Positions 1 to 64,000 of a DNA stretch of 64,000 nucleotides are shown here, piece after piece; positions within the stretch are counted from its first letter, which is position 1, and each line of letters opens with the position of its first letter. Source of the stretch: Odiellus spinosus (Eukaryota; Arthropoda; Arachnida; Opiliones; Phalangiidae); NCBI GenBank assembly GCA_963920705.1, contig OY987230.1, positions 20,981,320-21,045,319 of the forward strand. The letters are read 5' to 3'. The notes below the pieces were generated by a model that worked only from the letters and a program-made list of their open reading frames with translations, ran no database searches and was not told the origin of the DNA. The translations under genes and the position numbers were made by a program.

Positions 1-19
1 TGTCATTTTGTAGTTTCTA

Positions 20-112
20 AAAAACGCTTCAACCCAGGGGTCGTAAATTTATTAAAAAAAAATTCCCTATGCCTTCGAAAAAAGGTGACAGCATCACTTT
101 AATTTATAATAT
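20..112. repeat. Dispersed repeat end (CGCTTCAACCCAG...GGTGACAG..TCACTTTAA)
   Basis: The same motif pair, spaced 60-100 bp, recurs at 5344-5412 and 30031-30148. In the 5.4-kb case it runs straight into a TTAAAGGG end. Confidence 0.65.
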
Positions 113-541
113 TTTTAAGTTTGAAAATGCTAAGCCTAATCCTGATTTTTGGCTTAGAACTGCTGTATCTTCAAATACGAAGTATTGGCGGGGGGGGGGG
201 GATATTTTAATAAAATAAATGATGTTTTGTATGGCAATTCATTCTCCCTTTAAAGTAGACAACCAATGTTGGGTAATTTTTGACAGGGTTCATTTAGTGG
301 CGATATCATTTTCGCCGAGTTAGGTCTTTTCAATTTACAAGTAAACTTTCCTTTTTGGGCAAGACTGTAATTATTAACCGCCTCAGCGTTTTTGAACCGT
401 CGTTATTCATTAGTCGAAGGTCTTCACGGTTCCCTAGTTTACTACGAAGATCTTCAGATCCTCCTTCTCCAAAAAAAGAAATATTTAATCGATTGCTTAG
501 TAACTTAAAAAGAAACCTAATTTGTTAACGGTATACAAAAA

Positions 542-1165
542 ATCATTTTTTTTTAACTTTATGTGTAAGCCAGCCTAAATCAAATCTTAATCGGATGATT
601 GTTAAACCCAATTCATACGTTTTGAAAACAGTGGCTAAGCCTAATCCATACATTTTGAATACTGCAGTAGTTGTTAAGCCTAACTCGTTTTGTATACTGT
701 AGATGTTAAGCCTAATTCGTACGATTTGAAAACTATAGTTGCTAAGCCTAATTCTGAAACACTGCACGAACACTGAATTCTTAAGCCTAATTCGTACGAT
801 TTGAAAACTATAGTTGTTAAGCCTTATTCTGAAATTCTGCACGAATACTGAATTGTTAAGCCTAATTCTGAAATTCTGCACGAAGACTGAACTGTTAAAC
901 CTAATTCCGAAGTTATGCAAGAAGACAGAACTGCTTGTTCACAAGTTTTAAAGACAAATTTAAAAGTTTTTTAAAACAAATAATGGGAATTTGATAAGCC
1001 TAATTCAAAAGTTTACGACTAAAAAAGGAATGTGCCTCATTTGTAAGTTTTGGAAACAAATAATGAGTTGCTAATCCTACTTTAGAAGATTTGTAGACTG
1101 ATATAAACCTTATTGAAACGTTTACAAAATTGAAGTAGAGCTAAGCCTAATTGTTATGAATATAT
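542..1165. repeat. Degenerate minisatellite built on TTAAGCCTAATTC
   Basis: At least twelve irregularly spaced units of GTTAAGCCTAATTCGTACG or CTAAGCCTAATTCTGAAA, 35-60 bp apart, fading after 920. The minus-strand open frame here (IRLNNSVFVQNFRIRL...) is a by-product of the repeat. Confidence 0.85.
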
Positions 1166-1199
1166 CAATATTTAAACCTAATTATTAGTTTTTAATCTT

Positions 1200-3300
1200 A
1201 ACCATCGTGGTTTCAGCGAATATTCGGCCTAAGGATTATTTTTTTTTCTTTATTATCAATCCATTTTAGATCAAAGTGATAAAAAATATCCATTTTTGTT
1301 ACTTTGCCAAAAACATTACGATATAATAATGGAGAAAAAATAACAATTTTTTTATTCTCTTCGGCTAGAGGTCGGCTTAACTTTGAACATTTTTCTTAGC
1401 AGTCAATGCAATGCTTGAACCTCCTTTTTTGCTCTTCGTTAGGCTTAACGTGAAAGGGATAAAAGTGGACAGGTTAGGGGAGGATACGAAGAGGTTGAGT
1501 TCTCTCTCTCTAGTCCAACTTAAACCTATCGTGATTAGTGAGTTCTTCCTAATGATCTTTCGCAGCACTTTGGTCTCATTCATTAACCCTGGGTTCCTGC
1601 CCACCCACTGAACAATTTCTCGCCCCACCGTCCCTCCTGTCTCTAGTTTTTTGTTCTTTTTTCCTGGCCATCTTCCACTACACATCTTTTACATTCTAGT
1701 AGCGTTCTGCGTTCCCTAGGGATTTTTATATTCTCGTTCGAAACCAGTTTGGAAGGACTATTTTTAATCCTGATTTAGTTTATTATTGTGTATAAATACG
1801 CCTCAGATTTTGCTACATTATAACATCGATAGCGTATAAAAGGGTACAGTGGTTGTTTCAATTTTGAGTTTGCAACACTCGCAAAAACTAAGCTTACCTT
1901 TTTGTCAATGATTAGAATTATTATTATGTAGTTATATGGACTAGCTTTGTTGGTGGTGTTAATTCAAATTGAAATATACTATAGTTTCCCAGAAGATCAC
2001 TCTTTAAAGGTACATCTTTTTTAATTAAATCCCATCGCATTCTAATTAAGTAGGAAAAAAAAAAGCTTATTTTCGAAATAGTAGGGGATTAATTATTAAT
2101 TAAAAATTAAAATATTAACATGATATACATACGCAAACTAATTATATACTTAATTTTAATCACGAATAAATTAACGGTGAATTAGGAAATAGTTAAAAGA
2201 AAACAGATTCGTCTTACCTGACGTTATATAAAGTTTCCTGATCCTTAACGCGTACGTCAACGGCAGAGCTTGAAAACCATACGAAAAGCCAATATTATCA
2301 AATTGAGGTCCAGATTCAAATCTACCTATAAAGAAAAATTAAAGTTTCATGAATAAACCCAGCATAAAATAAGATTTATAAGACTTAAAAAATTAATAGG
2401 CCTAAAATTGGATATACTCTTGTACAAGGGAAGGTAACACACTGTTACAGATTTTGGTGAAGTCCAAATGAAAATTGAGTACCATTTTCGGAAAGTTCGT
2501 TAAAAAACGATTCAAAATATATATACATATGTCATTGAACAAAATTACCACAACAATAAAAATGCATATATAATAATCATCATTTTCGTAATTTATGAAA
2601 TAAAAATGGTGACAGCCTCACTACGTGTAAAGAGATTTAAATTTCCCAAAAGAAACCCTGTTTTTATATTTAAGTTTAAGTCCCTTCTAAGGATGCGATT
2701 GAAGTATAAAAGTAGTTCCTCGGTTTTGAAGTTGGAATCGCAATAAAGAAGCTAAAAAACAATGGAAAGCTATTAAAAGAATAAAAAAATAAATAATCCC
2801 ATCAGAAACGAAGCTCTTGTATAGGAAGGAGTTTGGCCGTTAACTAAAGAAGAGGCGGAAAACCACGGGCGGAAACAAAATTAAATAAGCTTAAGAGAAC
2901 TAAGACGAAAAGATAGAAAGAGAGAGAGAGAGATGAAACTCATCGAAGACGTTTACGAAAGCAATTATTCGGTTAAGTTAAAAAGCATCGGGAGTTGCGC
3001 GCTAAAATGTCTCGGAGCTCTAGGACAACTCGACCAATAAACGACCACTCTTTCAACAGCCCAAGAAAAATTAGGTTTATGGCTATTTCTCTAGACTCTT
3101 CTTGTAGCTAGAGCTCCGAAGAGAAAACGACTCTTTCTCCATAAAGGGACAGTGAAATGTTTTTCCGGGTTATCCCTGAATAACTTTCGGTTTTTTTTTA
3201 AGTGAATGAACAACACACAAATAATGAAACTTCCGCTTTACGCAACGAATTCGCCCTCGCTTACTGCAGCAAGGGAACCAATGAAATCCACCAATTTTCT
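1200..3300. other. No gene recognised
   Basis: AT-rich unique-looking sequence. Two overlapping open frames near 1377-1685 lie on opposite strands in a slightly GC-richer patch and have no recognisable domain or splice context. A GA-rich run lies at about 2917-2934. Confidence 0.6.
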
Positions 3301-3309
3301 GTACAGGGT

Positions 3310-3850
3310 TCGTACAAAATTTTGGAAGTCAATTTCCCTGACTTTTCCAGGTTTTCCCTGACCATTTCCAAATAATTTCCCTGACCAATTTCAATATTTT
3401 TTTCACGAATATATTCTTACGAGCGAGCTGCTGGCAATTCCCACATTTTATTTGACCTAGTTTATCAATTGGGGTCAGCTGATAGTTTACTCAGAATATG
3501 AGAAACAATTTGAATCTTTAGGTAAATATTTTCAGTTTATAATAATTACGTTACAAATGATTGGTAAACCAATCATAAACAGTTCCTTGACACGTACCAA
3601 AATATTTATTTTCTCTGACCATTTGGGCTATTTTCAAATTCCCTGACCTTTGGGGGCCACTTTCCAAATTCCCTGACTTTTGCCTGACCTTTGGGGCCAA
3701 TTTCCAAATTCCCTGACTTTTCCCAGACCTTTGGGGCCACTTTCCAAATTCCCTGACTTTTCCCTGACTTTTTGGGCCAATTTCCAAATTCCCGGACTTT
3801 TCTCTGACCTTTGGGGCCACTTTCCAAATTCCCTGACTTTTTGGGCCCTG
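3310..3850. repeat. Minisatellite, ~40-bp unit with TTCCCTGAC and CTTTGGGGCCACTTTCC
   Basis: Scattered TTTCCCTGAC units at 3340-3395, then an ordered array at 3620-3848 in which ATTCCCTGACTTTTCCC alternates with CTTTGGGGCCA. Open frames on both strands are repeat artefacts. Confidence 0.9.
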
Positions 3851-3859
3851 TGTTATATT

Positions 3860-5330
3860 TCAAACAATCATTGTAATCATTTCATATTCTCTTTAAAAGT
3901 ATATTTCCCTGGTTTTATTTCCCAGGTTTTGTGTGTAAGAGATCGGGGCCCGAGACCTCTTTCGGATATTAGAAGACAGTTTTCAAAAGAAGCTAAGGAT
4001 GGTAGGATTTTCCCAAGAGTTTTCCCTCCTTTAACGACGAGAAGATTCTTGGAAAGAGTTTTACGTGACATAGCTGTACTCCTACTCATCAGCTTCCAAG
4101 CATACATTCCCCTAGCTAGGCATATCTCTCTATCTCTCTAGCTCTGAGCAAAACTCCTTAATTTCCCCCGACTAAGAAAAGTTGTTTATTTTTACCGCGA
4201 GAGGGCGCGGGACGAAAGGGATAGTACGTGGACAAGACCCTCTTTGTTTTTGAAAAGGGAGACGTATACTTTGTGGAAGTTTCGGATTAAAACAGCCTCG
4301 ATCCGTAAGGCCACGGACTCGAGACACTTCGTTACTTTCGGTAGAATTTGTTTCTCTACACGCTAGGGATTTCGTAGACAGTTAAGAACCACACAGGTGT
4401 ACAAAAGTTGGCGAACTATTTTCACTACCGAAACTGAACATTTAAGTTCACGACAGTCTGAACTCAAAGCCGATTTTATTTCGTTAGGGTATTGAAATGA
4501 AAATTATGTAAGCCATTTCTTGTGATAAAATTTGACCAGGCCCGAATATACTTCAAAAGAAATCAATATATATTCTTTAGATATAAGACTGTACTAACCA
4601 ATCATCTTGTTCTATTACTGGAAGCTTGAAACTCCCTTTAAAAGACGTAAAAGTCGAATTTGGACAGAAACAAAATTTTAAGCTTGAGAATATTCGTTTT
4701 GAAAGCTCTCACTTCAGTCGCAACCTTGAAAGATATTTAAATTCCCGGTTTTCTAATGATATTTTAGATCCCTTCGAAGGTTGTAACACGCGTCATAGTC
4801 TATATTTATCTTTACACTATAGAAACTCTTCTTTATCCATTGACAAGGCTTTTATCTAGCATATTCTAGAGAGATTTAAGAAAAAAAAAAGTCGACGGGC
4901 TAGAAAAAAAAAACACAAACGGCGAAAAGTCAAATTTTGAAAGCTTATCTTTAAAGTCACGTGGTATCACGCCAGGGAAATAAAAAATTCCATTTGTACC
5001 ACCCCTATATCTTTTTAAGATAGCCATCGCCAAACACAAATAGCGTGGACGCTTTTATTCGAGCCACAAGGGAAACCAAAAGCGTGTAAGATGTTCGACA
5101 ACATTTTGACGCTAAGACGCAGCCTAGGAGAAGCATAATGCGTCATAAGTAGTTCGTGCTTCTGAGAAAAAGCGACCAAGCAAAAGTAGAAGTTTGCGAA
5201 GTAGGAATGAGGCCATACTAGCAATCTTTAAACCGAGGGGGTAGCCACTTCCTCAAAAAATGAACACCTGATTTCTGATTTCCGAAATTTCCAGAAACAT
5301 ACCGGAAAAAAAATAATCCATATATTTTTA
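3860..5330. other. No gene recognised; moderately GC-rich patches
   Basis: A frame open across 3900-4141 could be tested as an exon (acceptor TTTCCCAG at 3917-3924), but no domain is visible. 4195-4460 is comparatively GC-rich without a long frame. Confidence 0.5.
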
Positions 5331-5407
5331 ATATTTTCATTTTGAAGTTTTATTAAGAACGCTTCAACCCAGAGGTATAAAATTTGGAATATGGTAACAG
5401 AATCACT

Positions 5408-6255
5408 TTAAAGGGAGGGTGAAGAGGAAATTCATCTTCTGAGACCTATCCGCATAGTAAGTCATGCAGGAAATAAATCACAATGATTTCAAAAATCAAA
5501 ATAGATCTAGATTTCACTGATCTCTCCCTCCATGCACTCCAACCAATCATGTAATGCCCTGCCTTCCTGCGAACAAAATACTCGTGGCACGCGCTATTTC
5601 CATCGTGCTTATAGCGCGAAATGTGATAAACAATGCACGCGATGTGACACACGTGGCGCGTAACATAGAGCATGTCACGAGTACTTAAATGTTCGCTGGA
5701 AGGCAGGTCGTTACGCGATTGGTTGGATCTATTTTGATTTTTAAAATCATTGGGATTTATTCCCTGAATAATTAACAATGCAGATAGGTCTTAGCAGAGG
5801 TATATAATAACCCCCTTCGGGAGGAAGTATGAAAGCCCCTATACTACCAATGCTAAAAATCATGAACAACAAGAGCCCGCTGCTGACTATCTAGGCCACT
5901 AGCTCGCGCCGGACTTCTCAATGTCGCTACTCTAGTAAATGGTCTCGATTTGTGTTTAGAACTTCCTGTCTCAGGAGTCAGGCTGTCTGTTAAATTGGAG
6001 TCGAAGGTTGACTTCAACTCGCGAGTTCCGGAAGTGTGAGTAGGGAAAATTTAGTGAGGTTCAAAATGGTGCAACTATTTTTTGGGAGTAAAGCGGTGTG
6101 TCGATCCGCCGCGATTTACGCCGGGCACTTGTTGTTCGTCGATTTTGCCTACCTTTCATACTTCCCCCCGAAGGGGGTTATTATATACCTCTGGTTTTAG
6201 TAATTAGTAATCAATAAACAAAATCACTCGATTTTCCTCTTCCCCCTCCCTTTAA
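5408..6255. mobile_element. TTAA-flanked MITE (TTAAAGGGAGGGTGAAG ends), interrupted
   Basis: The left end TTAAAGGGAGGGTGAAGAGG and right end CCTCTTCCCCCTCCCTTTAA are inverted repeats with TTAA outside. About 440 bp once the nested 399-bp element and its duplication are removed. It contains an inner inverted repeat (arms near 5465-5515 and 5725-5767). Confidence 0.8.
5795..6193. mobile_element. 399-bp MITE (CAGAGGTATA family), nested in a TTAA MITE
   Basis: Ends CAGAGGTATATAATAACC and the reverse complement, inverted repeat about 38 bp. Flanks GTCTTAG and GTTTTAG form a 7-bp duplication with one mismatch. It interrupts the TTAA element 5408-6255. Confidence 0.88.
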
Positions 6256-6259
6256 AGAG

Positions 6260-9040
6260 GTTTTCGGGTTTTACATCCGCAGAAACGGAAGATTTAAATT
6301 CCCTTGAATTTCCATGATAAACTGCGTATAATATACTACCCCCTTAGATAAATGCTTTAAAATTCCAGCTTTCAAAATTGCACGAAACTAAAAATTTGAA
6401 TACTACAGTTTTATACGTCCGTATATGATTGTAGTATATGGTAGAATACAAACTTCATACCTCTTACAACAATGTGTCCAAGAAATTTACTAGGACTACT
6501 TTTATTAGCTATGATATTTTATATTGTGTATAATTCCACCTATTGTATAAATAGTACTACAAACTATTAGCTCGCTCGGCCGTTTAATATCCAGAACGGA
6601 GCAAATACCTGGATGGGATATTAAAATTCTTTCAAGTTTGTTGCCAAGAGAAGTTTCTCATGCAAGAGCGAAAACGAGCCCCGGGGGCTTCAGACCCTAT
6701 AACTTCTACTAAGGCCCCAAAATTCCGATTTCATTCTAAAACAAACAAGGATTATGATAAAACTTTACTGAAAAAATATTAGAATTTTTTTTTTTTAAAT
6801 ATTTGTCTCCAGGAAATTTTGTTTATGTGGAATTAATTAAACTAATTATCATTAAGCTGCTAACATTTTATTTATTCGAGAGCCTACAGATTATATTTTA
6901 GCTTTTCATTCTATTAAAAACATTAACATGTCCTTAACGACGAATAATTATTATAAAATCGACTCGTAGGCGATTTAAATAATTAAACTTTGACCTCTTT
7001 TAGCAATTTGTCCATACACATACGATGTTTCAGAAAATTCTACACACTTTGCATTTGTAGTTCATGAAAAATCAGTAACAGCGAGTCAATTTCTTATTGT
7101 ATTTGCAGCGTTTTTTATGTTACCCTACTCCCTTTTCAATAGTTTTTTTGCCCTATGAAATAAATAGCAGAACACTTTCAAAACGTAGTGTCAACTCAAA
7201 CTGTTCGTGTCTATTATTGAGACAAAGAGTCCTTATGGTCTCCATCCAGACTATACTTTACTCAATATGGCTCGAGTAAAGAAAAATAGAAAATTAGGAC
7301 TACACGGTACAATCGTAAAATATGTATCTATTGATTACACGATGCTAAGTTTCCATAGAATAAAAATAGGACCATATACCCTTTTTAACACAGTCGTTGC
7401 GCGACTTCTCAGACGTTTCAGAGTATAAAAATGAAATCTTCATAATTCTATCGGACTTGGCCTAAGTCTGGTCTGCGGTTGCTACGTCTAAAATATATTG
7501 AAGACACAATATTGGGCCGTCACATATCGCTCTCGATACAATTTATACAGCCATTTACGTCCGAGAAACTCTAGTACCATCCATATAAAGGACGACACTA
7601 ACATAAGTAACATCGCGATATTTATCCAGGGACCAATAAACCAATTTGAGTGGCCATCGGTCTACATCCAGGATGTCAGTGTTACAATTTTGGTCAGTTG
7701 TCGATAAAGGTTAGGAAATGAAATGACGCTTTTTAATATTAATTAGTTATAAGTTATATTTCTCTTACATTGTTTCAGTTCTCTCTGTACGTAAACACGT
7801 TAAAATCCTCAAATCCCCAATCTCCAAAGCACATAATAATTAAATTAGGCTTAAGCCTTGCGTTAGGCTTAACCTATGTTTGAAATAATTTGAAATAAAT
7901 GGCGCGTGACTCAAATTAACGCGCGAAAAAAGGTCAAACTCGGAGCGTGTTTTGAAATAAAAACTCAAATTCAACCGGAGTTTGAGCGAGTTGTCACACT
8001 TTCGGTTCTATTTTACTTCTGGTATAAAATAATAGTCGAGTTATACGGATATCAAATAATTTTCGAAAAAACGAAATATTTGTCCTTTGGGTCTAATAGG
8101 CCCTGTCCATATACAGTCTGCTTGATACAAAGACCGGGTCATTTTACAAAACGGTTGAACCACTTTAGATTTTGGTCTCTTTCTTACCATGTACTTATTT
8201 CAGTCAATGTTTCAAAGCTAAAAGTATAGGTTTGGAAAAGTACCCATAAAACTTATATTTCACTTTCCCCTAACAATTCTGTATTAGCTGAAATGAGTCA
8301 AACAAACCATAATAATCTATGGATATCTAGTCTAGTTCGTACTTTACAGAAATCACCTTAAATTCTTAGATACTATTTCTTCTCTACATGATTTAGTATA
8401 TACGTATTCCTACGCCGTAGGTTTCAACGTGCTATGAATTTAAAGTGATTATATATATCGCTTTTCACGAAAGGTATCTTGGGACTAAGAAGATTGAAGT
8501 CATCTCCCCCGTTTAAATACTGCTGCCTTTCCCGAATGACATTAATTTCGAATTTGTCCAGTATATTTTCAAGCTTGGAAGATATCTAACTCACTATTGA
8601 ACCCCTTTCCCCTCCCTCCGCTTTTTCTTACCAATTCGAGCTCCTTTTAAGGCTGTAAATAAGTATAAAATTCTTTCAGAGTCGAATGACTTTGTCCGTT
8701 TAAATAAATTACTAGATATGGTATATAATTTATTCGCGAAGGACCGACGTAATATAGATAAACGCCAAGGCTTAAGTTCTTTATCTCATTGTCCTAAAAT
8801 ATTTTCGTATTCGTATCTTGGTATTGGAATAGTTTAGTAAGATTTAAGGCCTTTTATCTGCCACTAGGATTTTGGACATTTATGGAAGTTATTTCTCTAT
8901 AATCTCGTGGGAAATTCTTTCCCGGGAAAATTGCAAAGAGGAGTTATAACCCGTTTATAGAAACAAAATTTAAGAGTTTTTAGACTTAAGGTTCAAAATG
9001 AGTTTACACAATTTGCGAACTAGAAACGGATTCGTATTAA
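6260..9040. other. No gene recognised
   Basis: Open frames of 60-107 codons at 7097-8229 lack domains and look like chance frames in AT-rich DNA. TTAGGCTTA-type motifs cluster near 7843-7872. Confidence 0.55.
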
Positions 9041-9047
9041 ATGTTAG

Positions 9048-9381
9048 CAGAAGCCGATGAAACCCTCCTTTGAAGTCTACTACTCTAATGTTCCATATAG
9101 CGCTCCTCTCTGTATGGGTAAAATTCACGATTTTACGAGATCGGAGGGGTCCTACTTCATGCCCCCTGTCAACGGAAAATTGGAAACTCTCTCTCCACAA
9201 ACGACGACGTTTTTTGACGAACTCCAAGGCTGCTAGAGATATTAGCTCGACGAACTCCCGCTCCGAAAATATCTACCGTTAGGAGGCGTACGAATCGCGC
9301 TTTTTGAAACTAACCCATACAGAGAGGGGTAGACAAGACCCGGGAGTAATAGACTTCAAAGGAGGGTTTCATCGGCTTCTG
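9048..9381 (-). mobile_element. 337-bp MITE (CAGAAGCCG family) copy 1, subfamily A
   Basis: Terminal inverted repeats begin CAGAAGCCGATGAAACCCTC and are near-perfect for about 37 bp, imperfect for about 75 bp. Flanked by the 7-bp duplication ATGTTAG (9041-9047 and 9382-9388). The interior has no transposase, so it is non-autonomous. Strand here is relative to copy 3. Confidence 0.95.
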
Positions 9382-9640
9382 ATGTTAGACATAAATAAGG
9401 AAATGTAGCCTTTCTTTGAACAAAGGATTGGTAAAGAAATAAAACTTTATTAGTTAAGATTTTCCCAGGTTTCCAAAAATTGCAGTGTACCACTGACGAT
9501 AACCATGCGATGGTCAAGTAGTTTTAAGAGCTTTGTAGCAATACCTGATTTTCCAAGGAATTACAAACCTAACAATAGGACTTGTTGAGTAAGTCAAATT
9601 GCGTTGACCAGTTTAAATAAAATAATATTAACTATTAAAT

Positions 9641-9780
9641 TTGCAAGTTTCGGAACTTTGGAAATTGATTATAAAATAAGGAAATATTTTTGGTGAGAGT
9701 TATATTATTGTTTTTCTCATTACTTTAACATTCTTAATCGATTAAAAATAGCTTGTTTTGGCCTTTCATTCTCCCTTTAA
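9641..9780 (+). mobile_element. TTAA MITE, right half only (same family as 36828-37286)
   Basis: Matches the last ~140 bp of the 36828-37286 element, from GCAAGTTTCGGAACTTTGG to CATTCTCCCTTTAA. The left half is absent. Confidence 0.82.
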
Positions 9781-9784
9781 AGGT

Positions 9785-12035
9785 TTGCATTCAAATCATA
9801 TTTGAAAGAAATATGTTTCGCTGCAACACTCTGCAAATTATTTGTCGATCATGATCAAATTGGCCAAAATACTAGTAACCTAAAACTACCTTATTTAATC
9901 CAAGAAAAAAATCAATATCTACCGCTATGCCTAGAAAGATCAGACTACGTGCGTGGCTACTAATCAAAATCCTGGGTGATATACAGTTTCTAACAAACTA
10001 AGGCTTAGCGAGAGGACTAGGTCGAGAGAGGAGGATATTTTCTTCGCTAAGTCGAATCGGATTACGCGAGACGGATCGACCTTGGAAAGAACGAGATGAA
10101 TAATGCCTCGTTCACATTATACTCCGTAGAAGTAAATTAAATCTTCTAGATAAGTAGCCAAATTTGAATTTGGGGTCAATAGGTGGCCTTTAATGACCAG
10201 TTCGATCCACAATACCTATCTCATAGTAAACACCCCTTACTAAACAACAGAATTTCAAAAATTACTTTCTCCTTACGCGGTGTGGGGGTTAGTTCAGCTA
10301 TAAACAAAATTAATTAGCATCCTCCTTTGACGACGTTACAGTTTCATCAACTACCATCCTACAGAGACAGGTGACACTACTATAAAAAAAACTAACCTCT
10401 CTCCCTTATTGGAGAGTTTTTGCAACCGGAATCTGAACAATTAGCTCTAGCGTCACGAAAAATAGTAGATCAGCTAGGCCTATCTCAAATTATGAAAAAA
10501 TTGTATAGTGTGAACTTAGCCAAAAGACTTGGCTAGGAGGCATAATATATCGGGAATTGAGAAGAAACTAGGAATAGCGGAGAGTTAAAATGCAAGGCTA
10601 GTCGAGGGCTCAATGTCATCGACAAAACGGATTATATAAAGGCATCTCAGATAGACTAGCTCTCTTCGCCACCATGATTGTTAACCCAAAAATACACCCA
10701 ATCTTCTTTTCCCGCAATTTTTTTATTCTTGATTGCCTATGTAGTATAACTTCCCACGCGTCTATATAGAACGTCCCACATCCAGGTTACAATAAGATTA
10801 ACGCCTCCACATCTTTTTTCTTCATTAGCTCGGGCGATTCAATTTGAATCCTCGAGCAAAAAAAAATCAATGATTTCATTCTTAAAGGCCCTATCTGCTC
10901 TGAAATTTGCTCCTTCAAAATGCTCTTCCCTTATGCAGACATCCTAGCTTTGACTGTACAGTTAGTTATGGTCAACGTCGTCTGCTAAGCTAGGAAAGAA
11001 GTCGACTTTAAGGGGATTTAAAAACGCAGGTAGCCCCTTTCACAGCCCTTTTATTTGCTCTGAAATCCGCCCCTTACTTAATCTTCCCTTACGCGCAGAG
11101 CCTAGCTTTGACTGTGCAGTTAGTTATGGTCAACGTCGTCTGCTAAGCTAGAAAAGAAATCGACTTTAAAGGGGATCGCAGATAGTCTCTTTAATGCAAA
11201 TTCAAGATGAAATGAAAATTATTCGTATTCAGCTAGGCTGCATTCTCCCTTTAAGTTAACAAATCATAGAGAAAACAAGTATCCTAGCTTCAAGCTTACT
11301 GTCAACTAAAAAACAGAATGATTCGTGAGGCACTCGTGTCGCTATTCCAATTCCCATACTCCCAAACCGAAGCTTATAAAGACTGGCAAAAACCTAAAAT
11401 GGAAATGAAGGAGGCGAGGGATTCGGCAAAATTCCTAATCAGAAGAAGTCACATTTAATAGAATTTGGTTTTTATTTTATTTCTTTTTTTGATTCCCAAA
11501 CGACTTCAACCAACGCCAGTTAAAAGATAAAATAATAATAATTAAAGAAAAAAAAATAAAAGATTAATTTAAGGCATAATTTAATTACTGGTACTGATGA
11601 AAGAAAATTAAAGAAACCCGATGTTGAGCTAAAAATAATTAGCAGATTTTTAATTGATATCTTTAATCCTGGGAATTACGCTTACCATAAAATTGAATAA
11701 ATTGTTTGTTTCAATCTCAGTAAGAGATTTCAATAACTTTTATTAATTATTATTTTAAATAATTTAATTGCCTTGGAACCAACAAAAATAATCTGTTTCG
11801 ATGGAATATGTCAGGTTTCATAATTAAATATACAAACTATTCTACTTGCTGACAGGTTCCAATCAAGTGGGGTTGCAACCAAAGTCAATTGCAGATTACA
11901 CGGAGCCTATAGAGTTACCCCTTCACAATGAAAATTTTACAATAATATTTTTATTAATAATATTATTAATTAATTAGTTGCTCGTTATGAATGATTCGAC
12001 GTTAAAGTTACGTGGATTTTTCGTAAATAAAGACT
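9785..12035. other. No gene recognised; repeat fragments
   Basis: Apart from the duplication at 10893-11183, the stretch holds short inverted segments around 10.0-10.1 and 10.3-10.7 kb whose boundaries could not be fixed. AT-rich from 11440 on. Confidence 0.5.
10893..11183 (+). repeat. Direct duplication, two ~130-bp units ~160 bp apart
   Basis: Both units run CTGCTCTGAAAT, CTTCCCTTA, CCTAGCTTTGACTGTRCAG, TTAGTTATGGTCAACGTCG, TCTGCTAAGCTA and GACTTTAA. The block ends in a TTAA-MITE right end GCATTCTCCCTTTAA at 11229-11243. Confidence 0.85.
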
Positions 12036-12039
12036 TAGG

Positions 12040-12190
12040 ACTTTAAAACAGTTTTGAAAAGGTCAAAATGGAAAGTTTTGGGGTCAATTGCAGAGATTAA
12101 TTGCCAAAAAATGAAATTATTAGCTATAAAAGTTGACTTCAACATTCAAAACGATTTGAAATCGGTTTCAAAGTGTCTCTATATAAAGAT
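12040..12190. repeat. Dispersed repeat shared with 26480-26670
   Basis: Both stretches contain GTTTTGAAAAGRTCAAA, then AAAGTTT.GGGGTCAA, then GATTTCAAAGTG-like sequence in the same order. The 26-kb copy has ends GCGTTCACACTTG and GTGCGAACGC, again resembling the GGTCACAC class. Confidence 0.5.
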
Positions 12191-12460
12191 GAATAACAAA
12201 ACCAGGCGTTAGTAAGCGTCCTCTAACGGCAAACAACGTGGACAAAAGTTGAAACTAACAAAACTACGTCCGTGACTGCAATGGATAAAGAATAGGCAGA
12301 AGTGTACGTGATCCTGTTACTTCCTATATTTGTCTGCCCTGTTTTGGCCATTAGAGGACGCTTATGAAGGCTTATGAATCTATAGCAGGTTTCAACTGGT
12401 CGTTAATTTCGATGTACGTCAGGTTTTGTTATTCATCCTTATATATAAAGATACGTATCC
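12180..12460. mobile_element. Inverted-repeat element with TTAGAGGACGCTTATGA motif
   Basis: Ends ATATAAAGATGAATAACAAA and GTTTTGTTATTCATCCTTAT face each other; inside, GTAAGCGTCCTCTAACGGC and GCCATTAGAGGACGCTTATG form a second inverted pair. Single GCCGTTAGAGGACGCTTA copies recur at about 49271 and 53229. Confidence 0.65.
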
Positions 12461-13077
12461 ATTGTTAATAGTCTAAGGTTATATAATGAAAACTAAGCCT
12501 TGGTCTTCGTTCTAAAATAGCCATAACCGATAAAAAATAAACATTAACCGCAAAATTCACGAAATAAAGCGGGTAAGGTTTAAAGTTACCTTTAAAATTA
12601 AAATAACAAAAATATGACGAAAATTTAAATATATACGAAGGAAAATTCTGTATATCTTAGAAAATTCTAAGAGATAACGGAAACCGCGCGAAGGATGAAA
12701 GTCATTTTATCAATAAACTTTTCAACCTGTTACCAAAATCAAAGCCCGGAAGAGACTAACCTTTCAAAGCTGATGCTAAAAGTTAACTGTTGATACATTT
12801 TATCTCTAATGGGAGGGGTTATCTTAAATAAGAATTGCAAATTCGTTCAAGCCCTCTCGATTAGTTTTTCAAGGGATAATATCACATTCATTTCGAAATT
12901 TTAATTTTTGAAAACGCTTTTATCCCGCGTGTTTAGTGGAATTATGTGATTAACAATGACGTCATGTCTACAGAGAAATTCCCAAATTCCATCAACGTCG
13001 TATAAAAAACTATTGAAATAAAGATCTTATGATTTTTAGCGAGTTACAATGCTATGACGTCATCAAATAGGTAAAAT

Positions 13078-13390
13078 CAAGAATCCATTCAGGTTCCATA
13101 AGAATATGGGAGCATAGCTTTAGCCTCTGGTACCATCCTCCCAAACTTTGTAACAAAAGTTCGTCCGCAATTTTCGCAACATTTGTACGCTTTGATCTTT
13201 TTCGGTTGGCTCTATTTTTATTACCCAAAATATTATGTCAAGGTCGTTAGTGGCGCGGGTTAATAATAGATGTCAGGAGCGATTTACTTGAAAAATCGAT
13301 TCGAAGCAGACGAACATTTTGCTACAAAGTTTGGGAGGATGGTTATTGAATCGCGGCCCTCCCATATTCTTATGGAACCTGAATGGATTC
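13078..13390 (+). mobile_element. 316-bp MITE (CAAGAATCC family), 3' end altered
   Basis: Nearly the full element of 26010-26325 in the opposite orientation. The right end stops at GGATTC; the terminal TTG and a matching duplication are missing. It continues directly into DNA resembling a degenerate GGTCACACTAGC-type repeat (about 13391-13505), so a deletion or rearrangement removed the end. Confidence 0.85.
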
Positions 13391-13505
13391 AAATCGATTC
13401 TGTTTCAACAAACTACAGATGAAACTATAATAAATTTGTTAATAAAGATGATTCGGAGCAATTTAAATATCTGTTTCATTTTACAGTTTAAAATCGATTG
13501 GTATA
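13391..13505. repeat. Degenerate GGTCACACTAGC-type repeat remnant
   Basis: Resembles the middle and right part of 59491-59768 (GTTTCAACAA, GATGAAACTA, AAATCGATT in order) with many changes. It adjoins the truncated 316-bp MITE. Confidence 0.45.
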
Positions 13506-14258
13506 AGCAAGTGCGAACTTATCTGAAATTTTGGTGTCGAAATAACCAGGAATTTTACGGTATAACGATACTTTCCCTTTTAGACTGCAGGAAGTTTTGG
13601 GGAAATTTTAGCGCGGACTCGATACACTTGAAAGGAACCGAATTTTAGATTACCAGTAATTTTATGGAGCAAATCTTTTTACGAAAAAATGAAAATGCGA
13701 CAGATAAATGCGATATTGGTAAAGTTATGGAAGATTTATACATAATATTAAACCTTATAAGAATCAAAGTAGTATTATATTTTTCAATATTTAAACAAAC
13801 TATTAATTCCCCAACATTTCTGCAACGTTGAGTTCATCCCTTTTATGAATCAAGGTTGAAGCTAAGTTTGCAACGACTGCTTTAACAATATGAGATTCAA
13901 CATTATGTATCAATCCGCCTCATGAGTTTCTCATTTTCTTCAAAAATATTGAAACGAATCTAAGTGTAGATTAATTACTTCAAACTATACAGTTGTTAAT
14001 TTATCGAGAACAGCTTGAGTATATATTTATATTTACTCATTTGATTCAGCTCTTTAAAGGGATAATGAAGACGAGTAAAGCGTTTGTTAAAATATGCCCA
14101 AAACATCATTAAAAAGTGGCTAATTAAAAAGAGCGCCATTGATTTGAGATTTTAACTTACGTCGGCTACCAGCGGTAACTTTAAAGAGTTATGAAAATTG
14201 TGTGGGTCACGTGACGATATCGAAATATCATAAAAAGTAGTTTTTTGTTTCAACTAAC

Positions 14259-14529
14259 CAAGAAGGATCAGATAAGGAGAGGAAAAGTGGGAACGACGCG
14301 GCTCCTACTCTGGGAGAACGGGGGACAGACGGGGGTAGAGATGCTTCGTGGTAAATTGTTGTCACGTGGGTAAAACGAATCCTTTATGAGACGAGCTAGC
14401 TAGCGACCACGTGAGAACAGTTTACCTCGAGAATTTCCTATCCCCCCTTTCCACCCGAGTGGGAGGTTGGCTCTTCTCTCTCTAACTCAACGCAGCCCCA
14501 CTTTTCCTCTCCTTATCTGATCCTTCTTG
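14259..14529 (+). mobile_element. 271-bp MITE (CAAGAAGGATC family) copy 1
   Basis: Inverted ends CAAGAAGGATCAGATAAGG; perfect 7-bp duplication AACTAAC on each side. Relatively GC-rich interior without an ORF. Confidence 0.94.
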
Positions 14530-15313
14530 AACTAACAATCGAATTTTGACGAAGAAATTAAAGTTAATAATTATATATTCAATTAAATCCTGAAAAATTA
14601 ATTGAAATTCTTAAAATTTCTTTATTGAATTTATTTTGGGAATGTGTTCAAGAAGATCGGACACGTTTTTGGTGTTTAAACTAATTTCTAACGTCTGGTC
14701 ATGTTTTAAAGTGAATTAAATATGAATAAAAATTAAAAGTCTCGTTTATAATAGTAGAATAAATAAAAAAACACTAGATTTTCATATTTCACATTCCCTT
14801 TAAAGCTCCAAGTTCAGCTTGGTTCATAGATAAAGTTAAGGGTGGCGAAATATCCGTTAAAGAGAGTCTCTATCCCCTCAAAGGGATTAAATCCCTCATC
14901 CGAAACCATTTCATCGTTATATAAAATCCCTTAAGGATAAACAGTTAAGATTGGGTTATAGGAAAAGGAGTGTGAGCCACACTTCTTTAGCCTTGCATTC
15001 CTTATAAATGAAGAATGATCTATAAGTTTTTCAGCAACAGGTAAACACTGATCACACCCATGGGTGTTAATTATAATTAAAAATATAAATTAAATTGGAT
15101 GCTTTTAATGGTTCTTCTTAAAGAGAGTTAACAACTTTGGTAAAACTATAGAAGAAACAAATTTTCAATCAGCTAAATTTATTCCCACATAATAAGCACA
15201 CATTTTCACTAATTAAAAAAAAAAAAAGCTTTTCTAATATACTATTTTTCCCCTATACAATATCCAATCAAAATATATATAACATGGGATATAACTAGAC
15301 TTAATACTATAAG

Positions 15314-15652
15314 CAGAAGCCGATGAAACCCTCCTTTGAAGTCTATTACTCCCTGGTCTTGTCTACCCCTCTCTGTATGGGTTAGTTTCAAAAAGCGCGA
15401 TTCGTACGCCTCCTAACGGTAGATATTTTCGGAGCGGGAGTTCGTCGAGCGAATATCTCTAGCAGCCTCGGAGTTCGTCAAAAAAACGTCGTCGTTTGTG
15501 AAGAGAGAGAATTTCCAATTTTCCGTAGACAGGGGGGGTATGAAGTAGGACCCCTCCGATCTCGTAAAATTGGGAATTTTATCCATACAGAGAGGAGCGC
15601 TACATCGAACATTGGAGTAGTAGACTTCAAAGGAGGGTTTCATCTACTTCTG
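15314..15652 (+). mobile_element. 337-bp MITE copy 2, subfamily A
   Basis: Target duplication CTATAAG on both sides. The right terminus carries substitutions (CTACTTCTG where others have CGGCTTCTG). Confidence 0.94.
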
Positions 15653-15654
15653 CT

Positions 15655-18600
15655 ATAAGCAAAGGTCGGGGTAAATGTACTGTCAGATTCTGATTCGAGA
15701 CACTCCAGAGTTGGGGGAAAAACAATATAGACAAGTGTGGCCCGCCTAAATTCGGTTCTTCTCTCCGGACTCAAAATATCGAGGAAGAGTCCAAATCACT
15801 TGAGCTAGACAGGGGTGATGACTTTTTTTGGCTAGTTTTAAGTGATGGGCTAGTACTTTTACCTGAGCCCTTTGCTGATGGTATTGCTACGGGGTGTTGT
15901 TTACTTTTATGTAAGTTATGGACGTTTGATAATATTTTAAAGATTACCGCTACGTTTTAGTATAGCTTTTGTTTTTGGATTTTCTACAAAAGAGGATTAT
16001 ATAGCTAGGGAAATTGGTTCAAAATCTAATTAAAAAACATAAAGGAAACATCTAGTATGTTTAAGCTTTCTTGTTTACACTGTCGTTCACTTCTTTTCGA
16101 AGACGGTTGTCATAACAGATCAAAACAAAGGCGGATTGATAAGCAATACTAAACCTTACAGGAAAAAAAGTAGTCTAGACATCTTTCCTCGCCTACGAAT
16201 ATTATCAGTAACATCTTTGAAAAAAAAAAACCTTTATTATCGAAAGGGCAAAAGAAAAATAAACTTCTCTAAGATTTTTCTAAAGAATCTCGCCCAGCAT
16301 TTCTTGTAACAGAACGCGGATTAATACACGAGGTTAAACTACATAGGGAAAAAAGTAGTTTTGTCAAGTCGCCTTGTACAATTAGAAATGTAGTCTTTGA
16401 AAAGACTTCGTACACTATATCTTCTTTCCGCTAAGTAAAAAAAAAGTATCGAAAAATTTACTGGGCGTCTTCTACGACATAGCAGAAACTTTCCGTTCGA
16501 CCGTGGGTCCTCCTATAATCCGAGCGGGGTGGGCTTGGTAGTAATTTTGGAAGAAAGCTCGTTTGAGCGTAAACTCTAGCCGCGAAAAAGATGTTTTCAT
16601 TATGTTCCTTTTCACTCGTTTTGGGGGAAGGTTTTTTATTCACAAGCCACATCCACATCCTATGGTATCGGCCTTGGATGAAAGTATATATCGACAATTT
16701 TCAAGTCTAGTTGACAGCGTAAGATTGCATCCCTATTCTATTACGCTATTTTCAAATCGAGTTGGTAACAAGTACAAAGCTAAGATCTAGGTTGATCTCT
16801 AAATAAAAAAATCATAGAGATAGCGGAGATATAGCTTTATCCCTTCTATTAATTCAAGATGGAATTAATATTTAAAGGGTAACTCTAGTGAAATTAATTG
16901 AGATTTTACTCGAAAAGGAGGCTTAACAAGGATTCATAAGTAGTTTGAAAAGGTCGACGAGGGTCACTGAGTGACGTCACTAGGGAATATTTTTATTTAC
17001 GGTTTAAACGAGGATCTATAAAATAGAAATATTAAATAATCTTTCAATTTAATTCTTAATTTATGTTTATTGGTCCGCGTGCAACTAAACTTTAATTTAA
17101 TTTAATTAAGTAATTAATACGATTATTGCCTTAAAACTTTTAAAACGATGTTATTCTTTATTTGGCCCAGAACAAAGTGGTTCGAGAAAAAGTGGATTTT
17201 AATGTTATTACAATGAATGAAATGGAGCATTTTGATTGGCTTAAGCCTTCCCTTTTTGCTGGAAATTGAGATACAGCTCCATAACTGTTGAGCGCTTAAT
17301 ATCATAGAAACTAAAAGCGTGAAATTCTCACGAGGATTTTTCCTTTAATCGTCTTCTTCGTATAGATATATTAGGCTTAGCTTTGAACGAACTGAAAATT
17401 TTCGCGTTCAAGTAAAGACGGACGGACGCCGCTCTGTCCGGTAAATAAAAATCATTCCAGACAACTTCCTCGCCCCGAGGAATAAAAATCTTATCGTTCC
17501 AATAAGGTGTTGGAAGTAATAAGACTTATTTTGTTAAGCCTAACTGGATTTTGATTGGATTATTTTCCGTAAGAGGTTTGAAATAAAATAATCCCATTAT
17601 CGATTGAAAAGTTTCGCTCCTTTTCCACGATTTTCATTAAATATAAGACTTTACGATCGAGTGATAAGCCAGGCCGATTTGCATGCTCAACCAAAACGTT
17701 GAAGAACATAAAATTGGATGAATTTAAAGACCCTATTTTCATTCAATATATTAAGGCCCGTTTTCACAAATTTCCACGAAGGATTCTTTTTGCGGTTCGC
17801 GTTGGATTTTTTAGTGTGAAAGAGGCTTGTTGTCTGGCTGCATTTTCACTTTAATTTTTTAAATATTAATATTTAGATTCATTTAAACTATTCTGATCTT
17901 TTGTACGACCCTTGATATTGAAACGCGAGAATTTTGAAATATTTTAAATATAAAATTTATTGATTTAAAAATTTCTAATCACTTCTCTGTCACTTTTAGC
18001 GCAAAACTGGCTTTAAAAAACACAGATAGCCTTTGGTTAAACTTAAACCACTATAATAAATACTTATAACAGAGCTTAAACGTTATTGGTTAAATCCATC
18101 AACTCTACGGGGCGTCGTTAGCCTACTTGAATATATTTTAGAAAAAAAAATATCAAAACTAAAAAAATGGCGAACAACGCCTATGGGGTAATCTATTTGA
18201 TGACTTTATCCTTCAAGAAAAACCAAAAATTTCAAACCTAGGCATTTCATATTCGCGATGAATTTGTTAATAGAATCATATCAAAATAACGTATTTAACC
18301 CTATAGTTATTACTTTCTCATTGTTTAACTCTTAGTTACAACTCTGTACGCGAACGAAATTTATTTTTATCGTTTTAAAGAAGTAAAAATATGATAGGAA
18401 GACTACGGAAATTAAATTTAATGTTGCTTTACAGTAGAAAAATAAATTTACTAAAAAAAAAATGAAGTGTTGAAGTTCGTGCTCGAAGTTGGTATAACTT
18501 TTATTAATTGGAGAAGATTAAATGAAGTATAAAATTTAAATAATATTCTTATCCGTTATTATCCGAAAATGGCAACTTATCCTAGAAAATTATCCGAGTT

Positions 18601-19500
18601 TTTAGAATACGTTCGAAAAAGAAAATTTTAAAATTTTCATTTCGTCTACTTGGTTGGGAACCAATTTACAAGATTTTTCCTCAATGGGAAAGCCGATTTC
18701 TTTCGTTATAAAGTAAAATTGACGTCACGCGTATGTAAATTTAGCCTCACAATCTTCTAAAGATTAAATTCACGAACTCGGCGCGATATAATTTTGACAT
18801 CGAGTCATTTTTATGTCTATTTGATTTAAAATAATGAAGTTAAGTTATTATTTTCAAAAACAGTTACTGTCGGAGTCATTTTGTTGAGATTAACCCAAAA
18901 CCACCCTTTTTTTTTAAAGAATCGTCTGCGGTTTAGAAAAGCTGGAAAATGGGGAGAGAATTGAATAAAAACAAAAACCTCCTAAAGAAGGCGTTAAGTT
19001 TAAACACAAGGAATTAGGCTTAGCGTGGCTTTTCTTATATATTATTTGTTCTTTTGAGTCGACTATAGATACAAGTATATACTAGGCATAGAACGAAGAA
19101 GAATGAGGATTGTATTTCCCGGAGGGGAAATCTGGTGGTACAGGTCTTTAATTGGACAAAAGAGACTCTTTAAATGGAACAAAAGGCTGGCGGAAAAAGA
19201 GCTGGTCCGAGTCCTCCCACTCTCTCATCATTAATGCCTCCCTAATTTCTCTCAGAGAGTCAGACACTCTCTATAACGGCTAACCAGAAGAGTCAGGGTA
19301 TCTTTTTAGCAGTTTTTTTCGCTATCTAGTTCTAGTTTCACTTTGTCCCATCATTAAACGGCTACGAAGAAGACTCTGAAGAGTCTTACCCTGTTAGCGA
19401 AGTCAGACAGAAAAAAAGATACACTGAACAAGAACCAAACAAAGGCTTATAAATTTGGACGAGATATCATCAAGATTTTGATGGGACAAAGATCGGACGC
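15655..19500. other. No gene recognised, one possible first exon
   Basis: A frame without ATG stays open across 15691-15960, and an 11-codon ATG stretch at 15878-15910 ends at a good donor (see findings). The rest is AT-rich with two TGACGTCA sites (16972, 18720). Confidence 0.45.
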
Positions 19501-19507
19501 TGGATCC

Positions 19508-19908
19508 TTAAAGGGAGAATGCAACCTAACAACAACTGATTTTTTATCAATTCCATATTGTTTAAATAGGCCTAATACAACGGTAAAAAAAATTACAAAC
19601 CAATATTAAACTAAAAATAAGTTAAAAAACTTACCATCAAAAAAGGCTTAGCTAAGATTAGAGACAGACCAATGACATTGATCATGAAGATCCTGCATTC
19701 CCTATATAAGAGCAATCGATTGGTCGATAATCCTTATATGGGGAGTTCAAGTGATCTCAATGAATCCTAGCTAAGCCTATTTTGATGGTAAGTTTTAAAT
19801 TTATTCCTAGTTTAATATTTGTTTGTAAATTTTTTTTTGCAGTGGATTAGGCCTATTTAAACGATAAGCAATCGATAAAAAACTTTTTAGGTTGCATTCT
19901 CCCTTTAT
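19508..19908. mobile_element. TTAA MITE, AGGGAGAATGCAACC family, copy 1
   Basis: Left end TTAAAGGGAGAATGCAACC, right end GGTTGCATTCTCCCTTTA. Long inverted repeats include a 20-25-bp segment with AGGCCTAAT, and the centre has a diverged palindrome. The right TTAA is mutated to TTTA. Copy 3 of the 337-bp MITE follows 31 bp later. Confidence 0.88.
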
Positions 19909-19939
19909 TTCAGCATTTAAGATCCATTATACATGAACG

Positions 19940-20276
19940 CAGAAGCCGATGAAACCCTCCTTTGAAGTCTATTACTCCCGGGTCTTGTCTACCCCTCTCT
20001 GTATGGGTTAGTTTCAAAAAGCGCGATTCGTACGCCTCCTAACGGTAGATATTTTCGGAGCGGGAGTTCGTCGAGCGAATATCTCTAGCAGCCTCGGAGT
20101 TCGTCAAAAAAACGTCGTCGTTTGTGGAGAGAGAGAATTTCCAATTTTCCGTAGACAGGGGGGATGAAGTAGGACCCCTCCGATCTCGTAAAATTGTGAA
20201 TTTTACCCATACAGAGAGGAGCGCTATATCGAACATTAGAGTAGTAGACTTCAAAAGAGGGTTTCATCGGCTTCTG
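19940..20276 (+). mobile_element. 337-bp MITE copy 3, subfamily A (orientation reference)
   Basis: Target duplication ATGAACG. Subfamily A markers: GTTAGTTTCAAAAAGCGCG after the left repeat, GATATTTTCGG, and CTCCGATCTCG in the right half. Confidence 0.95.
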
Positions 20277-20289
20277 ATGAACGCCAGGT

Positions 20290-21635
20290 TGGGTTATTCT
20301 TCGTTATTAAGATAGGTGTCTATCGCTAACGATACCGTTTCTCAATTTTATATCGTGTTATAAAAATACTTGAAATGTTTTGACACTAAAATTCTAGTAT
20401 ACAATAACATATAGATAACAATAATAATGATAAATGTAATAAAGTTTAATTCCAAAATATAGTAATGATTTCTTTGTGCTAATCGACCGTGTATAACGCA
20501 GATAACAGGGCGTTACGACTACCACGTCACTGTCTACGACGATAAATCTTGGGATAATCTGTAGTATAAATTTTAGATGGTCAAACGTGCGGGTCAAGGA
20601 ACGAAAATCCGGAGAATCCTTCAGTATACTGGACATATAGACCGTTATATTTTATATCTTGGATATATTGTGATGACCAGACCAACCCCTTGCTCACAAA
20701 AAAATATAAAAGGCGTAAAAGAAGAGATTTTAAAGCCATTTTTCCTCAGTTTTATTCCGTCTTAACTTTTCTGGGAAATCCTTCCAAATATAGCGCAGTT
20801 TTAGATTTCATTTGGCTACAAAGGGATGGCTAGATTCCGAATATTAAAGATTTATTTTCTTAGAAATGAACGTAATGACTGTAAAAAATATGGAAATTTC
20901 TTTTAAGTGTGTAAAATTGGACAAAAAATTAGAATTATGAATAATCTAGGTAATAATTACCCGTCAAAAATTAAGGTTTTTATATTAATTAGTTATTAAT
21001 TACGTTAATCATTCCTAAATTTCAAGCTTATGTAAGAAAAACAAATCGAAATGCTAGAGTTTTTAAATCTTACGCAAATATGTCAAGTAAATTAACTGAA
21101 TTAAAATTAAATCAATTTAAATATATTTTGTGGATCCTAGACTTAGTTTAATTAATTACAGTTTGGGATTTATTAAATTAATTCAAAAAAATCTTAGCAA
21201 TATTATTTGATATGAATCTTATGAATCTTATCAAAGCTAAATTATTATTATGACAGTATCTATCCCAAAAACATCATTATTACTATCATTAGAGCAACAC
21301 CGTAAGAATGATTAATTAAAGAGGATATAGGTGAGCTTAGGAGCTATTATTTTGACCACGCTTGTAAAAGTTATAATCAAGGCGCTAAAAATCTAAATGG
21401 TCCTTCTTGATAGCTCTTCATGCCTGGAAAAACAGCTTCGAGGCGTTACCGTTTCCCGCGCTTTTCCGTCAAGCGCGCCTAAAGGTTTGTCCAAGACAAA
21501 ACCTTGATTAATGAACCTTACAAACGGAAAGAAGGCGTCCCGAACGACAAATACGAACATTTATTAACTTACAGGGGACACGAGCTTAAGATTTAATCGA
21601 CCAATCGGACCAAAGCTCTCGTGCGCGAGTACTAA
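20290..21635. other. No gene recognised
   Basis: AT-rich spacer; 21.4-21.6 kb is locally GC-richer but shows no extended frame. Confidence 0.55.
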
Positions 21636-21640
21636 TTAGC

Positions 21641-21920
21641 TACGGTCACACTAGCATTTCTTAATCGATTTGAAACGGTAAAATCAAACCGATATTCGAA
21701 TCTCCAAAAATCGTTTTAAGCGTCACGTGTTCATGCATCGATTTATCGTGGCTTCATCTATCGGTTGTTGAAACCAAATCGGTATGAAACTGGTTCCCGA
21801 AGCAGTTTCAAGAAATCGAATCAAATCGATACGAGAAAAGACGGTTTCCCGTTCACACGACTTCAGGGAAACGTTCTGAAACGGTTTAAATCGACTCCAA
21901 GGCCTAGTACGAACGCTGCT
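21641..21920. mobile_element. GGTCACACTAGC-type dispersed repeat, copy 1 (hAT-like?)
   Basis: About 280 bp from TACGGTCACACTAGC through many AATCGATT motifs to AGTACGAACGCTGCT. Its reverse complement matches 59491-59768 closely. Target duplication not resolved, so superfamily is a guess. Confidence 0.7.
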
Positions 21921-21941
21921 AACATAAATTATACACTCAAT

Positions 21942-22278
21942 CAGAAGCCGATGAAACGCTCCCTTGAAGTCTATTACTCCCTGGTCTTGTCTACCCCTCT
22001 CTGTATGGGTTATTCTCAAAAGGCGCGATTTGTACGCCTCCTAACGGTAGATGTTTTCGGAGCGGGAGTTCGTCGAGCGAATATCTCTAGCAGCCTTGGA
22101 GTTCGTCCAAAAAACGTCGTCGTTTGTGGAGAGAGAGAATTTCCAATTTTCCGTAGACAGGGGGGATGAAGTAGGACCCCTTCTAACTCGTAAAATTGGG
22201 AATTTTACCCATACATAGAGGAGCGCTATATGGAACATTGGAGTAGTAGACTTCAAAGGAGGGTTTCATCGGCTTCTG
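21942..22278 (+). mobile_element. 337-bp MITE copy 4, subfamily B
   Basis: Target duplication ACTCAAT. Subfamily B markers: GTTATTCTCAAAAGGCGCG, GATGTTTTCGG and CTTCTAACTCG. It lies 21 bp beyond a GGTCACACTAGC-type repeat. Confidence 0.95.
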
Positions 22279-22896
22279 ACTCAATGCAAAACCTTACGGC
22301 ATTATTCTTAATTAGAAACCAAACTTTCGCGGGAAAACTGTGTTTTCCAGAACGTAAATGCGTGTCCATTCCAAGATTGTATCTTTTTATTATTCGAGTC
22401 TCGAATACAAGAATAATTAAAGCGTGAAGCGAGCCTTAAGGGCGAGATGAAACGCGGAATAAGTTGTTTAAAAGTTACGGTTCCATGGGATCAAAATATG
22501 AAAGTTTACGTGATAGCAATAATACGAATTCCGTGGATGAATAAAGAAATGTTTATAGTTTGAGATCAAAATTGGCCCGAGGATAAAGAAAGCTGAAATT
22601 AAAGGTAGGGTGACGAAGAAAATGAGCTCTAGTAACTTTTGCGTGACGATAAGAAATTAGGCTTTCGCCTATGATGATAAGAATAGGTGGATTTATTAAT
22701 TGTTCGGAGATCTTAATTCGGGACAGTCTATTTTATCCTCGCGTTAGTTAACTCCTATTTAAATTGCTGGTTAATTACCGGTAATTAATGTACAAGGATT
22801 GATTTTAAAATTTACCCAAATTAAGCAATAAGTAAAGTATATGTTCACATTGTTCAAGTTTGATGTTTTTGAACCTAAATCTTTCGTAGTTATTAC

Positions 22897-23234
22897 CAGA
22901 ATCCGATGAAACCCTCCTTTGAAGTCTACTACTCCAATATTCCATATAGCGCTCCTCTCTGTATGGGTAAAATTCCCAATTTTACGAGTTAGAAGGGGGT
23001 CCTACTTCATCCCCCCTGTCTACGGAAAATTGGAAATTCTCTCTCTCCACAAACGACGACGTTTTTTGGACGAACTCCAAGGCTGCTAGAGATATTCGCT
23101 CGACGAGCTCCCGCTCCGAAAACATCTACCGTTAGGAGGCGTACGAATCGCGCCTTTTGAGAATAACCCATACAGAGAGGGGTAGACAAGACCCGGGAGT
23201 AATAGACTTCAAAGGAGGGTTTCATCGGCTTCTG
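22897..23234 (-). mobile_element. 337-bp MITE copy 5, subfamily B
   Basis: Target duplication TTATTAC. The left terminus is changed to CAGAATCCG. It ends 150 bp upstream of the tentative first GPCR exon. Confidence 0.95.
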
Positions 23235-23383
23235 TTATTACTCTATGTTAGGTTCAGCTGCAGCTATATGAATCTCCCTTCCCTTATAAGAAATCAATTT
23301 GAAATCAGTTGTTGTCGCTCTTTAAAATATGGGGCAAAAAAATACGTTTTTCAAATCTTTTCTATTTTTTATTTGTCATATAG

Positions 23384-23449
23384 GTGGCCGCTCTTAAATC
23401 GGCTTCGGGCGAAGGAAACCAGAAGCCGATGATGGGGAATGATAGCGAG
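23384..23449 (+). CDS. Candidate upstream exon of the GPCR gene (extracellular N-terminus)
   Basis: A 66-nt open exon. The acceptor AG at 23382-23383 follows a long T-rich tract, and the donor GAG|GTAAGT at 23450 is close to ideal. It ends in phase 0, which matches the phase-0 start of the 25686 exon. It would encode 22 residues containing two adjacent Met codons (23429 and 23432), so translation could also begin here, giving MMGNDSE before the next exon. No signal peptide is visible in it. No homology supports it; the case rests on splice sites and phase. The 337-bp MITE ending at 23234 lies 150 bp upstream. Confidence 0.42.
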
Positions 23450-25419
23450 GTAAGTTCCCATATCAAAAATATATTACAAAGTCCAATCGGAGTACACTAC
23501 GTCATAGAACGTTCATGATAACGTATCAAATAACTTTGTCTAATAATGGCGCGTTCAAAATTGTTATTAAATCTAGAGTATATTTTTCAAGAATGTAAAA
23601 ATAAACCACTTCTTTGCAAACTCGGGATGAAGTACGAGCAAAGCTACAAATCATCCCGAACCTGCGAGTTACAATCTCAGCGTATTTAGGTCTACTTCAA
23701 ACCCTTCATTGCATACTCAGCCTGGATACTAAATGATCAATTCGATTCTCGAGGAACCACAAACACCCGCTTCTATCGGAGAAGCGAAGAAAAAAAAAAG
23801 GGGTTTCTGGCGGAAATGGGAGGAGCTAACTGGATTAAATATCCGATTTCCTATCTGGCGATCCTTCCCCTCGATAAAGGAAAAACGACAAATACAAATA
23901 AAACTCATCTAATCCAATATCTAGCCTCTACATATTGCAGCATGTATTGATATATAGGCCCCACGTTCTTTCCTGGAAATATAACCCTTTCTTACAGTAG
24001 TATTTTTTACTGAAATCTCTAATATTTACAAGCTAGGAAGGTACCAAAATAACCGTAAAAAACAGGCTTTTCAATGGAAATTTAGGTGAGGGATCGTATA
24101 TTAGTTCAAAAGTGTACGGGATTTCAAAATGAAGCGATGGTTTCATTATATTTCGTCCGATTTCGAAATCCTTAGAGGTGGATTTCATTAGATTTCGAAA
24201 TCCTTAGAGGTGGATTTCATTAGATTTCGAAATCCTTAGAGGTGGATTTCATTAGATTTCGAAATCATTAGTGGTGGATTTCATTAGATTTCGAAATCAT
24301 TAGTGGTGGATTTCATTAGATTTCGAAATCATTAGTGGTGGATTTCATTAGATTTCGAAATCATTAGTGGTGGATTTCATTAGATTTCGAAATCATTAGT
24401 GGTGGATTTCATTAGATTTCGAAATAATTAGTTTTGGATTTCATTAGATTTCGAAATCATTAGTGGTGAATTTCATTAGATTTCATTGGATTTCGAAATC
24501 ATTAGTGGTGGATTTCATTAGATTTCGAAATCCTTAGAGGTGGATTTCATTAGATTTCGAAATCCTTAGAGGTGGATTTCATTAGATTTCGAAATCATTA
24601 GAGGTGGATTTCATTAGATTTCGAAATCATTAGTGGTGGATTTCATTAGATTTCGAAATCATTAGTGGTGGATTTCATTAGATTTCGAAATCATTAGTGG
24701 TGGATTTCATTAGATTTCGAAATCATTAGTGGTGGATTTCATTAGATTTCGAAATCATTAGTGGTGAATTTCATTAGATTTCATTGGATTTCGAAATCAT
24801 TAGTGGTGGATTTCATTAGATTTCGAAATCCTTAGAGGTGGATTTCATTAGATTTCGAAATCCTTAGAGGTGGATTTCATTAGATTTCGAAATCATTAGA
24901 GGTGGATTTCATTAGATTTCGAAATCATTAGTGGTGGATTTCATTAGATTTCGAAATCATTAGTGGTGGATTTCATTAGATTTCGAAATCATTAGTGGTG
25001 GATTTCATTAGATTTCGAAATCATTAGTGGTGGATTTCATTAGATTTCGAAATCATTAGTGGTAGATTTCATTAGATTTCGAAATAATTAGTTTTGGATT
25101 TCATTAGATTTCGAAATCATTAGTGGTGAATTTCATTAGATTTCATTGGATTTCGAAATCAAGTTATGTATTTCATTTCATTTCGTCATATTTTGAAAAC
25201 AAGAGATGGATTTGGCGGGATTTAGAAGCGATTGATCACATTTCGTGAATTCGTATCAGATTTTGGATTTCTTAGATGACAGAAATCCAAGAAATATTGG
25301 GATTTCATTATTTAACTTTGAGGTGAGCGTACGGGATTTCATGGAATGTCGATCCCTCCAATTTAGGTCACTTTCTAGGTTGAAACTCGATAGAAAGAAT
25401 TTTTATTTTCCATTCCCAC

Positions 25420-25450
<31 letters not shown>

Positions 25451-28400
25451 GCGAAAAAAAGCTTCCAAACATTAAAAAATATTTCCGAAAAGATTCCCAG
25501 ACAAAAATGAAATTTACCGAAAATAAACTTTATCAAAAACATCTCTAGAGCTCTAAAAAGAAAAGAAACATAGCCGACTTCAAAAGAAAAAGATTGGATT
25601 CGTTTATCAGGATCTTTTGCCTCACTTGTTAGTAATCTTATTGGTCTAAATAATAATTTGAACTCTTATTAAATTTCATTTGAAGGCCGAATTTATTTTA
25701 TTGGACCCGGATGAAGGTTCTTTCGTCAACCCAAGTTTCTTAACTAATCAACTTTGCGTCGAATTGAATGATAATGCCAATGTTTCTCTACGTCTCAATG
25801 GTAAGCCTAATTTTTTTGACTTAAGGCTATATTTGGGTTTAAAATAAGTTTTCAAAATGGTCAACGCTGTGGCGTATTGATACACAATCTTAAAAACGTC
25901 ATAAACAATTAAATAGTTATGGTGCAAAACTCCCCTTATACACAAGAGTATCCTGAACTTGCAACGTCATAGGCCTTCTATCATACAACCGGGTGTCATA
26001 CCCTTATAGCAAGAATCCATTCAGGTTCCATAATAATATAAGAGGGCCGCCATTCAATAACCATCCTCCCAAACTTTGTAGCAAAAGTTCGTCTGCTTCG
26101 AATCGATTTTTCAAGTAAATCGCTCTTGACATCTATTATTAACCCGCGCCACTAACGACCTTGACATAATATTTTGGGTAATAAAACTGGAGCCGACCGA
26201 AAAAAGATCAAAGCGTACAAATGTTGCGAAAATTGCAGACGAACTTTTGTTACAAAGTTTGGGAGGATGGTACCAGAGGCTAAAGCTATGCTCCCATATT
26301 CTTATGGAACCTGAATGGATTCTTGCTTATAGCAAGGGAAATAGGGTATTCACCCTTACAAGCACTTCCCTGTAAATGGGCGTCACGTGACGTCAGAAGA
26401 AAATTCACTGAGCATAGGTCAGAGTAAAGTTAAGTTCACACTGAAGAAAATATAGCTAAGGAATGGAGACTTTGATAAAAGGCGCGTTCACACTTGAAAC
26501 TTTAAAAACACTTGAACCGTTTTGAAAAGATCAAACTGTAAAGTTTAGGGGTCAAAAAGCTGATTTGAACGAATTAAAAAAGGTTTAAAAATGATTTCAA
26601 AGTGAAAACTTAGCTTAAATGACAAGTGTCTTTCCGGTTTGTAAATTTAAAAATAGTGCGAACGCTGCTTAAACGTTGAAACCTCAAAACTGAACTAGAT
26701 TGTGACAATATTCGCGTGAACGTGCAATTGACAACGGATCTACTTCTATCTATATGTATAGTATCATTCCGCCACATCTTTTCCTACATTGCAAACTTCG
26801 ATTTGATGAAAAATATACACGTGTATACGTAACCAGTCATCGAGATAACTGATGGGGAACGGAACCAGGAAAGAGGTTACAGGAAGGAAGAACGCGGATA
26901 TATATAGTGGGACCAAGGGTTCATGGTGTTTCTTCAAATATAAGCAAACTGAATTTTCTCAGATTTATTTCCTAAACCTTTTTTCTTTACATTTTTTTTC
27001 TCATCCCTAAACTATACATCTACTGATGTTTGGCCATTGTGTATTGGATATATGACTAAAAAAAGAAAGCGTCCAAGTCTATTGTCCGAAGACTTTCGAC
27101 GGTTGGAGTTGTTGGAACGCCACCCCAGCGGGTGAACACGTTTTTCAACCGTGTCCCGCTTTCGTACCCGGATTTGATTTCGCAAGTACGTTTCTATATA
27201 ACTTCTTATCAATGATCCCCACTAAAGAAATGTTTAAACTATAATCTTGAAAAGTAAAGAAAAGATTGAGACCCAATCTTCCGCTCTATTGATTTTACTA
27301 GTGTTTATACTCCATAGTCGACTTCTTGTGTCAATATATTTTAGGGAATTGAAACAAGGAGTATAGATACTAAGTATCCTGGATTGTATATTAAAGCAAT
27401 TATACACGGGATTGATTTATAATAATCGTTAAATTAACAATGGATTATATTACTATTGAAATGTCATAAAAATTTATATCTCTGGGTTGACGTGTTAAAA
27501 AGAGACTTCGAAAATATATAAATATAGGTAATTTGTTTTTTTTGATATATGACTAGAGTTAAATTTAAAACTTACTCAGGAAAATAGGCTTAGACGGATT
27601 CATGGAGATCCTGAATTACTTCGCATTTAAGTGTCAGCGACCAATCAAATGTAATCACGGAGATCTCGCCTTAATGTCAGGTTTTTGCCACATAAATGCG
27701 TAGCAATAAAGGATCTCCATAAATCCAGCTAAGCCTATTTTCCAGGTTAAGACTTTAATATTTGGTAAGACAGTTTAGAATAAAGAATTTCTCTAAAATT
27801 TTCGTATACTCCCTTTAACAGTGGAGGCGGCGAACAGAACTGGTGACTTAAAAACAAGTTTACGCGTAACTAAAAACAGCTTTCCAAGGCTATAAGATAC
27901 GCGCCGTTTGCATAATAATAGTCGAAAAAAAAAAAAAACTTATGGCTATGGATAGAATTTTTAAATTTCAAACCCACCACCATTCAGAGTGAATGCCTAA
28001 AATATGTCGGCGAGCCTTTTTTTTTTCTCTCTCAAATAATCCTCGCATCCCACGAAGCGTGATTTTCCATCCCAGACTCTGGAGCGTTTAAAACTAAGTT
28101 GAAGAGGCGTTGGGAGTATGTGTGACCCCCCCTATCATTATTCTAGAGAAGGAAAGAATATTGCGAAGCACTTTTCTTCAAATTTATTTTGATTTTTTGC
28201 GACAAACGTGGACAGACGAGATGGGAAGACGCTTTACTCCAACATCATTCGCAATTTTCCGCGTTGTTAAAGCTACGATAAGGAAACACCAGACGAAATA
28301 ACTGGTTCTTGCATTAACATTAAATATACAATTTTTTTCACCATCCGAAAAAATGATTTGAATTTGAATTTTCTGATTTAAAATGCGGAATCCCTCTTTC

Positions 28401-31400
28401 AAACGCTTCGAAATTCTTATTTCTGACTAAACAACCCATACGCTCGTGAAAAATGCAATGTTTTTCATGATATACTTGATCATTTGACTTTGCATTGATA
28501 GGGCCAGAGTCTCCTGGTATAATTTTAAGTTGGAATCAATCTCAGGACGGTAAAAATTCCGACCAATCACAGCCAGCCTTCAACAGTACACATTTACAAT
28601 CATTTTCCAACCACATATCGTTCTCGCCAAGTACATGGCAACGTTTTTTTTTAAAGGGAGAATGCAACCTAATTACAAGTGTTTTTTTATCGATTCCTTA
28701 TCGTTTAAATAGGCCTAATCCATCGATAAAAAGTTTACAATACAAATATTAAACTAGAAATAAATTTAAAACTTACCCTGAAAATAGGCTTAGCGGCATT
28801 CATGGAGATCCTGAATCGTGTCCGTGTAAGGTCTAGCGACCAATGAGCAAAGGCCCGTCGTTCACGCGAGATCTCCGCGAGACTTACGTCGCGCGCGATT
28901 GGTCGCTAGACCTTACACGTGAGGAAAACAGGACCTCCATGAATCCCACTAAGCCTATTTTCAGGGTAAGTTTTAAATTTATTTCTAGTTTAATATTTGT
29001 TTGTAAATATTTTCAGTAGTGGATTAGACCTATTTAAACAATAAGGAATCGATAAAAAAAATCACTTGTTGTTAGGTTGCATCCTCCCTTTAAAGAGACT
29101 CGAATGAAAAAGCACCGTTGAAGGGTGGATAATTAATGATTGGTTCGTTTTTTTAAAGAGGAGTTTTCCTTACGTGGTTTAACATTATTTATTAGTCCGC
29201 CATAGCTTTTACAATTATGTTAACTCTCTTTAAATGAAGTATAGGATAGATCTGAACAATTTTTAACCATAGAGTAATTTCCGAATGATTCAAAAGGATG
29301 GAAGGAAAAGTTCAAAAGTTTTCGACAGAGACTCTTCATCGGATTATGGATTTTTTGCCTTTTTATTTTTCTTCTAACAAAACTCGAACTTTTATTGCGG
29401 GATATTTTATATAAGACTAGTATATTGTCAATTCAATCTTTCTTTTTTTTCGGTAACGAGTACAAATCTAAAAAGTTCGAAATTTTAAAATAAAAATTGC
29501 TAGCAATACCAGAAGCCGATGAAACCCTCCTTTGAAATCTATTACTCCCGGGTCTTGTCTACCTCTCTCTGTATGGGTTTTTCTCAAAAGGCGCGATCCG
29601 TACGCCTCCTAACGGTAGATGTTTTCGGAGCGGGAGCTCGTCGAGCGAATATCTCTAGCAGTCTTGGAGTTCGTCCAAAAAACGTCGTCGTTTGTGGAGA
29701 GAGAGAATTTCCAATTTTCCGTAGACAGGGGGGATGAAGTAGGACCCCTTCTAACTCGTAAAATTGGGAATTTTACCCATACAGAGAGGAGCGCTATGTG
29801 GAACATTGGAGTAGTAGACTTCAAAGGAGGGTTTCATCGGCTTCTGGCAATACTAGTACGTGATGGTACTATGGTCGCGTGTCTATTGTAGAGCCTAAAG
29901 TTGATTCTCGCGCGTTTTGACACGCGATATAGTCGCTTTCGGGCGGTCTTTTTCGTAAAAGTACTTAATCGAGAAAGTTATACCGTTCGTACGTTAATTA
30001 TCGTAGACTACGTCATATATCGGGGAAATTTCTTACGAACGTGTCAACCCAGAGGTATAAAATTTTGAACCTGACGTTTTAATAGTATGTTAAAACCAAA
30101 AATATAATCCATTGACATTCGTAAAAATGGTGACAGCTTCACTTTAAATAAATCTCTAACGACAATTAAAAACAAATGAAACAGAAAGAAAATATCTTTC
30201 GGATGAGAAAACTTTTAGAATTTTGTTTCTAACTAAAGTCGAAGCGATATCAAAACCATTTCTACGCCTTTTTTTATAGTTATTGACTATAATAATAAAT
30301 TGAAGTAATATTTAATTGATAGCGCTATGAACTTAAATTGACGTACGATATTTACACCCACAACTCAAAGAAGATTTTGGTTTCGATTTTTATCAATTTT
30401 TCCCGATATTTTGATCAATAGAAAAAAGCTGAAATTATTTACGGCAAAACCTAATAGAGCGTGTTAATTTTCCTGGCATATATAACAAAAGTATATTGGA
30501 TACTAAAAGAAAAACGAATTTGTCCGATATCGACCCAAGATCTATAGTGATATTAAGTTCCAAAAAGGTTTTTATCCAATATTTCTATAAAGATATTTTT
30601 CTTTGGAGGTTAGGAAATTGTAGCTATAATTTATCTGTCACGAAACAAAATTGGTTCTTAAAACTTGTAGCAACGCGAACGGGTACGTATAACGTGACAA
30701 TAGTATTCTTGAAAGGAATAGCTTCACGTACACGGTAGCGTCAGGAAGACTTTTTAAAGTTTTTTTCCCTTCCTTACAATTTGAAAAATTGTCTTTACTT
30801 TTTTGCCTTTTGGAGGAATGGCTCATAAGTATTGCACTCCGGAAGGAACGTGGTATCGTCACCCTGCTACCAACAAGACGTGGTCAAACTACACGACTTG
30901 TATCGACAACGATGATTTACGGGTAAGACCCCATTCCTTGCCTCTCTAGTAACCCATTAATTGAGAAGGTGCAGCTAGATCTTAAAGGGATACTGTATAA
31001 CAATATTTTTTAATCGATTTCAACTATCAAAACTCACACCAAAGGTTTCGTCGTAATTTACAGTTAATTAACCAAGACGCGAATTACATCCTTTAAGCCT
31101 AAATCCGTTTTAAAGAAGAAATTTTAAATTGGATATATTCTCGTGAAAAGGGAGTTGCTAAAGCCAATGAAATCATCTCTTTCGGTTGACGTAATGCCAT
31201 TTAAAAGACGAACTCTCGGATTGGCATCAGCAATTAAGTTCTTTTTAAATAAATTTGAAATTTGATAATTAACCTCGAATTATCCCGAAACTTTTTGCGA
31301 ATTTTGATGTTTTTAAGCATATACAGAAGCCGATGAAACCCTCCTTTGAAGTCTATTACTCCCGGGTCTTGTCTACCCCTCTCTGTATGGGTTATTCTCA

Positions 31401-34400
31401 AAAGGCGCGATTCGTACGCCTCCTAACGGTAGATGTTTTCGGAAGGGGAGTTCGTCGAGCGAATATCTCTAGCAGCCTTGGAGTTCGTCCAAAAACGTCG
31501 TCGTTTGTGGAGAGAGAGAATTTCCAATTTTCCTTAGACAGGGGGGATGAAGTAGGACCCCTTCTAACTCGTAAAATTGGGAATTTTACCCATACAGAGA
31601 GGAGCGCTATATGGAACATTGGAGTAGTAGACTTCAAAGGAGGGTTTCATCGGCTTCTGGCATATATTGTAAGTCTTGTAAGTCGATTAAAAATAATTTC
31701 TTTCAACAGTCTATAGTATCCCTTTAAACACAGGGCAGCGGGGATAGCAGTCTTCGCACCCATGCCTTTGGGAAGGTTATTATTCGTCCCTTGCTCACGT
31801 GACCTTTCTACCCGTGTAGGGGAGGGTTGGGGCGGCTCAAAGTGTGCGCATGCATGCAGCCAGTGCAGGCATGATTAACTATTTCTTTAAGGGAACAGGA
31901 CGTCGCGCCTGTTTTTGATGAATGAAACTGATTTTTGGGTTCCCTTTCCCTCCAAATCTTTTCGTTTTTCATTCCCCTAGTTTCGTCAGTCCATCAATAA
32001 TCTGTACATCATCGGATATTCGATCTCAGTCAGCGCTTTAGTCATTTCTCTCGCCATTTTCTGTGCCTTCAGGTAAAAAATATGTATCTTATATCTATAT
32101 ACGGTGTATATTATAATTAAATACCGAGGGTCGATAGAGAATATCGCGCCAAAACAATGTAATATATAGAGGTAGCCTGAGAAATCTTATCGCGACTATT
32201 TTAAAGGGAGAATGAAGTCAAGCAAAACAATTTTTAATTTCCTTATCCTTTAAAATTATGAAAACACGGCAGAACTGAAGTATTTCCGTAAAAATTTAAA
32301 TTATATATATCTGAAAAATTGCTAAAATATTAGAATAAATCTTTTATATGTTTTCTGGATTATTATAGTGGCAAAAGTTGATTTTGGCAAATGATACGGT
32401 TGTTTTTAAACTAGATCTCTATCGAAAAATGTACTTAATTCAGAGTACCATTAATTTTAAACATTTCGGTTTCATTTTCCCTTTAGGTTTATTCACTGAT
32501 ATTTAAAATAAGCCTAATTAATCTTAAAATGAAGATTTATTAACTCCAATTTAAGTCAATTTTGAAACGGAGCAGCCTTTAGTGTCTCATATTAAGCGCA
32601 TTAAATAAATTAAATTTAAAACATAATTAAGTTTGGGCATCAAACCAATACCCGTAATAATTGGTTGTAATAAAAGATCGCTACTTCTCTAGTGTTTAGA
32701 AAGAAGCTGATGTTTAGGGGTCAATTTCGTAATGTATTTTGTATTGAACGCCTGTAGAAGTGTTTTAACTACCGCACTTCGGTGTTCACGGAAAAGTAAA
32801 CGCGTAGGAGTTGAGTATGTAATTTTAAAATATAAAATCAATTTTATTCCTATTTTTGCCAAATATTCTCTAAATTATTAAACATTATTAATGTTAAGTT
32901 TTAAATGATATATTTTGAAAACCAATCTAGTTAATAGCCTTGGCACGAATGGTATATATAGTCAGCGAGACGCGTACTTAATGAGAGACTGAAAAATCTG
33001 ATAAACGAGTGAATAGGGAGTTAGAATGACGGGTAAACAAACCGTAAATCAGTAGCTCACGCGAAGCAACGAGGTTAAAAGCGCTAGGAAAACCAAAACC
33101 ACTAACAGAATGTATCCATAAGCAAAGTAATACGTCTCTTTGAGACTCCTCTAAGGCTACGTCGCTGGGGTTTCGCTACATATCTATTCTGTATCAAAGG
33201 GATAACAACACGACACGATTCAAATTTATTTTAGTCAGAAATTTATTATGAAAGGGACACTCAATTCGGGCCTCGTCAAAATGATCTCGCGCCAAAAACA
33301 CGTGAGTTTCATTTTCAAGAATTTGAAAAAATTCCAGAGGCTGTTTTCCCACGCGCGTGACGTCATAGTTATTTTCGGTCTTGGGATACTTAACTCGAAC
33401 CAAGTGATAGATAAAAAATACGGTATTTTAGTCACTAGCTAAGGTAAAGGAGACCTCCCATGATTTTTTACAAAGAACAATTGAATGAGGTCATTTATTT
33501 GATCCTCGAAGTCTATCCTAGTTTTACGTTAAAATAAAATAAATTACGCGTTCATATGATAGTATCCCTTTAAAGATTTAACGGGGTTTTGTTGGTGTGT
33601 TAAAGGTCTTTACGATGTACCCGAATCTACATCCACAAGAACCTTTTCTCCTCCTTTATCTTCAACAATGTTATGTGGATAATTTGGTACACGACCATAG
33701 TCAAACGACCGGACGTCCTCCTACACAGCGCCGTAAGTATGCCACCGTAACCTCTGACCCTTCACCCTCAATATTTCCCAACGAGCGACTGACGATGTTC
33801 TAGCTTCCGAGGGTTTGTTTTTCCCTATCAAAGGGTACGCGTTTTCAAAGATTTCTTTGGTAATTTACAGAGCTTCATAAAAGTTAAAATTAATATGATA
33901 TTTATAGTTTCAAAAATAAACCACTGTATAAATTACCAATTTGCAAAATTACGGTAATTTAGAAATGTAATTAAGCTCCTTTCCACCCTCTATTTTGCAT
34001 AGAGTATATAGGTGTATTATTTTAAATTAAAAATCTTACTATATTTCCCTTATACGTGTCAAAACATTACATCATCATCAGTCTCTCGTCGGGTCATTGC
34101 GGCGGTCGTGTGTTATCCATTATAAACTTTTTACTTTTATCAGTTATTATAGTCTCTAATTATAATTTATGGTTGAGTTGACCCGCAGGGTTTTCCATTT
34201 TTCGTTTCGCGCACGCGTATTTAGGCTCCCTGTATCATCTTGCACATTCTAGTGCAGTATTCCCTGGTCTCCAATTATCTTTGGATGTTTTGCGAGGGGC
34301 TTTATCTGCACACCTTACTCGTCGTCGCCTTTGTCAAGGAAGAACGCTTAATGTGCTGGCTTTACGTAATAGGATGGGGTATATAAAATATAAATATATT

Positions 34401-36774
34401 CCCTTATCAACAAAGTATATCAGAAGGGGATAAATTCACACTTTTCTTCACGCTAACCAATTCAGTTATCTCCTTCTGGTTATATGTATTTGCAGAAGCC
34501 GATGAAACCCTCCTTTGAAGTCTACTACTCTAATGTTCGATATAGCGCTCCTCTCTGTATGGGTAAAATTCCCAATTTTACGAGATCGGAGGGGTCCTAC
34601 TTCATACCCCCTGTCTACGGAAAATTGGAAATTCTCTCTCTCCACAAACGACGACGTTTTTTTGACGAACTCCGAGGCTGCTAGATATATTCGCTCGACG
34701 AACTCCCGCTCCGAAAATATCTACCGTTAGGAGGCGTACGAATCGCGCTTTTTGAAACTAACCCAGACAGAGAGGGGTAGACAAGACCCGGGAGTAATAG
34801 ACTTCAAAGGAGGGTTTCATCGGCTTCTGGTATTTGTAAAGGTATCCTAGATGTCTACGACTACCAATAACCATTATTTTCACACAAACCTCAAATAGGT
34901 CTACCAGCCTTGTTAACTTTAACGTACACGACAGTTAGGGCAACGGCGGAGACATCTGATTTAGCATAGTAGGCATAAATTATTTATAATTTTAATTTAT
35001 TATAATTGAATACTAAGAAATAATTTTCTTAGTTGTTGGATATTAGAGAGTGCCTCAGTATGGATTTTATCGGGACCCGTGTGTTTTTCAATGTTGGTAA
35101 GCCACATTGAAATGAATAAGATTTAAATGATTAAGATATTATTATCAATCTTAACTATTTTTTTATTAATCGTTAGCTCAATCTGTTTTTCTTAATAAAC
35201 ATCGTGAGGGTTCTGGTAACGAAATTGAGAGCCGTTAACAATAATACGGACTCCAATAACACAAAGTAAGCATTTTACATCAATACTTATATTTAGGCTT
35301 AAATTTTAAATTATAGTTTATATTCCCCTTAATTCTGACATTCAAACGTTTCAATAATTGGCTTAGAAATCGCGCTCAAACGCTAATTGGCCCAAGACTG
35401 GTTAAAGACGAGATTTAATTATTATAATTATTGTTAAGCCTACTTTTCGAGTATCAGTAAAATAGATTTCGATTTCCCCCCACATCCTGTTTAAGTATAC
35501 GTATACCTTAAGAAGTTTTGTTAACTTTAATTTGCAAATAGGGTGTTTGCGAAAATGTTTCCTCTGACCTGGTCTCGTTCCTTTTTGGGATGTTTCAGGA
35601 AAGCCGTTCGCGCTACGCTGATTTTGATTCCGTTACTGGGATTACATTACGTCATCACCCCCTTCCGACCGGAACCTCGTTCGCACGGAGAAGCTCTTTA
35701 CGAAACTGTCTCCGCTACTGTCACATCTTTTCAGGTAATTATACCATATATATACCATTTCAATACGCCCAAAGAGCTTTTTATTCCATTTTAACTTGAA
35801 AGCGGGTATAAAAGCTAGGATAATATCTATTTCGCGATGAAACCGAAACAATAGAAATAAAGGAAAAGGATAATTTTGTACGCGGTGTGAAGTTATATTG
35901 ATTAATTTAAGAATCAGTTGGAATTTGGTTATAGAAGAGGTTGGAACGCTGTATTACAACTCAATTGTAAATAATATGGACAATGACATCTCTATATCTA
36001 TAGAACTCTCTCTATTTCTCTACAAATGCTGTAGAAAGTTTTAGATTAGACAATTAATGGAACCGATCAATTTTGCACAGAAATAGGCTCTTAATATATA
36101 TATAAACCCTTTTCTTACGACACCCAAATGTTGGACAGAAAATAAGTAACTTAAAAATGCTTTTAACCTGGTACCCATCTTTTTTTTTTTTTTTCGAATC
36201 TCTACCTGTATATTTTAAATGCCAATATTTTTAAATTCTAACTCACTTAGGGATTTTGCGTTTCTCTGCTCTTTTGCTTCTTTAACGGCGAGGTAAGTTA
36301 GATTTGTTTTCTAAAACATATTTCTAAATATTTGAAATTTGGAAAATTGAAGCACTTTAATTTTTTTTTTTTTTTTTTTTCTCTTTAAATTTTATTTTAA
36401 GATTTTGGGTTTGGTCAGAAGGAGATGGAGACGAGCGCGAATGATAAGACACGAAGATCTAAGATTTTCTAAAGTTTTGGCCACAACCGTCACTGTAAGA
36501 ACAGGTTCAGAAACTTTTTTCTTACATTCTTATAATCTAAATTTAATTTTTTTTATTTAAAATTTTTTAAAAAATTAATTAAATTCTTTATCAGTTTATC
36601 TTTGATCTTAAAAAAATAGTTAATTAACGTTCAACCTTTCAATTAATTGTTGGTTTTCATTCGAATATAGTTACGCTAAAATGTTTCGAAATTATAATCA
36701 GTTTTGAGTTTTCTAATTTCTCCCTCTTAAAATATTTGCTGACACAGTGGGACGACGAGCACACGACGTTGTGA
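23384..36774 (+). CDS. Class B1 (secretin-family) neuropeptide GPCR, DH31/calcitonin/PDF-receptor-like, spliced gene (exons joined)
   Basis: Plasma-membrane receptor for a peptide hormone; class B1 receptors bind the ligand with a cysteine-rich ectodomain and usually raise cAMP through Gs. Exons: 23384-23449 (tentative), 25686-25800, 27078-27185, 30816-30922, 31981-32072, 33606-33732, 34225-34378, 34899-34968, 35033-35096, 35177-35265, 35599-35734, 36251-36292, 36402-36494, 36748-36774. All introns are GT-AG and phases match at every junction, giving 428 codons plus stop, within the usual family length. The ectodomain has exactly the six conserved cysteines (QLC, YCP, SCW, PCP, KYC, TTC) with FDGWSCW, GTW and WSNYT motifs. 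The core shows LYIIGYS (TM1), [12 protein letters not shown] (TM2), [13 protein letters not shown] (TM3), GWG (TM4), CW (ECL2), RVLVTKL (TM5 end), [15 protein letters not shown] (TM6) and LLFCFFNGE (TM7). Closest remembered relatives are insect DH31/hector-type receptors, but the subfamily is inference. Not secured: the initiator codon, the signal peptide and the end of the C-tail. Confidence 0.93.
24138..25165 (+). repeat. 32-bp satellite array, ~32 units, with higher-order structure
   Basis: Unit GATTTCATTAGATTTCGAAA + TCATTAGTGGTG, containing the palindrome GATTTCGAAATC. Variants CCTTAGAGG and CATTAGTGG alternate in blocks, and an aberrant TTTCATTGGATTTCG unit recurs at 24481, 24779 and 25141. 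It lies in the intron between the tentative first and second GPCR exons, or just 5' of the gene. Confidence 0.97.
25421..25446 (+). repeat. Poly-A run (26 A)
   Basis: Homopolymer between the 32-bp satellite and the 25686 exon; an indel-prone place in assemblies. No retrotransposon body was recognised upstream. Confidence 0.9.
25686..25800 (+). CDS. GPCR exon: N-terminal ectodomain with first conserved cysteine
   Basis: Acceptor TTGAAG|GCC and donor AATG|GTAAGC; 115 nt, phase 0 in, phase 1 out. It encodes 38 residues including TNQLCVELN and one NVS glycosylation site. The single Cys supplies the first of the six ectodomain cysteines, which the downstream exons lack. That count is the main argument that the exon belongs to this gene. 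An in-frame stop lies shortly upstream of the acceptor, so it cannot extend far 5'. It sits about 0.5 kb after a 32-bp satellite array. Confidence 0.75.
26010..26325 (-). mobile_element. 316-bp MITE (CAAGAATCC family), complete, in GPCR intron
   Basis: Termini CAAGAATCCATTCAGG and the reverse complement; perfect 7-bp duplication CTTATAG (26003-26009, 26326-26332). No coding potential. Inserted in the intron between exons 25686-25800 and 27078-27185. Confidence 0.93.
26480..26670. repeat. Dispersed repeat shared with 12040-12190, in GPCR intron
   Basis: Bounded by GGCGCGTTCACACTTG and TAGTGCGAACGCTGC, which are imperfect inverted repeats; about 190 bp, no ORF. Confidence 0.5.
27078..27185 (+). 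CDS. GPCR exon: hormone-receptor domain, cysteines 2-4
   Basis: Encodes [12 protein letters not shown] followed by [15 protein letters not shown] and FA: the diagnostic core of the hormone-receptor (HRM) fold, with the Trp and three cysteines in family spacing and an NAT glycosylation site. Donor A|GTACGT at 27186. Two in-phase acceptors are possible, giving starts 27066 or 27078. The second is preferred because the likely branch point TGACTAA at 27052-27058 is too close to the first. An in-frame TGA lies just upstream of both. Confidence 0.9.
27550..27818. mobile_element. TTAA MITE fragment related to the GCAACC family, in GPCR intron
   Basis: Core AAAATAGGCTTAG...GATCCTGAAT and its inverted partner are recognisable, as is the right end TACTCCCTTTAA at 27807-27818. 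The left terminus is missing or too diverged to place. Confidence 0.6.
28651..29093. mobile_element. TTAA MITE, GCAACC family, copy 2, in GPCR intron
   Basis: Complete: TTAAAGGGAGAATGCAACC to GGTTGCATCCTCCCTTTAA with TTAA at both ends. Inner arms GGTCTAGCGACCAATGAGC and the reverse complement form a central hairpin. Confidence 0.92.
29510..29846 (+). mobile_element. 337-bp MITE copy 6, subfamily B, in GPCR intron
   Basis: Target duplication GCAATAC. Located in the intron between the two hormone-receptor-domain exons (27186-30815), same orientation as the gene. Confidence 0.95.
30031..30148. repeat. Dispersed repeat end (GTGTCAACCCAGAGG...GGTGACAGCTTCACTTTAAA), in GPCR intron
   Basis: Third copy of the motif pair seen at the window start and at 5344-5412, in the 3.6-kb GPCR intron. 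Confidence 0.6.
30816..30922 (+). CDS. GPCR exon: hormone-receptor domain, cysteines 5-6
   Basis: Joined in phase to the previous exon it reads [14 protein letters not shown], then [13 protein letters not shown] and IDNDDLR. GTW..HP and WSNYT.C are signature segments of the class B1 ectodomain. Two glycosylation sites (NKT, NYT) are present. The acceptor AG follows TTTTGCCTTTTGG; the donor is CGG|GTAAGA. The preceding 3.6-kb intron carries two TTAA MITEs and one copy of the 337-bp MITE. Confidence 0.92.
30982..31727. mobile_element. TTAA MITE with AGGGATACT ends, interrupted by 337-bp MITE copy 7, in GPCR intron
   Basis: Ends TTAAAGGGATACTGTA and ATAGTATCCCTTTAA; the terminal repeats extend imperfectly through TTTTTAATCGA. 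Without the nested element and its duplication it is about 400 bp. It fills most of the intron between the hormone-receptor and TM1 exons. Confidence 0.88.
31324..31659 (+). mobile_element. 337-bp MITE copy 7, subfamily B, nested in a TTAA MITE in a GPCR intron
   Basis: Target duplication GCATATA. It shares with copy 9 (44648) two otherwise absent changes, a one-base shortening of the A run before ACGTC and CCTTAGACAGG for CCGTAGACAGG, so copies 7 and 9 are the closest sisters. Confidence 0.95.
31981..32072 (+). CDS. GPCR exon: TM1
   Basis: Begins [14 protein letters not shown] and continues as a hydrophobic stretch ending IFCAF: class B1 first transmembrane helix. Strong polypyrimidine tract (TTTTTCATTCCCCTAG) and donor AG|GTAAAA; phase 0 in, phase 2 out. 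A second in-phase acceptor eight bases on (start 31989) would remove FR-adjacent residues only partly; the first fits the family better because the DLxFRQ junction is kept. The preceding intron carries a nested MITE pair. Confidence 0.93.
32194..32490. mobile_element. Diverged TTAA MITE with GAGAATGAAG ends, in GPCR intron
   Basis: TTTTAAAGGGAGAATGAAG on the left and TTTCATTTTCCCTTTAGG on the right, about 295 bp apart. The right end has lost a clean TTAA. Confidence 0.5.
33194..33573. mobile_element. Probable AGGGATACT-type TTAA MITE in GPCR intron
   Basis: Right end GATAGTATCCCTTTAA at 33558-33573 matches the 30982-31727 family. The left end CAAAGGGATAACAACA at 33195 is diverged and its TTAA lost. 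The interior contains TGACGTCA at 33358. Confidence 0.5.
33606..33732 (+). CDS. GPCR exon: first intracellular loop and TM2
   Basis: Encodes [17 protein letters not shown], then a hydrophobic helix with MWIIWY and [10 protein letters not shown]. The RC.R..IH.NLF pattern is the class B1 intracellular loop 1/TM2 motif. Donor GCC|GTAAGT. The acceptor lies only 32 bp after a TTAA-flanked MITE end at 33570-33573, so part of the splice-acceptor context derives from repeat-adjacent DNA. Confidence 0.94.
34225..34378 (+). CDS. GPCR exon: TM3 and start of TM4
   Basis: Opens with APC, the conserved extracellular cysteine at the top of TM3, then [19 protein letters not shown] and LYLHTLLVV, and ends VIGWG of TM4. 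NY.WM..EG.YLH is the strongest single class B1 signature in the window. Donor GGG|GTATAT, phase 1. An in-frame TAG forms the acceptor, so the exon cannot start earlier. Confidence 0.96.
34493..34829 (-). mobile_element. 337-bp MITE copy 8, subfamily A, in GPCR intron
   Basis: Target duplication GTATTTG. It makes up about two thirds of the 520-bp intron between the TM3/4 exon and the loop-2 exon, leaving 114 bp to the donor side and 69 bp to the acceptor side. Confidence 0.95.
34899..34968 (+). CDS. GPCR exon: TM4 end and second extracellular loop
   Basis: A 70-nt exon completing [21 protein letters not shown], with the conserved Pro of TM4 and the Arg at the start of loop 2. The donor GTAGGC is weaker than the others, but phase 2 joins correctly to the YCW of the next exon. 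The intron before it holds a whole 337-bp MITE; without element and duplication that intron would be about 177 bp. Confidence 0.88.
35033..35096 (+). CDS. GPCR exon: loop-2 CW motif and first half of TM5
   Basis: The first base completes Tyr, then [18 protein letters not shown] follows. The Cys pairs by family rule with the TM3 cysteine, and WI..GP is the TM5 entry motif. 64 nt; acceptor TTTTCTTAG, donor TTG|GTAAGC. Confidence 0.93.
35177..35265 (+). CDS. GPCR exon: second half of TM5 and third intracellular loop
   Basis: Encodes [18 protein letters not shown] and an Asn/Thr-rich loop ending NTK. The N..RVL..KL motif is where class B1 receptors contact the G protein. Donor AA|GTAAGC, phase 2, joins to KKAVRAT in the next exon. 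Confidence 0.95.
35599..35734 (+). CDS. GPCR exon: TM6 and third extracellular loop
   Basis: Encodes [18 protein letters not shown], then TPFRPEPRS and a segment ending TVTSFQ. K..RATL...PLLG is the class B1 TM6 signature; the PFRP..S...YE..SA..TSFQ pattern is what most suggests the DH31/PDF-type branch. Acceptor GTTTCAG, donor CAG|GTAATT, phase 0. Confidence 0.96.
36251..36292 (+). CDS. GPCR micro-exon: TM7
   Basis: A 42-nt exon encoding [14 protein letters not shown], the conserved end of TM7 and start of helix 8. Both ends are phase 0 (TTAG|GGA and GAG|GTAAGT). Class B1 genes commonly have a 42-nt exon at this position. Confidence 0.96.
36402..36494 (+). CDS. GPCR exon: helix 8 and cytoplasmic tail
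   Basis: Encodes [18 protein letters not shown] and KVLATTVT: a strongly basic amphipathic helix 8 following the NGE motif, then a tail with Thr clusters that could be phosphorylated. It is preceded by a T-rich tract of about 20 bases. Donor ACT|GTAAGA, phase 0. Confidence 0.88.
36748..36774 (+). CDS. GPCR candidate terminal exon: end of C-tail with stop
   Basis: With acceptor GACACAG|TGG the frame from the previous exon gives WDDEHTTL and a TGA. The final T-T-L would fit a class I PDZ-binding C-terminus. An alternative reading exists: a weak donor at AACAG|GTTCAG (36504) would put this exon in another frame that stays open to a good donor AAG|GTAAGG near 36792, so the tail might continue downstream. 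No convincing polyadenylation signal was found before the next MITE at 36828. Confidence 0.45.
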   Translation, partial: WDDEHTTL

Positions 36775-36827
36775 GAAACGCGGGCAATGAAGGTAAGGGA
36801 ATTTTACGTTTATTTGTGAAACTTTTC

Positions 36828-37286
36828 TTAAAGGGAGAATGAAAGGCCGAAACAACCTATTTTTAATCGATTAAGAATGCTAAAATAATGAGAAAAACAA
36901 TAATATAACTCACCAAAAATATTTCCTTATTTTATAATCAATTTCCAAAGTTCCGATGCTAAGCCTAGGCTGCCTAGCTCGGTGAACTAATATTCGCGGC
37001 TGTTCTTGTCGCCAATCACGAGCGAGTACGCGAATTTTAAAAATACGCGTACTCGCTCGTGATTGGCGACTAAATCAGACGGGAATATTAAAAAAAATAC
37101 GGCTCGTGCTCGCCTAGTTCGCCGAGCTAGGCAGCCAAGGCTTAGCATCTGCAAGTTTCGGAACTTTGGAAATTGATTATAAAATAACGAAAAATTTTTG
37201 GTGAGTTATATTATTGTTTTTCTCATTATTTTAGCATTCTTAATCGATTAAAAATTGGTTGTTTTGGCCTTTCATTCTCCCTTTAA
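36828..37286. mobile_element. TTAA MITE, AGGGAGAATGAAAGGCC family, complete
   Basis: 459 bp, TTAA at both ends, terminal repeats of about 130 bp. The centre holds a perfect 24-bp-arm hairpin (37009-37032 with 37046-37069). It lies just 3' of the tentative last GPCR exon. Confidence 0.93.
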
Positions 37287-37362
37287 AGGGAAACTTGTAG
37301 CTAGAAATGGAAGAACTTTTGAATTTATTTTCGAAATCACCAAACTCCAAGTTTCCCTTTAA
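37283..37362. mobile_element. 80-bp TTAA mini-element, AGGGAAACTTG ends
   Basis: TTAAAGGGAAACTTG to CAAGTTTCCCTTTAA. It abuts the previous element and shares its TTAA. A lone matching right end (CCAAGTTTCCCTTTAAG) occurs at 46137-46151. Confidence 0.75.
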
Positions 37363-37989
37363 AATTCCAAAATATACGAAACAAATTGAAATGTAAACCA
37401 AACTAGGATTCAAAAAGTTTAAAAGTGTAAAAGTAGATTTTTGACGGTTAGGATTTTTATTAAATTTTCCGCGTTGGATCTATAGAATAAAGTAGTGATT
37501 TTCGTTACGAAAACATGTCCGATATGTTGAAATCTGCCAATAGTAAATAGCTTAAAAATCGCGAAAACAAAGGAAGGTAGGCTCGCGGGCTTTTTTGATT
37601 CAATTAACTTTCAATCGAAGCGCGCCAGTACCGAGCTCGGATAGTTGAAAGCTTTTCGTTGCCTAGTGGAAAAACTTAATAAATTTCCAATTTTGAGACA
37701 ACCTTAAAGCTATAAGCTAAGTGAATCGCGACACGTAACGCTTAAAAAAAAATGCAAAATTGCGAAGAGTGATCTTATATTATTATATAATCTTATATTA
37801 TATAAAGGCTTTGTAACACGATATTTGTTCGACTTTACTAAATCAGGTTGACCACAAAAATCCCAAAAAATATAGGAATAATGTTTTAAGAAATATAGGA
37901 ATATATAGGAGAATTACTATTATTATTGTAGGAAAATATAAATATCAAATATGAAGCTATATAACTAGAGCTTTTCAAAGGAATTTGAA

Positions 37990-39390
37990 TATTGGATTTT
38001 TGCTCGATTTCTATCAGTGGCGGAATAATCTTTAACGAGTGGCTCATGTTAATTTTATTGTTTTAAATTAATCTAGGGAATGTCTTCTTTCTAATGGTGC
38101 TATCGGTTTAAGTCTAGGTGAAAGGAAAGAAAAGTTACGGTCATTTTAAGATAGGGATCATTTTGGGATTTTTGCTAGATTTCTGTCAGTGGCGGAATAA
38201 TCTTTGAGTGGCTCATGTCAATTTTATTGTTTTAAATTAATTTAGGGAATGTCTTCTTTCTAACGGTGCTATCGGTTTACGCCTATGTGATCGTAGAGAA
38301 AGGTTACGGCCATTTTAAGATAGGGGTCATTTTTGGATTTTTGCTCGAATTCTATCATTGGCGGAATAATCTTAAACGAGTGGCTCATGCCAATTTAATT
38401 ATTTTAAATTAATCTAGGGAATGTCTTCTTTCTAACGGTGCAATCGGTTCATGCCTAGGTGTTAGTAGAGAAAAGTTACGGCCATTATAAGACAGGGGTC
38501 ATTTTTGCATTTTGGCTTAATTTCAATCAGTGGCGGAATTATCTTTAACGAGTGGCTCATGTTAATTTTATTGTTTCAAATTAATCTAGGGAATGTCTTC
38601 TTCCTAACGGTGCAATCGGTTCATGCCTAGGTGTTAGTAGCGAAAAGTTACGGCCATTATAAGACAGGGGTCATTTTTACATTTTTGCTCAATTTCTATC
38701 AGTAGCGGAATAATCTTTAACAAGTGGCTCATGTCAATTTTATTATTTTAAATTAATCTAGGGAATGTCTTCTTTCTAACGGTGCAATCGGTTCATGCCT
38801 AGGTGTTAGTAGATAAAAGTTACGGCCATTTTAAGATAGGGATCATTTTGTGATATTTGCTCGATTTCTATCAGTGGTGGAATAATCTTTAACGAGTGGC
38901 TCATGTTAATTTAATTACTTTAAATTAATCTAGGGAATGTCTTCTTTCCAACGGTGCTATCGGTTTACGCCTAGGTGATCGTAGAGAAAAGTTATGCCCA
39001 TTTTAAGATAGAAATCGAGCAAATATCCCAAAATGATCCCTATCTTAAAATGGCCGTAACTTTTCTTTCCTCTCACCTAGACCTAAACCGATAGCACCAT
39101 TAGAAAGAAGACATTCCCTAGATTAATTTGAAACAATAAAATTAACATGAGCCACTCGTTAAAGATTATTCCACCACTGATAGAAATCGAGCAAATATCC
39201 CAAAATGATCCCTATCAGTGGTGGAATAATCTTTAACGAGTGGCTCATGTTAATTTTATTGTTTCAAATTAATCTAGGGAATGTCTTCTTTCTAATGGTG
39301 CTATCGGTTTAGGTCTAGGTGAGAGGAAAGAAAAGTTACGGCCATTTTAAGATAGGGATCATTTTGGGATATTTGCTCGATTTCTATCAT
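37990..39390. repeat. ~172-bp tandem repeat: six direct units, one inverted, one direct
   Basis: The marker GGGAATGTCTTCTT occurs at about 38076, 38245, 38417, 38588, 38760 and 38932 (spacing 169-172), then inverted near 39108-39120, then direct at 39277. Units carry ATTTCTATCAGTGGCGGAAT and GAGTGGCTCATG. No coding pattern. Confidence 0.95.
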
Positions 39391-39394
39391 TGTT

Positions 39395-41640
39395 TTGACG
39401 CGAAAACTTGATTCTTGGCAAAAAACAATTTGATCAAAAACGGGCCTTAACTCGTGGCTTTACGCGTTATAGATTTATTGAAAAAATATATTTCACAAGA
39501 AACCTTGTTTAAGGCGGATCCAGATCCTGTTTCGCGATCAGCTAGCTTCAACATTTTCAATATAAAATTCTATAAAAGAAACGAAGTTATGGCTTCTCGA
39601 TATATCTGGCTCCTGAGAAAAAGGACCGTGAAAATCCAAACTATATAATATTTGGCCAAACCCCTTCAAGCTTATTTTTCTTCTCTTATGAGGTTTAAGA
39701 TTGTGTATCAATCTGTCTCAACTTTTTCTACTAAGCAGACTCATCTATTTTGTCGCGTTCCGTAACACGTACCGGAATGTACCGGTTAGTGTATTTTCTA
39801 TAGATATGGTATCTTCGGTACGCGTTGCTGAACGAGTCGTATATTACGTAGGAGTTAGTAAAATTTAAAAAAAGGAAAAAAAGAGTAATTCAATAACAGA
39901 ACCGATATTTTCTCAACGACGAAGTGAAATAAAGATTTCCTGTCAAATTCAGAGCTCTAAGAAAAAAGTATAAGATTTCAATAGGCTTAAAAGAGAGGGG
40001 ATACTTTAACGAAAATTCGTTAGAAACTCATTTAAATTAAAAAACAAATTGCTTAGAAATCTCTAAGAATTAATAATAAATTTCTCGTAAAAAGTGTAAA
40101 CTTTATATAGAAGTAATTATTGAACTATCTTAATTAAGACTGATTCGATTTCAAAGGTTATTTCGTCACAGGGTCATGGACAATTACTTTTAGCGCGTCT
40201 CTATCTCGGTTGTATATACCGTTAACTATAATATGGCCTTTGTAAGGTCTACAATGGTCTAAAAATAATAACTCAACGAGTAAAGAGATATTCGAGAACC
40301 ATTTTCAAGTATACAACAAAAAATTCGGTTTTTGGCCAAGGTCGAAATAAGACATTCTTTTGTGAGACTGATACTATTGCAATACTTCAAAAGGAAACAT
40401 ACGCAATTGGAATAATAGTTTAATTATTTAAAGGGAGAATGAAGTCTTAAAATAAGTTAAATTATATTACTTTAAGGGGAGATTTAATTAAACCTTATAA
40501 ACTAACATCATTTCATTTCTTTATGTTTCGCCCCTTTGTCCTTTACCCAATTTGATCCAAGGCTTAGCGAAACAACACCGAAATAGTCAATGTTTTACTG
40601 TAGCTTAAAGAAAATCTCGTACAGAAGACGATGAGAACGTGAGAAAAGTCACCATTTTTGATTGGTTGCAGCCATCTAACGTGATAAAGAAGTATCCTGA
40701 TTTGACAGCGAGTATCGATAGAGTCTTTTACCAGTTTTCTCTAGTTTTTTTTTACTTAGAAACAGAAGTGAAGTATACTTTCGCGTATGGTGTCAAATCG
40801 AGGTGAAATTTGTACTATCTATAACAATATAACAAAGAAGATCGCGCCACAGATCTATCTAGTCCCCCCCCCCCCCTTTTTTTTTCTTGTAAGAAAGTTA
40901 CTTCGACGAAATATCCTCTCCACCCATTCGCTCATTAGTTCGGAACAGTCTCGAGTGATCCCAAGATATCCGGTATACAGAATGAAAGGATAATTATGAT
41001 TGGTTAGACACCATCATTGTCACGAGATTGACCAATCGTCGCTCGACTATTGTTATGAGAATGGATTGGAATTTATCTATAAATCAAAGTCATTCTCGAG
41101 AGAACTTGGTAAAGACTATTTTTGGATCCCTATATGACGTTTAATATTGTTGTATCTTGCTAACGTCTCTCGTAGTTAATTTAAAATTAAATATATTTTG
41201 TAATTTGTTTTCTTTCACTGTCTCTTTAAATTATAATTTTCTTTTTACTATACTTATTTACAATCTTGAAAGGATTCGGGTTTTCCAATGGGAATTCCTT
41301 TCAATCCAAGCTTGTAAAATGGTATAAGAAACGGAACCTCGACGTAATCAATTTTAAAGATGAAAAATATTATATTCTAAAATGTAATAAATTGTTTGCC
41401 CCACTTGAGAAAATTATAATAATAATGAAACCCGAATTAAAATAATTAAAAATATTCAATGTAAACTTTACAGCTTGTTAAAATAATAAAAGATAAAGGC
41501 TCACTAAAACAGAATATAAATAAAATAAATCAAAAAATAATATTCTCATACGTGAATTAAAAATTTCCATTCGAAAAACCTTTTCCCCTCTTCATAAAGA
41601 AAAAGTATTATGGAAAAAAAATGGAAATGAAAATAGGCTT
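39395..41640. other. No gene recognised
   Basis: A 64-codon frame starts at 39454 right after the 172-bp repeat and is probably chance. A C13/T9 run is at 40864-40886. A lone TTAA-type end TTTAAAGGGAGAATGAAG lies at 40428-40445. Confidence 0.55.
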
Positions 41641-41648
41641 AGCATCCC

Positions 41649-41939
41649 CAAGAAGGATCAGATAAGGAGAGGAAAAGTGGGGCTGCGTTGAGTTAGAGAG
41701 AGAAGAGCCAACCTCCCACTCGGGTGGAAAGGGGGATAGGAAATTCTCGAGGTAAACTGTTGTCACGTGGTCGCTAGCTAGCGCGTCTCATAAAGGATTC
41801 GTTTTACCCACGTGACAACAATTTACCACGAAGCATCTCTACCCCCGTCTGTCCCCCGTTCTCCCAGAGTGGGAGTTTAGGCCGACGCAGTAGGAGCCGC
41901 GCCGTTCCCACTTTTCCCCTCCTTATCTGATCCTTCTTG
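41649..41939 (-). mobile_element. 291-bp MITE (CAAGAAGGATC family) copy 2
   Basis: Same family as 14259-14529 in the opposite orientation; perfect 7-bp duplication GCATCCC. About 20 bp longer because of an internal length difference. Confidence 0.94.
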
Positions 41940-42639
41940 GCATCCCCAAATGAAGTACATTGTTTAAGGCATATTTTATACTAAATAGTAAAAGTGTAGT
42001 TAACTGTAGTTAAAGTATAAAGTTTAGACTCTAGAGCACCTAATGATGGTATAATCGAATCACACGAATACACTCACAAAAAATAAAAACTCACTCAATG
42101 TTATCGCGAAATAAAAAAAACGTATTCTATATACTATATAAAACATTACAAACAAAAATTGAAAAATAAATGAAATGTGTCGGTATAAATTGTTTAACTG
42201 TGATCGATATTGCGTTAAGCCTAAAGACAATTTCCCCCCAAAGGCGTAATGTATAACTCTATCTGTAAATATTAATAAATATGACAGATTTCAATATTGT
42301 GTATATCGGTACGAAGAAAAAATATAATAATATAAATAAAAATAATTTTTCGGCATATTTCAAACGTGTTCTTGATTTCGAGTGTTCAGGTAAGTTATAA
42401 GAATACCTTCAAGTAAGTGCTGTTATTAGATATTTTGAGAAATCCGACTATATCAACGTCTACTGGTAAGTGAAGCTAACTTCAAACAAATAGATAATGG
42501 AATTTAATTTAAAAACTCGCCCCTACATTGAAGCTTCTCTCTAAGCACCAATGCGCATGGATTGAAACACTTTTACAGGGGTTGTATTGTAAATACATTA
42601 AGAGTTTAGCGCCTACACAGTATCTTTGCCTTTCATACG

Positions 42640-44155
42640 GATATTTTTAATAATTTCCACGATAATTTTTCAATAATTTCTACGATAATTTTTCAATAAT
42701 TTCCACGATAATTTTTCAATAATTTCCACGATAATTTTTCAATAATTTCCACGATAATTTTTCAATAATTTCCACGATAATTTTTGAATAATTTCCACGA
42801 TAATTTTTGAATAATTTCCCCGATAATTTTTGAATAATTTCCCCGATAATGTTTCAATAATTTCCCCGATAATTTTTCAATAATTTCCCCGATAATTTTT
42901 CAATAACTTCTCCGATAATTTTTCAATAATTTCCCCAATAACTTCTCCGATAATTTTTCAATAATTTCCCCGATAACGTTTCAATAATTTCCCCGATAAC
43001 GTTTCAATAATTTCCCCGATAACGTTTCAATAATTTCCCCGATAATGTTTCAATAATTTCCCCCGATAATGTTTCAATAATTTCCACGATAATTTTTCAA
43101 TAATTTCCACGATAATTTTTCTATAATTTCCACGATAATTTTTCAATAATTTCCACGATAATGTTTCAATAATTTCCCCGATAATTTTTCAATAATTTCC
43201 CCGATAATTTTTCAATAATTTTCCCGATAATTTTTCAATAACTTCCCCGATAATTTTTCAATAATTTCCCCGATAACGTTTCAATAATTTCCCCGATAAT
43301 GTTTCAATAATTTCCCCCGATAATGTTTCAATAATTTCCCCGATAATGTTTCAATAATTTCCCCGATAATGTTTCAATAATTTCCCCCGATAATGTTTCA
43401 ATAATTTCCCCCGATCACTTATCAATAATTTCCCCGATCATTTTTCAATAATTTCCCGATCATTTTTCAATAACTTCTCCGATAATTTTTCAATAATTTC
43501 CCCGATAACGTTTCAATAATTTCCCCGATAATGTTTCAATAATTTCCCCCGATAAAGTTTCAATAATTTCCCCCGATAATGTTTCAATAATTTCCCCGAT
43601 AATTTTTCAATAATTTCCCCGATAATTTTTCAATAATTTCCCCGATAATTTTTCTATAACTTCTCCGATAATTTTTCAATAATTTCCCCGATAATTTTTC
43701 AATAACTTCTCCGATAATTTTTCAATAATTTCCCCGATAACGTTTCAATGATTTCCCCGATAACGTTTCAATAATTTCCCCCGATAATTTTTCAATAATT
43801 TCCCCGATAATTTTTCAATAATTTCCCCGATAATGTTTCAATAATTTCCCCGATAATGTTTCAATAATTTCCCCCGATAATGTTTCAATAATTTCCCCCG
43901 ATAATGTTTCAATAATTTCCCCCGATAACGTTTCAATAATTTCCCCCGATAACGTTTCAATAATTTCCCCCGATAATGTTTCAATAATTTCCCCCGATAA
44001 TGTTTCAATAATTTCCCCGATAATTTTTCAATAACTTCCCAGTTAAATTTTCGATAATTTTTGATCAATTTCCCCGATAATTTTTCAATAATTTCCCCGA
44101 TAATTTTTCAATAATTTCCCCGATAATTTTTCAATAATTTCTACGATAATTTTTA
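42640..44155. repeat. 23-bp satellite, ~65 units
   Basis: Unit TTTCAATAATTTCCCCGATAAT with variants CCACG/CCCCG and TTTTTC/ACGTTTC/ATGTTTC in local blocks. A 24-bp variant (CCCCC) makes a minus-strand frame reading KLLKHYRG repeats, which is not a gene. Confidence 0.97.
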
Positions 44156-44647
44156 TGGCAATGACAAGTTACCGAGGTAGTAAGAAAAGAAATATAAAAG
44201 AGGCGATATTTTGTTTAAAATATATGAAAACCTAAAATATTCAAACAAATATTTTCGAAATAATATGTGGGTATGGATTTCAATGTTGGTTCCTCAACAG
44301 TATATAATTGGTACAAAAACCCCGCTTCTCTTTAGTTTAGACAATAGGATTTACTAGCTATCAAATTAAGATGAAACAAACTATACTTAGCCAATATTTC
44401 TAAAAATGAATTATGCAGGTAACTCCCAAACATAAACAACCCACTTTACCCTATCTTACCAGGAACCAAAAAATCGAAAATTAAAATCAGAATACTATCT
44501 CTCCTTTGGGGGAATATTGGAGTCAATATTTGTAAAATATTGAAAGACATTCTTATAGAGTTCCAAAATCCCTGGAGGCATCGAAGCTTTCTCGGTCCCC
44601 GTAAAGCAATTCCAATCATCAAACATTTGCCCAACAATAGATAAAAG

Positions 44648-44983
44648 CAGAAGCCGATGAAACCCTCCTTTGAAGTCTATTACTCCCTGGTCTTGTCTAC
44701 CCCTCTCTGTATGGGTTATTCTCAAAAGGCGCGATTCGTACGCCTCCTAACGGTAGATGTTTTCGGAGCGGGAGTTCGTCGAGCGAATATCTCTAGCAGC
44801 CTTGGAGTTCGTCCAAAAACGTCGTCGTTTGTGGAGAGAGAGAATTTCCAATTTTCCTTAGACAGGGGGGATGAAGTAGGACCCCTTCTAACTCGTAAAA
44901 TTGGGAATTTTACCCATACAGAGAGGAGCGCTATATGGAACATTGGAGTAGTAGACTTCAAAGGAGGGTTTCATCGGCTTCTG
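44648..44983 (+). mobile_element. 337-bp MITE copy 9, subfamily B
   Basis: Target duplication ATAAAAG. Sister of copy 7 by two shared derived changes; lies 0.5 kb after the 23-bp satellite. Confidence 0.95.
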
Positions 44984-44989
44984 ATAAAA

Positions 44990-46730
44990 GTGGAGTTTTC
45001 ATCTTTGAAAATATAAGGACGATGAATTTCAGACAGCTTATATTACACAAAGAGTAATATTGTATTAATAGATTACTATGGGAAGAAGCGGATAAACAAA
45101 TATTTTTGAAAAAGGAATTCAGCGCAATTTAACAACAAAAATATGAGGATAAAAATCTTACGTATTGTTGCGTGAATTTTCGATAAACAAGTTTCAGATT
45201 TAAAGGTAAACGTTATTCTACTTCAATTGTGAAAATTATACTTGAAGGAAGGGTGAGGAAGAATAGGAATTACGTTTGCGTAGTAAAAGATTCAATAAGT
45301 GTCACTGAATTGTACAAAAAATTGATTCTGATTTTGGCAAATAATTAAAAGAAAGACCTCCGACTAATCTATAGACGACCCTGTACCTTTGGATTAATAA
45401 AATCCCCACAACTAGTACTGTAACACTCTCTTTGAATCGCTATATACCTCATTTAATTGATATCATGTAAACTAAAAAAATTTAATGAAAAAAATATATT
45501 TTAAATAAATTCCGAAATCGAATATCATTTTCAGATGATGACACTACACCTTTAAACTTGAAATAATGTATGATATATTATACATAGATATCTAAAAACT
45601 ATTTTAGAGAACCCTGACAGTGAGAAAACACAAATCTTTGAAAATGAAGTTGATATTAATTTCCTTTGTTTTCATTGCCCAATTGAGAAATAGCAGGTGG
45701 GGAAACAAATACTGTCCGTTGGGCCAACTTCGCTTCGTTGCGCGGATACGTTCTTAATTGAGCGAGACAAGAAACAGATCAAGAAAAGAAATCACGGCTA
45801 AAAGAGAGAATTGTCTCTAGCTGTAGTCAATTTCACATCAATTTGACAATACCAGCAAAAGCTAAGCTACCTTTATCTCTAAGTCAATATAACGATGAGA
45901 TTAGTATTACTCTTACTGGCAACACGAGGTGGAATAATGCTCATGCTGTAAAGTCACCTAAAGACACCATTCTTTAAAGGGAGGTTGAAATAATATGATT
46001 GGCCGGAATTTATATTTACTTTTTTTTAAATACCAAACTTTAAAAATTAATTTTAACACCAAAAACGTATTTTGGAATACGTTTTTTGTCACGGCGACTC
46101 CGAAAATAAATTCAAAAGCTATTCCATTTTTAGCTCCAAGTTTCCCTTTAAGAAATTTCTCAGTCTGAGATGATCATACCGTAAAAATAAGAAAACCACA
46201 TTTCCGCGCGTCTTGTATAAAAGCTGGTCATGGAAAGATTCCGGTTCGTGAATCATTTGCCAGCAGCGAAATTCCACTAAGATCATTTAAGCTAATGTTA
46301 AGGGAAAAAGCTTGGATGTTTTTCAGCTCGTATGGGCAAAGATTTCAAGATAACAACGCGCTGAATATTCGGATTGGGACGTTAACTGTATCTGATGGTG
46401 GATAGCCGCCTTACGGGGATATAACTTTGGATGCCACGTTTGTATCAAGCCCCGAAACGTTAAGATAACCGCGAACGCTTAGAGTTTTGCGCGGTTTCTA
46501 TTGGCGCGAACAAAAGGGAAGAAACGACTAAAAGATACGCGTTCCGGTCAACGAGTTTTCTGGACATTAGAAAGACAAGTCTAAAGGGCAATTTGACCCT
46601 CGATCTCCAATTCCCTCCCCCTTGGGGCATTTCTAACGAGCCTAGATGGTTGTGTAGGAACAGATAAAAATTCATAGAAAAATACTTAGATTTTGGACTT
46701 TTAATTTTGAAGAAATCTTAATTCTGCACA
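44990..46730. other. No gene recognised; possible TATA at 46216
   Basis: TATAAAAG at 46216-46223 precedes a GC-richer stretch (46240-46640), but no initiator sits at the right distance and no long frame follows. Lone TTAA-type ends occur at 45975 and 46137-46151. Confidence 0.5.
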
Positions 46731-46739
46731 TATTTGGAC

Positions 46740-47345
46740 CTTTTTTATTTTTCTCAAACTGTTCTCTGTCATTTTTGTCTTATTTTTAAATTCCTCTGAC
46801 CATTTCCTTTGATCTATTTTAATATTTCGATGAATTTTTCCGACATTTTTACCTATTTTAATTTAGTTATATGAATTTTTCCCAGATATTTTGACCTATT
46901 TTAATATTTCCCTGATTTTTCCTTTGATATTTTGCCCTTTTACTATTTTCCTGAATTTTTCCCAGACATTTTGACCAATTTTAATATCTCCCTGAATTTT
47001 TCCCGGACATTTTGACCTATTTTATTATTTCCCAGACATGTTGGCATATTTTTATATTTCTTGCTCTGCCTGCTTTCTTTACATTTTCACCTATAATATC
47101 ATATCACTTCAATTTTGCATACATTTTAATTTACCTAGCTGAAGGTTTCCCAAAATTTGGCCCGATTTTGACGTATTTTTCATTTCAATAATTAGGAAAA
47201 TTATGTTGAAGTTTCCCTGATATTTTGACCTATTTTTTTTTTTTTTAAATTTTTGTAACGGTTCCCAGATAATTGGAGCTATTTTTTCCATTTCCCTAAC
47301 GTCAGCTGACATTTTGACCTATTTTTTTGCCATTCCCCTGACTTT
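46740..47345. repeat. Degenerate minisatellite with TTTTGACCTATTTTAAT and TTTCCCTGA
   Basis: More than a dozen irregular units of CATTTTGACCTATTTT followed by ATTTCCCTGA, spacing about 40-60 bp. It resembles the TTCCCTGAC array at 3.3-3.85 kb, and one further unit pair is near 52525-52565. Confidence 0.8.
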
Positions 47346-47689
47346 ATCTAGGTAAACTGCGGATTCCCATAGCAACCCAGTTTTAAATAAATAATAAAAA
47401 AGGTGTCGGTAATATAGTTGGCGGCGAAGTAGAAATCAGAGAGTCGAAATGAGATTCGGTAATCACCTGGAATAAATTTGGTGAGCTAGCTCTGCAGAAT
47501 ATTACTCAGTCAAGTGTTTAAAAACCGGGGAAGCTCGTCGGGATGAGAAACTTTATCCGCTCAAATTAATAGCAACGATTTTGACTCGTTAAACTCCTAG
47601 AATTTTATCTCGTTACTTCCGACGAAGCGGAAATATTGCTCGCGCCAAAAACCTAACCCGAAACATTATCATCTCATCGATGAATCTTT

Positions 47690-48250
47690 TAATTTAGAAA
47701 TTGATTTAGGGTCTGGAAAATTTAGAAATTGATTTAGGGTCTGGAAAATTTAGAAATTGATTTAGGGTCTGGAAAATTTAGAAATTGATTTAGGGTCTGG
47801 AAAATTTAGAAATTGATTTAGGGTCTGGAAAATTTAGAAATTGATTTAGGGTCTGGAAAATTTAGAAATTGATTTAGGGTCTGGAAAATTTAGAAATTGA
47901 TTTAGGGTCTGGAAAATTTAGAAATTGATTTAGGGTCTGGAAAATTTAGAAATTGATTTAGGGTCTGGAAAATTTAGAAATTGATTTAGGGTCTGGAAAA
48001 TTTACAAATTGATTTAGGGTCTGGAAAATTTACAAATTGATTTAGGGTCTGGAAAATTTACAAATTGATTTAGGGTCTTGAAAATTTACAAATTGATTTA
48101 GGGTCTTGAAAATTTACAAATTGATTTAGGGTCTTGAAAATTTACAAATTGATTTAGGGTCTTGAAAATTTACAAATTGATTTAGGGTCTTGAAAATTTA
48201 CAAATTGATTTAGGGTCTTGAAAATTTACAAATTGATTTAGGGTCTTGAA
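47690..48250. repeat. 28-bp minisatellite, ~20 units
   Basis: Unit TTGATTTAGGGTCTGGAAAA + TTTAGAAA. Variants are ordered: TAGAAA/CTGG up to 48000, TACAAA/CTGG to about 48075, then TACAAA/CTTG to the end, where it meets a run of about 22 T. Confidence 0.97.
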
Positions 48251-48355
48251 ATTTTTTTTTTTTTTTTTTTTTCATAATTTCTTCGTAGAAGACTTAATTG
48301 GCGTCATTGGAGTAGTAGTTTACTCTAGATTTATTTGGCGTATAAACGAAATAAA

Positions 48356-48778
48356 TTTCAAGGATGAGTAAAATAATTTCAAGGGTGAGAAAATTAATTT
48401 CAAGGATGAGAAAATTAATTTCAAGGATGAGAAAATTAATTTCAAGGATGAGAAAATTAATTTCAAGGATGAGAAAAATAATTTCAAGGATGAGAAAAAT
48501 AATTTCAAGGATGACAAAAATAATTTCAAGGATGAGAAAAATAATTTCAAGGATGAGTAAAATAATTTCAAGGATGAGTAAAATAATTTCAAGGATGAGT
48601 AAAATAATTTCAAGGATGAGTAAAATAATTTCAAGGATGAGTAAAATAATTTCAAGGATGAGTAAAATAATTTCAAGGATGAGTAAAATAATTTCAAGGA
48701 TGAGTAAAATAATTTCAAGGACGAATAAAATAATTTCAAGGATTACTAAAATAATTTAAAGGATGAGTAAAATATTTT
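48356..48778. repeat. 21-bp minisatellite, ~20 units
   Basis: Unit AATTTCAAGGATGAGTAAAA + T. A period divisible by three keeps frames open on both strands (SKIISRM repeats forward, KLFYSSL reverse). Early units end GAGAAAATT, later ones GAGTAAAAT. Starts about 85 bp after the poly-T that closes the 28-bp array. Confidence 0.96.
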
Positions 48779-48789
48779 CTCGTGTGGCT

Positions 48790-50170
48790 AATAACACGAA
48801 ATCAAATGAAAACATGATAGTTATAAATTTTTAAAGTTCACCATATTAGTTTTTAAAATATATTTTAAGTTTAGATGATATTGAATTTTAATAACAGGTA
48901 AAATTAGACCAATCAGATGAACCCAATATCCCCAGCCTTAAGACTGTAGATTTTTATCATTTTTAAATGAGTTCTATTTCATTGTTTCGAGAAATTTCAA
49001 ACAATGGATGCGTTATTAGCTTTCAAATTATATTTTAAGTTTTGTTAATTTTGAATTTTAATAACGGGTAAAATCGGACTAATCCATTTTAAACGAATCG
49101 CACTCGTCATCTAGCGCCGTTTTCAAAAGAAATTCAATCCCAATAGCCATGTAATTAAAAGCTGAAATGATGAATGCCCAAATTTTTAACAATACACTGA
49201 AATTCGAACGAAACTAAAATTCAGAATTTAAAGGTCACCTAAAACTTGTGGCTGCTATGATCTACATTTGCCTGCACCGTTTGGCCGTTAGAGGACGCTT
49301 ATGAAAACCAGATTTCAAGAGTGCATGGACATTTTGGAGCAAAGTTCTAATCGTTTAAAAATAGCTTTGGTTTTTCTTTTTATTCGCTTTTATTTTCCCT
49401 TTCAACGAGTTTTGAGTTTCGAATTTTGACGGTGCGTAAATTTTGGATTTCAGATTAGGGTTGAGGATAAAAATGCGAATTAAATACGATACTCTCTCCG
49501 CGTGATGCAAGAATGGAGACGGAAGTTTGATTTTAATCTGAATGTTTACGCCGTATTAGTTTATACCCCTTCCTCTTCCCTCATACTCGTCTCCGGGATG
49601 CAAAATATAATTATAAACTCATCAAACGGCCCTCGAGAAGGAAGGAAAATGTATTTGCTTTTCAATTTTCGTTTCACCGCGAGGTTTAAACCGTATATAC
49701 AACCTGGCGCGCGTCTTAGGTTACGAAAAAGCAAAAGAAATATTAAGTTTACAATTAGTTTTCAGCGCGTAAACTATCGGAGTAGGGCTGTCTTTTAAAT
49801 AAAGTGAATCGTAGAAAACGAAGGATAGATTATAGTTTCGTAGGAAATGAAGACTCAAAGTGATTCGAGATGTAGCCCAATTTCCTATCGTCCATGGAAG
49901 ATAAAATTCAGAAGATACATTTTTTTTTTTTTTTTTTTTACTATTTTGATTCTAGCGAAAACCGACGGATTAAAAAATAATGTTCAAAGGGAAAATATAA
50001 AGCGAAAATATAACATCTTTTGCCATATTTTTTATCGCGAAGACATTAACATTTAATATTATATAGACAGACTCATACGTTTACACGGAAATATTTATGT
50101 AAGGGACACGCCCCCCCATCTTTGGTAAGAATACAAATGATAACAGGCAACTCCAGATAGTGACCTTAAC
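48790..50170. other. No gene recognised
   Basis: A 98-codon frame at 49502-49798 has no recognisable domain, signal or splice context. A T19 run is at 49920-49938. Confidence 0.5.
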
Positions 50171-50177
50171 CCTCTAG

Positions 50178-50513
50178 CAGAAGCCGATGAAACCCTCCTT
50201 TGAAGTCTATTACTCTAATGTTCCATATAGCGCTCCTCTCTGTATGGGTAAAATTCACAATTTTACGAGATCGGAGGGGTCCTACTTCATACCCCTGTCT
50301 ACGGAAAATTGGAAATTCTCTCTCTCCACAAACGACGACGTTTTTTTGACGAACTCCGAAGCTGCTAGAGTTATTCGCTGGACGAACTCCCGTTCCGAAA
50401 ATATCTACCGTTAGGAGGCGTAAGAATCGTGATTTTTGAGATTAACCCATACAGAGAGGGGTAGACAAGACCCGGGAGTAATAGACTTCAAAGGAGGGTT
50501 TCATCGGCTTCTG
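50178..50513 (-). mobile_element. 337-bp MITE copy 10, subfamily A, diverged
   Basis: Target duplication CCTCTAG. Carries the most internal substitutions of the set (for example AAGAATCGTGATTTTTGAG in place of the usual segment). Confidence 0.94.
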
Positions 50514-51080
50514 CCTCTAGTTAGGCAGAAGCTACAGGGAATCTAGCTCCACCTGGAGTTCGTGTTTGATCTTCATGTTTATCATTTAAAATAGGTGTTT
50601 AAAAGTTAAAACTGAATATTCTTAATTACATTATTATTTTAAGGCAATAGTGTGCCTTTAAATTTCATAGTAGTTTTACAAACTGTTGGCAAAACTAGCA
50701 TCATATTTCACTTAGGGAAAAGCCCTTTATTTTACGTAAGTAAATAGTATATCAGGTTAAGACTACAGCGCTTGGGAAGTTAGGTTAACTTAACATCTCT
50801 ATATCATGTTTTCTTTGAGATAAATGGAGGCCTTAATCTTTGTCCACAATGAATCAGTTCCATTTGACCTATTTTCTAAACAAGGGCTTTTTCCCGGTGT
50901 TTGGTGGCAATTTTAGCAACTTTTCAGCACCCGGTTTCTTGTGACAATTAAATTTGCAAGTAAGCCAGTAGTTTAAATTTCAGAAGATTTCACGTTGCAA
51001 TTATTATCATACGTAATATTATAGTTTTCGAAAATAGTAATTAAAATATATTTAAAGGAGTGTTTTAGAATAAATTATTC

Positions 51081-51420
51081 TTAAAGGGAGAATGCAGGCT
51101 ATGCAGCTGCTTGGCGACGAGTCATTTTTATCGATTCACAAAGCATTTTTTTAAATAAAAATGAAGCTAGAACTAACTCAAAAATTAGGCTTAACGGGGA
51201 TCCATGTAGAGTTGAATTTCTCATCGTTTTGATTCGCCGGATACTCGTTAACGTCGAAATATCTAACTCTACATGAATCTCTGTTAAGCCTACTTTCAGA
51301 ATAAATTAAATTGAATTCTAAATTACTATTTGTTAGTTCATTTTTTAACTGCTGATTAAAATGGGATTAGTCTAATTTAAACTATTCGTTAGGTGGCTCT
51401 GCCGCGCTGATAAGCTTGTC
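51081..51420. mobile_element. TTAA MITE, distant GCAACC-family relative, right end unclear
   Basis: Begins TTAAAGGGAGAATGCAGGC; the core shows AATTAGGCTTAACGGGGATC and its inverted partner. The 3' part contains GTCGTCTGCTAAGCT, also found in the duplicated segment at 10.9-11.2 kb. No terminal CCCTTTAA was located. Confidence 0.6.
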
Positions 51421-51424
51421 GTCT

Positions 51425-54400
51425 GCTAAGCTGTTGATCCCAGTGTGTAGCCACGCTTTGAAACTTACTCCCCTTAGATTTTCGACGGGATAGTAATAGA
51501 AAAATTTTCGAAAAGCCTATTTAATGAATTATGTCCATAATAGGATCATAAAAACACGTTCAAAAAACGAAGCGGAATTGGAAATTGTGTAAATTTCCCT
51601 TCCAAATATAAACCCGAATAAATTTAAGTCTCTTGGAAAATTTTAACGATGTTATATAACAAGAATTCTCTTGCGGTTTAGCGCGAAGAAAATATAAAAA
51701 TAACAAGTTCTCGTTATTTTCAAATTAAAAAAAAATGATGGCTCAAAATCGTGTTTCAGAATTTCATTATTAATATTAAAAAAATGTATATATATTAAAT
51801 ATATTCGAATACCAAATTTAATCTCTTCTTCGAAGATTATTAACTTCCTACTATAAATTGATCTCAATCCACCCTCTTTATATTTTAACAAAGGAACCAA
51901 TTAGTTGATATGACGGAGGAGAAATAATGTGCGATAAATAATATTTCAATTAGGCTTAATTATACTTAACTTCATTGTCTAAAATAGGGTGGGCCAAGAA
52001 TATCGATAGGTGGGCCACGGTGTACCCTTTCAAAATTTCAAAACCAAATGACACCTATTAATAATAAAAGATTTTTTTCACTTACCCTAAAGTTTGGTTG
52101 GTTAATGTACTATCAAAGAGATATTGCGAGTGACGTCATCCGTTCTTTTGCCTCGGCCAAATATATACCATTATAATTTTACGCGATGAAAATGAGTTAC
52201 TCTAGAAATAAAAACAAGATTTAAATATAATTAATAACGATTGTAAAATCCATAATGAAATCATAAAATAATTCTTAATTACGAAATTTGTTTGAGATTT
52301 CTTAGAACATTTATAAATATATTTTCAATTAGTTTGATTTTAAATTTTCATATTCACTGGACCTTTTTTGGTTGGTAAACATATTATTGGAAATAATGTG
52401 GCATTAAAAATAAAAGAAGCCACTTAATTCTAGCTGATGATGGGGAGGAAAAAAACAAAAGCTATGAGCCTAGCACTAGGAAGATAGTTTTGGATTAAGC
52501 CTTGGTTGTCTTTTAAAAAAATTTCCCTGACATATTTGACCTAATTTCAATTTCCCAAGAGTCCCAGATCCATATCTGTAGAGTTTTCCAGGTTTAGCAC
52601 GAATCCTGATCGTTGATATAGGAATATAGGTACGAAAAAAATAGTCATAAATATATCATAATCTGTAAAATTGGTCCAAATATTTCCCCTTCCTTGGAAA
52701 TTCTGTTTACAGGAAGATTGTATATATATACCGGTGTAATAGGATACGTTAAAAGAGCGTGGTTATCTCTCAATAGAGCGCGGGATATAATGGCACTACA
52801 TATATTTATAGGAATTGCGGTGGTATATAGGAGGAATGGGGGTTTCATACTATGGAATACACGTTTTCAATTGGTGTCATCGTTATCCGGAGCCATTTGT
52901 CATAGGAAGAACATTTCTCTACCACCCGCGCTCCGCCGCTCATAGCCAGAAAACGGAGCAAAGATCGTGCGCCAAAGACCAAAGAAAACGTCTCGAACGA
53001 AGCAAGAGACTGTTCGGCTAATCCAGAAACCACTTTCTCTCTTTCTTTAAACCAAGGAGCAACAAAACATTCAACAAATGGAGACGCAATCGCACTGGGG
53101 TTCTCTAAGGATATTTCATCAAAATGTTAAATGTTTTACGAAATGTTTCTAAGAATTCCAAAGATAAAGATATCCCTGAGGCGTATGAAAAATACACAAA
53201 TTAGTTTTGCTAGTTCCTACTTTTTTCCCACACTGTTTGCCGTTAGAGGACGCTTATAAACGGTATGTTATGTTGTTCATATTTATCTATATTAAGATAG
53301 GACTATTAAGCATGGGCAATTATCTATAGACCGATCCATTTATAACCTAGTTTTGAAGCTACTAATACAACGCCGCGTCTCTATTCTACAGGCGAATGAA
53401 TACTCCTAGTGATAGGTAAAGAATCTGATATTTGGGTGACATGAGACGATGATGAGAGCCTCCCGGGAGGGGAAAGGAGATTCGGCCTCCTTTGGGTTTT
53501 TCTTCCCATCATAACCCTCGTTTTCCTCCCCCACGGTTCACGAATCTTTAGCGGGCTGGAAAACCGGAAAAATAAATGACCGCGTACTGGGGCACATGCC
53601 CACCCCTCTTTCCCAACCATTCCTTCTACACATTTTCAATAGGAACTCTAATGCCATCGCCGATTGCCCTCATTGGCTTTGTTTTCAGAACGTACAAAGC
53701 TAAACCCAATGTTCAACTGTATCATAGAAATATTAAGGGTATAAGAACTACCCGCATTGAATTTCGAAGTGATTCGAAAAATATTTCCGTTTGAGTTATT
53801 GGAATTAACGTTAGCGATGTTGGAGGACCTATAGAATTCTCCTTGCAATTTAAAGGGCTTTGAGAATGAATTCCCCCCAATATTACTACATTAGCTCTAT
53901 TTTGGTGGAATTTATTTCAGTTCTTGGCTTTTATCGGTCTCTAGTTCACCCACTAGAAAAGTAATCGGAAGAAAACGCCGAAACTATATACGTAACTAAT
54001 GTTCGTGAAGAATTTTGCAATAGAGAGAAAGCTGAGGCGGATTGATACTCGACGATTAATCTCATTCTATATTAAACTAGATTGGCAACACTTCTCGCGA
54101 ACGGAAACATAGTCGAAGTCAGTGGGAGTTTACATCAAATACAAAACCAAGTTCACTTTATTTCTAAGATTTAAATGGAGAATGAAGCCTTACTATTTTT
54201 GATTAATTCAAAATCACCGAAAACTAGAATTAACCACCCACAATTAGTAGTAAAAATCACCATATAAGTAGTGGTAAAACCCCCATAATAGAGGTAATCA
54301 CCCCCATTAATGCATTATAGTAATAAAATCACCGTAAGAGCAGTAGTAAAATTACTCTAAAAGCAATATTTAAATAGTCAAAGAGAAGTAGGATGACAAC

Positions 54401-55145
54401 CTAAGAATACAGTAGGAAAGCCACCTTAAGAATAGTAGTGAAAGCATGTACCTAAAAGTAGAAGGAAAAAACAACTAAAGAAGTAGGAAAGTCACTATGA
54501 GAGAAGTAGTGAAAGCAATATTAACAAACTAAGAGTAGCCTTAAAACCTCCAATGATTAGTTCTAAAATACCTAAGAGTAGTAGTAAAAACAAAATATAA
54601 TAGTATGGAAAATTTAACTTCTCTGGCTTTTTTCTCACTTTGGAGATAGAGGAAACCTATATGACTTTTTGTTCGGTTGAAAATTGGAAGTGAATTTGAA
54701 GTCTGGCTTCGGGTTGGCCTCCTTCGCTGACAGGACCAAATATTTTCAATCAGCAAGGCTCCCGAAGGATTGGACCCTATATAGTCGACGCAACAATACC
54801 CAGAGATTAAGTTTTTTACAATTTCGACGCACCCGTTTTTCAGAAAATAATTTTTTGAAGGATTATAACTTCTTTGAATCGGTGAAATATTAAAAACGTG
54901 AACATCCTAAAGATTGGATTTTAACATATATCCTCAAATTTTATCGCGAAGATTATTATCAATTTCAAATGAAAGATCATTGGCTAAAAGAATCCATGAA
55001 AGTTAATTTATGATATGAAATAAATGTTCAAAGAAAAAAACGGTTACTTCATGGCTTGTTCTAACAATTACACAACACCAATTATGATATTAATTTGAAT
55101 TTGCCTGAAACTCGAGATTTAACAGTAACCAGAAATTCGGTAAAT
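51425..55145. other. No gene recognised
   Basis: 52.69-53.05 kb and 53.38-53.65 kb are GC-richer than the surroundings and open in several frames on both strands, so could be exon or promoter DNA of an unseen gene; no domain could be read. 54.23-54.60 kb is a degenerate run of short AGTAGTAAAA-like units. Confidence 0.5.
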
Positions 55146-55151
55146 ATTAAC

Positions 55152-55593
55152 TTAAAGGGAGAATGCAACCTAATTACAAGTGATTTTTTATCGATTCCTT
55201 ATCGTTTAAATAGGCCTAATCCACCGATAAAAAGTTTACAATACAAATATTAAACTAGAAATAAATTTGAAACTTACCTTGAAAATAGGCTTAGCGGGAT
55301 TGATGGAGATCCTGAATCGCGTCCGTGTAAGGTCTAGCGACCAATGAGCAAAGGCACGTCGTTCACGCGAGATCTCCACGAGACTTACGTCGCGTACGAT
55401 TGGTCGCTAGACCTTACACGCGAGGAAATCAGGAGCTCCATGAATCCCACTAAGCCTATTTTCAGGGTGAGTTTTGAATTTATTTCTAGTTTAATATTTG
55501 TTTGTAAATTTTTTAAATAGTGGATTAGGCCTATTTAAACGATAAGGAATCGATAAAAAAATCACTTGTTGTTAGGTTGCATCCTCCCTTTAA
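55152..55593. mobile_element. TTAA MITE, GCAACC family, copy 3
   Basis: Complete and nearly identical to 28651-29093, including the mismatch between GGGAGAATG (left) and CATCCTCCC (right), so both descend from the same source copy. Confidence 0.93.
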
Positions 55594-56317
55594 GCTCCAA
55601 AGTGACCAATAGTCCCACTAGAAAAACCAGTTTAGTACACAAATATTGGATCTTTCCAAGGCTGCAACATTTTATACATAAAAAATGTTTCGAATGAATA
55701 AACTAAACAAATTTAATTTATGAAGTCTGTAAATAATATGTAAATAAAATATAAAAGAGCTATAGGGCGGTGGAAAGGGAGTGGCCAAAGAGAGGTCATA
55801 ACCCTTCAAATTCGCGTTCGCGTTGGCGTTCATTTATCACGCGAGAAGGTTGCTTTTCCATATACTTAACATCTGTATATAAGTAAAAACGGGACAAAGC
55901 CCGCCAAGAAAAGAGGATAGGAAAATATTTCAAAAATCGGTTCTATATAGAAAATATGTGGCGATGAAAATCCTCCGAATTCTTTCATCTAAAGATTCCA
56001 GCATTATATAAGCTTATAAAGAGTAAGATACGAATAGGAGACGGGTGAGCCCTGCATGGGCTATTTTTGAAAAATGAAGATCTCCATCCCTCAGAAAAGA
56101 ATTACGAAACACTTTCAAGTTTCAACACGAACGATACTAGATTTTTCGTAATCTCTAAGAAACTAAGAAAAAAAAAAAAACAAATCATGATAAAGGCGAA
56201 GTACTAAGTTTTGAATAACAGGCTTCAACTACAAAATTCTAAAGATATGAGCCACGCAATTAGGGCCAAATGAGATGCTTATCATTATTTATCTTTTACC
56301 TTATATATCTTTAAAAT

Positions 56318-56656
56318 CAGAAGCCGATGAAACCCTCCTTTGAAGTCTATTACTCCCGGGTCTTGTCTACCCCTCTCTGTATGGGTTAGTTTCAAAAAGC
56401 GCGATTCGTACGCCTCCTAACGGTAGATATTTTCGGAGTGGGAGTTCGTCGAGCGAATATCTCGAGCAGCCTTGGAGTTCGTCAAAAAAAACGTCGTCGT
56501 TTGTGGAGAGAGAGAATTTCCAATTTTCCGTAGACAGGGGGGTATGAAGTAGGACCCCTCCGATCTCGTAAAATTGGGAATTTTACCCATACAGAGAGGA
56601 GCGCTATATGGAACATTAGAGTAGTAGACTTCAAAGGAGGGTTTCATCGGCTTCTG
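56318..56656 (+). mobile_element. 337-bp MITE copy 11, subfamily A
   Basis: Target duplication TTAAAAT. The A run before ACGTCGTCG is lengthened. Confidence 0.95.
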
Positions 56657-57510
56657 TTAAAATACATAGAATGTGTGAAAATACTAATTCTTTTTGCGAA
56701 ATAATTAATTTCTACAGATAATTGTAAGAAAATTTTCTTCTTTTCATGAAAAAACAATTCTTAGTATTTTAATCCACCCATGACTTTTTCGAGATATTCC
56801 CTGAATTTAAAGATATTTTAGGAACCAAGAAATATAAGGTATTTTAGGGACCTGGCTGATAACAACAGATTCAAAAAGACAAGCTTCAAAATGAGATTAA
56901 TTACGACCCACACCTCCGTAAACTAAGATCAAATGTATAATGAATATTTAAAATTATCGTCGATAACGCGTCGGAATTGTCAAGTTCCCGTGCCACTTAT
57001 ACTTTAAAATATAAGCTTTGTTGGTGTTGAAAACCGAAAACGTCCGAGACTTTAGCAGTCGAGTACGCGGAAAGTAAAACTAAAAGTAGCGAGAGGATGA
57101 ATCTCTAAGACGAGCGTCTTAGAATTATTCTAGACAACGCGTTTAAAACTGAAGGGTACGCTTTTACAGTTAGAATTCGTCTAACTTCAGTTCCACACGT
57201 TCCCCTAAATTGGCTTCGTTGCTTCAACTCGAAGTCTCGAAGAAACTCTTGGGCAAAAAACTTGAAAGTGGATGATGGCAAAAAGAATAATACGGCCCAG
57301 AAAAAAAACTTATCTCTTCAAAGTTATTTTAACACTCCTAACTTGGCCAACTATATCACCCACACCATCTAGTAAACGAAACTATATATTTTGTATATTT
57401 TACATTTTTTACAAGAGATCTACTGATTATTTAAAGTGATACTGACACTGATTTTTCAAAGTTTCAAACACAATATTGAATAGAATTTTCGGAAAGATCG
57501 TTTAAAAAAT

Positions 57511-57723
57511 AGCTAAGGTCACACTAGCGTTTCTTAATCGATTTGAAACGGTAAAATGAAACCGATATTCAAATCGCCAGGAATCGTTTAGCTTTATAAA
57601 TCGATTTATCGTAGTTTCATCTATCGATTGTTGAAATCGAATCAAATCGATTCGAGAAAAAAAGGTTTTCCCTTCATACGAAACTGTTTAAATCAATTCC
57701 AAGGCCTAGTATGAACGTGGCTA
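57511..57723. mobile_element. GGTCACACTAGC-type dispersed repeat, copy 2
   Basis: AGCTAAGGTCACACTAGCG to CCTAGTATGAACGTGGCT; internally shortened relative to the 280-bp copies. Confidence 0.7.
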
Positions 57724-58236
57724 TTGGCATTGAAATAATCCAGTCACAGTGTAAATTATAAATCATCAAAATATGAAATTTTCTATGTAACAATGTTTGT
57801 CTGTCTGTCAGTAACGCTACACTTTAAACGCGACGTTAGCGAAATGAATAAATATGTACTCATAACTGTACATTTCAGTTTCTCTTGAAAAATATCAAAA
57901 TACATCAAATAAAACAAGATTTTTTGGGTTTTATGGAGTTTAAAAACGTTTTTTTCTGCGGGGGTTTTATTCTTTGGACAGGTGAATGACGTTTATACAC
58001 GAACAATTTCATTTCCAATCCAAATTTTGTTGGGAAAATGGTAAAATTTGGTAGACATATTTTTGGTTGTTTTTTTTTCCCTCCTATTTTATGAGATTAA
58101 GTCACGCAGAAAAAGAAATTCAAAATTTTTTGAGATTACGGCTTCAGTTCACATCGTAGTGTTTAACCTACATTAATATCATTTTGTCAAGAATACTGGG
58201 CTTTGAAAATGGTAACAAATAGCCGATTTATTTAAC

Positions 58237-58574
58237 CAGAAGCCGATGAAACCCTCCTTTGAAGTCTATTACTCCCGGGTCTTGTCTACCACTCTCTGTA
58301 TGGGTTAGTTTCAAAAAGCGCGATTCGTACGCCTCCTAACGGTAAATATTTTCGGAGCGGGAGTTCGTCGAGCGAATATCTCTAGCAGCCTTGGAGTTCG
58401 TCAAAAAAACGTCGTCGTTTGTGGAAAGAGAGAATTTCCAATTTTCCGTAGACAGGGGGGTATGAAGTAGGACCCCTCCGATCTCGTAAAATTGTGAATT
58501 TTACCCATACAAAGAGGAGCGCTATATGGAACATTAGAGTAGTAGACTTCAAAGGAGGGTTTCATCGGCTTCTG
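58237..58574 (+). mobile_element. 337-bp MITE copy 12, subfamily A
   Basis: Target duplication ATTTAAC. Scattered private substitutions (CACTCTC, AAAGAGG). Confidence 0.95.
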
Positions 58575-59490
58575 ATTTAACTTAAAACACTTGTTAAACT
58601 TCGCAAAAACGTAATCTTTAAATCTCTTCAAGTAGACTCAATTCAGGCCTTGTCAAATTGTTCTATTTGGTCTTAATTCTGTTTGTAATTTTCTAAATGA
58701 ACAATTTTTTAACCAAATTAGTTGATTTTTCCTCTTTGGGAATTTTACGCGAGTACATCGAAGTAACGATGACGTCACGCGTTTATGTAAAATAATTCTT
58801 GATAATGAAATGTTTGGCTCTTGTACAATTTGACTAGGTCCTAATTGCGTCAAGTTGCGTGTCTATCTTAAGCCTAAAAAAAATTAAATTCAAACTAACG
58901 CTTGGAGATTAATTAAAAAACAAGTGTTTGAAATAAAATCTGGCGTTTCTGTACCCAAGGGGAGGTTTCACATGGGCTACTTTATCCCAATGAAGTATCA
59001 ATTCGCTTGAGCTTTACTGATTTGGCTATAACGTGGCGTTTAAAGTTTAGCGTTAGTGACTGACAGACAGACATTGTTACATAGAGAATTATATATTTTA
59101 AAGTTTTATCCGCCTTTACTTAAATTCTACAACGGAGAATAATCGCCGAGAAAGAAATAGTATCGCTCTAACTAATGAAATTGGATTCCGGGAAGAAATT
59201 TGAGTTGGAAGAAAAAAAAAGAAAAGTTAAGTTTTTTTTTTGGTTTTTTTTTTTAAAGGTTGAGCACTTAGAACTAGAAAAAGTAATAGGCTGATTGGCC
59301 TTGAACCCGAACCTACTAAGTATATTCTTTTACTTTCGATAATGGATGGTCTGTCTACCAAATTAAATCACGATTGACACCCTAAACCATCAAAAACGCA
59401 ACTGCTGACTCGATTCGGGACTTTTAAAATCGAACTCGCGCAAATTTCGTGAATTCAATCACACGCCTGACGTCGGTTTCAATATAGTCA

Positions 59491-59768
59491 CTATAGCCGC
59501 GTTCGTACTAAGTCTTGAAATCGATTTAGATTGATTCAAAACGTTTCGCTATTGTCGTGTGAACGGAAACCGATTCGATTTCTCGAAACTGCTTCGGGAA
59601 CCAGTTTCGTACCGATTTGGTTTCAACAACCGATAGATGAAGCTACGATAAATCGATTTATAAAGATGATGCATGAACACGTGACGCTTAAAACGATTCC
59701 TGGCGATTTGAATATCGGTTTGATTTTAAAGTTTCAAATCGATTAAGAAATGCTAGTGTGACCGTAGA
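59491..59768. mobile_element. GGTCACACTAGC-type dispersed repeat, copy 3 (inverted)
   Basis: Reverse-oriented relative to 21641-21920, ending TGCTAGTGTGACCGTAG. Shares segments such as CGAAACTGCTTCGGGAACC. An open frame across it is incidental. Confidence 0.72.
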
Positions 59769-59863
59769 TTATTAGTAAATTAAATTATCGAATGCTAACA
59801 AGGCGAAAGCTTAGACGCCTTAATGTACAACTACATCTAGTATATAACTTTAAAATATATTAT

Positions 59864-60200
59864 CAGAAGCCGATGAAACCCTCCTTTGAAGTCTACTACT
59901 CCAATGTTCCATATAGCGCTCCTCTCTGTATGGGTAAAATTCACAATTTTACGAGTTAGAAGGGGTCCTACTTCATCCCCCCTGTCTACGGAAAATTGGA
60001 AATTCTCTCTCTCCACAAACGACGACGTTTTTTGGACGAACTCCAAGGCTGCTAGAGATATTCGCTCGACGAGCTCCCGCTCCGAAAACATCTACCGTTA
60101 GGAGGCGTACGAATCGCGCCTTTTGAGAATAACCCATACAGAGAGGGGTAGAAAAGACCCGGGAGTAATAGACTTCAAAGGAGGGTTTCATCGGCTTCTG
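59864..60200 (-). mobile_element. 337-bp MITE copy 13, subfamily B
   Basis: Target duplication ATATTAT. It lies about 95 bp after another GGTCACACTAGC-type repeat (59491-59768). Confidence 0.95.
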
Positions 60201-60485
60201 ATATTATCAATTTGACATTTTTAAAGCCTATATATTGATAAGGAGGCAATTAATAAAATTCTGAAACTAAATACATATTCCAGTTTTTATAACGATAAAA
60301 ATGATTAATTACATCAACAAGGGATAATTATTAAAGGGAGAGTATAAGCCACGCACAAAAAAAAAATTTGAAAATTGTGGTGGATACTTTCAATTAAAGT
60401 GACACTGAGGCATATTAAAATATTCAATAAATGTTTTTGAATTGTACCAAAAATTGGTAAAGATCATTCGGATTTTGTCTTTGAA

Positions 60486-60712
60486 TTAAAAGGAGAACCT
60501 TCAACCAATCAAAACGACTCCCTTGTTCCTTTGGCTTCGTAAAATGTCCGCGACACGCGCTGTTGTACGCACACTATTCTGCGCGTGAAATTAATCGAGA
60601 ACAAGCAGGATTTAGAGTGAATGCTGCAGCACGTGTCGCTGGGATTTTCTAAAGACTAAGGGAAAAGGGGCGTCTTTAATTGGTCGGAGGTTCTCCTTTT
60701 AATAAAAATAGT
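60486..60712. mobile_element. TTAA palindromic MITE core, AAGGAGAACC ends
   Basis: TTAAAAGGAGAACCT and AGGTTCTCCTTTTAA bound 227 bp with imperfectly matching arms containing CCAATCAAAACGACTC. It may be the centre of a larger unit beginning TTAAAGGGAGAGTATAAG at 60332; a related fragment lies near 45.29-45.40 kb. Confidence 0.65.
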
Positions 60713-61009
60713 GATCGCATTACTTCACTTTCTACCCGATTTTCACATAGTTGGTCTCATTTTAAAGGTCTCTTTATAAACTATTAAAAAACTGTACTTT
60801 TCCTTTAAATCTGATAAACTGGAGGAAGAATATTCGACCAAAACCTGCACTATATTTAGACTTTTAGAGACCAAGGCATCAGACTCTTTAACAAGATCTA
60901 TTTCAACATTGAAACGTATCTCGATCCTTCCCGGTTCTAAGTAGCTTATTGCTCTTGTATTTTGGGGTTTCTCTTATCGTACGATGTCGCCATATCCAGA
61001 GGGTGTCGG

Positions 61010-61191
61010 TGACCTCTGACCAACTCGTCTCCGCGTGCCTCTCTCGTCAGTAATTTTCTAGCGGCTATATGGCAAAATGATGGATGACCCGGTTATATTG
61101 GGCTCTCGCCACCCCTAGAGACACAGTGTATATATAAATATATACCGTATCATTGTTCAGTACACGAAACGAATACGATTGGTAGAGACGC
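61010..61191 (+). promoter_or_regulatory. Candidate core promoter: TATA, TCAGT initiator, DPE, with upstream direct-repeat nuclear-receptor site
   Basis: TATATATAAATA at 61129-61140 is followed by TTCAGTA with the initiator A at 61159, 28-30 bp from the TATA start. AGACG at 61186-61190 falls exactly at +28 to +32 and fits the RGWYV downstream element. This three-part spacing is the arthropod core-promoter arrangement. Further up, TGACCTCTGACCA (61010-61022) reads on the other strand as two GGTCA half-sites one base apart (DR1). Downstream, an ATG at 61392 opens 54 codons, too little to name a gene; the gene driven may lie outside the window. Confidence 0.35.
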
Positions 61192-61559
61192 TAGAACGAG
61201 GATAGAGAAATACGGAATTTTGAAACGTCTTCATTCGACTCGATAAATGGACGAACCATTATATCTCGTTTCGAGCTTAGAAAGAACATAAATACAAATA
61301 TAAAAACTGGTTTTTTAACAGGAATTAAGCGCGTTCTAAGGTTGCGATTAAGAATAGTATATAGGAAAGAGTTGGATAGCGAAAAGGCCAAATGAGCGGC
61401 GAAGAAATCAAGCGAGCGACTAAAACCAGACGAGAAAGTGAATCTGTCCAGACATTTCCATCAAAAATGAGGACCGTATATAGAGATTACCGAACAAAAC
61501 AATGTATTTTTCTATTTCAACGCGTTACAGTTGCCCTTAAAATAATCTACATATAGTTT

Positions 61560-63645
61560 ACTATATCATTAGTAATCTCAAGGTTTTTCAAACTGCATGG
61601 TCATGCAACTTCTCTCGCGTTTGATTATGATAACCGAATTCGTCGTATAAACGCGTTTTTGTTGGATGAATTCGATTCAATACAGATAAAGGCAGGAAGT
61701 TAAAAATTCTCTGTGCAAGAGTGGGGCACATATTTATCATCTTATTAGTAGGAAACAATTGACTTCACTCGAGTTATCTCGAGGAATCAGTGTTAGTGTT
61801 GACAAATTATCTATAGTGTCTCGGTGCTCCAATGTTTTGATTTTGGGTGTCCTTCAACACGATTTCACTTTTATTCCCACCACAGAGTCACCGAAGGAGA
61901 CGGCATAAGTCAAGGGGGAAAGGAAGTGTGACGTCACGTAACCCCTTTACTGAGGGAGCGATTGTAGGGACTAGGGAAGAATACTGTAACTCCCTCACTA
62001 AGAGGGATGATACTGGGTTGAGAGATAGAAGCCTATAAACATTCAAGTATAGAGGTAAAAAATTTAAAATAAGAGTTCAAATACGTGTAATTAGTGTTGG
62101 AAATATTTTTTTACCTATTTTAATTCTAGTTAATGATGTTAGCGGCAACGATAATTCTCCCCTACATTTGAGTTGGGTTGTGTTGTGTTTTACAATTGGA
62201 CGCCACTACTCAATAGTTTCTAGTGCGTGAAAAAATCTGGTACAACACTGCAAGCATGCCTAGTATAGATTGATTTATAGTGTACCACTTGGCAAAAGTA
62301 AAGCATTTTTGGAGCTAATGATTTCCCACTAATTTCAATGTTGTACGACAATTTATCTTTCCAAAAAAACGCGATTAATAACATTTTCTTAATTTGATAT
62401 CTCACGGCCTTTCAAAAACGTTCTATATATTGAATTCATCTTTAGTTGGCAGTACTCGCAAAGCTGGATTCAACGCTCTATTCCTTATTTAACATATCTT
62501 GGAGATAATATGTTGAATATAGATATCTGCGCGCTGCCAAGTGGAAGTGTGATTGATTGTAAGCCTATTTTTAAGTCGCTATTTAACCTAAATTTAGTCC
62601 AAGGTTCGTAAAGAAAGAGCCTACGAAAGTTGATTAGTTATCGGAATTAATTCTACTACAGTGCTTATGGTAAAATTAGATGTAGAAACGCTTTTCCTAT
62701 AAGGAAGATTGCGTAAATAGTTTACCAAACTTCGACGATTATTTATGTCATCAAGAGGATTTTATATCTACAAATTTGTAAGTGTAAAATTACCTTTTGA
62801 TTTTTGAGTGTTTTACACCGATTAAGGGGCCCGCGCTCACAAGTGAGCGAAAAATCGAAAAATCACGTGGTAGAAACTGATTTTTAAATATAGATACGTA
62901 ACTTGACTCGATTCGGGCCTTGATCTCGCGATAAAATCGCTAATTAAGGCTTGACGTCATTTTTACTTTTCATTTCAATGTGCTCCCATAGAATAAAGAA
63001 ATAAATTGGCTTCTAATTTGATTATAAATTGTACCAAATTGGCAAATTACATCATAATTCGAACTAATAAACCAATGAAATAATTATTTGAATTCAACAC
63101 AAAAAGATAAAAATTTGAAAAATACGCAAAAATCGATATAAAAAATTGAATATATTTCATTTCATTCTCCCTTTGACTACGCCAACGCAAAAGCAACGAA
63201 TCACGTTTCAAAATAAATGGAAACAAGGTAAACTTTCGATTAATTAACAAAAAGCAAACGAGACGATACTAGGAAACTTGATTAATCAATATTACTTACA
63301 AATTAATCACGAAATAAACGAACGAGTTTATGATCGAGGTTGAGATTTTAAATAAATACGAATTTTTCAAACGAACGTAAAAATGAGGGGAAATGATTAA
63401 TATTTCAAAGAGAACTGTCAAAAACAGGACTAACTAATGAATAGAGTAAAAACGATTATTAACCATGCCGGCAACTACGCTCGTCAAATTCAGTTTTGAG
63501 ATTTCAATACGTATAAAGGTAGAAGTTAAAATTGTACAACTATTATCTGTTTCTGATATTTTCGGAAAAAATTGTACGTGTTTAAAAAAATGTAATTTTT
63601 AAATTCAGATAAAAGTTAAATGGATTAGTTTTTTTAAAGCTTTAT
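61560..63645. other. No gene recognised
   Basis: No frame above 67 codons and no domain. TGACGTCA occurs at 61929 and 62952; a lone TTAA-type end TTCATTCTCCCTTTG is at 63161-63175. Confidence 0.55.
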
Positions 63646-63648
63646 CTA

Positions 63649-64000
63649 TTAAAGGGAGGATGCAACCTAACAACAAGTGATTTTTTATCGATTCCTTATC
63701 GTTTAAATAGGCCTAATCCACTATTTAAAAAAATTTACAAACAAATATTAAACTAGAAATAAATTTAAAACTTACCCTGAAAATAGGCTTAGTGGGATTC
63801 ATGGAGCTCCTGATTTCCTCGCGTGTAAGGTCTAGCAACCAATGGCTTGAACGACGGGCCTTTGCTCATTGGTCGCTAGACCTTACACGGACGCGATTCA
63901 AGATCTCCATGAACACCGCTAAGCCTATTTTCAGGGTAAGTTTTAAATTTATTTCTAGTTTAATATTTGTATTGTAAACTTTTTATCGGTGGATTAGGCC
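63649..64000. mobile_element. TTAA MITE, GCAACC family, copy 4, cut by window end
   Basis: Starts TTAAAGGGAGGATGCAACC and keeps the central GGTCTAGC hairpin; inverted in orientation relative to copies 2 and 3 (the GGATG arm is on the left). The right end lies beyond the window. Confidence 0.9.

Follow-up and report, generated by a model that had tools for sequence, protein, structure and literature searches.

The question raised by the window, i.e., the whole analysed stretch of 64,000 nucleotides, is which transposase has moved the thirteen copies of one short repeat that it contains. The first-pass annotation described these copies as a MITE with a constant length of 337 bp, covering nearly 7% of the window. 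All thirteen of its start coordinates are correct and the copies make up 6.8% of the window, but their lengths range from 334 to 339 bp. Five copies are oriented one way and eight the other. The plus-strand copies are located at 9048–9381 (copy 1, 334 bp, target duplication (TSD) ATGTTAG), 22897–23234 (copy 5, 338 bp, TTATTAC), 34493–34829 (copy 8, 337 bp, GTATTTG), 50178–50513 (copy 10, 336 bp, CCTCTAG) and 59864–60200 (copy 13, 337 bp, ATATTAT). Those of the minus strand are located at 15314–15652 (copy 2, 339 bp, CTATAAG), 19940–20276 (copy 3, 337 bp, ATGAACG), 21942–22278 (copy 4, 337 bp, ACTCAAT), 29510–29846 (copy 6, 337 bp, GCAATAC), 31324–31659 (copy 7, 336 bp, GCATATA), 44648–44983 (copy 9, 336 bp, ATAAAAG), 56318–56656 (copy 11, 339 bp, TTAAAAT) and 58237–58574 (copy 12, 338 bp, ATTTAAC). 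The 7-bp duplications listed by the annotation are exact in 13 of 13 copies, and 7 bp is the longest exact flank match in each; the probability of one such match arising by chance was estimated from the base composition as approximately 1e-4.

The elements begin with CAG, end with CTG and are bounded by 32-bp terminal inverted repeats (TIRs). In copy 1, the left TIR occupies positions 9048–9079 of the plus strand, starting with CAGAAGCCGATGAAACCC, and the right one positions 9350–9381. A scan of the window with the 32-mer, allowing up to eight substitutions, returned exactly 26 ends, which make up the 13 elements. Both ends are free of mismatches in eight elements, and one end carries one or two mismatches in the other five. 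A 15-bp inner inverted repeat, CCTCTCTGTATGGGT, is found near both ends of the MITE. The mean pairwise identity of the copies is 95.9% (92.5–99.1%), and the open reading frames overlapping them comprise 82–149 aa and extend into the flanks. The repeats are a family of non-autonomous MITEs: they are short and uniform in length, possess TIRs and TSDs, occur in a high copy number and encode no transposase.

A sample of 180 kb contains nine copies, which suggests a genome-wide number of about 22,000 (95% range 10,000–42,000); the family probably comprises tens of thousands of copies. The window, itself not randomly drawn, is approximately four times denser in MITEs than this sample (13 copies versus 3.2 expected, Poisson P 3e-5). 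Forty copies were paired at both ends: the 13 of the window and another 27 from loci that had been fetched, in many cases on account of a MITE match or altered ends. The first-pass annotation proposed a genome-wide check of the 7-bp TSD, and the duplication was found in 36 of the 40 copies, being exact in 30 and having one mismatch in six; the remaining four show neither. No copy has an exact flank match of 5, 6, 8 or 9 bp, and the remark that the family does not fit the usual 8-bp pattern of hAT elements is thus justified. Eight full copies come from 18 regions of 10 kb, the only ones picked without regard to sequence; five of these copies have exact and three have one-mismatch 7-bp TSDs. At least six more full-length copies (in L038, L039 at 1194, L045 at 1501, L046, L048 and L049) were left out of the 40, as a scan limited to substitutions failed to pair ends altered in the way that theirs are. 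The lengths of the 40 paired copies are 323–343 bp with none intermediate, and three one-ended fragments were found besides.

The target site is palindromic. With the strands pooled over 36 sites, T at the second and A at the sixth position of the TSD account for 54 of 72 letters (p 4e-12). A second such pair lies outside the TSD, with T two positions ahead of it and A at the mirror position (53 of 72, p 2e-11). The suggestion that the transposition was recent is fair in a relative sense: private substitutions average 0.9% per copy (0–2.1%), and 10 of the 40 copies have no exact TSD. As to the annotation's suggestion that the family may be undescribed, a text search of 5.39 million papers found no occurrence of a 17-nt string of the MITE end, and a comparison of the end string with viral contigs gave no matches.

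The annotation suggested looking for a longer element that shares these ends and encodes a transposase; searches for continuations of the TIR and for the inner repeat did not find one. Three search designs for a TIR followed by non-MITE sequence returned 5, 217 (100 of them listed) and 99 sites, and the inner-repeat search returned 85, each pattern having an estimated chance of about 45–90% of missing a random continuation, so an autonomous partner may have escaped these searches. Of the 17 loci fetched (five from the first TIR design and 12 from the second), 13 have a full-length MITE at the site itself or next to it, three contain the truncated MITEs (L029, L041 and L047) and one, L043, has a scar. 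One candidate (L039 from 1637 onward, plus strand of C1), in which a TIR leads into 1.35 kb of different sequence that starts like an exon, was dropped as a partner. The repeat adjoining this TIR recurs at at least seven places (C4, C8 and C248, with 40 of 465 candidates scored), where the alignments begin at base 40, without the TIR; it therefore appears that a different element has inserted into a MITE here.

Transposase genes of both the P and the hAT type are abundant in the genome. The search for P transposases gave 386 candidates, and the 150 scored and listed are all above the PF21787 cut-off, several of them in long open reading frames. The domains PF12017, PF21787 or PF21789 were found in four frames from four loci, one of which matches the solved P transposase 6p5a (1e-17). 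The sequence match between two P loci, L033 and L034, extends to the edges of the fetched stretches, and that between two others, L036 and L037, starts at an edge and stops inside. An RdRP domain was observed in L012. The search for hAT transposases (PF05699) gave 220 candidates, with all 150 scored and listed above the cut-off. Among 324 TIR or MITE sites and the P matches listed, none lie within 10 kb of each other, the closest pair being 10.2 kb apart; among the matches listed, two of the 324 sites are within 5 kb of one hAT hit, C8:11787473. TIR variants lie near P or hAT hits no more often than expected by chance, the expectation assuming a uniform spread that does not hold.

The loci in which the two ends of the MITE are fused are more informative. 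A search allowing a gap of 0–30 nt found 31 loci where at least 11 exact nucleotides of both TIR ends are fused into 25–43 bp, and a gap of 31–61 nt (53–83 bp) yielded a single locus of 57 bp (p 8e-9 if both ranges are equally likely). The reversed-pattern control gave none in either range, and the search is confined to scars that retain TIR letters. Two of the loci are identical over their first 29 letters, so not all 31 need be independent events. A search with 18-nt anchors, blind to overlapping ends, found nothing at either end in 23 of the 31 loci. In the other eight, one end retains at least 18 nt, which exceeds what a 17-nt cut would leave by itself; chance matches of filler to the TIR may be part of this excess. 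Altered ends have their break points scattered from nucleotide 16 to 24, with a mild excess at 16 (10 of 43). A single scar, at 1493–1529 of L043, was read together with its flanks, and the 7 bp on its two sides differ at one base only. One TIR end has left 15 nt, with one mismatch, and the other exactly 16 nt, with filler between them; owing to the mismatch, this scar is not counted among the 31. In L044, a 16-nt end remnant adjoins a full MITE copy.

We interpret the fused-end loci as scars of excision. The P transposase of Drosophila cuts 17 nt inside its TIR, which is called unusual among cut-and-paste transposons (PMC7776569), and for this reason the P junctions that keep both ends have a limited span. 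Among the 66 isolates from Rad51-deficient flies in PMC2895639, we counted 33 whose junctions retain 11 nt or more of each end, and these junctions measure 25–44 bp. The loci found here are somewhat longer than these isolates (median 36 versus 32, KS p 0.05).

It seems quite likely that the MITE is moved by a P-superfamily transposase acting in trans. Of the two superfamilies named in the first-pass annotation, the P-like one is favoured by three observations, namely the length of the TSD, the loci with fused ends and the large number of P transposases, and the Dada-like one is rejected. The TSDs agree with the 7–8 bp of the P superfamily in 36 of 40 copies, counting the six with one mismatch. 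The MITE also has the CA...TG ends, TIRs of about 30 bp and palindromic target of this superfamily, features which are not specific and are partly common to hAT. The MITEs would be cut and pasted with a 7-bp target stagger by a transposase binding the 32–37-bp terminal repeats and perhaps also the inner repeat. One strand would be cut at each end of the element and the other about 17 nt inside the terminal repeat. Insertion would take place at AT-rich palindromic sites, with gap filling producing the 7-bp TSDs. Where an excised site is joined and not copied back, 11–17 nt of each end and a short filler may remain, as in Drosophila P. We infer that a P transposase, whichever it may be, moves the family, and likewise the 17-nt cut and the role of the inner repeat.

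Several observations could be explained otherwise. Inverted repeats can be lost by deletion during replication, and hairpin-mediated or other internal deletions would make the fused-end loci uninformative on the transposase. The eight loci with longer remnants speak for such an origin; random deletions should, however, also yield products of 53–83 bp, of which one was found against 31, and none of the 40 paired copies is of intermediate length, yet the three one-ended fragments exist. We consider it rather improbable that the loci arose in this way. The main rival to the P-type reading is a hAT transposase that staggers its cuts by 7 bp, as in the fungal hAT7 group, the fused ends being later deletions. 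CAG...CTG ends are common in hAT elements, hAT genes are abundant here (the 220 candidates), and two MITE-end sites lie close to the hit C8:11787473; however, C1:3309954, a hAT copy with the same score and frame length, has no MITE-end site near it in the complete inner-repeat list. Families of hAT with 5-, 6- and 7-bp TSDs exist, the 7-bp hAT7 coming from rust fungi (PMC12730594), and the T2 and A(n-1) of the MITE duplication resemble the nTnnnnAn target of the hAT element Hermes (PMC10368747). In addition, the P elements of flies and mosquitoes have mostly 8-bp TSDs according to PMC4168063 and PMC1562414, which counts against a P transposase. On the other hand, hAT7 is described from fungi and clusters with fungal and plant hATs, and the 8-bp duplication of hAT occurs in none of the 40 copies, hAT5, hAT6 and hAT7 being the known exceptions (PMC12730594). 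According to PMC5873905, Ac/Ds, also a hAT system, leaves scars in which the breakpoint carries a short deletion or a palindromic insertion; in our own reading they are without TIR letters and would not predict 31 fused ends of 25–43 bp. A hAT mover is regarded as unlikely.

It is very improbable that the mover belongs to a different superfamily, be it Dada, KDZ, MULE or an unknown one. The genome searches covered P and hAT transposases, which leaves room for it, but we know of no TIR-remnant scars like these in the Dada, KDZ and MULE groups. The TSDs of Dada are 6–7 bp long (PMC8869645) and those of the IS256/MuDR group 4–10 bp (PMC10045372), which would accommodate the MITE; those of the KDZ elements Zisupton and Dileera are 8 bp (PMC12730594). 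Dada was rejected in view of the 32-bp TIRs of the MITE, as Dada-U6 and Dada-U1 are described as having none and Dada targets small-RNA genes (PMC3706591). In the window, ARAGORN found no tRNA and there was no Rfam match at the gathering score.

The window contains three other MITE families and thus four with 7-bp TSDs, including the 13-copy one. Family F2, with the ends CAAGAATCCATTCAGG, has an exact 7-bp TSD at 26010–26325 and a copy without a matching TSD at 13078–13393. Family F3 (CAAGAAGGATCAG) has exact 7-bp TSDs in both copies, at 14259–14529 and 41649–41939. Family F4 (CAGAGGTATATAATAACC) has a one-mismatch 7-bp TSD at 5795–6193 and an exact one in its second copy, in L044. The chances seem even that a P-superfamily lineage with 7-bp TSDs moves several unrelated MITE families here, and that natural excision scars throughout the genome record its unusual long staggered cut, which is known from the biochemistry of the Drosophila P transposase. 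Taken by itself, the MITE family is ordinary. If a P-superfamily transposase is indeed the mover, the high-copy MITE would preserve, in a non-model genome, the traces of natural P-type insertions and excisions, with thousands of insertions informing on the target motif and dozens of scars on the cut site. It could then be asked whether the 17-nt staggered cut, and an insertion stagger of 7 or 8 bp, are general to P lineages.

Among known systems, the P-superfamily element 1360 of Drosophila also has a 7-bp TSD. The hAT7 group of Puccinia and Melampsora shares the 7-bp TSD and differs in being fungal and in that twenty described families carry a TET/JBP gene (PMC12730594); we know of no report of scars with TIR remnants from it. 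Dada is similar in its 6–7-bp TSD (PMC8869645) and different in the lack of TIRs in Dada-U6 and Dada-U1 and in its insertion mostly in tRNA and snRNA genes (PMC3706591, PMC8869645). The P-MITEs of Anopheles gambiae are likewise short and non-autonomous and are tied to P transposons with 27–31-bp TIRs, but they have 8-bp TSDs, in contrast to the 7 bp found here, and have 5' and 3' sequences in common with identified P elements (PMC1562414). The Drosophila P element resembles the MITE in its CA...TG ends, 31-bp TIRs and the length of those excision junctions that keep 11 nt or more of each end; it differs in its 8-bp TSD and in its end sequence, apart from a shared GATGAAA that may be due to chance. 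Galileo, a P-superfamily element of Drosophila, has mostly 7-bp TSDs with the palindromic consensus GTANTAC (PMC4168063). It differs from the MITE in its very long TIRs and in the base two positions ahead of the TSD, which is A instead of T, and is similar to it in the 7-bp TSDs, the palindromic AT-rich target and the many non-autonomous copies composed of TIRs and a spacer.

When the 32-bp end was used to scan the window, 26 ends were found, which make up 13 elements of 334–339 bp. An exact 7-bp TSD flanks all 13, so the first-pass annotation, which had described 13 copies with 7-bp duplications, was correct. The copies are present in both orientations with a mean identity of 95.9%, and two subtypes are visible by eye in the alignment. 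The MITE ends start with CAGAAGCCGATGAAACCC, the TIR of the consensus is perfect over 32 bp, and an inner inverted repeat, CCTCTCTGTATGGGT, is located 58–72 bp from one end and 55–69 bp from the other, as counted on the consensus. ORFs overlapping the copies are 82–149 aa long and extend into the flanks; no coding sign was seen in those overlapping the window copies.

The assembly is eukaryote-sized (443 Mb, 286 contigs). Eighteen regions of 10 kb, chosen by place, contained eight full copies and one more clipped by the region edge. Scaled from these regions, the genome-wide number is about 22,000 copies (10,000–42,000) or, by multiplication, about 1.7% of the genome, and the density in the window is about four times that of the sampled regions. 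The TSDs were compared in 40 paired copies, 13 from the window and 27 from elsewhere (L001, a locus inside the window, was left out); at least six full-length copies with altered ends, being unpaired, lie outside this set. The 7-bp TSD is exact in 30 copies and has one mismatch in six, four copies show neither, and matches at 5, 6, 8 or 9 bp occur in the flanks of none of the 40. Private substitutions average 0.9% per copy overall and 0.6% in the window, which indicates that the burst is fairly young, though not necessarily still under way.

The window holds three more MITE families, all of which start with CA and finish with TG. F3, with ends CAAGAAGGATCAGATAAGGAG (window 14259–14529 and 41649–41939; locus L018, 6061–6352), has exact 7-bp TSDs in all three copies. 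F2, of 316 bp with ends CAAGAATCCATTCAGG (window 13078–13393 and 26010–26325; L009, 5488–5803; L017, 4479–4794), has them in two of four, the remaining copies showing six matching bases and no match, respectively. F4, of 399–418 bp with ends CAGAGGTATATAATAACC (window 5795–6193; L044, 2292–2709), has one exact 7-bp TSD and one that is a single mismatch off. Since these families show 7-bp duplications too, the 7-bp stagger may be a property of a transposase group in the genome rather than of one family, although the numbers are small. The element adjoining an orphan TIR in locus L039 opens with CAGAGGTA, as F4 does, and the string at 18637906–18637934 of contig C7 reads like 15 nt of a MITE end interrupted by a nested F3 element. 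The window also contains repeats of about 400–440 bp whose halves are inverted and whose ends, TTAAAGGGAGAATGCAACC, are TTAA-like (28651–29093, 55152–55593, 63649–64000 and 19507–19907); these may be piggyBac-type MITEs. There are five long tandem arrays as well, whose units measure 23, 32, 28, 21 and 172 bp (42643–44154, 24159–25144, 47691–48255, 48349–48779 and 37992–39011, respectively). Outside the window, L012 (2–811) encodes a eukaryotic-type RNA-dependent RNA polymerase domain (PF05183).

Mobilisation of the MITE family is probably due to a Galileo-style transposase of the P superfamily, with a stagger of 7 bp. The main rival, a hAT transposase with a 7-bp stagger, seems unlikely, though its candidates are frequent: the hAT domain PF05699 gave 220 candidates in the genome, and all 150 scored exceeded the cut-off. 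A catalytic domain of P-superfamily transposases, PF21787, gave 386 candidates; again 150 were scored, all above the cut-off, several lie in long ORFs, and none of 14 control genomes contained the domain. ORFs of loci L033, L035, L036 and L037 contain P domains, and one of these ORFs can be aligned to the Drosophila P transposase of known structure. At the target, the 13-bp stretch at the insertion is palindromic (36 sites): TSD position 2 is T in 29 and position 6 is A in 25, while two bases 5′ of the TSD T occurs in 28 and at the mirror position A in 25. Galileo targets, as given in PMC4168063, are palindromes of similar style with the consensus GTANTAC. The hAT element Hermes likewise favours T at position 2 and A at n−1, according to PMC10368747, and therefore the target motif alone is indecisive between the superfamilies.

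Genome searches for TIRs with non-MITE continuation did not find an autonomous element combining MITE ends and a transposase. Among the matches listed, P or hAT matches near MITE-end sites show no excess over chance, and P matches cluster at 2–10 Mb of C1, 28–32 Mb of C2, 2–4 Mb of C4 and 6–8 Mb of C8. These eight P-rich 2-Mb bins of 114, chosen after the fact with at least four P matches each, hold 56 of 93 P matches but, of the 112 altered MITE-end sites listed on C1–C8, just two; across all 114 a weak anticorrelation is seen (Spearman −0.17, p 0.07). Nearly 600 bp located 5′ of a P transposase frame match at 89% between L036 (183–780) and L037 (2623–3221) in both orientations, and on these coordinates the stretch seems palindromic.

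In L043 (1493–1529), 15 nt of one MITE end (one mismatch), a short filler and exactly 16 nt of the other lie between the flanks ACTCGAC and ACACGAC. The genome contains 31 fused-end loci, in which 11 or more exact nt of each end are separated by a gap of 0–30; they are 25–43 bp long (median 36). A gap of 31–61 adds only one locus, and the reversed-pattern control gave none genome-wide. Retention reaches 14 nt or more at each end in 13 of the 31, and 18 nt or more at one end in eight, at both in none; these searches are blind to overlapping ends. These loci are known by matched ends and length without flanks, two (C3:9160180 and C5:7767216) having been read whole. Among the matches listed, altered ends break across nt 16–24, position 16 being modestly over-represented (10 of 43), the pattern itself requiring at least 16 nt; the 43 break points come from 100 listed strings, of which the other 57 are by rule small-indel variants. 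This spread, together with two fused-end loci having their first 29 letters in common, counts against reading the loci as clean excision scars. In L044, 23 foreign bases separate a full MITE copy from a 16-nt end remnant, beyond which the flank resembles the first flank with one mismatch; incomplete copying from another MITE and then end joining to a 17-nt tail could produce this arrangement.

As putative excision scars, the fused-end loci could allow a test of whether the P cut is conserved. In the hAT system Ac/Ds, the breakpoints left by excision show short deletions or palindromic insertions (PMC5873905), and such scars, on our reading, hold no transposon letters, whereas both ends are kept at the fused-end loci. 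Drosophila P transposase leaves 17-nt tails (PMC7776569). Published junctions comparable with ours, retaining 11 or more nt of each end, make up by our count 33 of 66 isolates from Rad51-deficient flies (PMC2895639); the remaining isolates retain less, and a search like that for fused ends would miss them. The length distribution of the comparable junctions is somewhat unlike that of the fused-end loci (KS p 0.05 when compared by isolate, 0.44 by distinct class), but the ranges, 25–44 bp in Drosophila and 25–43 bp here, agree.
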